42,502 nucleotides of DNA, from positions 1-42,502 of the forward strand of contig JALQYJ010000165.1 of assembly GCA_023254175.1 (NCBI GenBank), read 5' to 3'. The notes under the pieces were generated by a model. That model ran no database searches. It was not told the origin of the DNA and saw only the letters and a program-made list of their open reading frames with translations. Positions within the stretch are counted from its first letter, which is position 1, and every line of letters begins with the position of its first letter. Below, piece after piece: positions 1-42,502 of the stretch. Source of the DNA: Runella sp. GTDB lineage: Bacteria > Bacteroidota > Bacteroidia > Cytophagales > Spirosomataceae. A program made the translations under genes and the position numbers.

Positions 1-377
1 AGTCCAAGTCGCTCAATCAGCACGGCTGTTTTTTCGCGAAGCTCTTTGCGCGTCAGTCCGTAAATTCCTCCAAAAAACTGAATATTTTCTCGCACGGTCA
101 GGTTTTCGTACAACGAAAACTTTTGACTCATGTACCCAATATGCTTTTTGATTTCCTCATTTTGGCGATACACGTCATAGCCTGCTACCGATGCTTTGCC
201 CGAGGTTGGCTCCAGCAATCCGCACAGTATCCGCATAGCAGTAGTTTTTCCAGCTCCATTTGCGCCCAAAAAACCAAATATTTCTCCTTCTTGCACATCA
301 AACGTAATGGCGTTTACTGCCACAAAGTCACCAAATTTTCGGGTAAGTGCTTCGGTATGAATGACTGATTTTGTCAT
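1..377 (-). CDS. ABC transporter ATP-binding protein, YbhF C-terminal-half type (partial)
   Basis: This is the N-terminal 125 codons of a cytoplasmic ABC ATPase; the rest lies beyond the left edge. The frame opens at the ATG at 375-377. A Walker A motif GANGAGKTT sits at residues 38-46, and the Q-loop region reads GYMSQKFSLYENLTVREN. The opening RKFGDFVAV and the Q-loop stretch resemble, from memory, the second ATPase domain of E. coli YbhF rather than the first. Only five bases separate it from the stop of the upstream ATPase gene, so the two are surely co-transcribed and probably form a heterodimer. The expected next genes are ABC-2 type permeases (YbhS/YbhR-like), which are outside the window. 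The signature motif, Walker B and switch histidine cannot be checked. Confidence 0.9.
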   Translation of the reverse strand, partial: MTKSVIHTEALTRKFGDFVAVNAITFDVQEGEIFGFLGANGAGKTTAMRILCGLLEPTSGKASVAGYDVYRQNEEIKKHIGYMSQKFSLYENLTVRENIQFFGGIYGLTRKELREKTAVLIERLG

Positions 378-382
378 AGGTT

Positions 383-1300
383 TTACTGATTTTCGAGCAT
401 CAATTTGATAAATGTATCCTCAATCGTCGGTGCTATTTTCCGTACTTTAATGCCCGTATGTCCCTTTTTATTCAAAAACTCTGAAATATATTTCTCCTGA
501 AAATGAGACGGCAGGGTCACGTGTTGCTCTTCTCCAAACGCAAAAGCACTAACGATTTGGGTATTCTGGCGTAGGTCGTTCATCAAATTATACCGATTGT
601 CAGTATCTACCGCATAGAGGTTCTGGGTATGTCGCGCAAGGATTTGTTCGAGGGTGTCGAGTTCTAAAATTTTGCCCTTTTGAATCAACGCAATGCGGTC
701 GCACCTACTGGCTTCGTCCATGTAGGGAGTCGAAACCACAATGGTAATTCCGCGTGTTTTAAGGCGGTCGAGCATATCCCAAAACTCCTTTCTCGACACA
801 GGGTCAACGCCCGTGGTGGGTTCGTCCAAGAACAGTACTTTGGGTTCGTGAATCAGCGCACAGCATAAGGCTAACTTTTGCTTCATCCCTCCCGAAAGTT
901 TGCCTGCTAATCGGTTCTTAAAAGGCTCAATTTGAACGTAGATATCCTCAATCAGGTGGTAGTTTTCTGCAACAGTTGTGTTAAAAACTGTTGCGAAAAA
1001 ATGGAGATTTTCTTCAATACTTAAGTCTTGGTACAGTGAAAACTTTCCTGGCATATAGCCCACCATTTGGCGTATTTTCCACAAATCCTTGACAACGTCC
1101 AAACCTCCCACCTCTGCCCGACCAGCATCAGATAACAAGAGGGTTGTCAGGATACGAAAAAGTGACGTTTTCCCTGCACCATCGGGACCAATTAACCCAA
1201 ACAATTCCCCCGATTTTACCTCAAAACTAACCTCGTCGAGTGCGAGTACTTGCCCTTTTTCGTACGTTTTTTTGATATTTTCTACGCGAACGGTTGACAT
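383..1300 (-). CDS. ABC transporter ATP-binding protein, YbhF N-terminal-half type
   Basis: This 305-residue cytoplasmic ATPase belongs to an ABC-2 type efflux pump. It shows Walker A GPDGAGKTS (residues 38-46), the signature LSGGMKQK (135-142) and Walker B VLFLDEP (155-161). The GPDGAGKT form with aspartate and the signature match, from memory, the first ATPase domain of E. coli YbhF. The position of the switch histidine reads STPYMDEA, so proline replaces the histidine (residue 192). The corresponding E. coli half also lacks it. That suggests a regulatory rather than hydrolytic site, with the partner gene at 1-377 supplying the active site. About 85 extra residues follow the ATPase core. 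The start lies 12 bases after the stop of the HlyD-type gene. E. coli has one fused protein where two genes stand here. Confidence 0.93.
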   Translation of the reverse strand: MSTVRVENIKKTYEKGQVLALDEVSFEVKSGELFGLIGPDGAGKTSLFRILTTLLLSDAGRAEVGGLDVVKDLWKIRQMVGYMPGKFSLYQDLSIEENLHFFATVFNTTVAENYHLIEDIYVQIEPFKNRLAGKLSGGMKQKLALCCALIHEPKVLFLDEPTTGVDPVSRKEFWDMLDRLKTRGITIVVSTPYMDEASRCDRIALIQKGKILELDTLEQILARHTQNLYAVDTDNRYNLMNDLRQNTQIVSAFAFGEEQHVTLPSHFQEKYISEFLNKKGHTGIKVRKIAPTIEDTFIKLMLENQ

Positions 1301-1312
1301 TGAATTCGGGAA

Positions 1313-2332
1313 TTAGAGTTTCACTTCGCCGTACATTCCTATTTTGAGGAAACCGTCGTTTTTTACCTTGATTTTGGTGGCATACACCAAATTTGCACGT
1401 TCGTCTTTGGTCTGAATCGTCTTAGGCGTAAACTCCGCTTTGTTCGAAATCCACGTTACCACCCCACTCACTTCTTTATAGCTATCTTTACCATTATCGA
1501 CAAACACTTTGACGGGCTGGTTCAGCTTTATTTTACCGAGTTGGTCGCCCGTAATGTACGCCCGCAACGTCATCGAAGATAAATCAGCAATTTTATACAA
1601 TGCCTTACCAGCCGCCGTCATTTCGTTGGTGGTAGCGTACTTGACCAACACCGTTCCATCAATAGGATTGGTGATGGTACACCGTTGAAGTTGGTCGTCA
1701 AACTGCGCGATGCGTTCTTCCAACGGCTTTTGCTCGCTCAGTACCCCACGGTTCTGAATCGACACCTGCTGCTGCTGCGATTTGATTTGCTGCTGAACCA
1801 CCGCCACTTGTCCTTCGGCAGTCTCAATTTGTTTTTTCAACACCGAAATTTGTCCATCGACATCGTCCAATTGTTTGCTCGGTACGGCTTCGGCTTTTAC
1901 CAAGTTATCCAAACGTTTGTGTTCGCGCTCCAACAGCCTAAGTTGCTCACGTTGAGCGACTATCTGGCGTTGTTGCGTCATCAATTGTTCCTTCAGAATT
2001 TGAATTTGTGGCGAAGCATCATTGGTTTTTTGGTTCAACGCCTCCATACTTGCTTGCACTTGTGCTTTTTGCAGGCTCAGGTTTGTGCAATCAACACTCC
2101 CGACAGACTGTCCAGCCTTGAGGGTGGTTCCCTCTTCTACCTCCAAACTCAGAATTTTCCCTATCGACTCCGACGAAATGACGACTTCATCGGCTTCAAA
2201 AACGCCGCTTGCATCAAATGTTTGGTCGCTGTTCTTACAAGCACCCAAACTCAAAAGTGACAAACAAATCAAAGCCCCTACACCACGTTGCTGGGCTTTC
2301 TTTAGGTATGTTTTTTGTGAAAATGTATTCAT
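1313..2332 (-). CDS. HlyD-family periplasmic adaptor lipoprotein (YbhG-like)
   Basis: This 339-residue membrane fusion protein links the inner-membrane ABC pump to the outer-membrane channel. The N-terminus has a basic stretch, a hydrophobic segment and a lipobox LSLGAC, with Cys32 as the likely lipidated residue. It is therefore probably anchored by lipid rather than by a membrane helix. A first lipoyl half follows (about 45-80), then a long Gln/Glu/Lys-rich coiled-coil hairpin (about 85-215). The second lipoyl half contains CTITNPIDGTVL, and a beta-barrel domain ends the protein. This order is the usual one for HlyD/YbhG proteins. The gene lies 35 bases downstream of the TolC-type gene and 12 bases upstream of the ATPase, so it is part of one operon. 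The transported substrate is unknown. Confidence 0.92.
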   Translation of the reverse strand: MNTFSQKTYLKKAQQRGVGALICLSLLSLGACKNSDQTFDASGVFEADEVVISSESIGKILSLEVEEGTTLKAGQSVGSVDCTNLSLQKAQVQASMEALNQKTNDASPQIQILKEQLMTQQRQIVAQREQLRLLEREHKRLDNLVKAEAVPSKQLDDVDGQISVLKKQIETAEGQVAVVQQQIKSQQQQVSIQNRGVLSEQKPLEERIAQFDDQLQRCTITNPIDGTVLVKYATTNEMTAAGKALYKIADLSSMTLRAYITGDQLGKIKLNQPVKVFVDNGKDSYKEVSGVVTWISNKAEFTPKTIQTKDERANLVYATKIKVKNDGFLKIGMYGEVKL

Positions 2333-2367
2333 GTCTTATTCTTGGTTGTTCATTATTAAGTCGGCCA

Positions 2368-3633
2368 TTAAATACCAGCCGACAAGCGTAGATTGTTTTG
2401 TGCTTGAAGGAGTTGAACTTCGTGCAAAATCAAGTTTTGACGGGCACTGTCTTCATTGTCTAGTTCTGTCAGATAATCACTTGCCGTAATAATGCCATTT
2501 TCAAGCTGAGATTCCGCCGCTTTACGAATCGTCGAGCGAATGTCAATTAATTTACGGTCGCTCTCCACCAGTGCTTGCAAACGGCTTACTTCTTGGCGCT
2601 GAGAAGCCATTCTAACTTGGGTGGCCAACACGAAATTCTCTTTTTGTTTCTCAACACGTTGTTGATTGACCCGCAATTGTTGCACTTCAATCGCTTGGCT
2701 ATTGGTATATAAATGCGACAAAGGAATTTGAAGTTGCACCCCTCCGATGAAGTACGTTTTAAATTCATTCGAAAGGAAATTTAGCCCAGGTCGCCCGTAA
2801 CCACCCGTCGCAAAGGCAGACAATTTGGGTAAATTTTTCGCTTTCACCAGCTTTTCACTTACCGAAAGGGTTTGTTTTTGAGCATCAAACCACTTCAATT
2901 CTGGCCGATTCATCTCCAATGAATTTGTAACAATCATTGGCAGCTGAAGCGAGGTATTGGCATCAATATTTGCGCCCGTTAGCAGTGAAAGAGCCTCCAA
3001 TGACCCCGTACGCCGTTTTTGAGTTTCAAGCACCATCTGTTCTACTTCCAAAATACGTGCCTCCAAAGCAAGGATATTGGAACGAATCGCGATGCCGTTT
3101 TGAACCGAAGCTTTTGTTTTGGCCAGTTTTACACGAAGCTCTTTGTCCAAAATATCAAAATTTTTCAATTGACGTTCGGCAAACAACGCTCCAAAATAAA
3201 GGCCACTTACTTGCTCTCGAAGTTGGTACAAATCCACCGTTACCTTTTGTTGATCAGCGAGTTGATTCGCAACAGCCACCGCCTTTTGTTTTTGGACAGC
3301 TCCTCCATCCCAAATCGACTGTGTCACGTCCAATGTCAATTTGTATTGGTCTTTTGGAGGGGGAGTTATTTCAAAATTGGGCAACTTTATTGGCACACTT
3401 GTCACATCCGACTGCCAAGTAGCTTGCCCATTGAGGCGAGATTGAGGCATAAAGTTGCGGTTTAGCAGCTTCAATTGCAATTCGGTCGCCTCCTGAATCA
3501 AGCGAGTTTGTCCCGCTTGTGGGCTATGGGTTTCGGCCTGTCGGTAGCATTCATCGAGGGTCAACGTACTTTGCGTGTACCCCACCGAAATAAGCCCCAA
3601 CCACATCCCCATAAATAGCACTTTTTGTTTCAT
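2368..3633 (-). CDS. TolC-family outer membrane efflux protein
   Basis: This 421-residue protein would form the trimeric outer-membrane and periplasmic tunnel of the efflux pump. A signal peptide of about 20 residues ends near the VGYTQS segment. The mature protein begins with the typical LTLDECYRQAETHSP helix start. Two repeats of long amphipathic helices follow, including an RLNGQATWQSDV strand region and a C-terminal helix pair near QLENGIITASDYLTELD. The length is normal for the family. It is the first structural gene of the efflux operon, and a probable operator palindrome lies 9 bases upstream of its ATG. This places the pump under control of the neighbouring TetR-type regulator. It should not be confused with the decayed TolC fragment at 15079-15400. 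Confidence 0.93.
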   Translation of the reverse strand: MKQKVLFMGMWLGLISVGYTQSTLTLDECYRQAETHSPQAGQTRLIQEATELQLKLLNRNFMPQSRLNGQATWQSDVTSVPIKLPNFEITPPPKDQYKLTLDVTQSIWDGGAVQKQKAVAVANQLADQQKVTVDLYQLREQVSGLYFGALFAERQLKNFDILDKELRVKLAKTKASVQNGIAIRSNILALEARILEVEQMVLETQKRRTGSLEALSLLTGANIDANTSLQLPMIVTNSLEMNRPELKWFDAQKQTLSVSEKLVKAKNLPKLSAFATGGYGRPGLNFLSNEFKTYFIGGVQLQIPLSHLYTNSQAIEVQQLRVNQQRVEKQKENFVLATQVRMASQRQEVSRLQALVESDRKLIDIRSTIRKAAESQLENGIITASDYLTELDNEDSARQNLILHEVQLLQAQNNLRLSAGI

Positions 3634-3642
3634 AACCTTACA

Positions 3643-3662
3643 GTTTAACTATTTGGTTAAAT
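3643..3662. promoter_or_regulatory. Probable TetR-family operator in front of the efflux operon
   Basis: This is a 20-base imperfect palindrome with arms GTTTAAC.. and ..GGTTAAAT around a central ATTT. It agrees at 18 of 20 positions with the perfect palindrome at 4384-4403, upstream of the regulator gene. It starts 9 bases upstream of the TolC ATG, so a bound repressor would block transcription or elongation of the tolC-hlyD-ATPase operon. The sequence match is seen directly. Binding by the adjacent regulator is inferred. Confidence 0.75.
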
Positions 3663-3698
3663 TATATATAAAAAAATAGGTGTTCTAATTTTTCATCT

Positions 3699-3723
3699 CA
3701 TCCAAGTTTCTAAAACTTGGATG
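3699..3723 (-). terminator. Perfect 11-bp hairpin after the TetR gene
   Basis: Arms CATCCAAGTTT (3699-3709) and AAACTTGGATG (3713-3723) are perfectly complementary with a 3-base loop. The hairpin sits between the stop of the regulator gene and the operator of the TolC gene. On the minus strand no run of T follows directly, so it may be a weak terminator or an attenuating hairpin between the regulator and the efflux operon. Confidence 0.45.
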
Positions 3724-3767
3724 GGCTTTATCTTCGAGGGTCGAGTTGTGAACAACCCTCTGCACGC

Positions 3768-4370
3768 TTACGGCGTTAAAATTAGCTTTACGTATAACTT
3801 TAATTCCTCTATTCGTTGTTCCATTAGTACATCAAACGCCTTTTTATCAGCCCCAAACGCATCCATTAAAATCGGCTGTGCCAAAAATGGGAATACACAC
3901 ATTCCCATGATAGACATCACAAATTGCATGGGGTTAATGCTACGAACTTTACCTTTTTGGAGTTCAACAAAATAGTTTAATGCTATTTTCTGCATCAATC
4001 CGATGGGAAGTTTTTTGATAAAATCTGACTTTTCTGGGTTATTGACGGTATTCAAAACAAACAAAGGCAAGTAGGGATTTTCTCTCAATAAGTTGATATA
4101 CCCTTCAATGATTAAACCAATTTTGTCTGTAAAATCAATGTCTAAATCAAAAACACCATCTGCTTTTGGGAAAAACGTACCTATTTTCAAATCAAAAACG
4201 TGTTCAAATAACTTATCCTTCGACCGAAAATAGTAATGTAACAATGCTTTATTAATTCCTGCCTCGTCCGCAATATCCTGCATTCGAGAACCGTCGTAGC
4301 CATCCCTCAGAAAAATAGCCTCTGCCGCTTTCAATATCTTTTCTTCCGTTGTTAAATCTAGTTTTGGCAT
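3768..4370 (-). CDS. TetR-family transcriptional regulator (CecR-like position)
   Basis: This 200-residue one-component repressor has a helix-turn-helix at about residues 24-50, with the family pattern MQDIADEAGINKALLHYYF followed by RSKDKLF. The remaining helical domain binds an unknown ligand. Gene order (regulator, TolC, adaptor, YbhF-like ATPases) resembles the cecR-ybhGFSR arrangement of enterobacteria, with an added TolC gene. A perfect palindrome 13 bases upstream of its ATG is shared with the promoter of the efflux operon, so autoregulation plus repression of the pump is the simplest reading. The stop is a TAA at 3768-3770. The family call is sure; the ligand is unknown. Confidence 0.93.
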   Translation of the reverse strand: MPKLDLTTEEKILKAAEAIFLRDGYDGSRMQDIADEAGINKALLHYYFRSKDKLFEHVFDLKIGTFFPKADGVFDLDIDFTDKIGLIIEGYINLLRENPYLPLFVLNTVNNPEKSDFIKKLPIGLMQKIALNYFVELQKGKVRSINPMQFVMSIMGMCVFPFLAQPILMDAFGADKKAFDVLMEQRIEELKLYVKLILTP

Positions 4371-4383
4371 TGTTGATTATTTA

Positions 4384-4403
4384 GTTTAACCATTTGGTTA
4401 AAC
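4384..4403. promoter_or_regulatory. Probable TetR-family operator in front of the regulator gene
   Basis: This is a perfect inverted repeat with 8-base arms, GTTTAACC and GGTTAAAC, around a 4-base ATTT centre, 13 bases upstream of the regulator ATG. A second copy differing at two positions stands before the TolC gene (3643-3662). Symmetry, position and duplication together fit a repressor operator that also gives autoregulation. Confidence 0.8.
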
Positions 4404-4475
4404 TTGACACAAAAAAACTACTCTATATCTGAAAAAACAAATTTTAAGGTTTTTTTTTGAAAAATACCAGCGAAA

Positions 4476-4546
4476 GAGGCCACCCCGATGGGGCTTAATT
4501 TCAGGCCTCATTCATTTTTGCTACTAAAACGTAGCTCCTTTGGAGC
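4476..4546. repeat. Cluster of intergenic hairpins (possible terminator / REP-like element)
   Basis: The 217-base gap between the TetR promoter and the stop of the glycosyltransferase gene holds several inverted repeats. GAGGCC (4476-4481) pairs with GGCCTC (4504-4509) around an inner CCCC/GGGG pair. GCTAC (4520-4524) pairs with GTAGC (4531-4535). GCTCC (4534-4538) pairs with GGAGC (4542-4546) over a TTT loop. The last two overlap and could switch. The element lies after the glycosyltransferase gene on the minus strand and may end its transcription. Short hairpins of this look are often multi-copy in this phylum, which cannot be tested here. Confidence 0.4.
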
Positions 4547-4587
4547 AATAAATACTAGCTTTTTGTTTTAGTGTGTGTAATCTGTTT

Positions 4588-6309
4588 TTACTCCATCTTT
4601 CTGAGTGATTCCGCGATTTTCTGGTAATCGGGTTTTCTTCGGAAAAAGACGAACCCATTTTCTTCTTTCAACAGTTCTAAATTTGGATTTGAACGGTAAG
4701 TATCTGCACGGTCGATGCGGGCAATCAAGAAAGTTGGCTTGTCTACTGGACCATTCAACAGCCATTCTTCATCACTCGCTTCGGGGCGGACACCCTTTGG
4801 TTTTTTAAAGTAAAAATACTGCGCATAACTTCGATTCCCGATGGGCCAAACGTACACCTCCTGTCCTTTTTTGGATTCGTAAAAATCTATGACCGTTCGT
4901 TGAGTATAACCTTCGATTTTGGGAACAACAATAGAAGTATAAAAAAACATTAACACGGCCGTAGAAAAGAACAACACTCGGAGGGCTTGCTGCTTCTGCG
5001 TTTTCCATTTATACACCGAAACACAAATAGCCACAAAATACAACATACCCCAAAGCCACTCATTTCCAGCCCATTCAACAGGCGCTTGTAGATTGGCTAC
5101 CACAAATTTGTCGTCAATAAAAGAAGTAAATGTCGCAGGATACATTCCAATCAACGGCACAAGTGCCAGCACCAACGACAGTACAAAACCAATCAATAAC
5201 AACAAAATCGTCATCCATTTGGGCCAAGTAATTTCGCCTTTCAACCACTGGTATAGCCACAATGCGGCTAGGTAAGAAAGTGGAAAATAGGCCATCGAAC
5301 TGTAATGAACAATTTTGGTTTTGACAATCGAAAACACTATCATCACCACCCAAAACAAACACAACATCGGCAACGAAAACGCAGGCAAAGGTAGCTCCAT
5401 CTTGTCAGTCACCTGCTGCTTCCACCTCGCAATCAACGGTTTAAAAGGTGCCGCTACGTATTTTAGGCCAATTACAGAAATAGGGAAACAGCCAATAAGC
5501 ACCACCACAAAATGGTAATAAAACGGCTGTCCGTGGTCGGCTTCGGAAGTAGCGCCAAGACGATAGAGGTACTGTAAGAAAGCCACAAAAGTTGCCCACC
5601 CACTTTCTAAAATGATAGCTAACATCCACCCAACGGTAAACACTCCCGCCGTGATAGCATAAATCAACAGGTTTTTAATCGAAAAGTCCCCACTTGTAGG
5701 TTCATTATTTTTCTTTTGGATTTGTTGAATACCCCACAAGGCTGCCAGCACCAAAGTAGGTACACCCACCCCCACCGGGCCTTTGGTCCAAACGGCCAAC
5801 CCCGCAAAAACGCCCGCCCAGAAGAAGCGTTTGGCTGTGTTAGAAGACGTTGGTAAAGCAAAGTTTACCACGCTCAAAAACATAAAGTAATTGAAGCAAG
5901 GATCGATGATACCCGATTTAAAATACAAATGAGGAGTTACTGAGCCTAAATAGGCCAATGCCCACAGAAACCCAAAACGAGCGTCTAATAAGCGCTTCCC
6001 TAAAAAAAAGAAGGTTACTAGGGTCAAAATTCCCACAATGGCATTGGGAAAACGTGCTGCAAATTCGTTGATTCCAAAGACCTTCATCGACAACGCCTGC
6101 AACCAAAAAAACAACGGCGGCTTTTCCCAAAATGGCTGAAAATCAACCTGTACACGCAAGTAGTTCCCTGACTCAAGCATTTCGCGGGCCGATTCGGCAA
6201 AGTTGATTTCGTCCCAATCAAACAGATGCACTTGGCCTAAATAGGGAATAAAAAAAGCAACCGCAAGGAAGGCAACCACCCACGGATTTTCGAGTTTTAT
6301 ATTTTTCAT
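4588..6309 (-). CDS. ArnT/PMT-like membrane glycosyltransferase
   Basis: This 573-residue polytopic inner-membrane protein is of the GT-C fold (dolichyl-phosphate-mannose mannosyltransferase / ArnT family). Such enzymes move a sugar from a polyprenyl phosphate carrier to a lipid or protein on the periplasmic side. The first periplasmic loop has the acidic motif DWDE (residues 31-34), followed by EKPPLFFWL (about 62-70), both typical of ArnT-like enzymes. About ten hydrophobic segments follow, then a soluble C-terminal domain. The ATG at 6307-6309 is preferred. The open frame extends to 6495, but that would run deep into the PAP2 gene and add 62 residues without family character. The PAP2 phosphatase gene ends 32 bases upstream, suggesting a two-gene operon in lipid or lipopolysaccharide modification. 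Donor and acceptor are unknown. Confidence 0.87.
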   Translation of the reverse strand: MKNIKLENPWVVAFLAVAFFIPYLGQVHLFDWDEINFAESAREMLESGNYLRVQVDFQPFWEKPPLFFWLQALSMKVFGINEFAARFPNAIVGILTLVTFFFLGKRLLDARFGFLWALAYLGSVTPHLYFKSGIIDPCFNYFMFLSVVNFALPTSSNTAKRFFWAGVFAGLAVWTKGPVGVGVPTLVLAALWGIQQIQKKNNEPTSGDFSIKNLLIYAITAGVFTVGWMLAIILESGWATFVAFLQYLYRLGATSEADHGQPFYYHFVVVLIGCFPISVIGLKYVAAPFKPLIARWKQQVTDKMELPLPAFSLPMLCLFWVVMIVFSIVKTKIVHYSSMAYFPLSYLAALWLYQWLKGEITWPKWMTILLLLIGFVLSLVLALVPLIGMYPATFTSFIDDKFVVANLQAPVEWAGNEWLWGMLYFVAICVSVYKWKTQKQQALRVLFFSTAVLMFFYTSIVVPKIEGYTQRTVIDFYESKKGQEVYVWPIGNRSYAQYFYFKKPKGVRPEASDEEWLLNGPVDKPTFLIARIDRADTYRSNPNLELLKEENGFVFFRRKPDYQKIAESLRKME

Positions 6310-6341
6310 TCGTAGTGTCTCTAAAGACGAAGTATAAATTA

Positions 6342-6956
6342 TTAAGCTAATTCGTTGAATTTCAATGCTAATCCCCATGCGGTGAGCGTACCCAATAAAG
6401 ACCCCGCGTAAACATCTACCATAAAGTGTTGGAGTAAGTACATTCTTGAAAACCCTATCAAACAGGCCATTACCAAGCAACCAACTTTTAACCAAGGTTT
6501 AGGTGTCCACAGAGTCAACAGGGCAAACAATGCAAAAGCCGAGGTCGTATGCCCCGACGGAAAACTATTCCAGTGACTTAACTCAACACCCGAAACAGTA
6601 TGTAAAGAGTTGATCATCCCCGCAAAATATTCCGCTGGGCGTGGTTCTTTCGGGAATCCAACGTTTTTAATGAGTTGGGCCAATATCCCAGAAATAGCAT
6701 AGGCACCAATCAGCAAATAGGCTTTCTTACGAGCTCGAAACCAAAGCCCTATTCCTAACACCACGCAGAAAACTCCATCACCCAAATAAGTCACATATTT
6801 AAAAAACGTATCGGCCAAGGGACTATAATACTGATTGATTGTCAGCGTAATGATTCCTTGTCGGTAAAGAATTTGGCAAACGCCTAACCCCAGCAACAAC
6901 AACCCATAGCCTAGCACAAAAGGCCAATTTGCACGAAGTAATCGAATAAAGTTCAT
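6342..6956 (-). CDS. PAP2-family membrane phosphatase
   Basis: This 204-residue integral membrane protein belongs to the type-2 phosphatidic acid phosphatase superfamily. The three catalytic motifs are visible: KEPRP preceded by a conserved lysine (KNVGFPKEPRPAEYF), PSGH in SFPSGHTTSAF, and SRMYLLQHFMVD with the catalytic histidine and aspartate. About six hydrophobic segments are present. Family members dephosphorylate undecaprenyl diphosphate, lipid A or phospholipids in the periplasmic leaflet. It stands directly upstream of the ArnT-like glycosyltransferase. Recycling of the polyprenyl carrier or trimming of lipid A before glycosylation are both reasonable roles, but neither is shown. A Bacteroidota -7 box lies 4 bases before the ATG. 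Confidence 0.9.
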   Translation of the reverse strand: MNFIRLLRANWPFVLGYGLLLLGLGVCQILYRQGIITLTINQYYSPLADTFFKYVTYLGDGVFCVVLGIGLWFRARKKAYLLIGAYAISGILAQLIKNVGFPKEPRPAEYFAGMINSLHTVSGVELSHWNSFPSGHTTSAFALFALLTLWTPKPWLKVGCLVMACLIGFSRMYLLQHFMVDVYAGSLLGTLTAWGLALKFNELA

Positions 6957-6960
6957 GGCG

Positions 6961-6968
6961 CAAAGATA
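6961..6968 (-). promoter_or_regulatory. Bacteroidota-type -7 promoter box for the PAP2-glycosyltransferase pair
   Basis: On the minus strand this reads TATCTTTG, an exact match to the Bacteroidota -7 consensus TAnnTTTG, and it ends 4 bases before the PAP2 ATG. A transcript started from it would have almost no leader. On the plus strand the near match CATCTTTG at 6991-6998 may serve the divergent gene at 7032. The two boxes make the inverted repeat CGCAAAGAT/ATCTTTGCG. A clear -33 element was not identified. Confidence 0.5.
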
Positions 6969-7031
6969 GAGGTACAGAAAATAAATTCCCCATCTTTGCG
7001 TTGTCTAAGGGTTCAGAAACTTGCCGTTTTT

Positions 7032-7859
7032 ATGAAAAAAATCTTCCTTTTAGGTTTGTGTGGTCTATTTTTAGGGAATCTTCAGGTCTCGGCCCAGAAA
7101 ATGCTCCAAGAAGTTATCATCGACTACGTAAACCTCGTTCCGCCCAATGTAGTCAATAAAGTATTGGCCAAAAACACACCCGTTAAAGTATCTCTTCTGA
7201 AAGGTACTCAAGCCTCTTTTTACCGAATCAGTGTTTTCAAACCAGAAAAAGTAAATACCTCGGCACGTTTGTACGAATCAATTCGAGTGATTAACCCTGA
7301 TTCTCTCCTCAAAGTAGGATATTCGTTTGACAAACACCTCTTAGCCCCCAACGCTAACTTTAAAGTATCCATTGGGGTATTTACTGATTCTAAATCGGCT
7401 CAGAAATTTATCGACGGGAAAGACGCTGCACCTTGTTTTAAGATTGACAGTACCCAAAGTGCCGTCGGAAAATTAGAAGGCTGTCAAGGTGATGAAATTT
7501 ATATCGCCATCAAACCACTTGAAAAACGTAAGATTGGTTATATCAAAGTAGAACTAGTCTCCTTGGCCGATGTCATTGAAGACCCCGTCAACGACCGTTT
7601 TCCGTTTTCTCTTCAAAACGAGCTTAATGGAGAAGTAGCTTACGAAGTTAGCGGTGACCGCCTCAACTGGCAAGCCTTCTTTTTACCTTCTAAAAAACGG
7701 GCAGAGTTCAAATTAGCTGATAACCAAGTGTATATGCGAGTAAGTACGCTTGATAAAGTTACGGAAGAATACAAAATTGACTCGGGAAAGAAGTACCGAC
7801 TTTACTGGAACAAAGAAAAAAATCGCGTAGATGTAGAAGAACTTCCAAGCAAAAAATAG
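7032..7859 (+). CDS. Secreted protein of unknown function
   Basis: This 275-residue protein was not recognised. The ATG at 7032 is chosen because it opens a clean signal peptide: MKK, a hydrophobic core, then LQVSAQ with cleavage near residue 21-22. The frame is open back to 6996 without family-like sequence. The mature part is rich in beta-forming and charged stretches, has two cysteines close together (APCFKID and EGCQGDE), and no membrane segment. It probably acts in the periplasm or outside the cell. It is divergent from the PAP2 gene and convergent with the Ycf48-like gene, and a 17-bp hairpin closes it. No enzyme motif was seen. Confidence 0.8.
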   Translation: MKKIFLLGLCGLFLGNLQVSAQKMLQEVIIDYVNLVPPNVVNKVLAKNTPVKVSLLKGTQASFYRISVFKPEKVNTSARLYESIRVINPDSLLKVGYSFDKHLLAPNANFKVSIGVFTDSKSAQKFIDGKDAAPCFKIDSTQSAVGKLEGCQGDEIYIAIKPLEKRKIGYIKVELVSLADVIEDPVNDRFPFSLQNELNGEVAYEVSGDRLNWQAFFLPSKKRAEFKLADNQVYMRVSTLDKVTEEYKIDSGKKYRLYWNKEKNRVDVEELPSKK

Positions 7860-7881
7860 CTGCTTACTACTACTTCTGAAG

Positions 7882-7925
7882 AAACAAACCTCCCGAAAGT
7901 TCTGAATTTTTCGGGAGGTTTGTTT
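7882..7925. terminator. Bidirectional rho-independent terminator, 17-bp perfect stem
   Basis: Left arm 7882-7898 and right arm 7909-7925 are perfectly complementary over 17 bases, with a 10-base loop and a CCTCCCGAAA core. The stem carries A-rich 5' and T-rich 3' ends, so it works for both strands. It sits between the convergent genes ending at 7859 (+) and 7949 (-). Confidence 0.9.
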
Positions 7926-7948
7926 TTATGTTTTCAAGAAGGTTTTAT

Positions 7949-8977
7949 TCAGGGAAACCGAAGCACCACCAGTGTCCCTTTGCTACCAATCGCCCAACAT
8001 ATATTCCCAACACAAGCCATTGCATGCAGGCCCGCTGGGGAATTAGACAAACCTTCCCACGTTTGTCCGTTATCTTTTGACAGGCTTGTTCCCGCTGGAC
8101 CTACCGCCACCAAATACCCATTTTTCAACTTTCGAACTGCCTCTTTTAATCCTGCGGGCTGAGTGGCAGTGGTTAGCTTCCATGTCTTTCCACCGTCGTG
8201 GGTCATAATCACATTTTCAGACGCTTCTTTATCGGCTTTGTAGTCCCCCCCTACTGCTATCCCATTTTTAGCATCCCAAACGCACAAACCAAAAATCCCC
8301 GAAGAGGCATTGGCCGTGAGAGGCGTATCTGTCACTTTCCAAGTCACACCACGGTCGCTCGTATAAAACACGCGCGCATGGTCATTGCCTCCCGTTCCAA
8401 TCCACGCATTTTTTTTACCATAAAGCACCATCGTAGAATTACTTGCCGCAAAAGCCGCTTCGTTAGGTCGATTGTCAGGAAGTTCGTCCGGAACAAGTCG
8501 TTGCCACGTCTGACCGCCATCAGATGTTTTGAGAAGGTATATTTTATTTTGAATAGGGTCGCCAAAAATCAGCCCGTTTTTAGCATCCCAAAACGAAATT
8601 CCGTCTAAAAAAACGCCTTTCTCAGAGGTATTCCATACTTCTTTCCACGTTTTACCCGCATCATTGGTTCGATATATTCGGGCTTGACCTTCTTCGGCAA
8701 GACCCGCGCTTACGGCTACGGCCGTCTGGGCGTTAATGCCGTGAATACCTCTAAAGTCTAATTTTTCAGCCCCATTTACCCCTAACACCTCCCAATTTTT
8801 CCCGCCATTGGTTGTTCTCAAAACTTTTCCTTTGGTACCTCCTGCCCACACAACTTTCTCATTGACCGCCGAAATAGACCGAAAACTGGCATCGGTGCCA
8901 CTCATTTGGGGTTCCCACTGCGAATAACCAGTTTGAATAATCAACAGAAGTACCAAAAAAGACATTATAAATTTCAT
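7949..8977 (-). CDS. Secreted Ycf48-like / Asp-box (BNR) beta-propeller protein
   Basis: This 342-residue exported protein has a signal peptide ending near GYSQ (about residue 19). The mature part carries at least six Asp-box motifs of the S/T-x-D-x-G-x-T-W type: TTNGGKNW, TNDAGKTW, TSDGGQTW, TSDRGVTW, THDGGKTW and SKDNGQTW. These mark the blades of a beta-propeller. The closest named family is the photosystem II assembly factor Ycf48/HCF136. In non-photosynthetic Bacteroidota such proteins are common secreted or outer-membrane-associated propellers of uncertain role, so the plant function should not be transferred. Sialidase activity is unlikely, as no arginine triad context was identified. 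It is divergent from the S41 protease gene and ends at the shared terminator. Confidence 0.85.
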   Translation of the reverse strand: MKFIMSFLVLLLIIQTGYSQWEPQMSGTDASFRSISAVNEKVVWAGGTKGKVLRTTNGGKNWEVLGVNGAEKLDFRGIHGINAQTAVAVSAGLAEEGQARIYRTNDAGKTWKEVWNTSEKGVFLDGISFWDAKNGLIFGDPIQNKIYLLKTSDGGQTWQRLVPDELPDNRPNEAAFAASNSTMVLYGKKNAWIGTGGNDHARVFYTSDRGVTWKVTDTPLTANASSGIFGLCVWDAKNGIAVGGDYKADKEASENVIMTHDGGKTWKLTTATQPAGLKEAVRKLKNGYLVAVGPAGTSLSKDNGQTWEGLSNSPAGLHAMACVGNICWAIGSKGTLVVLRFP

Positions 8978-8985
8978 CGTAATTT

Positions 8986-8993
8986 TATATTTG
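8986..8993 (+). promoter_or_regulatory. Candidate -7 promoter box for the S41 protease gene
   Basis: TATATTTG matches the Bacteroidota -7 consensus TAnnTTTG exactly and lies 65 bases upstream of the ATG at 9059, in the 81-base gap between the divergent genes. No convincing -33 element was identified. The AT-rich context makes a chance match possible. Confidence 0.4.
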
Positions 8994-9058
8994 TCGTAAA
9001 TATAGTTAAAACAATCCTTGGCATTTTACGTTTTTGCTTCATCAACCTTGTTAATCTA

Positions 9059-10459
9059 ATGCGCAAAACGGCTTTAAAACCCCTCTCTTACGTAGCCTTA
9101 ACGCTACTTCTGACCTTTTCGTCGTGCAGTTTGTTTAAAGAGGTGGCTTCAGGCGACGCTCTCATCAACGAATTTATCAAAGTAAACATGGAATATTGGT
9201 ACTACTGGAACGACAAAATTCCGACCAATATTGACGCAAAACTAGCCCCGTCTGATTACTTCAATGCCATGCTTTATACCTACGACAAGCAAGCCCGCCC
9301 CGACGGTGACCGATTTTCTCGTTTTTTAGAAAACGCCGAAACAACCGAAGCTTCGCTTGCTGGTGAAAGTAAAACAACCGGCGCACGCCTAAGTCTCTAC
9401 AATATCAACAACGGTATTTCTGCTCTAGTACTTTATGTTTTACCAGGCTCACCTGCCGCCCAAAATGGCATCAAACGTGGCGATATTTTTTCGAAAATAA
9501 CCGTAGATGGGCAACTTGTCACTGTCAACAATTACGCCAGTTTATTAGCCATTGGAACCAGCTATGTTTTTACAGTTGGGCGTTACGAAAACTCCACTAT
9601 CGTAGGTACCGACCAAACCAAAACGGTAGTAGCACAGCCACTTCAAGAAGACCCCATGCCGTTGGATACGGTTTATACCAAAGGAAATAAAAAGATTGGA
9701 TACTTGGTCTATCACCGCTTTTATTCGAAGCCCAACAACAGCGACCAAGCCTTATACGACCTTAAAATGGCGCAGATTTTTGGCAAATTTAAGGCCGCTG
9801 GCATCAATGAATTTGTGTTGGATTTACGGTACAACGGAGGCGGATTCATTTCTACCGCCGTCACTTTAGCTAGTTTTATTGCCAAAGGAGCCTCCGATAA
9901 AGTACTCATGACTCGCGATGAATACAACAAAAATGTAACGCCTGATTTGCAAAAACAATACGGGGCTAATTATGGCTTACGCAATTTTGAAAACCGACCT
10001 GAAAACATCGGCGGCAATTTAAGTCGGGTATATGTACTTACCAGCTCACGGACAGCCTCGGCCAGCGAAATGGTCATAAATGCACTGAAGCCTTTTATGG
10101 AAGTAGTCATTGTAGGCGACCTCACTGTGGGTAAAAATGTAGGTTCAACGGTCATTAAAGATTCCAAAAAGCGATTTGTACAAGGCATCATGCCTATTAT
10201 ACTCAAAACGTACAATTCTGCTGGACAATCTGATTATACAGGCGGCTTTACTCCCACGTTTACTGTTAAAGAAAGCCTTTCTCAACCTTTTTATGCCTTT
10301 GGAGACTTACGCGACCCTTTGCTTTCGGAGGCTTACTTTCAAATTACGGGCGCTCGTAATGCCCGCCGAGGCATAAGCGAATCGGAGCCTATCGATAGGT
10401 TTAAAGTTCAACCTCAAGGCCCTGAAACCGAAATGTTTGTAGATAATCCTCAAAAGTAA
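9059..10459 (+). CDS. S41-family C-terminal-processing-type protease lipoprotein
   Basis: This 466-residue envelope serine protease is of the CtpA/Prc/tricorn-like family. The ATG at 9059 opens a signal with lipobox FSSC (Cys23), so it is probably a lipoprotein. A PDZ-like domain at about 115-195 contains VLPGSPAAQNGIKRGDI. The protease core follows, with DLRYNGGG (255-262). The presumed catalytic serine is Ser334 in RTASASE and the general-base lysine is Lys359 in TVGKN. Their 25-residue spacing is that of Prc and CtpA. Family members trim or degrade periplasmic proteins at C-termini; the substrate here is unknown. An upstream in-frame ATG at 8906 would start inside the divergent gene and is rejected. 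Confidence 0.9.
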   Translation: MRKTALKPLSYVALTLLLTFSSCSLFKEVASGDALINEFIKVNMEYWYYWNDKIPTNIDAKLAPSDYFNAMLYTYDKQARPDGDRFSRFLENAETTEASLAGESKTTGARLSLYNINNGISALVLYVLPGSPAAQNGIKRGDIFSKITVDGQLVTVNNYASLLAIGTSYVFTVGRYENSTIVGTDQTKTVVAQPLQEDPMPLDTVYTKGNKKIGYLVYHRFYSKPNNSDQALYDLKMAQIFGKFKAAGINEFVLDLRYNGGGFISTAVTLASFIAKGASDKVLMTRDEYNKNVTPDLQKQYGANYGLRNFENRPENIGGNLSRVYVLTSSRTASASEMVINALKPFMEVVIVGDLTVGKNVGSTVIKDSKKRFVQGIMPIILKTYNSAGQSDYTGGFTPTFTVKESLSQPFYAFGDLRDPLLSEAYFQITGARNARRGISESEPIDRFKVQPQGPETEMFVDNPQK

Positions 10460-10483
10460 TGTTTGCCATGTGGTGGTAGTAAA

Positions 10484-10529
10484 AGAGGTTTCTCAAAACC
10501 GCGAAATCGTTCGGTTTTGAGAAACCTCT
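10484..10529. terminator. Bidirectional terminator, 18-bp perfect stem
   Basis: Arm 10484-10501 (AGAGGTTTCTCAAAACCG) pairs perfectly with 10512-10529 across a 10-base loop. It lies between the convergent S41 protease gene (ends 10459) and the ABC ATPase gene (ends 10565). A second small hairpin, GGGTTA/TAACCC at 10535-10550, follows it. Confidence 0.88.
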
Positions 10530-10564
10530 CGAGTGGGTTATAAGTAACCCAACTCATCCTTATC

Positions 10565-11287
10565 TTATCCCGCTTTCAAATGCGTCAGCTTCACTTTCGT
10601 TGGATTAGGATTAATAGTATCCGTTTCTACCAATCCGTCACGTAGACGAATGATACGGTGAGCATATTTTGCAATATCGTCTTCGTGCGTTACTACGACG
10701 ATGGTATTTCCTTTAGAATGAAGCTGGTCAAACAAATCCATGATTTCGTACGAAGTACGCGTATCAAGGTTACCAGTAGGTTCGTCGGCCAGCAATATAC
10801 TAGGATTATTGACCAAGGCCCGAGCTACCGCTACCCGCTGACGCTGCCCTCCCGATAGTTCATTGGGACGATGCCCTGCACGTTGCTCCAAACCTACACT
10901 TTTCAATGCCGCCATGGCGCGCTCGGTACGTTCTGATTTTGTGTAACCTGAATAAATCAGCGGCAGTGCCACATTTTCGAGCGAGGTCATACGCGGCAAT
11001 AAGTTAAACGTCTGAAATACAAACCCAATTTCTTTGTTTCGAACTTCTGCCAGCTCATTTTCACTCATGTCGCTCACGTCTTTATTGTTCAGAATGTATT
11101 TCCCAGAGGTAGGCGAATCCAAACATCCGATGATGTTCATGAGTGTAGACTTCCCCGAACCTGAAGGCCCCATGAAAGCTACATACTCTCCTTTCTTTAC
11201 TGAGATTGTCACATCTTTGAGGGCGTCGATGATTTCGGTCCCCATGATATAACGTTTTGCTATGTGCGACGTTTCAATGATTTTCAT
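10565..11287 (-). CDS. ABC transporter ATP-binding protein, LolD/MacB type
   Basis: This 240-residue cytoplasmic ATPase is of the MacB/LolD/FtsE subgroup. All sites are intact: Walker A GPSGSGKS (40-47), the family stretch [18 protein letters not shown] (89-106), signature LSGGQRQR (144-151), Walker B ILLADEP (164-170) followed by TGNLD, and switch His201. Proteins of this group power type VII-fold mechanotransmission permeases, for lipoprotein release or macrolide/peptide export. No permease gene is adjacent, so the partner must lie elsewhere. It is the last gene of a co-directional row (TPR protein, serine hydrolase, this ATPase) with gaps of 68 and 60 bases, and it is closed by the hairpin at 10484-10529. 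Confidence 0.9.
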
Positions 11288-11347
11288 GACTGCTTACGGG
11301 TGTATTAATTGGTATAAGTATTCGGTGTCTTGATGATGTCGTAAAGT

Positions 11348-12439
11348 TTACTTTCCTATTTTTTTCAAAATTTCAAGTACTTCTTTACTGTCTGCGTCGT
11401 TTTTTATCAGTTTGTTCAAAAACCCCTGAAATTCAGCCTGTAAAAGCGTTTGGTCAAAGACTTTCAAATCGTTCGTAAAAAGCACAAATTCTGTACGATT
11501 TCCCTTTTTATCGGTGGCATACAGGGCATAATTGAGCACAAAAGCCGTCGAACCTCCCTTTGCCCCAAAATGCACAAAATACTTTTTATTCTCAGGGTTT
11601 AAGCGCATCGGCCACTCCATCAAGTCATCTAAAACCGCCTGCGTAGCGGGTTCAAAATAAGTTCGGCTATTTATTTTTTGCATCAAGCTACCATACTCCA
11701 AGACCGTTGAAGTTGGCAATCGATTCGACCAAACTTTCTGAACAGGCAGTGGAATATTAGCCAATTTGAAATTTGCTTTGGCCGTCGTATCCACTTTCAA
11801 CAGTTCAAAATACTTATTGGCCCGTTGAAGATAAAGCGCCATCGGCATTTTCTTCATTCCCGACTCCGAGTGCTCATCCGAACAAACATACAGGGCCGAA
11901 ACAAACGGATACAAGGGCTGATGCTTCGTTAAACCTAGTTTTACCAAATTCTCATTGATTAGATTTAACCCCAATTTCCACATCAAAAACTCCGTATTGG
12001 CATTGCTGCTGTACTGCATCATCCCTTTTGCTACTTCCAGCAATGGAACAGTATTGTTTTGAAGTTTCTTTTCTTTTCGTTGTTCTGCCAACCACTGTAA
12101 GTGCGCCCCGCCGTCGGTTTCAGGAATATAAAACCTTGCCAGCTCTCCAATTGAAATGGGTTCTTGGGGGGTTATTTTCCCTGCGGCTACTTGTTGGGCA
12201 AATTCGACGGCAATCACTATCTTCACGGTACTTGCCAGCGGCATTAGGGTATCTACTCGGTGTGCAACTTCTACTTTTCCGTTTTTAGCGTAATAAATCG
12301 CGCATTTTTGAGGGTTTTTCTGCAGATACTCCGCTACAAAATCAGTTTCGTAACGCAAATACTTAAAGTAAAAATATCCGAATACACAACTAAACAGCAA
12401 AGCCAATATGCCCAAGCCTGTAGCAATTACTTTCCACAT
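11348..12439 (-). CDS. Serine hydrolase of the class A beta-lactamase / penicillin-binding fold
   Basis: This 363-residue protein has an N-terminal hydrophobic segment (about 4-26) that anchors or exports it. Three active-site motifs of the fold are present: STVK at 70-73 with the nucleophile serine, SSN at 144-146 in the SDN position, and KGGST near residue 295 in the KTG position (FGAKGGSTAF). These support an acyl-serine enzyme acting in the periplasm. About 70 residues more than a typical class A beta-lactamase, and the altered motifs, make a housekeeping peptidase/esterase or an uncharacterised beta-lactamase-like hydrolase more likely than an antibiotic resistance enzyme. The glutamate of the omega loop was not located with confidence. 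Confidence 0.82.
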   Translation of the reverse strand: MWKVIATGLGILALLFSCVFGYFYFKYLRYETDFVAEYLQKNPQKCAIYYAKNGKVEVAHRVDTLMPLASTVKIVIAVEFAQQVAAGKITPQEPISIGELARFYIPETDGGAHLQWLAEQRKEKKLQNNTVPLLEVAKGMMQYSSNANTEFLMWKLGLNLINENLVKLGLTKHQPLYPFVSALYVCSDEHSESGMKKMPMALYLQRANKYFELLKVDTTAKANFKLANIPLPVQKVWSNRLPTSTVLEYGSLMQKINSRTYFEPATQAVLDDLMEWPMRLNPENKKYFVHFGAKGGSTAFVLNYALYATDKKGNRTEFVLFTNDLKVFDQTLLQAEFQGFLNKLIKNDADSKEVLEILKKIGK

Positions 12440-12507
12440 AACGAGTGGTTTTAATAAATTAACGAAAGTTCAAAAAGCAGAAAAATTTGACGGATAAAGG
12501 TACGTTT

Positions 12508-15024
12508 TTACCTGAAACTTTCGCGTTCTTTTTCGATGAGTGCGCGTTGGGCTTGATAGATTTTCAAAAATGCTTGATAATCGGTAGAGCTTGTCATACC
12601 TGTTAATTCTTGTAAACCTTCCTCAGCGAAGTCTGTAAGGTATAATTTCAAGCACTGAAGAACATACAATTTCTGTAATTCGGGAGCATTGCGGCGAAAT
12701 CTTAAAGCATTGAGTAACGCGTCATAGGCTACTTTAGGCTTTTTCTGTTGGTTAAAAAATGTTGTAGCCGCGCCTAGCACACCGCTATCAAACGGATGCT
12801 GCCGAATGGCGTTTTGATAGTCAGCTTCTATTTTCAGATTTGCCAAATTTACAAAACTAGGTCGTGCTTCTTTTATAAGCCAATAGTCCAGCATTTGGCG
12901 AGCCAAGGCAACCTTTTGGGACGTATCCGACATTATTTCTGATGCTAGAATATCCATCGCAGCCAACTTATCGTGCTGGTATTCAGCGTAAGCCTGTGCC
13001 AGTTGAAGCTCATGATACAGCGTCCCGTTATTGCCCGTATTCACCAATTTTTTCAGAAGTTTAGCTTGACTCGAATCCTTGGTGTACTGAGTGTAATTGT
13101 ATAAATACGCAAAATTATTGACACTCAACGCCGAATCTTTAGGCAACCCTAGCTCCACTTTCAACGGGTCGATTGTAGCCTTTATCAATTGGGCCACGGC
13201 TAAGCGATTGGCCTCGTGCGACAAGTTTTTCGTTGGTTGGTCCAGCAAATGGGTTTCTTCAAAGTCTTTTTTGGTCAACCCCAACGCAGCCAACGAGCCT
13301 TTGCCAGAAGAAATTGTTAACGCCTTTGCCCAAAAAGCCAACAAGTTACTTTCGGTTACTTCTTTCTCCTTCACATGTTGCCGCGCCAATTCTAAGTAAT
13401 AATAGGCCGAGTCAGCGATGGCTGTTCTGGAATACAAAAACCCAAGGTTGTTCTGTAATTCACCACTTTTGGGAAAGGTAGTCAGTCCTTTTCGAAGGTT
13501 AAAAATCGCATCAAAAAATAAATTCTCGTTCAAAAGCGTCTGACCAAGCCCCGCATAAGCTTGAGGGGTCGGGTCTTTTTGAAGGGCTTGTTGAAAAAAT
13601 GCCCCCGCCAAAGCCGCATCTCCTTGCCGCAACGCCAACGACGCCAACGCAAAGGCTGATTTGTGGTTTTGAAAATCTGTATCTAGTGCTTGCTGATAGT
13701 AACCTCCTGCCACAGTCCATTCTTTGGTAACGGTGTGCAAGTCTCCCAGACTGTTGTAGTAACCCGCTTGGGCTTGGTCAATAGTATAAAAACGGTGCAA
13801 GGCCATAAGCGCCACCCACGCCATTCCGCCAATCATCCATGCTTGCGACTGCAAAAAACGCATGGGTTTGTACATCACTTTATGCACAGCTTTGCCTTGT
13901 TTGAAAAGGGGCCAAAAGTTGAGTCCAATGTAAGCGATAAAGAGCGTACCGATACACAATTGGCTATAAACGATGAGGTCTTCAAATACTTCTATAAAGG
14001 AATTGTTGTGCGTAAACAACACAAACGCCATCACGGTGGTCGTTATTAAGCCTAATCCAAGGTATAACCAAGCGCCAATTTCTCGAAAAGGCAGGAAAGC
14101 TTCGGTGCGTTTGGCAAAACTCCAAATACCAAGTAGTAAACTCGCCCCGTACAACACAAACGGGCTAAAATACCAAAAGGCTGCCTCGGTTTGACGCGTC
14201 ACTTTAAGGTACAAGAGATAGATGCTAAACATATACAAACCCCCTAAAAACAAAAAGTTGTACAAGCTAGTTTTGCCAAAACCTGTACGAGAATTGGTAA
14301 CGACATACACAAAACCCGCGATGATTTCGACCGACAACCATCCTATAAATAATACGCTTAGAAGAATCATAGGCAACAAACTATAAGACGTGGCTGTCAG
14401 GGACAAAACTGGAGCTTGGGCCCCCACCGAAAACACGCCTACCAAAACCGCAATCACTCCCGAAAACAAAAATACCCGCTGTACCATGGGCATATTTTCC
14501 CTAAAAGCGTGCAAATAGTAGCTAACAAAAACCACAACAGCCGCTACTAACCCAAATCCAAGGGTATTGTCCGTTCCAAATAATTGGAGCATTTCAAGAT
14601 GTGAAAGGGATAACAAAGTAATCACCAGCATCATCATTCCGATGTACCAGCGGCGGGGTAAACCCGAAATAGCCGCCAACAAAAGCACAAAGCCCGCCAA
14701 AACTCCCGCCAGATACCCTCGCCCCAGCCATTCGGGCAGGTCGATTTGAACAGGGACAAACTGTTCTTTTAAAATATAGGTTTTCCCTAACAAAAAGAGG
14801 CTTTCCACTGTCCGCGCTGACTGCTGACCACTGACTTGTAAACTATCAAGTTTGACGGGCACCTCGTCCAATTCGCTCAAAACTTTCCATTCTATCGAGT
14901 TTTCGATGCCCCGATAGTGAAAAAACAACAGTAGGAGTAAGCTTATTTTTAATAGCCCAAAAGCAGTGAGGTACAAAAACCGCTCAGAGCGGCTCCAATT
15001 TTGCCAAAAAAGAAGAATTTTCAT
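12508..15024 (-). CDS. Polytopic membrane protein with C-terminal TPR domain
   Basis: This 838-residue protein has two halves. Residues 1 to about 430 hold roughly ten hydrophobic segments, one of them close to the N-terminus (FGLLKISLLLLLFFHY). The remainder is helical and repeat-like, with TPR features such as GDLHTVTKEWTVAGGYYQQALDT, GDAALAGAFFQQALQKDP and AYAGLGQTLLNENLFFDAIFNLRKG. It probably sits in the inner membrane with the repeats facing the periplasm or cytoplasm as a protein-binding scaffold. The ATG at 15022-15024 is preferred over the in-frame ATG at 15069, because the intervening 15 codons are not membrane-like. No enzymatic motif was seen and the family is not recognised by name. 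Confidence 0.82.
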   Translation of the reverse strand: MKILLFWQNWSRSERFLYLTAFGLLKISLLLLLFFHYRGIENSIEWKVLSELDEVPVKLDSLQVSGQQSARTVESLFLLGKTYILKEQFVPVQIDLPEWLGRGYLAGVLAGFVLLLAAISGLPRRWYIGMMMLVITLLSLSHLEMLQLFGTDNTLGFGLVAAVVVFVSYYLHAFRENMPMVQRVFLFSGVIAVLVGVFSVGAQAPVLSLTATSYSLLPMILLSVLFIGWLSVEIIAGFVYVVTNSRTGFGKTSLYNFLFLGGLYMFSIYLLYLKVTRQTEAAFWYFSPFVLYGASLLLGIWSFAKRTEAFLPFREIGAWLYLGLGLITTTVMAFVLFTHNNSFIEVFEDLIVYSQLCIGTLFIAYIGLNFWPLFKQGKAVHKVMYKPMRFLQSQAWMIGGMAWVALMALHRFYTIDQAQAGYYNSLGDLHTVTKEWTVAGGYYQQALDTDFQNHKSAFALASLALRQGDAALAGAFFQQALQKDPTPQAYAGLGQTLLNENLFFDAIFNLRKGLTTFPKSGELQNNLGFLYSRTAIADSAYYYLELARQHVKEKEVTESNLLAFWAKALTISSGKGSLAALGLTKKDFEETHLLDQPTKNLSHEANRLAVAQLIKATIDPLKVELGLPKDSALSVNNFAYLYNYTQYTKDSSQAKLLKKLVNTGNNGTLYHELQLAQAYAEYQHDKLAAMDILASEIMSDTSQKVALARQMLDYWLIKEARPSFVNLANLKIEADYQNAIRQHPFDSGVLGAATTFFNQQKKPKVAYDALLNALRFRRNAPELQKLYVLQCLKLYLTDFAEEGLQELTGMTSSTDYQAFLKIYQAQRALIEKERESFR

Positions 15025-15078
15025 TGAATTTGAATGAAATACGACATAATCCACAGGAAATTCCTGCATCGAGTGTTA

Positions 15079-15400
15079 CTAAAAACGCCCTTCGGAATAG
15101 GTTATTTTCTCATTCTTCAAAAAATCGAAAAGCGTTAATCGCCGCAAGGTATAAAAGGATGTACAGTATGTCTTCAATACATTCACATAATTTTGTCGGG
15201 CTTGTACGGTTTCGTTCAGTACCATGCTCAGGTCAGTGATAGAAAGCTTACCTAATCTGCTTTTTGAGCTACAGTAAGTTGTCCTTGTTGCTGATTGAAC
15301 CAAAGTGCTTGCAGGTAAATCTCTTTTTCAAACGTAATTTCTTCCTGCTTCACCGTTACTTACACCAATTCGCGATTTGCTTTGGCACAAAATTCGACTT
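15079..15400 (-). pseudogene. Decayed C-terminal fragment of a TolC-family outer membrane protein
   Basis: Read on the minus strand from about 15400, one frame gives AKANRELV, a TAA stop, VTVKQEEITFEKEIYLQALW and then QQQGQLTVAQKAD before a TAG. A second frame continues from about 15254 with LGKLSITDLSMVLNETVQ, ARQNYVNVLKTY and LRRLTLFDF, ending at the TAG at 15079-15081. Together they follow the last helix pair of Bacteroidota TolC/OEP proteins. The roughly 15 residues normally joining QKAD to LGKLS are missing. At least one in-frame stop, one frameshift or small deletion, and loss of the whole N-terminal two thirds mark it as a relic. It lies between the TamB-like gene and the TPR gene; no start codon or promoter remains. 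Confidence 0.82.
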
Positions 15401-15439
15401 ATGAGCAACCCTCAGTACATATGGGCAACCCATTTCACA

Positions 15440-18400
15440 TTATTTCTCGGTAGTTACCGAATTACGATAGGTAGTTAGCCTTCCAGAGTCGGTTTTGGGA
15501 GGTGCTTCGGGGCGCGATTCTTTCGGGCCTAAATTTCTAAATGAATTGAAACTATGGGTAAACAAATAACTCGCTCCGTACGAAACAGTGGTGGGAGTTC
15601 CTGTGGATGCCAAAAATTGATTCTGAACATTGCGGTTGTACATCCGCAGGCGTTGGCTACCGTCGTCGTTGAGCCAGTATTCTAGGGTCCAGTCGAGCAA
15701 CAGACTCGTCGCATCATATTGGTTTTGCCCGTACGACAAACGGCCGTCGCGGGTGATACGAAAACGGTCGTTTAAGAAACGGTACGAAAAGCGTAACTGC
15801 AAGTTGTTGAGGGCGTTGATGGTAGGATCGTTCAAATTAAAGTTTAGACCCGACACGCCAAGCTCCAAGTTTTCGTTCAACGACGACCCCCATTTATTGA
15901 TTTGGCTCGTCACCATTTCTCCAATACTGTTGCCAAATCCTGTAGCCGATTGCGCCAAAATGTTGTTTTGATCGGAGAAAAGTTGTCCAAATAACAACAT
16001 ACTACTCACCTGCTGCGACAACGACTGCTCATCGCGCTTGAGGCGCTCTTCCAAAGCCGTCACAATGTACGAGTACGCCGACGGGTACTCCTTGAATTTC
16101 AACCCGTACGTCACTTGCGGAGAAAGCATTCGTTCGCTAAGTCCAATCGTCACTTCTACCGGATATCGGCGCGACATTAGCCCGTCGTTGGAGGTATTGG
16201 TCGTTGTGGTAGTGCTTGACGAAAGCACAGGAGCCAACGAAACGTTAGACAAATAACTCGCTTTTACATCCAACGTAGCTCCGTACGGATCGCCCGTCCA
16301 AGAAATTCGGCTTCCTTTTTGAATTTGAAATTTCTTGTTAATCACGTTTTTCAACGTAAACAAATAGTCTCCGTTTTGGATTTCGTACGAACCCGCCATG
16401 TCGAACACGTCGCGGGTATCAATTTTGAGATTGATTAATCCACGCCCGTAGGCTTTGATGGCGTCTCCTCCCTGGCGGTCAAACTGAATTTCGCAATACG
16501 CATCGGGCGTCATATTGAGGCGAAAATCCATTTTGATATTACTTTCTTGGGATGGAATAATTTTTTCTTCTTTGGCAATTTGCGTAGTAGTATCATCCAC
16601 AGGCGACATAAACTGCACAAAATCTTCGGAGGCTACTTCGGCCGCGCCATCAAGCGGGATGTATATTTTTGTCCCCTTGTTGCTGGTCAAATCAGCGCTG
16701 ATATTCAAGTTATTAATGGGGCCAAAAATCTCCATAAAACCCGTCACGTACGCATTTCCGTAGAAAAGCTCATTGTCGCGAATCGTCGTATTTAAGATTC
16801 GGAAATTGCGCATTTCAGCATCAAAACCCAACGAAAACTTGCTAAAGCCATCGTGGTAAACACCTCCGCGCAAATTGGCCACATTGCCATCTGGGTCGGT
16901 AAGGCGTAGGTTTTTTACCCGAATGTCGCTTTCACCAAACAGTACTTTGTCTTCAAACGACAAAACGGCTTTTAAATAATCGAACGTCAAGCGTCCTTTT
17001 TTTACATCTACCACTCCATCCAACACGGGCGACAACGCGGCTCCCTTCACCGTTACTTTCCCAACGGCCTTTCCGCTCATATTTGATACCAACCCTCGGG
17101 CAAATGGCTCAATTAAATTGAGGTTAGTTTCGTTAAACTCCGCCGTCAAATCCAGCTCATCGTCGGTGCGGTCGGGGGTATAAGTTCCCGTGACGGTAAA
17201 TTCACGTTTCTCGTTTTTATCCAAATGAATGTCTACGTGCAAGTGCTTATCGACGGGGTCCCATTCGCCATCGCCAATGAGATTTCCCATCAAAAAGTTA
17301 TTATAGGTCAACTTCTGAATTTGCAGTTGGCTATCAAAAATCAGCGTACGGTACACGTCCCTCATGGTGAGACTTCCGTTAGCAACTCCCCCCAAATTAA
17401 CATTCAATACAGGGTTAAGGGTGGCTAATTCAAAGTTGTGCGTCTCAAAATCCAGTTCCTCCAGTGAATCGGTTGAAATTCTACCGTTGAGCGAAATGAG
17501 CTGGTCTTTTTTGGCTGCTTTCAGATTGACATTACTCAATAGCACATCAGCACCTTTGATGGTAATCAAATTGGTTGCGTCTAAATTCCAGTCTTCTTCC
17601 AACAACCGGAGTTTTGATTTTTTGAACTGCAAGTACATATTATCTCCAACAAACCGTAATTCCCCGTTGAGGGTAGCGCGGTTGGGTAGTTTTTGCTGGC
17701 GCAGATTGCTGCGAAAATCAATGTGGTCTTTGTTCCATGCGGCCTCAATTTGCATGTTTTCCGTAGGAGCAATACCTACTAATTTTTGCTTTTCGGAATG
17801 AATAATGGCCGACGCCAACACCTCAGGTGTGTTTGTAAATTTTGACGTATTAAGGTCTAAATCAGAGCGATAAAACGTATTATTCCCAATTTTAAGGGTA
17901 TCAAACTGCCCCGACATCGAAAATATGGACGTATTATCTACCGTAAATACTCCCTCCACCCGCGCCCCTGGCGACACATATCCCGCAGGGTACAAAAACG
18001 CCAACAGAGCGTCCATTTTCTTAAACTGTAAGTTATATTCTACGCTGTATCGTTCACCGATGGGCCTTTTAAGTTTTTTGTTATCGTAATAAGCCATCTG
18101 AGCGGCTTCGTCTCCCAAAAAATACATTTGATATTCGTCAAATAGGCATGCTAAATCCACTACCGCTTCTGTGGGAGCAAATTTTCCTTTGGTTTTAAAG
18201 TTGAAAAACTCCGAAATAATGGACAAATCTCGTTGTTCATTTACCAATCGCGAGTCAAGTAACAGGGTATCAATAACTAGGTTTCGTTTTTTAAACGTGA
18301 CATAATTATTCAAAAATTTGCCTGTTCCTACCATTGCATCCAACGTATTTCCCTCCAAGTTGACATCCAACTCCGTGTGAATGAGCAACGAATCTTTCAT

Positions 18401-20032
18401 AAACTTCAACGCGCGCAAATCGGCCCGTTGAATAAACCCTTCGGCGTGGTAAGAATATTTCTCTTTGTTAAAGTTAAAAACCCCGTCCACGTCCACAATC
18501 AAATTGGTATCACGCACGATAACAGAACCTTTGAAGAGTTTATTTTGCAGCGTTCCGTTGAGGTAAACGTTTTTATACACGTAGCCATTGTAAGTAAATT
18601 TCGGCATTTTTCCGTCGAGGCGTAAAGCCGCATCTTTGACTGAAAACCCCTTTCCACTAATTTTTCCGTCCAAATCTAATCCCGCAAAGTTCTCATCTCC
18701 AACCAATTTCCCCAAGTCTACGTCTTGCGTTTTCATATCTGCTACGTAGGTCGGGACGGGAGCCGCAAGGTTCATATCAAGCGCTCGAACGGTAATTTGC
18801 CCGATGGATGTTTTAAAATCTCCGTTCATTTTGAAACGGTCAATCGTTCCTTTGTACTTTCCAGAAAAATCGACAACACCAAATTTTTGGGCAAGGTCAT
18901 TAAAACCTTTTTCAGGATAATACTGGTACAAATCGGCCGCATCCACTCGCGTGTCCACCATGTCAAAATCTAATACTGAAGTTTCAAATTCAGTAACCCC
19001 CTTAAACCCAATTTTTCCTCGCAGTCGGCTATTTTTTCCAAAGCGTAAATCAGTGTTTATCAGCTTAAAATCATTGACCGTTCCCAGAAAATCCCCGTGT
19101 ACTTTCCAAGTTTCGTTAAGAGTAAACAAATAATCAGCAAACCACCCCAAATCTTCTGAGCGCACCCGCGAGCTGTCAATGTGGGCCTTCATAAACACTT
19201 GGGCATTGAAGTCTCCAAATGCCGAAGGCTTATCATAGTTGAAAGAGATATAATTGCGGATAATTGAATTTCCAATGGGTGCATACAAATCGGCCAACTC
19301 CAGCTTAGTTCGACAATACATCACATTGGAATTCAACCCTTTCAGGGTCAGATTTGTACGCTTATCGTAAGTATGTAGCCCTCGTACTTTTAGGGCAATC
19401 GTATCCCCCAAGACCATAAAATTTTTGGCTTCGCCATTGATACCCTTCAAGGTAAAGTGATTATAGTCAAAAACCTTACCTGCCATGCGTTGCTCACGAG
19501 GGTCATCGAAGCGGAATGTTCCCTCAATCAAATGTACTTGTCGAATGTAGAATGGAACGTTTTGGTCTTTTTTTCCAGGGGGCGAATCAGGGTTAGCCGT
19601 CAGTTCTTCAATACGAGCAATGAACTCGTCCAAGTTCAAATCGCCCGTTTTGGGATTCTTCACCAGCCACACCGAAGGGCGGTAAAGCGTGGCTTCATCG
19701 AGCCATGTCCCAAAAGTCTTTTTATCTTTGCCCATCGCCAACGCCCAAAAGTCGTGGTTGACGTCCAAACGCTGCACCTGAATCATAGGACGGCCTTTGC
19801 GGTCACGAATCTCAATTTTTTCGAGCGAAATGGCGTTGAACCATTTGATACTCACCTTTCCTACGGAAGTTGGGTGCTGAAGTTCTTTTGAAAGTTTTTG
19901 GGTTACGTAACCCACTAAAGAAGTCTGTATCAATGGGAACTGAATACACAAACTTATCATCTCTGCCAACAGCACCACTGTGACAAAGAGGATAAAAAGA
20001 GTATTCAGAATGTACCAAAAGATACGTTTCAT
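15440..20032 (-). CDS. TamB-like translocation/assembly protein (DUF490 / AsmA-like)
   Basis: This 1530-residue envelope protein starts with an uncleaved hydrophobic anchor (about residues 5-30). An AsmA-like N-terminal region follows (KRIFWYILN, VGKVSIKWFN, IEIRDRKGRPMIQVQRLDV), then more than a thousand residues of repetitive beta strands. The C-terminal TamB/DUF490 domain includes GSYEIQNGDYLFTLKNVINK and GDPYGATLDVKASY. Proteins of this type span the periplasm as a long beta-groove and move lipids between the membranes or help assemble outer-membrane proteins. The ATG at 20030-20032 gives a normal anchor. The gene is divergent from tsaD with 41 bases between start codons, and a -7 box lies 16 bases upstream. 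No TamA/Omp85 gene is adjacent. Confidence 0.9.
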   Translation of the reverse strand: MKRIFWYILNTLFILFVTVVLLAEMISLCIQFPLIQTSLVGYVTQKLSKELQHPTSVGKVSIKWFNAISLEKIEIRDRKGRPMIQVQRLDVNHDFWALAMGKDKKTFGTWLDEATLYRPSVWLVKNPKTGDLNLDEFIARIEELTANPDSPPGKKDQNVPFYIRQVHLIEGTFRFDDPREQRMAGKVFDYNHFTLKGINGEAKNFMVLGDTIALKVRGLHTYDKRTNLTLKGLNSNVMYCRTKLELADLYAPIGNSIIRNYISFNYDKPSAFGDFNAQVFMKAHIDSSRVRSEDLGWFADYLFTLNETWKVHGDFLGTVNDFKLINTDLRFGKNSRLRGKIGFKGVTEFETSVLDFDMVDTRVDAADLYQYYPEKGFNDLAQKFGVVDFSGKYKGTIDRFKMNGDFKTSIGQITVRALDMNLAAPVPTYVADMKTQDVDLGKLVGDENFAGLDLDGKISGKGFSVKDAALRLDGKMPKFTYNGYVYKNVYLNGTLQNKLFKGSVIVRDTNLIVDVDGVFNFNKEKYSYHAEGFIQRADLRALKFMKDSLLIHTELDVNLEGNTLDAMVGTGKFLNNYVTFKKRNLVIDTLLLDSRLVNEQRDLSIISEFFNFKTKGKFAPTEAVVDLACLFDEYQMYFLGDEAAQMAYYDNKKLKRPIGERYSVEYNLQFKKMDALLAFLYPAGYVSPGARVEGVFTVDNTSIFSMSGQFDTLKIGNNTFYRSDLDLNTSKFTNTPEVLASAIIHSEKQKLVGIAPTENMQIEAAWNKDHIDFRSNLRQQKLPNRATLNGELRFVGDNMYLQFKKSKLRLLEEDWNLDATNLITIKGADVLLSNVNLKAAKKDQLISLNGRISTDSLEELDFETHNFELATLNPVLNVNLGGVANGSLTMRDVYRTLIFDSQLQIQKLTYNNFLMGNLIGDGEWDPVDKHLHVDIHLDKNEKREFTVTGTYTPDRTDDELDLTAEFNETNLNLIEPFARGLVSNMSGKAVGKVTVKGAALSPVLDGVVDVKKGRLTFDYLKAVLSFEDKVLFGESDIRVKNLRLTDPDGNVANLRGGVYHDGFSKFSLGFDAEMRNFRILNTTIRDNELFYGNAYVTGFMEIFGPINNLNISADLTSNKGTKIYIPLDGAAEVASEDFVQFMSPVDDTTTQIAKEEKIIPSQESNIKMDFRLNMTPDAYCEIQFDRQGGDAIKAYGRGLINLKIDTRDVFDMAGSYEIQNGDYLFTLKNVINKKFQIQKGSRISWTGDPYGATLDVKASYLSNVSLAPVLSSSTTTTTNTSNDGLMSRRYPVEVTIGLSERMLSPQVTYGLKFKEYPSAYSYIVTALEERLKRDEQSLSQQVSSMLLFGQLFSDQNNILAQSATGFGNSIGEMVTSQINKWGSSLNENLELGVSGLNFNLNDPTINALNNLQLRFSYRFLNDRFRITRDGRLSYGQNQYDATSLLLDWTLEYWLNDDGSQRLRMYNRNVQNQFLASTGTPTTVSYGASYLFTHSFNSFRNLGPKESRPEAPPKTDSGRLTTYRNSVTTEK

Positions 20033-20048
20033 GGGCTGGGTATATGCT

Positions 20049-20056
20049 CAAAATTA
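20049..20056 (-). promoter_or_regulatory. Candidate -7 promoter box for the TamB-like gene
   Basis: On the minus strand this reads TAATTTTG, an exact match to TAnnTTTG, ending 16 bases before the ATG at 20032. It lies in the short gap shared with the divergent tsaD gene. Position and match fit a Bacteroidota promoter; a well-spaced -33 element was not seen. Confidence 0.5.
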
Positions 20057-20073
20057 ACACAAAATTTCAACAA

Positions 20074-21075
20074 ATGTCAACTATTTTAGCCATCGAATCT
20101 TCGTGTGATGAAACTTCCGCGGCCGTAATTTCTAACGGCAAAATCTGTTCCAACATTATAGCGACCCAAGTGATTCACCAAAAATATGGTGGGGTGGTCC
20201 CCGAATTGGCCTCGCGTGCTCATCAGCAACACATCGTTTCTGTCGTTGAAAAAGCGCTTTTAGACGCAAAAGTAAGCAAAAAAGACCTGAATGCCATCGC
20301 TTTTACGCGCGGGCCTGGACTTTTGGGGGCATTATTGGTGGGTGCGTCTTTTGCCAAAGCCCTTGCGTTGGGCTTAAATATTCCACTCATTGAGGTCAAC
20401 CACATGCAAGCGCACGTATTGGCGCATTTTATTGAAGAACCTGCTCCATCTTTCCCCTTTTTGTGTTTGACGGTCAGCGGTGGGCATACCCAAATTGTGT
20501 TGATACGCTCCCCTCTCGACATGGAAATCATCGGCGAAACCCAAGACGACGCCGTGGGAGAAGCCTTTGATAAAACCGCCAAGTTGCTCAATCTTCCTTA
20601 CCCAGGCGGACCGTTGGTTGATAAATATGCCCAACAGGGAAACCCCTTGGCGTACACGTTTCCCCTCTCCGAAATGCCCGCTTTGAATTTTTCGTTTAGC
20701 GGTATCAAAACTTCTATACTGTACTTTTTACAGGATAAAACCAGAAATAACCCCCAATTTGTCGAAGAAAACATCGCTGATATTTGTGCCAGTGTACAGC
20801 ATACGCTCATCAAAATGCTTCTTCAAAAATTGCGCAAAGCTGCCAAACAAACAAGAATTTCCGACATTGCAATTGCAGGAGGTGTATCAGCCAATTCAGG
20901 TTTGCGAAAATCACTTTTAGAACTTGGTGAGCAAGAACGTTGGAATGTTTTTATACCACGTTTTGAATACTGTACTGACAATGCCGCTATGATTGCGATG
21001 GCCTCACACTTCAAATTTGAAAAAGAAGATTTCTGTGAACAAACCGTCAGTCCTATGCCTCGGATGGCATTTTAA
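20074..21075 (+). CDS. tsaD: tRNA threonylcarbamoyladenosine biosynthesis protein TsaD
   Basis: This 333-residue cytoplasmic enzyme moves the threonylcarbamoyl group to A37 of ANN-decoding tRNAs as part of the TsaB/TsaC/TsaD/TsaE system. The metal-binding pair HxxxH is at His110 and His114 (NHMQAHVLAH). The N-terminal ASKHA nucleotide site reads LAIESSCDET (5-14), and SGGHTQ (135-140) and a C-terminal CTDNAAMIA are also typical. The ATG at 20074 gives the standard MSTILAIESS start; an upstream in-frame ATG at 20044 adds ten residues foreign to the family. Length and motifs are normal. A hairpin terminator follows at 21175-21210. Confidence 0.97.
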   Translation: MSTILAIESSCDETSAAVISNGKICSNIIATQVIHQKYGGVVPELASRAHQQHIVSVVEKALLDAKVSKKDLNAIAFTRGPGLLGALLVGASFAKALALGLNIPLIEVNHMQAHVLAHFIEEPAPSFPFLCLTVSGGHTQIVLIRSPLDMEIIGETQDDAVGEAFDKTAKLLNLPYPGGPLVDKYAQQGNPLAYTFPLSEMPALNFSFSGIKTSILYFLQDKTRNNPQFVEENIADICASVQHTLIKMLLQKLRKAAKQTRISDIAIAGGVSANSGLRKSLLELGEQERWNVFIPRFEYCTDNAAMIAMASHFKFEKEDFCEQTVSPMPRMAF

Positions 21076-21174
21076 ATTTGTTAAAAATAGCTCTTTCCAA
21101 ATTCCACTGCTCAGTCAAGGGCAAAATAACATTGAGGCGTTAGGATAATTTTGCATTTAAACTACACATTTATT

Positions 21175-21210
21175 AGCAAAAAAAGGGGTAGTTGAGCCTC
21201 TTTTTTTGCT
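21175..21210 (+). terminator. Rho-independent terminator after tsaD
   Basis: A 14-base stem, AGCAAAAAAAGGGG (21175-21188) with CCTCTTTTTTTGCT (21197-21210), includes one G-T pair and an 8-base loop. It lies 99 bases after the tsaD stop and carries a T-rich 3' arm. Confidence 0.75.
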
Positions 21211-21569
21211 TTATGGCCATGAGTTATTCCTCTTTTGGAAGTCAATTCTAGACATCAACACCTTTCCAAATGAAACCACTTTGTCAACTTTGTTCTAAAT
21301 CATTTTGTGCTATTTTCGGCATGCACAACTACAACCTCTACATAATTTTTACTCGATTTGCTAAAAATGCAATTCACTGATAATTAATCCAGAAGGGCCT
21401 TGTTAGTATAAAAAAACTTTTGAATTAATGTAATTGAGCAGGAAGGTGTAGGATAGTGTTTCTTTCACTTTTTAGAAATATTTGAATAATAATTTGTCCG
21501 TTGTTTAGTCCGATTTTCATTCGTTTCTCTACATTGAGCTAATTCCTAAACATTAAAAACGTTATCTAC
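21211..21569. other. Non-coding stretch upstream of the sugar locus
   Basis: These 359 AT-rich bases contain no open frame or RNA gene that could be recognised. They should hold the promoter and control sites of the eight-gene sugar cluster starting at 21570. No perfect TAnnTTTG box and no strong palindrome was found. Confidence 0.5.
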
Positions 21570-22346
21570 ATGCTAACCAAATTGAATAACAAACTCCTAC
21601 AAGCAGGGCTTCTCTCAGCTTTAGTCTTATTGGGTGGCTGCAAAGCTTCGAGCACCAGTAACTCTGAAAAAGGTTTCAAATCTATTTTTAACGGCAAAAA
21701 TCTTGACGGCTGGGACGGCGATCCAACGTATTGGCGGGCTGAAAATGGCGTGCTAATTGGGGAAATTACCCCCAGTACTCTACTAAAAACGAATAACTTT
21801 ATTATTTGGAAAGGAGGCGAACCCGCTAATTTTGAACTAAAAGGAGAATTTAACATTGCCAAAACGGGTAACTCGGGTATCAACTACCGTAGCGAACGAT
21901 TGACCGATATTCCTTTTGCGTTGAAAGGCTACCAAGCTGATATTGACGGCCAAATCAATTATACAGGCCAAAACTACGAAGAACGGAAACGTACTACTTT
22001 GGCCTACCGTGGGCAGGTTACAACCATTAATCCCCAATCCTCCCCCATGTCTCCCGAGGAAGTGCGGGCTAAAGTTAAACGTAACGCGTGGACAGACCTC
22101 CAAGTAACGGGTTCACTTGGAACTTCGGATGAATTGAAAACAAAAATTAAATCAGAAGATTGGAACGAATTTCATTTAGTGATAAAAGGTAATCGCTTAC
22201 AACATTATATCAATGGTATCTTGATGAGTGATGTAACTGATAATGACCAAGTAAATGGTAAATCAAAAGGATTTCTAGGTGTGCAAGTACACGTGGGGCC
22301 TCCTATGAAAGTACAATACCGTAACCTCCGTTTGAAGCAATTGTAA
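21570..22346 (+). CDS. DUF1080 / 3-keto-disaccharide hydrolase family lipoprotein
   Basis: This 258-residue exported lipoprotein has lipobox LLGGC with Cys24. The mature domain is the LamG-like jelly roll of the DUF1080 family: FNGKNLDGWDG near residue 41, YWRAENGVLIG, FELKGEFNI, NSGINYRSE, and a closing GFLGVQVHVGPPMKVQYRNLRL. The Pfam family is now named 3-keto-disaccharide hydrolase. Characterised members cleave glycosidic bonds of 3-oxo-sugars. Attachment to a membrane suggests action in the periplasm or on the cell surface. It is the first gene of a co-oriented carbohydrate cluster, which includes an oxidoreductase of the type that can make 3-keto-sugars. That context supports the activity; the substrate is unknown. 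Confidence 0.88.
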   Translation: MLTKLNNKLLQAGLLSALVLLGGCKASSTSNSEKGFKSIFNGKNLDGWDGDPTYWRAENGVLIGEITPSTLLKTNNFIIWKGGEPANFELKGEFNIAKTGNSGINYRSERLTDIPFALKGYQADIDGQINYTGQNYEERKRTTLAYRGQVTTINPQSSPMSPEEVRAKVKRNAWTDLQVTGSLGTSDELKTKIKSEDWNEFHLVIKGNRLQHYINGILMSDVTDNDQVNGKSKGFLGVQVHVGPPMKVQYRNLRLKQL

Positions 22347-22466
22347 TGGAGTTAATCGTTAGCGGTAAAAACTTGTTAGCACACATTTAATAATCAAAAC
22401 AACAAACAGTTAACTATTAACAGACCACAGATAACAAATCAACAAACAAAATTGCTAGATAAGAAT

Positions 22467-23318
22467 ATGAATAAAATTGGCTTTAATGTTTTGGCTTGGT
22501 CGGCAGGAATGTCTGACGACTTATTTCCCATCATCGAACAGCTCAAAGAAATTGGGTACGACGGCGTAGAATATTTTATCGGTGCTCCCGATGAAGACGC
22601 TTACAAACGCGTGGGAAATCGCTCACGCGAATTGGGCTTGGGCGTCACGGCCGTCACGGTCGTCAGTCCCGACACCAACCCTGTAAGTGAATCGGCTACG
22701 GTACGCGCCCAAGCCCTTGACCAACTCAAATGGGTGATTGACCGAGCTTATGACTTAAACGCCGAAGTGCTTTGTGGACCTTTTCACTCGGCTCACGCCC
22801 ATTTTGTGGCTCGACCTGCTTCGGTAGATGAATTTGCCCGCGCCGCAGAAGTACTTCGTGCTGCGGGCGACTATGCCGCACAAGCCAATTTAATTCTTGC
22901 TCCTGAGGCTCTCAACCGTTTTGAATGTTACCTCTGTAATACCATGGAGCACCTTGCCAACTTGGTACAACTGACCAACCACCCCAACGTACGGGCGATG
23001 TTCGACACGCACCATGCCAACATCGAAGAAAAAAAATACGAATCGGCCATTCGTACCATAGCACCATACTTGAGCCATGTTCACATCAGCGAAAACGACC
23101 GAGGCACCCCTGGCGATGGTCACATTCCTTGGGATAATGCATTTGGGGGACTAGCAGCCGTTGGCTACAAAGGCTGGTTGACCATTGAGGCGTTCTCTCG
23201 TAATGACCCCGATTTTGCCAACGCCATCGGAGTTTGGCGCGAGTATAACGACCCTTGGCACATTGCCAAAAATGGCCTTACTTTTATTCGTGAAATGTCC
23301 ATCAAGCATAATTTGTAA
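22467..23318 (+). CDS. Sugar epimerase/isomerase, D-tagatose 3-epimerase-like TIM barrel
   Basis: This 283-residue cytoplasmic TIM-barrel protein is of the AP-endonuclease-2 / xylose-isomerase-like superfamily. The metal-binding and catalytic set of ketose 3-epimerases is seen as Glu147 (APEALNRFE), Asp180 (MFDTHH), His206 (HVHISEN) and Glu241 (TIEAFS). Each is exactly five below the residue numbers known for Pseudomonas cichorii D-tagatose 3-epimerase (152, 185, 211, 246). The stretch HISENDRGTPGDGHIPW is typical of that group. The ATG at 22467 is preferred over 22452, which would add five residues. Epimerisation at C3 of a free ketose is likely; action on an erythrulose- or inositol-like compound is possible. 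It is followed after 19 bases by a second TIM-barrel gene. Confidence 0.88.
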   Translation: MNKIGFNVLAWSAGMSDDLFPIIEQLKEIGYDGVEYFIGAPDEDAYKRVGNRSRELGLGVTAVTVVSPDTNPVSESATVRAQALDQLKWVIDRAYDLNAEVLCGPFHSAHAHFVARPASVDEFARAAEVLRAAGDYAAQANLILAPEALNRFECYLCNTMEHLANLVQLTNHPNVRAMFDTHHANIEEKKYESAIRTIAPYLSHVHISENDRGTPGDGHIPWDNAFGGLAAVGYKGWLTIEAFSRNDPDFANAIGVWREYNDPWHIAKNGLTFIREMSIKHNL

Positions 23319-23337
23319 TTAACCCATCATTTCAACT

Positions 23338-24165
23338 ATGTCAATATCACTCCCATTTCGTTTCGGTTCTGAGGTTTACACTTGGTTCATGAGCGGAAAC
23401 GGTACCACCCACCAAGGTCGTTTAGGCCACATGATTGAGATTATTTCGCAAGCTGGCTTCACAGGCATCCAACCCATTTTTACGTGGATGGGTGATTTGG
23501 TAAACCCCGACTTGCTGGAAGCTAAATTGAAAGAGCAAGGTATCGAGCTAGCCGCCGTCGCTTTGGCCTTGGAGTGGAATGGCAACGGTGAAAGCAACGA
23601 CGAACGCCGCATCGCCGACAATGCCATCGCTTTGTTACAACGTTTTCCTGGGGCGGTCTTAAATACCGTACAAATTCCGACGGGTCGCCACGACTTAGCT
23701 GCGCGTCAGAAAAGCTTAGTGAATATTGTCAATACCGTTTCGGCCCGTGCCAATGCGTTGGGAGTACCTTGCAGTTTTCACCCTAATTCACCGCATTCGT
23801 CGATTATTCGTACCGAAGAAGATTATAAAATCGTGTTGGAGTCGTTGGATGCTACCGTGACGGGCTGGACACCCGACGTGGGGCACATCATCAATGGTGA
23901 CATGGATCCGCTCACCAAAATGAAAGAATATGCCTCACTTATCAACCACGTTCATTACAAAGATTGGGACGGGAATCCCGAATTTACGTTGATGGGACGC
24001 GGAAAAGTTGATTTGCTCGGCGTTACTCAGTGGTTGAAAGACATCAATTATTCGGGCTGGATTATCTGCGAAGACGAAGGCGAAGAAGCCCTGGACGACC
24101 CCGATTTTGTGACCCTCCACGACGGACGTTGGATTTTAAACGATTTAATCCCCAATCTAAAATAA
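23338..24165 (+). CDS. Sugar phosphate isomerase/epimerase-like TIM-barrel protein (IolE/xylose isomerase-like)
   Basis: This 275-residue cytoplasmic protein is of the same superfamily as its upstream neighbour but clearly a different subgroup. Likely metal ligands are in CSFHPNSPHSS, TPDVGHI, VHYKDW and CEDEGEE. The arrangement HVHYKDWDG followed by MGRGKVDLLGV resembles inosose dehydratase IolE and related dehydratases or isomerases. No signal peptide was seen. It lies 19 bases after the epimerase gene and 37 before the hydrolase gene, so it is certainly in the same transcript. The reaction may be isomerisation or dehydration of a keto-sugar or inosose; the sequence does not decide. Confidence 0.85.
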   Translation: MSISLPFRFGSEVYTWFMSGNGTTHQGRLGHMIEIISQAGFTGIQPIFTWMGDLVNPDLLEAKLKEQGIELAAVALALEWNGNGESNDERRIADNAIALLQRFPGAVLNTVQIPTGRHDLAARQKSLVNIVNTVSARANALGVPCSFHPNSPHSSIIRTEEDYKIVLESLDATVTGWTPDVGHIINGDMDPLTKMKEYASLINHVHYKDWDGNPEFTLMGRGKVDLLGVTQWLKDINYSGWIICEDEGEEALDDPDFVTLHDGRWILNDLIPNLK

Positions 24166-24202
24166 TCTCCATCATTCCAACCATTCGTCATTCAAATAAG
24201 TT

Positions 24203-25015
24203 ATGCCTTTTGTTCAAACCAACGATATCAATTTTTACTACGAAGAACGGGGTACGGCCAACGCTCAACCACTACTTCTCATTATGGGAATCACGGCAGC
24301 AGGCGGTGTGTGGGAACCTCACGCCTCGTACTGGGCAACCGATTTTCGTTGCATTATTGGCGATAACCGTGGCGTAGGCAAAACCGACAAGCCGCAAGGC
24401 CCCTATTCCACCGCCCAAATGGCCGACGATTATGCGGGTTTACTCGACGCCCTGGGTTTGGAAAATGTCCACGTTGTGGGCTGTTCGATGGGAAGCACGA
24501 TTGCGCAACAGCTCGCCGTTCGTCACCCTAAAAAAGTGCGCTCATTGGTGCTGATGTGTCCGTGGGCACGCTGTGACAACGTGGCAAAAGCTATTTTTAC
24601 CCACATGATGCACTGCAAAGCGCGCTTTCGGCCTGAGGAATTTAGCTTGTATATTCAGCAATTGATTTATTCAAAATCGTCGTGGGACAATGAAACAATT
24701 GCGGCAGAATTGGAAGCAGGACGCGCCCAAGCGGGCCTCGACCCGTTCCCTCAGCCGTTGCACGGATTGGAAGGACAAGCAGCCGCCTGTATTTCGCACA
24801 ATGCCTTGCCCGATTTACCGAACGTTACGCAACCGACGCTAGTCATTGGTGGTCGTGAAGATATTTTTACGCCCGTGTGGATGGCCGAAGAAGTGACCAA
24901 TGCAATGCCTAACGCTGAATTGTATTTGTACGAAAAAGCGGGACATATTTTTCATTTTGAGCACTTGGACGACTTTAACCCACGGGTGAAGAATTGGTTA
25001 CGTCAGCATACTTAA
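24203..25015 (+). CDS. Alpha/beta-fold hydrolase
   Basis: This 270-residue cytoplasmic hydrolase has the full catalytic triad in order: Ser95 in the nucleophile elbow GCSMG, Asp220 in GGREDIF, and His248 in KAGHIFHF. The oxyanion region reads LIMGITAAGGVWEP and is followed by GDNRGVGKTD, the common pattern of esterases and lactonases in this fold. No signal peptide is present. In a cluster of sugar isomerases and an oxidoreductase it may open a lactone or remove an acyl group from the imported glycoside. This is inference from context. The gene is spaced 37 and 33 bases from its neighbours. Confidence 0.88.
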   Translation: MPFVQTNDINFYYEERGTANAQPLLLIMGITAAGGVWEPHASYWATDFRCIIGDNRGVGKTDKPQGPYSTAQMADDYAGLLDALGLENVHVVGCSMGSTIAQQLAVRHPKKVRSLVLMCPWARCDNVAKAIFTHMMHCKARFRPEEFSLYIQQLIYSKSSWDNETIAAELEAGRAQAGLDPFPQPLHGLEGQAAACISHNALPDLPNVTQPTLVIGGREDIFTPVWMAEEVTNAMPNAELYLYEKAGHIFHFEHLDDFNPRVKNWLRQHT

Positions 25016-25048
25016 TCTCAGGTTCACCCCAAGACGGAATAGTTATTT

Positions 25049-26122
25049 ATGAACACAAATGAAACAAACACGCAACCTTGGACCAACAAACTGTCGCACG
25101 CGGCGCAGTGGGGAGGTATCGAAACCTCCATACTCGACAACGGCCCAGGACGTGGTACGCGCATTGCGTGGATAAATACGGGAACGGGCTTGCGGTATAA
25201 AGTGGTACTTGACCGCGCCATGGACATCGCCGAGGCGTTCTATAACCAAAGCGGCTTGGCTTGGTTGAGTCATGCAGGCGTCACGCCGCCCCAACCTTTT
25301 TCGGACGGTGGCATCGATTGGCTTCGGACCTTCGGAGGAGGTTTACTTACCACTTGCGGGTTGAGCCACGTCGGTGGGCCTGAGTCAGACGAATACGGTC
25401 AGCGTGGCCTTCACGGTGAAATCAGCAATATTCCCGCCGAAATTGAATCCATCGTTCAGCCCGACCCTGCCGCGGGCAAGTTGGACATGAGCATTACGGG
25501 AATTATCAAACAAGCCCGCGTTTTTGGCCCTGTATTGGAACTGCGTCGGACGATTTCGGGAACGCTCGGACAGCCGACCATCAAAATCCACGACGAAGTC
25601 ATCAACCGCGCCAATACCCCTGCCCCGCACATGTTACTTTACCACTGCAACTTCGGTTGGCCACTGGTGGACGAAGGAACGCGTTTGGTGTGGCAAGGCA
25701 AATGGCAATCGCGGGAGGGTAATCCGCAAAATCCGATTTTTAATAACGATAACGATTTTCGCCGCTGTCCTGCCCCGCTCGAAGCCCACAATGGTTTTGG
25801 CGAAGAGGCCGCTTTTATCGACATCGACGCTGACGCCAACGGACAAGCAACTTGCGGAGTTTACAACGAAGCCCTCGGGTTGGCGGTAGCGCTTCGTTTT
25901 CCCAAAGCGCAATTACCTTGGCTCACCAACTGGCAGCACTGGGGCAAAGGCGAGTACGTCACAGGCTTAGAACCTGGCACCCACCCTCCGATTGGACAAG
26001 CGGCAGCACGGGCACAACATACGCTCATTGAGCTTGCACCAGGCGAAAAACGTAGCTACACCCTTGAAATTGAAATCATTACCGACTCAGCCGCGCTTCG
26101 CAACTTTGTTGGGAAACCCTAA
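25049..26122 (+). CDS. DUF4432-family aldose-1-epimerase-like protein
   Basis: This 357-residue cytoplasmic protein has the galactose-mutarotase-like beta-sandwich fold of the DUF4432 group. Features include DNGPGRGTRIAWI, YKVVLDRAMDIAEA, the GLSHVGGPESDEYGQRGLHGEIS region with the conserved histidines, and YHCNFGWPLVDEGT. EYVTGLEPGTHPP near the C-terminus is typical. Members bind carbohydrates, and some may act as epimerases or mutarotases, but the group has no settled reaction. It lies in the middle of the sugar operon, 33 bases after the hydrolase gene. A mutarotase step for an oxidised or unusual sugar is the best guess. Confidence 0.85.
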   Translation: MNTNETNTQPWTNKLSHAAQWGGIETSILDNGPGRGTRIAWINTGTGLRYKVVLDRAMDIAEAFYNQSGLAWLSHAGVTPPQPFSDGGIDWLRTFGGGLLTTCGLSHVGGPESDEYGQRGLHGEISNIPAEIESIVQPDPAAGKLDMSITGIIKQARVFGPVLELRRTISGTLGQPTIKIHDEVINRANTPAPHMLLYHCNFGWPLVDEGTRLVWQGKWQSREGNPQNPIFNNDNDFRRCPAPLEAHNGFGEEAAFIDIDADANGQATCGVYNEALGLAVALRFPKAQLPWLTNWQHWGKGEYVTGLEPGTHPPIGQAAARAQHTLIELAPGEKRSYTLEIEIITDSAALRNFVGKP

Positions 26123-26183
26123 TTATACACACACAACTTTCATTCATTAACTCTTAACAAGTGCAACTGCACCCCCTGAAAAA

Positions 26184-27404
26184 ATGGCAAATTCAAGTAT
26201 AGCAGCAAAAGCATTAGAGCAAGGACAAGGTATTTTACGGCTCGCCCCTACGTGGGTTCCGCGCTCGTTTTGCGTTCCTGGCCGTCGTATCAAACTTCAC
26301 CCTGACGATTATTATGTGTTAGGCGGTGTTCGCGGCGGTATCGACGAGCGGTGGCTTTCTTCTACGACTCCTGCCAAAAACGGTCCACTCACGGGCGAAC
26401 ACGAAGGCTTGAGCAAAGTGGTGTTTGAAGAAAGTGGACAAACCGAACAAGTGTTGTTGAAAGACGTCATCGACGAATTGAAAGGCGAAATCGTTGGCGA
26501 CCGCCTTTGGGACGAATACCAAAGCTGGCCAATGTATTCCAAATTCTTTGATAACATGGGGCCTTTGCCGCACCATATCCACCACAACGACGAAAAGGCA
26601 GCTTTGGTAGGGCAAAACGGAAAGCCCGAAGCCTATTATTTCCCTCCCCAACTCAACAACCACGGTGGTGATTTTCCCTACACTTTCTTCGGAATTACGC
26701 CAGGTACCACCAAAGAACAAATCAAGCAATGCTTGATGGACTTCAATAAAGGTGACAACAAAATCACCAATTTCTCATCAGCTTATAAATTAGAACCAGG
26801 TACGGGCTGGGACGTACCTCCAGGTATTTTACACGCGCCAGGCAGCTTGTGTACCTACGAACCCCAAAAAGCATCCGACATTTTTGCCATGTACCAAAGC
26901 CTTGTCAATGAGGCAATTGTACCAGAAGAACTACTTTGGAATGGCACACCACAAGACAAGATGGGGGATTATGATGAGTTGGTTTCGGTGATTGACTGGG
27001 ATGCCAATGTTGACCCCAACTTTGCCGCCAATCACTTTATGATGCCTAAACCCGTACATCCGTTGGAAGAAATGCAAGCCCAAGGGTATGTAGAAAACTG
27101 GATTTGTTATCGATCTGAGGCATACAGTGCCAAAGAACTCACCGTCTTGCCAGGCGCTACTGTAACCATCACCGACAGCGCGGCTTACGGCTTAATCATG
27201 ATGCAAGGACACGGTAAAATGGGCGTGTGGAACATCGAAACACCTGCCTTGATTCGTTACGGACAATTGACCAACGACGAATTCTTTGTGACTGAGAAAG
27301 CAGCGAAAGCAGGCGTTACCATCACCAACTACTCGTCAACGGACCCTATCGTGATGTTGAAGCACTTCGGACCTAATAACCCTGATTTGGTCGTAGTGAA
27401 GTAA
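26184..27404 (+). CDS. Mannose-6-phosphate-isomerase-like cupin protein
   Basis: This 406-residue cytoplasmic protein looks like a class I phosphomannose isomerase relative. Candidate metal ligands are the histidines of LPHHIHHNDE (about 131-140), the glutamate of GKPEAYYF, and the histidine of VPPGILHAPGS. These match the order of zinc ligands in that family. Normal phosphomannose isomerases differ at many places and the N-terminal region (RSFCVPGRRIKLHPDDYY) is unusual, so a different aldose-ketose isomerisation is likely. The C-terminal part (LTVLPGATVTITDSAAYG) is a second cupin. The gene is 61 bases after the DUF4432 gene in the same operon. Which sugar or sugar phosphate it uses cannot be told. 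Confidence 0.8.
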   Translation: MANSSIAAKALEQGQGILRLAPTWVPRSFCVPGRRIKLHPDDYYVLGGVRGGIDERWLSSTTPAKNGPLTGEHEGLSKVVFEESGQTEQVLLKDVIDELKGEIVGDRLWDEYQSWPMYSKFFDNMGPLPHHIHHNDEKAALVGQNGKPEAYYFPPQLNNHGGDFPYTFFGITPGTTKEQIKQCLMDFNKGDNKITNFSSAYKLEPGTGWDVPPGILHAPGSLCTYEPQKASDIFAMYQSLVNEAIVPEELLWNGTPQDKMGDYDELVSVIDWDANVDPNFAANHFMMPKPVHPLEEMQAQGYVENWICYRSEAYSAKELTVLPGATVTITDSAAYGLIMMQGHGKMGVWNIETPALIRYGQLTNDEFFVTEKAAKAGVTITNYSSTDPIVMLKHFGPNNPDLVVVK

Positions 27405-27510
27405 TTGATATTGTTAAATTACTTGATAATCAACATAATTAACGAACAACTGATAACCAACAACAGGCAATCACATAAAATTGAATATTCATAAACAAAC
27501 CTTTTAAACA

Positions 27511-28542
27511 ATGGCAGAAAACAATTTTCCAAAACTCCACAATGCCACATGGCCTGGGATTGTGGGTAAAGGCCCTGATTCAGAGCCTGCAATTGCATTC
27601 GACACCATGCTCGAAATGACTGCGGCAGCAGAAGTGGACGGCGTAAAATTTGACGGCGTGGACGTTGGTCTTTTTGACCCTCATTACGACCTCGATATAT
27701 CGGACGATGGCATCAAGCGCCTCGCCGACAAAGTAGCCAAGCACGGCCTCGAAGTAGGTAGCTTGGTGGCACCAATCTGGGGCGGCCCTGCGATGGGTAC
27801 CAAAGAGCAACGTGCCGAATTTGTGGAAATGGTGCGTAAGTCTTGCCACATCGGCCAAAAACTCCGCGAGTGGGGCCTTCGTCCAAACGGCATTGTTCGT
27901 ATCGACTCGGCAAGTAGTCCGCACGATTGGGCCAACGACCCTGCTGGCAACACCAAACTCATTGCCCAAACGTTCCGCGAAGCTTGCGACGTAGCAGCTG
28001 ATTTTGGTGAACGCCTAGCCGCCGAAGGAGAAATCTGCTGGGGCGGGATGCACTCGTGGAAATACATGCTCGATACGCTAGAGGCCGTTGACCGCAAAAA
28101 CATTGGTTTCCAAGCCGATATGTCGCACACAACCTTGTATTTGTTGGGTTATAATGCGCCAGAACACCGCGTGTTGCCCGAAGATTTCCAATGGGGCGAC
28201 CGCGAAACGTTCCTCGAAGGTTTGCGCAAATTGACCGCCGCCTTGCGTCCGTGGACTATCGACTTCCACGTTGCCCAAAACGACGGAACCGTGTTTGGTT
28301 CAGGCTCGCACGACAAAACAGGTCGCCACTGCCAAGCGACCGACCCGAACGGTAAACTCGACATCACCAACGACGCGGGACTTTGGCTTCGCAACGAAAG
28401 CGGTGAGTTGACCAAGGCATTCAAGCACATTTGCTGGGATGGCTGTATGTTCCCGAACGCGGTCATGAACAACCAACAAACGTGGAACGACATCCTCGCG
28501 GCCATGATTAAGGTGCGCAAAGCACACGGATGGGTTGAATAA
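27511..28542 (+). CDS. Third TIM-barrel sugar isomerase/epimerase-like protein
   Basis: This 343-residue cytoplasmic protein of the AP-endonuclease-2 / xylose-isomerase-like superfamily is longer than its two relatives in the operon. Putative metal ligands are in [21 protein letters not shown] and DFHVAQND, spaced as in the superfamily. The N-terminus ([17 protein letters not shown]) carries the usual first-strand acidic residues. The gene is preceded by a 106-base gap without recognisable sites. A role in isomerising or dehydrating the oxidised sugar is inferred from the fold and the neighbours. A single operon with three members of this fold suggests several successive carbonyl-shifting steps. 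Confidence 0.85.
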
Positions 28543-28554
28543 ATTAACTCAATT

Positions 28555-28636
28555 CCACCCCTTGTCCCTCCCGCAGCGGCAAACCGCCTAGCTAGAGATG
28601 GGGGCCTCCCTAACAGGGGAAAAATCTAGGGTGGGG
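28555..28636. repeat. Degenerate C/G-rich inverted repeat inside the sugar operon
   Basis: In the 113-base gap between two operon genes, CCACCC (28555-28560) faces GGGTGG (28629-28634). The inner part holds CCCTCCC, the small hairpin GCGG/CCGC (28576-28587) and GGGGG..CCTCCC stretches. The C-rich then G-rich layout differs from all nearby gaps, which are AT-rich. It may be a worn intergenic repeat or an attenuator. Copy number cannot be judged here. Confidence 0.35.
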
Positions 28637-28655
28637 TTCAAAATACTATAACACT

Positions 28656-29816
28656 ATGTCAGCTAAAAAAGAAATCAGAATCGGATTAGTTGGGACGGGT
28701 TTGATGGGCCGTACCCACGCCAACGGATATAATCGAATTGCCAATTTCTTCCCAGAATTGGAGTACCGCCCCGTTTTGAAAGCAGTGTGTTCACGTAACC
28801 CTCAAAATGTGCAGGCATTTGCCGAGCAGTGGGGTTTTGAATCGTACGAAACCGACTGGAAAGTATTAGTGAACCGCGACGACATCGACGCAATTGATAT
28901 TTGTACCCCCAACGACAGCCACGCCGAAATCGCGTTGGCAGCAGCGGCAGCGGGCAAAATGATTCTTTGCGAAAAACCACTTGCACGCACCTTGGCCGAA
29001 GGCGAAACTATGGTAGAAGCCGCCGAAAAAGCGGGGGTAAAAACCACCGTTTGGTACAACTACCGTCGGATTCCTGCGGTGACTTTGGCCAAACAAATCG
29101 TAGATTCGGGAAAATTAGGCAAGATTTTTCACTACCGTGCCAACTTCCTACAAGACTGGACCATTAACGCCGACCTACCACAAGGAGGTACGGGGCTATG
29201 GCGCATGGACGTAGCCTCGGCGGGTTCGGGCGTAACGGGCGACTTGTTGGCCCACTGTATCGACACCGCGATGTGGCTCAACGGCGCCATCACCGACGTA
29301 TCGGCCATGACCGAAACCTTCGTCAAAGAGCGGATGCACCAGCTTACGGGCAAAGTAGAGCCTGTGGGCATCGATGACGCCTGTCTTTTCCACTGCCATT
29401 TTGCCAATGGTTCGTTAGGCTTGTTTGAGTCAACGCGCTATGCACGCGGCCACAAAGCCCTTTATACGTTTGAAATCAACGGCGAACACGCTTCAATTCG
29501 TTGGGATTTGCACGATTTGAACCGCCTCGAATACTTCGACCACAAAGATGAATCTATCGTACGCGGCTGGCGCTCCATCCACGTCACCGACGGCGACCAA
29601 CCCTACATGAACCGTTGGTGGATTCCTGGCTGCGGTATCGGATACGAGCACAGCTTTATCCACCAAGTAGCCGATTTCTTGAAAAGCCTCGAAGACGGCT
29701 CACCTTGCGGCCCAACGTTCAGAGACGCGCTCCAAACCCAAAAGGTATGCGAAGCGGTAATCGAATCTGCTAACTCTCGTAGCTGGAAAGATACGGGTGC
29801 AGAAGCGATTGGGTAG
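28656..29816 (+). CDS. Gfo/Idh/MocA-family NAD(P)-dependent oxidoreductase
   Basis: This 386-residue oxidoreductase has the Rossmann motif [12 protein letters not shown] (10-21) and the family motif CEKPLA (105-110) with catalytic Lys107. [13 protein letters not shown] carries Asp196, His200 and Asp203 of the substrate site. No signal peptide or Tat motif was seen, so it should be cytoplasmic. Family members oxidise or reduce sugar hydroxyls; inositol dehydrogenases and the glucoside 3-dehydrogenases that make 3-keto-sugars are known examples. Together with the DUF1080 protein and the TIM-barrel proteins, this supports oxidation of a sugar at one secondary hydroxyl as a key step of the pathway. 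It is the last gene of the first block and is closed by a hairpin. Confidence 0.92.
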
Positions 29817-29823
29817 TAATTGT

Positions 29824-29856
29824 AACCTTTCCAAGGTTCAACACCTTGGAAAGGTT
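29824..29856 (+). terminator. Hairpin terminator at the end of the sugar operon
   Basis: Arms 29824-29837 and 29843-29856 form a 14-bp perfect stem (AACCTTTCCAAGGT with its complement) and a 5-base loop. It starts 7 bases after the oxidoreductase stop. No long T run follows, which is common for terminators in this phylum. Confidence 0.75.
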
Positions 29857-30034
29857 TAACAAAAGTTGAGTTCTGCAATCGTGACTTTTTTTCGTTTATC
29901 AAGTCAGTTAGCCATTCGTTAAACATTCTATTTAAGGCTCTACTTACAAAAATCCTGTTTTTTTAATTCTTCTGAATTATTTTTTACATTTAGGATTTTC
30001 AAGCAATCTCTAATTTGACCAATACTGCTTCCTA

Positions 30035-30232
30035 GTGAAATCTTTTTCTGAGATTTTTATCTATTCTGACCAGCCAGCAACTTGCCCAAATTGTGGTTCA
30101 AGGTCAGAGATAATTTTAGAGATACCCCAAACAAAATATCAAACTCAAATCCACAAGTGTATCAATATAAAGTGCAAAAAAGAGTTTAAAATGCAATATG
30201 ATGAAGATTTTAATAATGGAGATTTATTATGA
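30035..30232 (+). CDS. Small zinc-ribbon protein of unknown function
   Basis: This 65-residue protein starts at GTG (30035). Four cysteines in two pairs, CPNC (about residues 17-20) and CINIKC (about 42-47), predict a zinc ribbon. The C-terminal third is acidic. Its last four bases ATGA overlap the start of the HNH nuclease gene, so the two are translationally coupled. Base composition is clearly more AT-rich than the flanking sugar genes, suggesting separate origin. A role as DNA- or RNA-binding partner, or as an immunity or regulatory partner of the nuclease, is conceivable, but nothing in the sequence decides. The GTG start is supported by the domain position rather than by a strong ribosome binding site. 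Confidence 0.7.
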   Translation: MKSFSEIFIYSDQPATCPNCGSRSEIILEIPQTKYQTQIHKCINIKCKKEFKMQYDEDFNNGDLL

Positions 30233-30999
30233 AACAAGGTCAAAGACTATGGACAAGAGACGAATTAATATTGGCAATTAACTTGTATTGTAAATTACCC
30301 TTTGGCCGTTTACATAGATTGAATCCAGAAGTAAAAAATCTTGCCAATCTGATAAATAGGACGCCAAGTTCAGTAGCATATAAATTAGTGAACTTTGCCA
30401 GCTTAGACCCAAGTCTAAAAGCAAGAGGTATAAAAGGAGCTTCTAATGCAAGTAAAGCAGATAATGAAATTTGGAATGAATTTTTTAACAATTGGGATAT
30501 ACTTCCCTATGAAAGCGAAAAATTATTAGCACAATTTGAACATACAACTGTTGAGCAATTACACCAGATTTCAGAAGATGAACCACCAAAAGAAGGAAAG
30601 ACAAGGGAGCAGATGGTAAAAGTAAGAGTTAATCAATCTTTTTTTAGGAGTTCAATACTAGCTGCGTACAATAATACTTGCTGTATTACAGGAATTAATA
30701 AGCCTGAATTTTTAATAGCAGGCCACATTCGTCCTTGGGGGATTGATGAAAAGAACAGATTAAATCCAAGAAATGGAATAGCAATAAACGCTTTACATGA
30801 CAAAGCATTTGAGACAGGATATATTACAATTACACCTGATTATAAGATTAGAGTTTCGCCATTAATACTAAAAAACAAAAATCAACATAACCTTGATTTC
30901 TTTGACAAGTTTGATAATCAACCTATTATTCTTCCTTCGCGTTTTTTACCTGACGTTGAGTTTTTAAAATATCACAATGAAGAACGATTTAAAATATAG
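30229..30999 (+). CDS. HNH endonuclease (HNH_2-like), possible restriction or defence nuclease
   Basis: This 256-residue protein has a C-terminal HNH nuclease domain. The order is CCITG (about residue 149), then AGHIRPW, NPRNGIAINALHDKAFETG and a final beta-rich tail. These match the beta-beta-alpha metal fold of HNH_2 proteins. The N-terminal third contains a helix-turn-helix-like stretch (NLANLINRTPSSVAYKLVNF) that may bind DNA. Such proteins occur as stand-alone predicted restriction endonucleases. No methyltransferase gene is nearby. Hand counts of two 60-base lines gave 19 and 20 G+C, against 38 in one line of the upstream sugar gene, so it is foreign-looking. It overlaps the zinc-ribbon gene by four bases. 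Confidence 0.85.
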   Translation: MKQGQRLWTRDELILAINLYCKLPFGRLHRLNPEVKNLANLINRTPSSVAYKLVNFASLDPSLKARGIKGASNASKADNEIWNEFFNNWDILPYESEKLLAQFEHTTVEQLHQISEDEPPKEGKTREQMVKVRVNQSFFRSSILAAYNNTCCITGINKPEFLIAGHIRPWGIDEKNRLNPRNGIAINALHDKAFETGYITITPDYKIRVSPLILKNKNQHNLDFFDKFDNQPIILPSRFLPDVEFLKYHNEERFKI

Positions 31000-31443
31000 C
31001 GAGCGAAGGATAGAAGCGAAATTCAAGAATTACACTCATTGATTCGAAGTCTTCCAAAAGAAAACTTGAAACTGCCCCGCAGTCGCTAGCGGCAGCCCGA
31101 GCCGTGACGCCTATCAAAACTTGCGTAGTATCGCTTGAAACATGGCTACCCAATGAACTTATATTGTAAATTGCGAAAGAAAATGCCGTGTCCGAAACCG
31201 CTTTTTTTGTAGACAAAGGCGACAAAATGCATTTGCGTTGGTGCGGGATAGGGCAACCGAGTTGTCCGAATCCATGCTTCAACTCCAATACAGCGACGGC
31301 CGATTTGTGTATTGGCAGTTTTTTAAGTCTCTGTAAAGCGTTCATTTTTGTTGATTCCCCCCCCATTTTTCACCCCAAAAATGAGTAAAGGAAGCTCTTT
31401 TTTGCCTTAGTACACTGTTTTCCACCAAAGGGCTTCCCTCCTA
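31000..31443. other. Stretch of 444 bases without a recognised gene
   Basis: Between the HNH gene and the sugar ABC transporter there is no gene that could be identified. A minus-strand frame of 125 codons (30989-31366) and a plus-strand frame of 66 codons (31188-31388) are open. Neither has a family motif, a good start or a neighbour to explain it. G+C is higher than in the HNH gene. A run of eight C (near 31357) precedes the transporter. It may be the scar or tail of the inserted cassette plus the promoter region of the transporter operon. Confidence 0.45.
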
Positions 31444-32940
31444 ATGACCCGCCGACCTGACCAATTACTCCAAGTACGCAACCTTTCAAAGTCGTTTGTG
31501 GGCGTGAAGGCCCTCGACCAAGTGCAGCTCGACCTCAAAAAAGGGGAAGTTCATGCCGTTATGGGCGAAAATGGGGCGGGAAAATCCACCTTCATGAAAA
31601 TTTTAATGGGACTGCTCTCTCCCGATTCGGGAGAAATTTGGCTGGAAGGTGACATACTAAAAAATGCCGACGTCAACGAAACGCTCAAACGCGGTATTTC
31701 GATGATTCACCAAGAAATGCTCGTCGTACCCGAGTTGACCGTTGCTCAAAACATTTTTTTGGGGCGGGAAAAAACCAATTGGCTCCCTTTTTGGCTCAAC
31801 GACGCCTACACCAACGCCCAAGCCGAAGCCATTTTACAACAAATGGGCGTGAATATTGCCCCCACTACCCTGCTCAAGCACCTGAGCGTGGCCGAAATGC
31901 AAATGGTCGAAATCGCTAAGGCCATTTCCAACAACGCCAAGGTCATCATCATGGACGAGCCTACCTCCGCCATTTCAGACAAGGAGGTGGCCACCTTATT
32001 CAAAATCATCAAAGACTTAAAACAACAAGGCGTCGGAATCCTGTATATTTCGCACAAAATGGACGAGATTTTCCAGATTTCGGACACCATTACCGTCTTG
32101 CGCGATGGTCAATACATCGGAACAAAACCCGCTTCCGACCTCGACCAACCTACCTTGATTTCGATGATGGTGGGGCGCGAAATCACCCATCTTTTTCCCG
32201 AAATCGTTCCTGCCAAGGGCGAAGTTGTTCTTTCGGTCAAACAACTCACGCGCCAAGGGGTATTTTCGGACATCACGTTTGAGGTACGCAAGGGCGAAGT
32301 TTTGGGGTTGGCAGGTCTAATGGGCGCTGGTCGGACGGAAGTAGCACGGGCTATTTTTGGATTAGACCGTTATGATAGTGGCGAAATTCAACTTAATGGA
32401 AAAACCGTTCGCGTCCATTCCCCCGCCGAAGCCATCGCCTTGGGCATTGGTTACGTCAGCGAAGATCGCAAAGGGCTAGGCTTTATTCCTGCCATGACCA
32501 TCCAAGACAATATTACGCTTTCGAGCCTTCCCCAGCACGCCAAAGCAGGCTGGGTAATCACCGACAGCGAAGCCACCGTTGCCACACACATGATGCAAAA
32601 CCTGCGTATCAAAGCCACGGGCGCGGCACAAAAAGTGAGCCATCTCAGCGGTGGAAATCAACAAAAAGTGGTCATCGCCAAGGTACTTCAGGCTGCTCCC
32701 GACGTAGTGATTTTGGACGAACCCACACGGGGCATTGACATTGGGGCGAAGTTTGAAATTTATAAACTCATCCACGACCTCACCGCGCAAGGCATTGCCG
32801 TTGTTATGATTTCGTCGGAATTGCCCGAGATTCTTGGACTTAGCCACCGAATCCTCGTGCTGTCGAAAGGCAAACAAACCGCTCTGCTTTCCAATACCGA
32901 AGCTACTCAGGATAAGATTATGAAATTTGCAATGCAATAG
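31444..32940 (+). CDS. Sugar ABC transporter ATP-binding protein (RbsA/MglA/XylG type)
   Basis: This 498-residue cytoplasmic ATPase has two fused ABC domains. The first has Walker A GENGAGKST (41-49), LSVAEMQMVEIAKAI in the signature position and VIIMDEPTSAIS as Walker B. The second has the degenerate Walker A GLMGAGRTE usual for this family, signature LSGGNQQKVVIAKVL and VVILDEPTRGIDIG. Length and layout are normal for carbohydrate importers of the ribose/galactose/xylose/inositol group. The permease gene follows after 12 bases and the binding protein after that. The transporter is oriented like the sugar-conversion operon upstream and probably brings the same or a related compound across the inner membrane. 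Confidence 0.94.
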   Translation: MTRRPDQLLQVRNLSKSFVGVKALDQVQLDLKKGEVHAVMGENGAGKSTFMKILMGLLSPDSGEIWLEGDILKNADVNETLKRGISMIHQEMLVVPELTVAQNIFLGREKTNWLPFWLNDAYTNAQAEAILQQMGVNIAPTTLLKHLSVAEMQMVEIAKAISNNAKVIIMDEPTSAISDKEVATLFKIIKDLKQQGVGILYISHKMDEIFQISDTITVLRDGQYIGTKPASDLDQPTLISMMVGREITHLFPEIVPAKGEVVLSVKQLTRQGVFSDITFEVRKGEVLGLAGLMGAGRTEVARAIFGLDRYDSGEIQLNGKTVRVHSPAEAIALGIGYVSEDRKGLGFIPAMTIQDNITLSSLPQHAKAGWVITDSEATVATHMMQNLRIKATGAAQKVSHLSGGNQQKVVIAKVLQAAPDVVILDEPTRGIDIGAKFEIYKLIHDLTAQGIAVVMISSELPEILGLSHRILVLSKGKQTALLSNTEATQDKIMKFAMQ

Positions 32941-32952
32941 CAAACCCAAAAT

Positions 32953-33897
32953 ATGAATACACTTTTAACTCGTTCAAAAAACTTAGGCCAATACGGCATT
33001 TTTGGGGCATTTCTCGTGATTTGCTTGGGATTGGCAGTCGTCAATCCGCAGTTTATGACCGTCTCCAACTGGACAATCATTATCACCCAAGTATCCATCA
33101 ATGCACTTTTAGCTTTTGGCGTTACTTTTGTCATCATTACAGGTGGCATTGACCTCTCCTTGGGTTCGATAGTTGCCGTAACGGGCGTCGTAGCAGCGTC
33201 TCTGGCGCATCCAGATACCTATCCCGTGGTTGTTCCCATTGGAGTCGGCTTCCTCTCAGGAGTAGCTATGGGAGCGCTCAATGGGCTAGTGATTACCAAA
33301 AGTAAAGTCCCACCTTTCATCGTAACATTAGGAATGATGACCATTGGTCGGGGTTTAGCCTTGATTTTGAGCAAAGGCCGTCCCATTTCTAACCTTTCCG
33401 ATTCATTCAATTTCATTGGTGGCGGAAGCGTAGTGGGCATTCCCTTTCCCATTCTTATTTTGGTCGTCTTTTTTGTTATTTGTACACTCCTACTCAAAAA
33501 AACAGTTCTAGGACGATACATTTACGCCGTTGGAGGAAACGAACAAGCAGCAATGGCCTCAGGGATTCGGGTCAACAAGGTCAAAATGGCTGTGTACACT
33601 TTGTGTGGAGGTTTGGCAGGTTTAGCGGGGATTCTTCTCACGGCCCGAATTACCACAGGCCAACCCAATGCAGGCGCAGGTTTTGAACTCGACGCCATCG
33701 CAGCGGCCATTATTGGTGGCACCAGTACCTCGGGCGGAACAGGCACAATGATGGGTACGCTTATCGGCGCACTTTTGATTGGCGTTATCAGCAACGGCCT
33801 CGACCTCCTCAACGTCACGTCCTATTACCAACAAGTGGTCATGGGGGCGATTATCATTGGAGCAGTGGTACTTGATAGCTGGAATCAGAAGAAGTAG
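32953..33897 (+). CDS. Sugar ABC transporter permease (RbsC type)
   Basis: This 314-residue inner-membrane protein has about nine to ten hydrophobic helices. The family motif TGGIDLSLGSIVAVTGV (about residues 62-78) and the loop YAVGGNEQAAMASGIRVNKVK, which contacts the ATPase, are both present. The start is 12 bases after the ATPase stop. RbsC-type permeases import pentoses, hexoses or inositols with an RbsA-type ATPase and a periplasmic binding protein. The substrate is not deducible. The stop is followed by a 117-base gap (33898-34014) in which an in-frame continuation ahead of the binding-protein gene is open but non-conserved. Confidence 0.94.
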   Translation: MNTLLTRSKNLGQYGIFGAFLVICLGLAVVNPQFMTVSNWTIIITQVSINALLAFGVTFVIITGGIDLSLGSIVAVTGVVAASLAHPDTYPVVVPIGVGFLSGVAMGALNGLVITKSKVPPFIVTLGMMTIGRGLALILSKGRPISNLSDSFNFIGGGSVVGIPFPILILVVFFVICTLLLKKTVLGRYIYAVGGNEQAAMASGIRVNKVKMAVYTLCGGLAGLAGILLTARITTGQPNAGAGFELDAIAAAIIGGTSTSGGTGTMMGTLIGALLIGVISNGLDLLNVTSYYQQVVMGAIIIGAVVLDSWNQKK

Positions 33898-34014
33898 ATG
33901 TTTTTATACCACAAAAAACATAAAGAATTCACAATGTGCACAAAGGTTCTTTATGAACTTTATATTCATTATTTTGAATTTACGCTTTTTCAACCAAAAT
34001 TGACATATAACACA

Positions 34015-34953
34015 ATGAAACGTACATTAATCGGTTCGGCGCTTTGCGCTTTATTATTGGTAGGTTGCGGACAAGGAAGCAGCGAAAACAAGGAAGCTAA
34101 CGGAAGCAAAAAAATCACGATTGGCGTAACCATGCTCAGTATGCAAAATGAGTTTATCGTGAAAGTTAGTGATGAAATTGAGAAAAAAGCCCAAGAAATG
34201 GGCGTAGAACTCATCGTCGTCGATGCTGAGCGGTCAGCCCTGAAGCAAGTGGAACAAGTCGAAAGTTTTATTGCGCAGAAAGTTGATGCCATCATCATGA
34301 ATCCCTGCGAAGTAGAGGCAAGTTCCCCCGCAGTGACCAAGGCATTGGCAGCTAAAATCCCGATTGTTAATGTCAATTCAGAAACCAGTGCTGCTCCAAC
34401 TGCCTTTGTAGGCTCCGACGATGTAGAATCGGCGCGGATTGCGATGAAGTACATTGCCGAAAAACTCGGCGGCAAAGGCAACATTCTGATGATGCACGGC
34501 TACATGGGACAAGCCGCCCAAATCAAACGTGAACAAGGGGCGCGTGAAATTTTGAAACAATTTCCCAACCTCAAGCTCTTGGCCCACCAAACGGGAGAAT
34601 GGGATCGCGCCAAAGCTATGTCGCTCATGGAAAACTGGATTCAGTCATATGGCCCAAACATCAATGCCGTTTTTGCCCAAAACGACGAAATGGGCATGGG
34701 TGCCGTAAATGCCCTCACCGCCGCCGGGCTTAAAGATAAGGTAGTGGTAGTCAGTATTGATGCGATTCCAGACGCGCTTCAAGCTGTAAAAAAAGGCACT
34801 CTCAACGCAACCGTCTTCCAAAATGCCCAACAACAAGGCGCCAATGCCCTTGAAACGGCCGTTAAAATTGTCAAAGGGGAAAAATTTGAAAAACAAACCT
34901 TAATACCCTTTCAGCTTGTGACAAAAGAAAACGTAGAAACACTCCTAAAGTAG
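34015..34953 (+). CDS. Sugar ABC transporter substrate-binding lipoprotein (RbsB-like)
   Basis: This 312-residue periplasmic binding protein is of the ribose/galactose/inositol group (Peripla_BP_4-like). The ATG at 34015 opens a signal with lipobox LLVGC (Cys18); the open frame back to 33898 adds 39 residues with no signal character and is rejected. Domain features are KITIGVTMLSMQNEF at the first strand, IAQKVDAIIMNPCE, IPIVNVNSET, VFAQNDEMGMGAV and VVSIDAIPDALQAV, all standard for the family. Lipid anchoring in the outer leaflet of the inner membrane is likely. It is the third gene of the transporter set, closed by the terminator at 35060-35095. Confidence 0.92.
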   Translation: MKRTLIGSALCALLLVGCGQGSSENKEANGSKKITIGVTMLSMQNEFIVKVSDEIEKKAQEMGVELIVVDAERSALKQVEQVESFIAQKVDAIIMNPCEVEASSPAVTKALAAKIPIVNVNSETSAAPTAFVGSDDVESARIAMKYIAEKLGGKGNILMMHGYMGQAAQIKREQGAREILKQFPNLKLLAHQTGEWDRAKAMSLMENWIQSYGPNINAVFAQNDEMGMGAVNALTAAGLKDKVVVVSIDAIPDALQAVKKGTLNATVFQNAQQQGANALETAVKIVKGEKFEKQTLIPFQLVTKENVETLLK

Positions 34954-35059
34954 TGTTGTAAAAGAAATATTTTTTAAAAACAAAATCATATTTTTTCAAT
35001 CAATTTCAATACACAACAAAGCATAAATAGCTGATTTATTGCACATTAATAAACATACC

Positions 35060-35095
35060 AAGAGGATAAATCATGCAAAATCGATTTATCCTCTT
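35060..35095 (+). terminator. Rho-independent terminator after the sugar ABC transporter
   Basis: AAGAGGATAAATC (35060-35072) pairs perfectly with GATTTATCCTCTT (35083-35095) over a 10-base loop and is followed by more T. It separates the ABC transporter operon from the SusC/SusD genes, whose promoter must lie in the remaining 141 bases before 35237. Confidence 0.88.
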
Positions 35096-35236
35096 TTTTT
35101 GTACCAAAGATACAGGATTGCATAGGATAGTTCTCTCAACTGTATAAATCATATTTGTATAATGTCAGGGATTTATAGAATTATTTAAAGCCTTGGTACC
35201 ATTCTATTTATTTATAAACTCTTAATTATTTCCACC

Positions 35237-38200
35237 ATGCAAAAAAAGTTTATCCTACTTGAGGGTAGAGGCAACTTGTGTGTAGGCATCATTGCCTTAC
35301 TATTACTTGTAGCTACCAGCTCATTTGCTCAAAATGCCATCAAGGGAAAAGTATCTGCCAAAGACGGTGAAACACTCGTCGGAGTAAACGTCGCTATTAA
35401 AGGAACTACCCGTGGCACCAACACAGACGCGAACGGGACTTACAAACTTGATGTCCCCAACGGCTCAACCCTTGTATTTAGTTACATTGGGTATCTTACC
35501 AAAGAAGTGGCAGTAGGTTCACAAGCAACCATAGATGTGGTTCTTGATGTGAATGACAAAACCCTAAACGAAATTGTTGTTGTAGGTTATGGTAGTCAGG
35601 TAAAAAAAGAAGTAACTGGAGCTGTGCAAACCATCACAGCTAAAGAAATTAAGGATTTACCTGTATCGCAAATAGCTCAAAAACTGCAAGGACAGGTAGC
35701 CGGGGTACAGATCAACCAAACGACAGGTCGCCCAGGACAAGGGATGAACGTTCGTATCAGAGGGCAGCTTTCGGTATCAGGTGGTAGCGAGCCCCTCTAC
35801 GTTGTCGATGGTTTTCCTATTACAGGTAATATCGGAGCGTTGAACCCCGATGAAATTGAAGATATTTCTATTTTGAAAGATGCCGCCTCAACTTCATTGT
35901 ATGGTTCTCGGGCTGCCAACGGGGTAGTACTTATTACTACCAAAAGAGGTAAAAGCGGACAAACAAACGTAAGTTTTAACGTATTCACAGGAACTCAGGT
36001 CGTACCTAAAAAGGGTCGTTTTGAAATGATGGATGCCGTTGAGTTTGCACAGTTCAAAAAAGAATACTACGAAGATGCAAAACAACCCGTACCTGCCGAA
36101 TTCCAAAACCCTTCAATTTATGAAGGCAAAAATAATGACTGGTACGATGCCGTACTTCGCCGTGCGCCCCTTCAGAGCTACAACTTAACTTTGACTTCCA
36201 ATAAAGACAAAGTAAGCACTTCGTTGGTGGCCGGGGTTTTCAACCAAGAAGGTGTCGTTATTAATACCAAATACCAACGTTACTCACTTCGTCTCAACAG
36301 CGAGTATAAAGTATCAGACAAAGTGACCATCGGGATGAATATTGCCCCGCAGTACGTATTTGACAACACGCCTCGTACGGACGGTGACCGTGGAACAGGT
36401 ATCTTGTTTAATGCCATCCACACCTGGCCAGTGATGCCTATCTACGACGACAAAGGCGACCTTACATTATTTAACCGTTTTCCTTCAAGCACAGGTAATA
36501 TCTTTGCTTATCCTAACTGGGTGCGTGCGGCAAATGAGTTGGTGAATGAAACAAAACAAACCAACATTCTCTCAAACGCTTATGTTGCTTACAGCCCTAT
36601 CAAGGGTTTAACCCTAAAATCAACCTTCAACGTTGAATTGTTGAATCAAAAGTTCTTCTTCTTTAACCCTTCTACCGCAACCAGCGCCATTAACACGGCG
36701 GTGCCTGTTACGGCAGTTTCGATACGCGATGCAACGGATAACTTTGGCTGGTTGAACGAAAACTTGGCTACTTATTCTAAATCATTTAACGATCATAACA
36801 TCGAATTGCTGGCGGGTTACACTAACCAAAGCTTCCGTAGTGAGTCGAGCCGTATTCAAGCAGATACCTACTCGGACGACCGCCTTCCAACCATCCAAGG
36901 AGCCATTAACATTGCGCGCGGTGGTACCAGCAGTAACGTGCAGGAATGGAGACTGACCTCATTGCTATCTCGTTTGTCGTACAACTACAAAGGCAAGTAT
37001 CTTCTCACCGCCTCTATTCGTCGCGACGGTTCTTCTCGCTTTGGCTCTAACAATCGCTGGGGAACATTCCCATCATTATCAGCAGGTTGGGTAGTATCTG
37101 ACGAAGATTTCATGAAGAATTTCAGCAAGGTTTCGTTTGCAAAATTGAGAGCTAGCTTAGGGGTAACTGGTAACAATAACATCGGTAACTATACACAGTA
37201 TGCACTTATTAACAATACAGTAAATGCCGTGTTTGGGAATAACGTAGCAGCAGGAGCAGCGTTGACTTCGTTGGCCAACCCGAATTTGGGTTGGGAAACC
37301 ACTCGTCAATTAGACTTAGGTTTTGACCTTGGGTTCCTCAATGACCGTTTCCAATTTACGTACGACTATTACCTCAAGAATACCACTAACTTGTTGTTTG
37401 CTGTACAAATTCCACAAGAATCTGGCTTTACCAACTTTAATGATAACATTGGTGAAATTAAGTTTTGGGGACACGAATTTTCACTCAATACCCGTATTAT
37501 CGACCGTGGTAAGTTGAAATGGAGCGTCAACTCAAACATTTCCTTCAACCGCAACCGCGTGATAGCACTTGCAGACGGAATTGATCGCGTGTATGGATTG
37601 CACCACATTACAAAAGTTGGCGAGCCATTTGGCCAATTCTACGGGCACCTTGCCAACGGGGTGTATATGAATGCCGAGGACCTTAAAAACTCACCAGTCG
37701 TACCAGGCCGTTCATTTGTTGGTACAATTAAACTCGTTGACGTAAACGGGGATGGAGTAATTACCAACGGCGGCGACAAAGATGACCGTACTATTTTGGG
37801 TAATCCTTTCCCTGATTTCACTTATGGAATCACCACCAACCTCAACTATGGCAATTTTGACTTTAGCGTAGTTGGTTCGGGTTCGCAGGGTAACCAACTT
37901 TGGGTTCGTCACTTGTACAGCACGGCTAACTTAGACGGAGTGTTTAACCTTCATAGAGAAGTAAAATACCGCTTCCGTTCAGAAGCTAACCCAGGTAAAG
38001 GTTTCTACGGTACAACCGTTGGAGGTGGTACAGCTACAGGTATCGAGCGCGACTGGCAAAACAGCCGTTTTGTAGCTGATGCGTCGTTCTTTACAATTAA
38101 GAATATCACGGTGGGCTATACCTTCAACAAAAGCAATAAACTTTTCCGTTCGGCACGTATTTATGCTTCTATTCAGCAAGCATTGGTATTTACTAAATAT

Positions 38201-38335
38201 TGGGGTGGTTCTAACCCAGAAACAAGTGCGCAGCAAAACGGACAAGGTGACGGTGGTAACCTTAGCCCAGGCGTTGACTTATTCAACTATCCTGTACCAC
38301 GTACATCAACCATTGGTGTAAACTTTAATTTCTAA
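35237..38335 (+). CDS. SusC/RagA-family TonB-linked outer membrane protein
   Basis: This 1032-residue outer-membrane barrel imports glycans or glycosides with energy from TonB. The signal peptide ends near SSFAQ (about 31-32). A CarboxypepD_reg-like domain (about 35-105; IKGKVSAKDGETLVGVNVAI) comes next, then the plug (about 120-240) with the SusC signature SLYGSRAANGVVLITT (220-235), then the 22-strand barrel. It ends in the aromatic STIGVNFNF, as expected for outer-membrane barrel proteins. No extra STN domain precedes the CarboxypepD domain, so regulation through a FecI-type sigma factor is unlikely. It is paired with susD 31 bases downstream. Confidence 0.96.
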   Translation: MQKKFILLEGRGNLCVGIIALLLLVATSSFAQNAIKGKVSAKDGETLVGVNVAIKGTTRGTNTDANGTYKLDVPNGSTLVFSYIGYLTKEVAVGSQATIDVVLDVNDKTLNEIVVVGYGSQVKKEVTGAVQTITAKEIKDLPVSQIAQKLQGQVAGVQINQTTGRPGQGMNVRIRGQLSVSGGSEPLYVVDGFPITGNIGALNPDEIEDISILKDAASTSLYGSRAANGVVLITTKRGKSGQTNVSFNVFTGTQVVPKKGRFEMMDAVEFAQFKKEYYEDAKQPVPAEFQNPSIYEGKNNDWYDAVLRRAPLQSYNLTLTSNKDKVSTSLVAGVFNQEGVVINTKYQRYSLRLNSEYKVSDKVTIGMNIAPQYVFDNTPRTDGDRGTGILFNAIHTWPVMPIYDDKGDLTLFNRFPSSTGNIFAYPNWVRAANELVNETKQTNILSNAYVAYSPIKGLTLKSTFNVELLNQKFFFFNPSTATSAINTAVPVTAVSIRDATDNFGWLNENLATYSKSFNDHNIELLAGYTNQSFRSESSRIQADTYSDDRLPTIQGAINIARGGTSSNVQEWRLTSLLSRLSYNYKGKYLLTASIRRDGSSRFGSNNRWGTFPSLSAGWVVSDEDFMKNFSKVSFAKLRASLGVTGNNNIGNYTQYALINNTVNAVFGNNVAAGAALTSLANPNLGWETTRQLDLGFDLGFLNDRFQFTYDYYLKNTTNLLFAVQIPQESGFTNFNDNIGEIKFWGHEFSLNTRIIDRGKLKWSVNSNISFNRNRVIALADGIDRVYGLHHITKVGEPFGQFYGHLANGVYMNAEDLKNSPVVPGRSFVGTIKLVDVNGDGVITNGGDKDDRTILGNPFPDFTYGITTNLNYGNFDFSVVGSGSQGNQLWVRHLYSTANLDGVFNLHREVKYRFRSEANPGKGFYGTTVGGGTATGIERDWQNSRFVADASFFTIKNITVGYTFNKSNKLFRSARIYASIQQALVFTKYWGGSNPETSAQQNGQGDGGNLSPGVDLFNYPVPRTSTIGVNFNF

Positions 38336-38366
38336 ACCAACGGTTAAACCAAAATCATTGAAGAAC

Positions 38367-39878
38367 ATGAAAAAATCAATCATATTTTCTATTGCTCTAA
38401 GTTTAGGAGCTTTTAGCTGCAAAACCGACGAATTTCTTACCGTAACGCCCGAAACTGCCCTTAGTTCGGCTACATTTTTCAAGACCGAATCTGACTTTAT
38501 TCAGGCTGTCAATGCGGCTTATGTACCCTTACGTGCGCTACACAACGGTAACTCTCACTTGCTTGCCGAGCAACACTCCGATAATGCCCGTTATGTACGT
38601 AACGTTTTGTTTGGTGCTACTGAAAACCAATCCAACTTAGCAGATTTCAACGTACCCACTGCCAATGGCATCACGACCAACGGAAACGTCTTGACGGCCT
38701 ATCGTCAAAACTACCTGATTATTGCCAGAACGAATCAGGTATTGTCATTGATTGATGCGGCTACAATTCCAGATGCGACCAAAAAGAACGTAAAAGGGCA
38801 AGCCTTGTTTTTACGAGCATTGGCCTATTTAGAAATAGCCCGTTACTTTAATCGTGGCCCACTCCAGTTGACCCCAGTGAGTGCCCGTTCGGAAGCCGCC
38901 GCTGCACTTGGTACAGGCGAGCAATTGTACGCCCAAATCATCAAAGACGCTACCGAAGCCATCAGCCTTCTTCCTGCTAAATCGGCCCAAGAAGCTGGTC
39001 GTGCTACCTCTGGTTCAGCGCGTGCGTTGTTGGCCAATGTTTTTATGATTCAGAAAAAGTGGACAGATGCCGAAACACAACTTCGCGCCATTGTCACAAG
39101 TGGCGAATACAGCCTAATGCCCAACTATGCAGATGCTTTTTCGACAAGTACAGGTAATAAAAACACCAAAGAATCGGTGTTCGAAGTACAGTACTTAGAA
39201 GGGTCACAGGGACTCAATGGAACCTTCTTGTACGGCATGCTTCCCTACCCAATGGCAGCCAATGAATTGGTAACTATTACGGGTACTTCCAATCCTCAAC
39301 CTTTATCAGGAGAAGGGAATAATATTCCAACTCCTGATTTGATTGAAGCCTACGAAACAGGAGATAAGCGTAAAGATGCAACGATTGGGCTTATTACATT
39401 AAGTGGGGCTTTACATGCCAACAAAACTTTCCCTTATGCCAAAAAATATGCGAAGCCTCACTCTCTCCATAACAACCATGGTATGAACTGGCCTATCTAC
39501 CGCTATTCAGAAGTGCTGTTGTTCTTGGCAGAAGCGTTGATTGAACAGAATAAACTGACAGAAGCAGTTCCTTTCCTCAACCAAGTCCGTACCCGTGCAG
39601 GATTAGCAAATACCACTGCCGCTACGCAATCAGCACTCCGTGACGCCGTCTATCAAGAACGTCGCGTTGAATTGGCATTTGAATCAAAGCGCCTACATGA
39701 CTTGGTACGTACAGGCCGCCTCGCAACGGTCATCAAAGCCTATGGCGACCGTGTGAAAGCCGATAAGTTCCGGTATTATTTCCCAGAATCTGGCTTTGTT
39801 CCAAGTGATGCTTTCACCAACATCACCCCTTACTATGGACTCCCTGCTGCCGAAGCAGATTTGAGCCCTAATTTTTAA
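38367..39878 (+). CDS. SusD/RagB-family outer membrane lipoprotein
   Basis: This 503-residue surface lipoprotein forms the lid of the SusC transporter and binds the substrate. The ATG at 38367 gives MKKSIIFSIALSLGAFSC with Cys18 as the lipidated residue. An upstream TTG at 38358 is not needed. The N-terminal TPR helices (TATFFKTESDFIQAVNAAY, GQALFLRALAYLEIARYFN) and the C-terminal SusD motif (YRYSEVLLFLAEALIEQ, LNQVRTRAGL, VYQERRVELAFESKRLHDLVRTG) are clear. Length is normal. The ligand cannot be told; close proximity to the heme-dehydrogenase gene and the sugar operons links it to the same substrate. Confidence 0.95.
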   Translation: MKKSIIFSIALSLGAFSCKTDEFLTVTPETALSSATFFKTESDFIQAVNAAYVPLRALHNGNSHLLAEQHSDNARYVRNVLFGATENQSNLADFNVPTANGITTNGNVLTAYRQNYLIIARTNQVLSLIDAATIPDATKKNVKGQALFLRALAYLEIARYFNRGPLQLTPVSARSEAAAALGTGEQLYAQIIKDATEAISLLPAKSAQEAGRATSGSARALLANVFMIQKKWTDAETQLRAIVTSGEYSLMPNYADAFSTSTGNKNTKESVFEVQYLEGSQGLNGTFLYGMLPYPMAANELVTITGTSNPQPLSGEGNNIPTPDLIEAYETGDKRKDATIGLITLSGALHANKTFPYAKKYAKPHSLHNNHGMNWPIYRYSEVLLFLAEALIEQNKLTEAVPFLNQVRTRAGLANTTAATQSALRDAVYQERRVELAFESKRLHDLVRTGRLATVIKAYGDRVKADKFRYYFPESGFVPSDAFTNITPYYGLPAAEADLSPNF

Positions 39879-39885
39879 TTGTTTT

Positions 39886-39916
39886 CTTCGAGCCGATTGC
39901 CGCAGTCGGCTCGAAG
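39886..39916 (+). terminator. Hairpin terminator after the SusD gene
   Basis: CTTCGAGCCGA (39886-39896) and TCGGCTCGAAG (39906-39916) form an 11-bp perfect stem with a 9-base loop, starting 7 bases after the SusD stop and followed by TCTTTTC. It separates susCD from the dehydrogenase-like gene. Confidence 0.8.
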
Positions 39917-40021
39917 TCTTTTCAGTTCATTGAAGGTTTCATAGCCTATTTTCAAAGTCAAAGATTACGATTCCACCCATGAGAACGTTGAACTTTCATT
40001 TGCATCCATATTTCTACTCCT

Positions 40022-42502
40022 ATGTTTACTAAACACCGCTCTCTCCGCGCATTTCTAGTGGCTTCTGCCCTGTTTACACTAGCGGCATCGTTTACTATCC
40101 TTAACAAAACGGAGCCCGCTGTCAACGGCCGCGATAACCCTAAAGTCGAAAAACTTCGCCTCCAGCCTGGTTTCAAAGCAGAACATTTATACAGCCCTTC
40201 AGGCAACAAACAGGGTTCTTGGGTTGCGATGACCTTCGACAACAAGGGGCGTCTCATTGCTTCTGACCAATACGGAACACTTTATCGTCTTGAATTACCG
40301 CCCATTGGCAGTACAGGTACTCCCAAAGTAGAGCCTCTAAAAATCGGGAAAGGCGCTGCCATTGATACACTCGGAATGGGATATGCAAACGGGCTATTGT
40401 ACGCTTTCAATAGCTTATACGTAATGATTAACAACAGTAAAAACAACAAAATTTTTACGCGTAAAAGTGGCTTGTATCGTTTGCAAGACACTGACAATGA
40501 CGATCAGTACGACAAGCTCACATTGATGAAAGAGCTTGCTGGAGACGGTGAACACGGCCCTCACAGCATTATCTTATCACCCGACAAGCAATCACTTTAT
40601 GTCATTTCGGGAAATCATACCGACGTCCCTAAAATGGACGCGTATCGTTTGCCTACGACTTGGCAAGAAGATAACCTTTTCCCGCTTATCAAAGACCCGC
40701 GCGGCCACGCCAACGACCGTATGGCTCCAGGTGGCTGGATTGCCAACGTTGACCCCGAAGGTAAAAATTGGGAGTTGATTAGTGCAGGCTACCGTAATGC
40801 CTTCGACATGGCCTTCAACGAAGTTGGTGATTTGTTTGTGTATGATGCCGATATGGAGTGGGATTTTGGTCTACCTTGGTACCGCCCTACCCGCATTTGC
40901 CACGCTACTAGCGCCACTGAATTTGGCTGGAGAACTGGTAACAGCAAGTGGTCAGCTACTTGGCCTGACAACCTCCCTCCAGTTATGAATATTGGTCAAG
41001 GCTCTCCGACTAACCTCATCTATTTAAGAGATGCCAAATTCCCTGCTAAATACAAGAAAACGTTGTTGGCCTTCGACTGGAGTTTTGGGATTATGCACGC
41101 CATTCACCTCAAACCGTCAGGTTCTACTTACACTGGCGAACACGAAGAATTTATTTCGGGTATTCCGCTTCCGCTTACCGACGGCGTGGTTGGTCCAGAC
41201 GGTGCCTTGTACTTTATGACAGGTGGTCGTCGTCTTGAATCGGATGTATATCGTGTCTATTACACAGGCACCGAAAATACTGCATCTCCTGCCCCAACAG
41301 CACTTACAAAAGAAAACGAGCTACGTCGTAGCTTGGAAAAATTCCACGGCGAGCCAAACGCAAAAGCAGTGGCAACGGCTTGGCCTTACTTGAAACACCC
41401 CGATCGGTTCATTCGTTATGCGGCACGTTTAGCCGTTGAACATCAACCTGTTGCTGAATGGCAAGACAAAGCTGTAAGCGAAAAAGACCCAATCACGTCT
41501 ATCAACGCTATCATCGCGCTTGCTCGTCAAAACAAAACAGACTTAAAAGGTGCCATGCTCAATTCTTTGATAAGCATCAATTTTAAATCGTTGACAGAAC
41601 CTCAGCAAATTGATTTATTGCGTGCTTACGAGTTGGTGTTCTTACGTACAGGCGCTCCCGATGCTGCCACAGGTTCAAAAATTGCGGCAGCGTTAAATCC
41701 ATTTTTCCCCGCTAATGCTAGCAGCTCTGACCTCAACCGTCAATTAAGCAAAATTCTGGTTTACTTAGAAGCTCCAGGTGTAATCCCTAAAATATTGGCC
41801 TTGCTAGAAGCCAAAGAACAACCTACGAATCTTACCGCAGGTGGTGAAACTGCTACGGCATCGGCTGAGTTAATTATGCGTAACCCCCAATACGGTTTGG
41901 ACATTGCTGACATGTTGAAAAGTATGCCTCCTGCCCAGCAGACCTACTATGCTACTATGCTTAGCCTAGCCAAAAAAGGATGGACGCCTGAGCTGCATGA
42001 GCGTTATTTCAAATGGTTCTACAAAGCATTTAGCTACAAAGGTGGACGTAGCTACGTTGGTTTTATCGACCGTGCACGTAAACTTGCTTTGAAAAATGTT
42101 CCAGAAGGCAAGACAGCCTATTACGATAAGCTTTCGGGTGCTGAGTTATTGAGCAAAAATGGAAATGACATTGCAAAAGTAACTTATCCGAAAGGCCCAG
42201 GTCGCCAGTGGAAACTTGATAATGCCACCGCCGCCGTAGAGGGCAAACTGACAAGCCGTAACTTTGAAAACGGTAAAAACATGTACGAAGCCATTACTTG
42301 TAACCGTTGCCACAGTATGCGCGGAGAAGGTGGCAGTATCGGGCCAGATTTAACCCAATTGGGAACTCGTTTCTCTACCAAAGACATGCTAGAGGCCATC
42401 ATCGAGCCCAATAAGAGTGTTTCTGACCAATACGCAGCAACGCACTTTACGCTCAAAAACGGCGAGTCTATCGTGGGCCGTTTGACCAACGAAGATGCCA
42501 AT
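40022..42502 (+). CDS. PVC-type membrane-bound dehydrogenase / heme-binding domain protein (partial)
   Basis: These 827 codons run to the right edge with no stop, so the C-terminus is missing. The ATG at 40022 opens a signal peptide (RAFLVASALFTLAASFTIL). A six-bladed propeller-like domain of the soluble glucose/sorbosone dehydrogenase kind follows (about 40-410; LRLQPGFKAEHLY, GWIANVDPEG, GPDGALYFMTGG). Then come an all-helical HEAT-like region (about 430-700) and a c-type cytochrome domain with CNRCH at 760-764 and GGSIGPDLTQLG. This layout is that of the TIGR02604/TIGR02603-type proteins abundant in Planctomycetes and Verrucomicrobia. It should act in the periplasm as a sugar or glycoside dehydrogenase passing electrons to the respiratory chain. 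It follows susD after a terminator. Confidence 0.9.
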   Translation, partial: MFTKHRSLRAFLVASALFTLAASFTILNKTEPAVNGRDNPKVEKLRLQPGFKAEHLYSPSGNKQGSWVAMTFDNKGRLIASDQYGTLYRLELPPIGSTGTPKVEPLKIGKGAAIDTLGMGYANGLLYAFNSLYVMINNSKNNKIFTRKSGLYRLQDTDNDDQYDKLTLMKELAGDGEHGPHSIILSPDKQSLYVISGNHTDVPKMDAYRLPTTWQEDNLFPLIKDPRGHANDRMAPGGWIANVDPEGKNWELISAGYRNAFDMAFNEVGDLFVYDADMEWDFGLPWYRPTRICHATSATEFGWRTGNSKWSATWPDNLPPVMNIGQGSPTNLIYLRDAKFPAKYKKTLLAFDWSFGIMHAIHLKPSGSTYTGEHEEFISGIPLPLTDGVVGPDGALYFMTGGRRLESDVYRVYYTGTENTASPAPTALTKENELRRSLEKFHGEPNAKAVATAWPYLKHPDRFIRYAARLAVEHQPVAEWQDKAVSEKDPITSINAIIALARQNKTDLKGAMLNSLISINFKSLTEPQQIDLLRAYELVFLRTGAPDAATGSKIAAALNPFFPANASSSDLNRQLSKILVYLEAPGVIPKILALLEAKEQPTNLTAGGETATASAELIMRNPQYGLDIADMLKSMPPAQQTYYATMLSLAKKGWTPELHERYFKWFYKAFSYKGGRSYVGFIDRARKLALKNVPEGKTAYYDKLSGAELLSKNGNDIAKVTYPKGPGRQWKLDNATAAVEGKLTSRNFENGKNMYEAITCNRCHSMRGEGGSIGPDLTQLGTRFSTKDMLEAIIEPNKSVSDQYAATHFTLKNGESIVGRLTNEDAN

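Follow-up and report, generated by a model that had tools for sequence, protein, structure and literature searches.

What would a run of eight co-oriented conversion genes, followed by an RbsABC-type importer, a SusC/SusD pair and a PVC-type cytochrome protein, accomplish in a Runella sp. (assembly GCA_023254175.1, contig JALQYJ010000165.1)? The initial annotation described the stretch as a candidate locus for uptake and oxidation of an unusual sugar or glycoside, and our open reading frames, coordinates and Pfam searches bore out the genes it listed. After our analysis, the locus probably serves to take up an unusual sugar and to break it down via 3-keto intermediates along a hitherto undescribed route.

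Organization of the locus

The window, i.e., the whole stretch of DNA that was analysed (42,502 nucleotides), is the entire contig (C115 in our numbering), so that the CYTC gene is truncated. Gene finding relied on a simple ORF caller plus BLAST, which small or overlapping genes may escape:

21570..22346, + strand: KDH, 3-keto-disaccharide hydrolase-family lipoprotein (PF06439/DUF1080)
22452..23318, + strand: TIM1, ketose 3-epimerase-like TIM barrel, accessory
23338..24165, + strand: TIM2, IolE/LgdB1-like TIM barrel (PF01261), accessory
24203..25015, + strand: ABH, PcaD-like alpha/beta hydrolase (Pfam abhydrolase), accessory
25049..26122, + strand: D4432, DUF4432 aldose-1-epimerase-like protein, core
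26184..27404, + strand: CUP, putative metal isomerase resembling class I PMI, no Pfam family, core
27511..28542, + strand: TIM3, TIM barrel of 343 aa with ketose epimerase/hydratase-like fold, core
28656..29816, + strand: GFO, Gfo/Idh/MocA oxidoreductase, levoglucosan-dehydrogenase-like, core
30229..30999, + strand: HNH endonuclease gene (PF13391), between the conversion genes and RbsA
31444..32940, + strand: RbsA-type ATPase of a CUT2 sugar importer (Pfam ABC_tran)
32953..33897, + strand: RbsC-type permease (Pfam BPD_transp_2)
33898..34953, + strand: RbsB-type sugar-binding protein (Pfam Peripla_BP_4; RbsB model 189 bits, cut-off 337)
35237..38335, + strand: SusC-type TonB-dependent receptor (Pfam TonB plug)
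38358..39878, + strand: SusD-type lipoprotein (Pfam SusD)
40022..42502, + strand: CYTC, PVC-type, DUF7133-like protein with C-terminal cytochrome c, core, cut by the contig end

The three TIM barrels matched PF01261 with E-values of 1.2e-42, 1.5e-19 and 2.8e-13. The genes seem to form several transcription units, judging by the gaps between them and by a strong terminator-like hairpin at 39886-39916. The HNH gene, present in four of 32 relatives' loci, all of one genus, is probably unrelated to the function of the locus.

Conservation in Bacteroidota

All 32 relatives' loci displayed D4432-CUP-TIM3-GFO in identical order on one strand, with GFO truncated at the end of the contig in two of those counted (L045, L062) and an extra ORF separating CUP and TIM3 in L039 and L047. 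Of 576 CUP relatives, the best 80 were examined as named Bacteroidota loci, partly on short contigs; in these, CUP had as neighbours D4432 (75), TIM3 (70), GFO (67), KDH (61), CYTC (56) and TIM1 (27). The recurring core consists of CYTC, KDH, D4432, CUP, TIM3 and GFO, accompanied by TIM1, TIM2 and ABH as accessories. A gene occurring between TIM1 and TIM2, which we tentatively read as ThuA, was given no family by NCBIfam, and a similar-looking gene in locus L113 passed PF06283. Seven of nine loci from another class also had the genes clustered, but in a different order. Two class-distant loci count against the core, namely L216, with CUP alone and the rest of the core absent within the 8 kb examined, and L160, with CUP and CYTC and without DUF4432, TIM3 or GFO. 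A third, L212, revealed TIM3-GFO-D4432-CUP-TIM1 without a KDH or CYTC match within 18 kb examined, and the plasmid neighbourhoods of GFO, DUF4432, TIM1 and TIM2 relatives (six matches inspected) contained no corresponding locus. Gene order among relatives had been proposed as a comparison able to overturn the initial annotation; the blocks remain linked across classes of Bacteroidota, so that its uptake-and-oxidation claim stands and is well supported.

Protein families and predicted export

KDH belongs to PF06439 (121.1 bits, cut-off 26.8, E 7.5e-35, profile positions 1-187 of 187) and carries an N-terminal lipobox (LLGGC), as read from its sequence. The truncated CYTC of the window scored below the respective cut-offs with TIGR02604 (80 bits) and TIGR02603 (61.5 bits) and weakly with DUF7133 (PF23500; 20 bits, cut-off 27), and its orthologue in L057 passed TIGR02603 (95, cut-off 68.15) but not TIGR02604 (71.4, cut-off 122.2). 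A CYTC profile compared with PDB sequences gave no matches other than those to cytochrome c, diheme and HEAT-type entries, based on which we dropped a recognisable PQQ sugar dehydrogenase; GSDH-like motifs in it are an impression of ours. KDH and CYTC lie apart from each other in the window. Of 63 TIGR02603-type genes, 13 had a listed PF06439 stretch no more than 5 kb away, versus 1.7 expected under uniform placement; outside the core, the count was 8 of 55 (150 of 189 PF06439 places; of 87 TIGR02603 places, 62 over the cut-off plus the window's own). PVC-type cytochrome proteins are common in Planctomycetota and Bacteroidota, and we know of no activity for them from literature searches in combination with other terms.

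A crude test for a hydrophobic N-terminus was applied to the sequences of 33 relatives (window included) and of 80 named loci, with some genomes in both sets (Runella zeae, Runella sp. CRIBMP). It flagged KDH in 78/88 and CYTC in 62/72 cases, compared to 0/112 for CUP, 0/98 for GFO, 0/47 for TIM1, 0/41 for TIM2, 1/102 for TIM3 and 2/107 for D4432; the same test flagged ABH in 33/43, taken as false, and missed SusC in 12/32. By this prediction, KDH and CYTC are probably exported. Since GFO, CUP and the TIM barrels do not appear to be, reduction of an imported keto-sugar is a likelier role for GFO than production of the substrate of KDH. A route of oxidation, elimination or hydrolysis, and isomerisation had been suggested before; its keto-sugar chemistry is retained here, whereas its order is revised on the basis of the crude test. 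GFO could also act in the oxidising direction, which counts against our preferred explanation.

CUP (406 aa) matched no Pfam family at E 0.001. An hhalign comparison with one annotated class I PMI (97%, E 1.2e-10, 152 columns) aligned the HxH...E...H motifs, of which H131, H133, E149 and H217 were invariant in 23 aligned rows and presumably have metal roles; Foldseek matched its low-confidence predicted model (pLDDT 64) to 1qwr with E 3e-6. Judged by superfamily homology and the shared motif, CUP is placed with class I phosphomannose isomerases, its activity being putative, in agreement with the PMI-like cupin originally named. D4432 matched PF14486 (339 bits, E 2e-101) and PDB entry 3ty1, a 'hypothetical aldose 1-epimerase' (E 1e-26). 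GFO matched Gfo/Idh/MocA in Pfam (E 5.3e-28) and 4h3v (334 bits) and 6a3f (268 bits) in the PDB. TIM1 revealed similarity to D-tagatose 3-epimerases (E 5e-36) and YcjR (1e-13), but its score with the D-psicose/D-tagatose 3-epimerase equivalog PsicseEpim (NF051856) was 141.6 bits (cut-off 300). When aligned to D-tagatose 3-epimerases, it shared the Glu of eAlNRfE, DthH, HvHisE, DRGTPG and iEaF, positions that we take to be metal-binding and catalytic. Foldseek matches of the TIM3 model (pLDDT 85) included psicose 3-epimerases, AtHYD (8ro4) and the YcjR structure 6wn6, which was also among the matches of TIM1. Profile comparison showed no similarity of TIM3 to RhaI or TIM1, and a divergent copy of either was rejected.

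Candidate route, alternatives and a possible rhamnose link

We give an even chance to a glycoside catabolic locus based on 3-keto-sugar chemistry, with exported oxidation and hydrolysis, import, and cytoplasmic reduction, isomerisation and epimerisation to a ketose. As we infer its steps, SusC/SusD would bring the glycoside into the periplasm, where exported CYTC would oxidise it, probably at C3, and pass electrons to the respiratory chain, and the lipoprotein KDH would hydrolyse the 3-keto-glycoside. RbsABC would import the keto-sugar thus set free into the cytoplasm, where DUF4432 would equilibrate its anomers, GFO would reduce the 3-keto group, CUP would convert the aldose to a ketose, and TIM3, plus TIM1 and TIM2 where present, would correct C3 or an adjacent centre. 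The resulting ketose would then feed into ordinary metabolism, in several relatives via an FGGY kinase plus rhamnulose-1-phosphate aldolase/dehydrogenase.

The E. coli YcjQRS guloside-to-glucoside route likewise uses 3-keto intermediates, a TIM-barrel epimerase and a Gfo/Idh/MocA reductase; to our knowledge, it has neither a hydrolase/cytochrome pair nor a PMI-like cupin. According to the accessible text of PMC9007349, the Bacteroides BT2157-type and Caulobacter LacABC/DUF1080 pathways share with the locus a DUF1080/PF06439 hydrolase and C3 oxidation preceding cleavage, and for Caulobacter a periplasmic hydrolase with a membrane-bound dehydrogenase oxidising in the periplasm was proposed. Unlike LacABC, however, CYTC is of the PVC type, and unlike in the BT2157-type pathway, the BT2158/BT2159 glycoside 3-dehydrogenase models NF058561/NF058563 gave only 37 and 36 bits (cut-offs 750/650); the accessible part of that account makes no mention of CUP, DUF4432 or TIM3 in these pathways.

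Oxidation, elimination, hydration and reduction of an anhydrosugar or glycoside, in a levoglucosan- or OGE/CGE-like manner, seems unlikely to us. Here, cytoplasmic GFO would make the 3-keto-glycoside, TIM2 or TIM3 would beta-eliminate, and another TIM barrel would hydrate the glucal. LgdA is one of GFO's nearest characterised relatives, and the accessible parts of PMC7676230 and PMC10066097 describe TIM-barrel partners and an ABC importer for the levoglucosan pathway LgdA-LgdB1-LgdB2/B3-LgdC as well. GFO was 38-39% identical to LgdA-type proteins of plasmid clusters, a set labelled by ourselves, drawn from strains other than those assayed and including LgdB1- and LgdB3-like proteins; two of the clusters also had adjoining ABC importer genes. 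AtHYD among the fold matches of TIM3 and the weak similarity of TIM2 to an LgdB1-like protein (29% over 126 aa) point the same way. However, the LgdA-type proteins were 69-76% identical to one another, GFO reached 329 bits with the levoglucosan dehydrogenase model NF052479 (cut-off 650), TIM3 had no sequence similarity to the LgdB1- and LgdB3-like proteins compared, and CUP, DUF4432, KDH and CYTC, the last two predicted to be exported, are given no role. The curated cut-offs and the plasmid-cluster comparison ruled out a levoglucosan assignment as such.

Salvage of a rare free sugar, in which RbsABC would import an aldose, CUP isomerise it, TIM1 and TIM3 epimerise the ketose and GFO serve as aldose dehydrogenase in a side branch, with KDH and CYTC as a separate periplasmic glycoside route of the same regulon, is equally doubtful. 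Monosaccharides are the usual cargo of RbsB/CUT2 systems, TIM1 closely resembles ketose 3-epimerases, CUP is PMI-like, and the L212 arrangement would fit; yet KDH and CYTC are among the commonest neighbours of CUP, ahead of TIM1. An inositol or other cyclitol pathway, the main alternative of the initial annotation in its inositol-like form, is highly improbable and was ruled out as an assignment, since the weak matches of GFO to IolG (120 bits, cut-off 355) and of TIM2 to IolE (59.5 bits, cut-off 290) are far below the equivalog cut-offs and, as already noticed in that annotation, iolB-, iolC- and iolD-type families were absent from the window genes scanned.

Regarding the end of the keto-sugar route, RhaI, RhaB and RhaD were not found among the window genes scanned, and a full RhaD-RhaI-RhaB operon is located on a separate contig (C116) of the same genome. 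The absence of kinase and aldolase genes stated in the initial annotation holds for the window but not for five relatives (G033, L159, G040, G227, G390) with RhaD/SDR (rhamnulose-1-phosphate aldolase/dehydrogenase) next to the core or within it. Three of these relatives (G033, G390, G227) also have an FGGY kinase, truncated in G227. In G033, the core copy is the sole RhaD/SDR over the cut-off among the matches listed, and RhaI lies elsewhere; G132 has an ordinary rhamnose operon within 20 kb of the core. The core-linked RhaD/SDR copies, compared with one G040 sequence counted twice, did not form a single clade, and RhaD/SDR was probably recruited to the core at least three times. In the flanks examined, it occurred in only 4 of 122 loci searched. 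RhaI was located within 25 kb of the core in 2 of 43 genomes (expected 0.40, p 0.06) and RhaD/SDR in 2 of 32 (expected 0.27, p 0.03), with p 0.02-0.10 in wider windows; both tests left out G238 and G365 (no RhaI) and G409 (weak 30% match), the latter test also G025 (fragment only) and 13 genomes beyond the 33 relatives. RhaI was retained in five of six family members without DUF4432.

RhaD/SDR at the core, partly with the kinase, resembles the L-rhamnose pathway RhaI-RhaB-RhaD/SDR and suggests convergence on L-rhamnulose; unlike in that pathway, RhaI lies outside the core, and TIM3 is dissimilar to it. The ketose formed is perhaps L-rhamnulose or a 6-deoxyketose close to it, and the route possibly ends where rhamnose breakdown ends, which we keep as a suggestion because the proximity of rhamnose genes is only weakly significant. 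More tentatively still, and at a low probability, we consider an undescribed degradation, widespread in Bacteroidota, of 6-deoxyhexose (L-rhamnose-type) glycosides without classical rhamnosidase or rhamnose isomerase, in which CYTC would be a new kind of glycoside 3-dehydrogenase, DUF1080 would cleave, and CUP and a TIM-barrel epimerase would lead to L-rhamnulose and the ordinary aldolase; a literature search for 3-keto-rhamnose gave no match.

The core is present in many Bacteroidota genomes and includes a DUF4432 protein and a putative isomerase without a Pfam family. Assigning its substrate could give PVC-type cytochrome proteins an enzymatic role, and because the gene order is so strongly kept, a single such assignment would annotate hundreds of genomes.

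Gene content and conservation of the locus

Analysis of ORFs and Pfam matches in the window, which represents the entire contig C115 of a 4.85 Mb host genome, verified the gene content and order that the initial annotation had given for this locus:

From 21570, + strand: 3-keto-disaccharide hydrolase lipoprotein (KDH), TIM-barrel proteins TIM1 and TIM2, alpha/beta hydrolase (ABH), DUF4432 protein (D4432), PMI-like cupin (CUP), TIM-barrel protein TIM3, and Gfo/Idh/MocA oxidoreductase (GFO), in that order
After GFO, + strand: HNH-endonuclease gene, RbsA-RbsC-RbsB (sugar importer), SusC-SusD, and CYTC (interrupted by the contig end)

Two features were absent from that description: a strong hairpin between SusD and CYTC that resembles a terminator, and the HNH gene (30229-30999). 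The latter was weakly similar to enzymes that restrict phosphorothioated DNA (49 of 180 bits) and lay 3' of GFO also in four of the 32 loci from relatives, all from the same genus. Fifteen relatives' loci carried a gene between TIM1 and TIM2 that we interpret as ThuA-like. The window shows no such gene there, TIM1 and TIM2 being separated by 19 bases (23318-23338); it was either lost in this lineage or gained in the relatives.

D4432 was present in 33 of 59 genomes, including that of the window. Comparison of gene order with the other 32 loci, as suggested initially, revealed D4432-CUP-TIM3-GFO in the same order on one strand in all 32, with GFO interrupted by a contig end in two and an extra ORF between CUP and TIM3 in two. 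KDH was found in 26/32; of the remaining six loci, five stop near a contig end upstream, while the sixth (genome G040) has KDH farther upstream, in locus L243. Of the 576 relatives of CUP detected in named genomes, the best 80, several on short contigs, had as neighbors D4432 (75), TIM3 (70), GFO (67), KDH (61), and CYTC (56), followed by TIM1 (27), RbsA (27), SusD (26), TIM2 (23), ABH (23), and the ThuA-like gene (10); one locus (L160) had CUP and CYTC without D4432, TIM3, or GFO. The core thus consists of CYTC, KDH, D4432, CUP, TIM3, and GFO; we class TIM1, TIM2, ABH, and the ThuA-like gene as accessory, and the transport genes are variable.

Across the phylum, CUP was detected in 20/296 sampled genomes, namely nine close (the window's genome counted), one intermediate (504 bits), eight of a distant subfamily (about 250 bits), and two with weak short matches. 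Another class had it in 11/244 genomes, nine of them close. Seven of these nine loci kept the genes together, though rearranged as TIM3-GFO-D4432-CUP, which points to selection for function; of the others, L213 starts at D4432 at a contig start, and L216 had CUP without the rest of the core in the 8 kb examined.

Further neighborhoods were also observed. A distant CUP relative on an Arthrobacter plasmid (L083, 15001-16110) adjoins dihydroxyacetone-kinase-type, ribose-5-phosphate isomerase, triose-phosphate isomerase, and RbsABC-type genes. Eight distant relatives (among L090-L098) showed 33-37% identity, one of which (L092) belongs to a gene run that also encodes amylase, GH2, aldo/keto reductase, and xylulokinase; the relative in L090 (50% identity) adjoins RbsB. 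The CUP match of draft genome G390 (C19, 10296-11507) was reported with one in-frame TGA. Loci L148 and L161 share a run of genes downstream of GFO, after the core, including in L161 3-dehydroquinate-synthase-like and TatD-like proteins, which we take to resemble ebo operons.

Protein identities and known pathways

KDH scored above the PF06439 cut-off, and a lipobox was read in its sequence. TIM1 was nearest to D-tagatose/D-psicose 3-epimerases and aligned at their metal and catalytic residues, but remained below the 3-epimerase equivalog cut-off. The predicted TIM3 structure (pLDDT 85) resembled ketose 3-epimerases, the glucal hydratase AtHYD, and YcjR in Foldseek (TM-scores about 0.5-0.6), while its profile matched no PDB sequence at E 0.01. 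CUP matched no Pfam family and, convincingly, no PDB sequence; against one annotated class I phosphomannose isomerase, hhalign gave 97% (E 1.2e-10, 152 columns, metal motif covered), and Foldseek with a low-confidence model agreed with such kinship. D4432 resembled a hypothetical aldose 1-epimerase. CYTC belongs to the PVC-type proteins, carries a cytochrome c domain at its C terminus, and matches DUF7133 weakly; a cupredoxin gene adjoins it in one class-distant locus. Among PDB entries, GFO came closest to 4h3v, whose only name is oxidoreductase domain protein, followed by 6a3f, a levoglucosan dehydrogenase (PMC10066097, excerpt).

Excerpts on the levoglucosan pathway (PMC7676230, PMC10066097), on O/C-glycoside eliminases (PMC10628242), and from a further source (PMC9765024) were consulted. 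GFO reached 329 bits against the levoglucosan dehydrogenase model (cut-off 650) and 37 and 36 bits against the BT2158 and BT2159 families (cut-offs 750 and 650). An inositol-like route, initially the main alternative, was not borne out, with GFO at 120 of 355 bits for IolG and TIM2 at 59.5 of 290 for IolE. Compared with three plasmid clusters that we labeled LgdA-type, GFO was 38-39% identical to their LgdA proteins (69-76% among themselves), TIM2 shared 29% identity with an LgdB1-like protein across 126 residues, and TIM3 matched none of their TIM barrels. The locus is real, conserved, and outside every pathway tested here, in line with the initial view that the set matches no nameable pathway.

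Predicted compartments

A crude N-terminal hydrophobic-stretch test flagged as exported KDH (78/88), CYTC (62/72), the ThuA-like protein (21/25), SusD (38/39), and RbsB (32/35), but not CUP (0/112), GFO (0/98), TIM1 (0/47), TIM2 (0/41), TIM3 (1/102), or D4432 (2/107); it also flagged ABH in 33/43, probably wrongly, and caught SusC in only 20/32. By this pattern, oxidation and hydrolysis of the glycoside probably occur outside the inner membrane, GFO, CUP, and TIM3 acting on the imported product. In eight hand-chosen genomes, using 150 of 189 PF06439 stretches and assuming uniform placement, 13/63 TIGR02603-type cytochrome genes lay ≤5 kb from a listed stretch (1.7 expected), and 8/55 did so outside the core. 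For Caulobacter, an excerpt of PMC9007349 proposes C3 oxidation and subsequent hydrolysis in the periplasm by LacABC and a DUF1080 protein, similar to the order proposed for CYTC and KDH.

Possible end product and substrate

Several loci carry a rhamnulose-1-phosphate aldolase/dehydrogenase fusion (RhaD/SDR) at the core. In genomes G390 and G227, it lies between CYTC and KDH (above NCBIfam equivalog cut-offs), accompanied by an FGGY kinase (truncated in G227). G033 has it with a rhamnulokinase-like kinase after RbsB, as the only over-cut-off copy among the matches listed, rhamnose isomerase (RhaI) being elsewhere in the genome; in the MAG locus L159 it also follows RbsB. G040 harbors a second copy upstream of SusC-SusD-CYTC-KDH, 22 kb from D4432, and in L212 the core is followed by a class II aldolase resembling FucA and by sulfatases. 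Ordinary rhamnose operons including RhaI lie ≤20 kb from the core in G132 and G227. In a tree built from 15 sequences (including one duplicate entry), the core-linked copies did not group. That of L159 clustered with ordinary copies from Cytophagales (support 0.88) and the G227/G390 pair with the copy in G227's own operon (1.00); those of G040 and G033 were placed apart from L159. The fusion was thus probably recruited at least three times. These aldolase and kinase genes suggest that the end product is a ketose, perhaps L-rhamnulose, destined for phosphorylation and cleavage. Against this, RhaD/SDR occurred within the flanks examined of only 4/122 loci and ≤25 kb from the core in 2/32 relatives (0.27 expected), RhaI ≤25 kb from it in only 2/43 genomes (0.40 expected), and contig C116 of the window's genome carries a complete rhamnose operon. 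RhaI was present in 33/33 genomes with D4432 and 6/26 without, a difference confounded by kinship.

Sulfatase-like genes in the core flanks examined (L053, L056/L138, L119, L144, L151, L175, L212, L213) raise the prospect of a sulfated natural substrate in some species; a 6-deoxyhexose glycoside is our guess. Altogether, the locus most likely works like 3-keto-glycoside pathways, with oxidation and hydrolysis of a glycoside outside the inner membrane and reduction, isomerization, and epimerization inside the cell. Genome G000 has 19 PF06439 stretches together with nine GMC matches, and the CYTC profile matched it eight times, twice within one reading frame; 3-keto chemistry may therefore be widespread in that organism.
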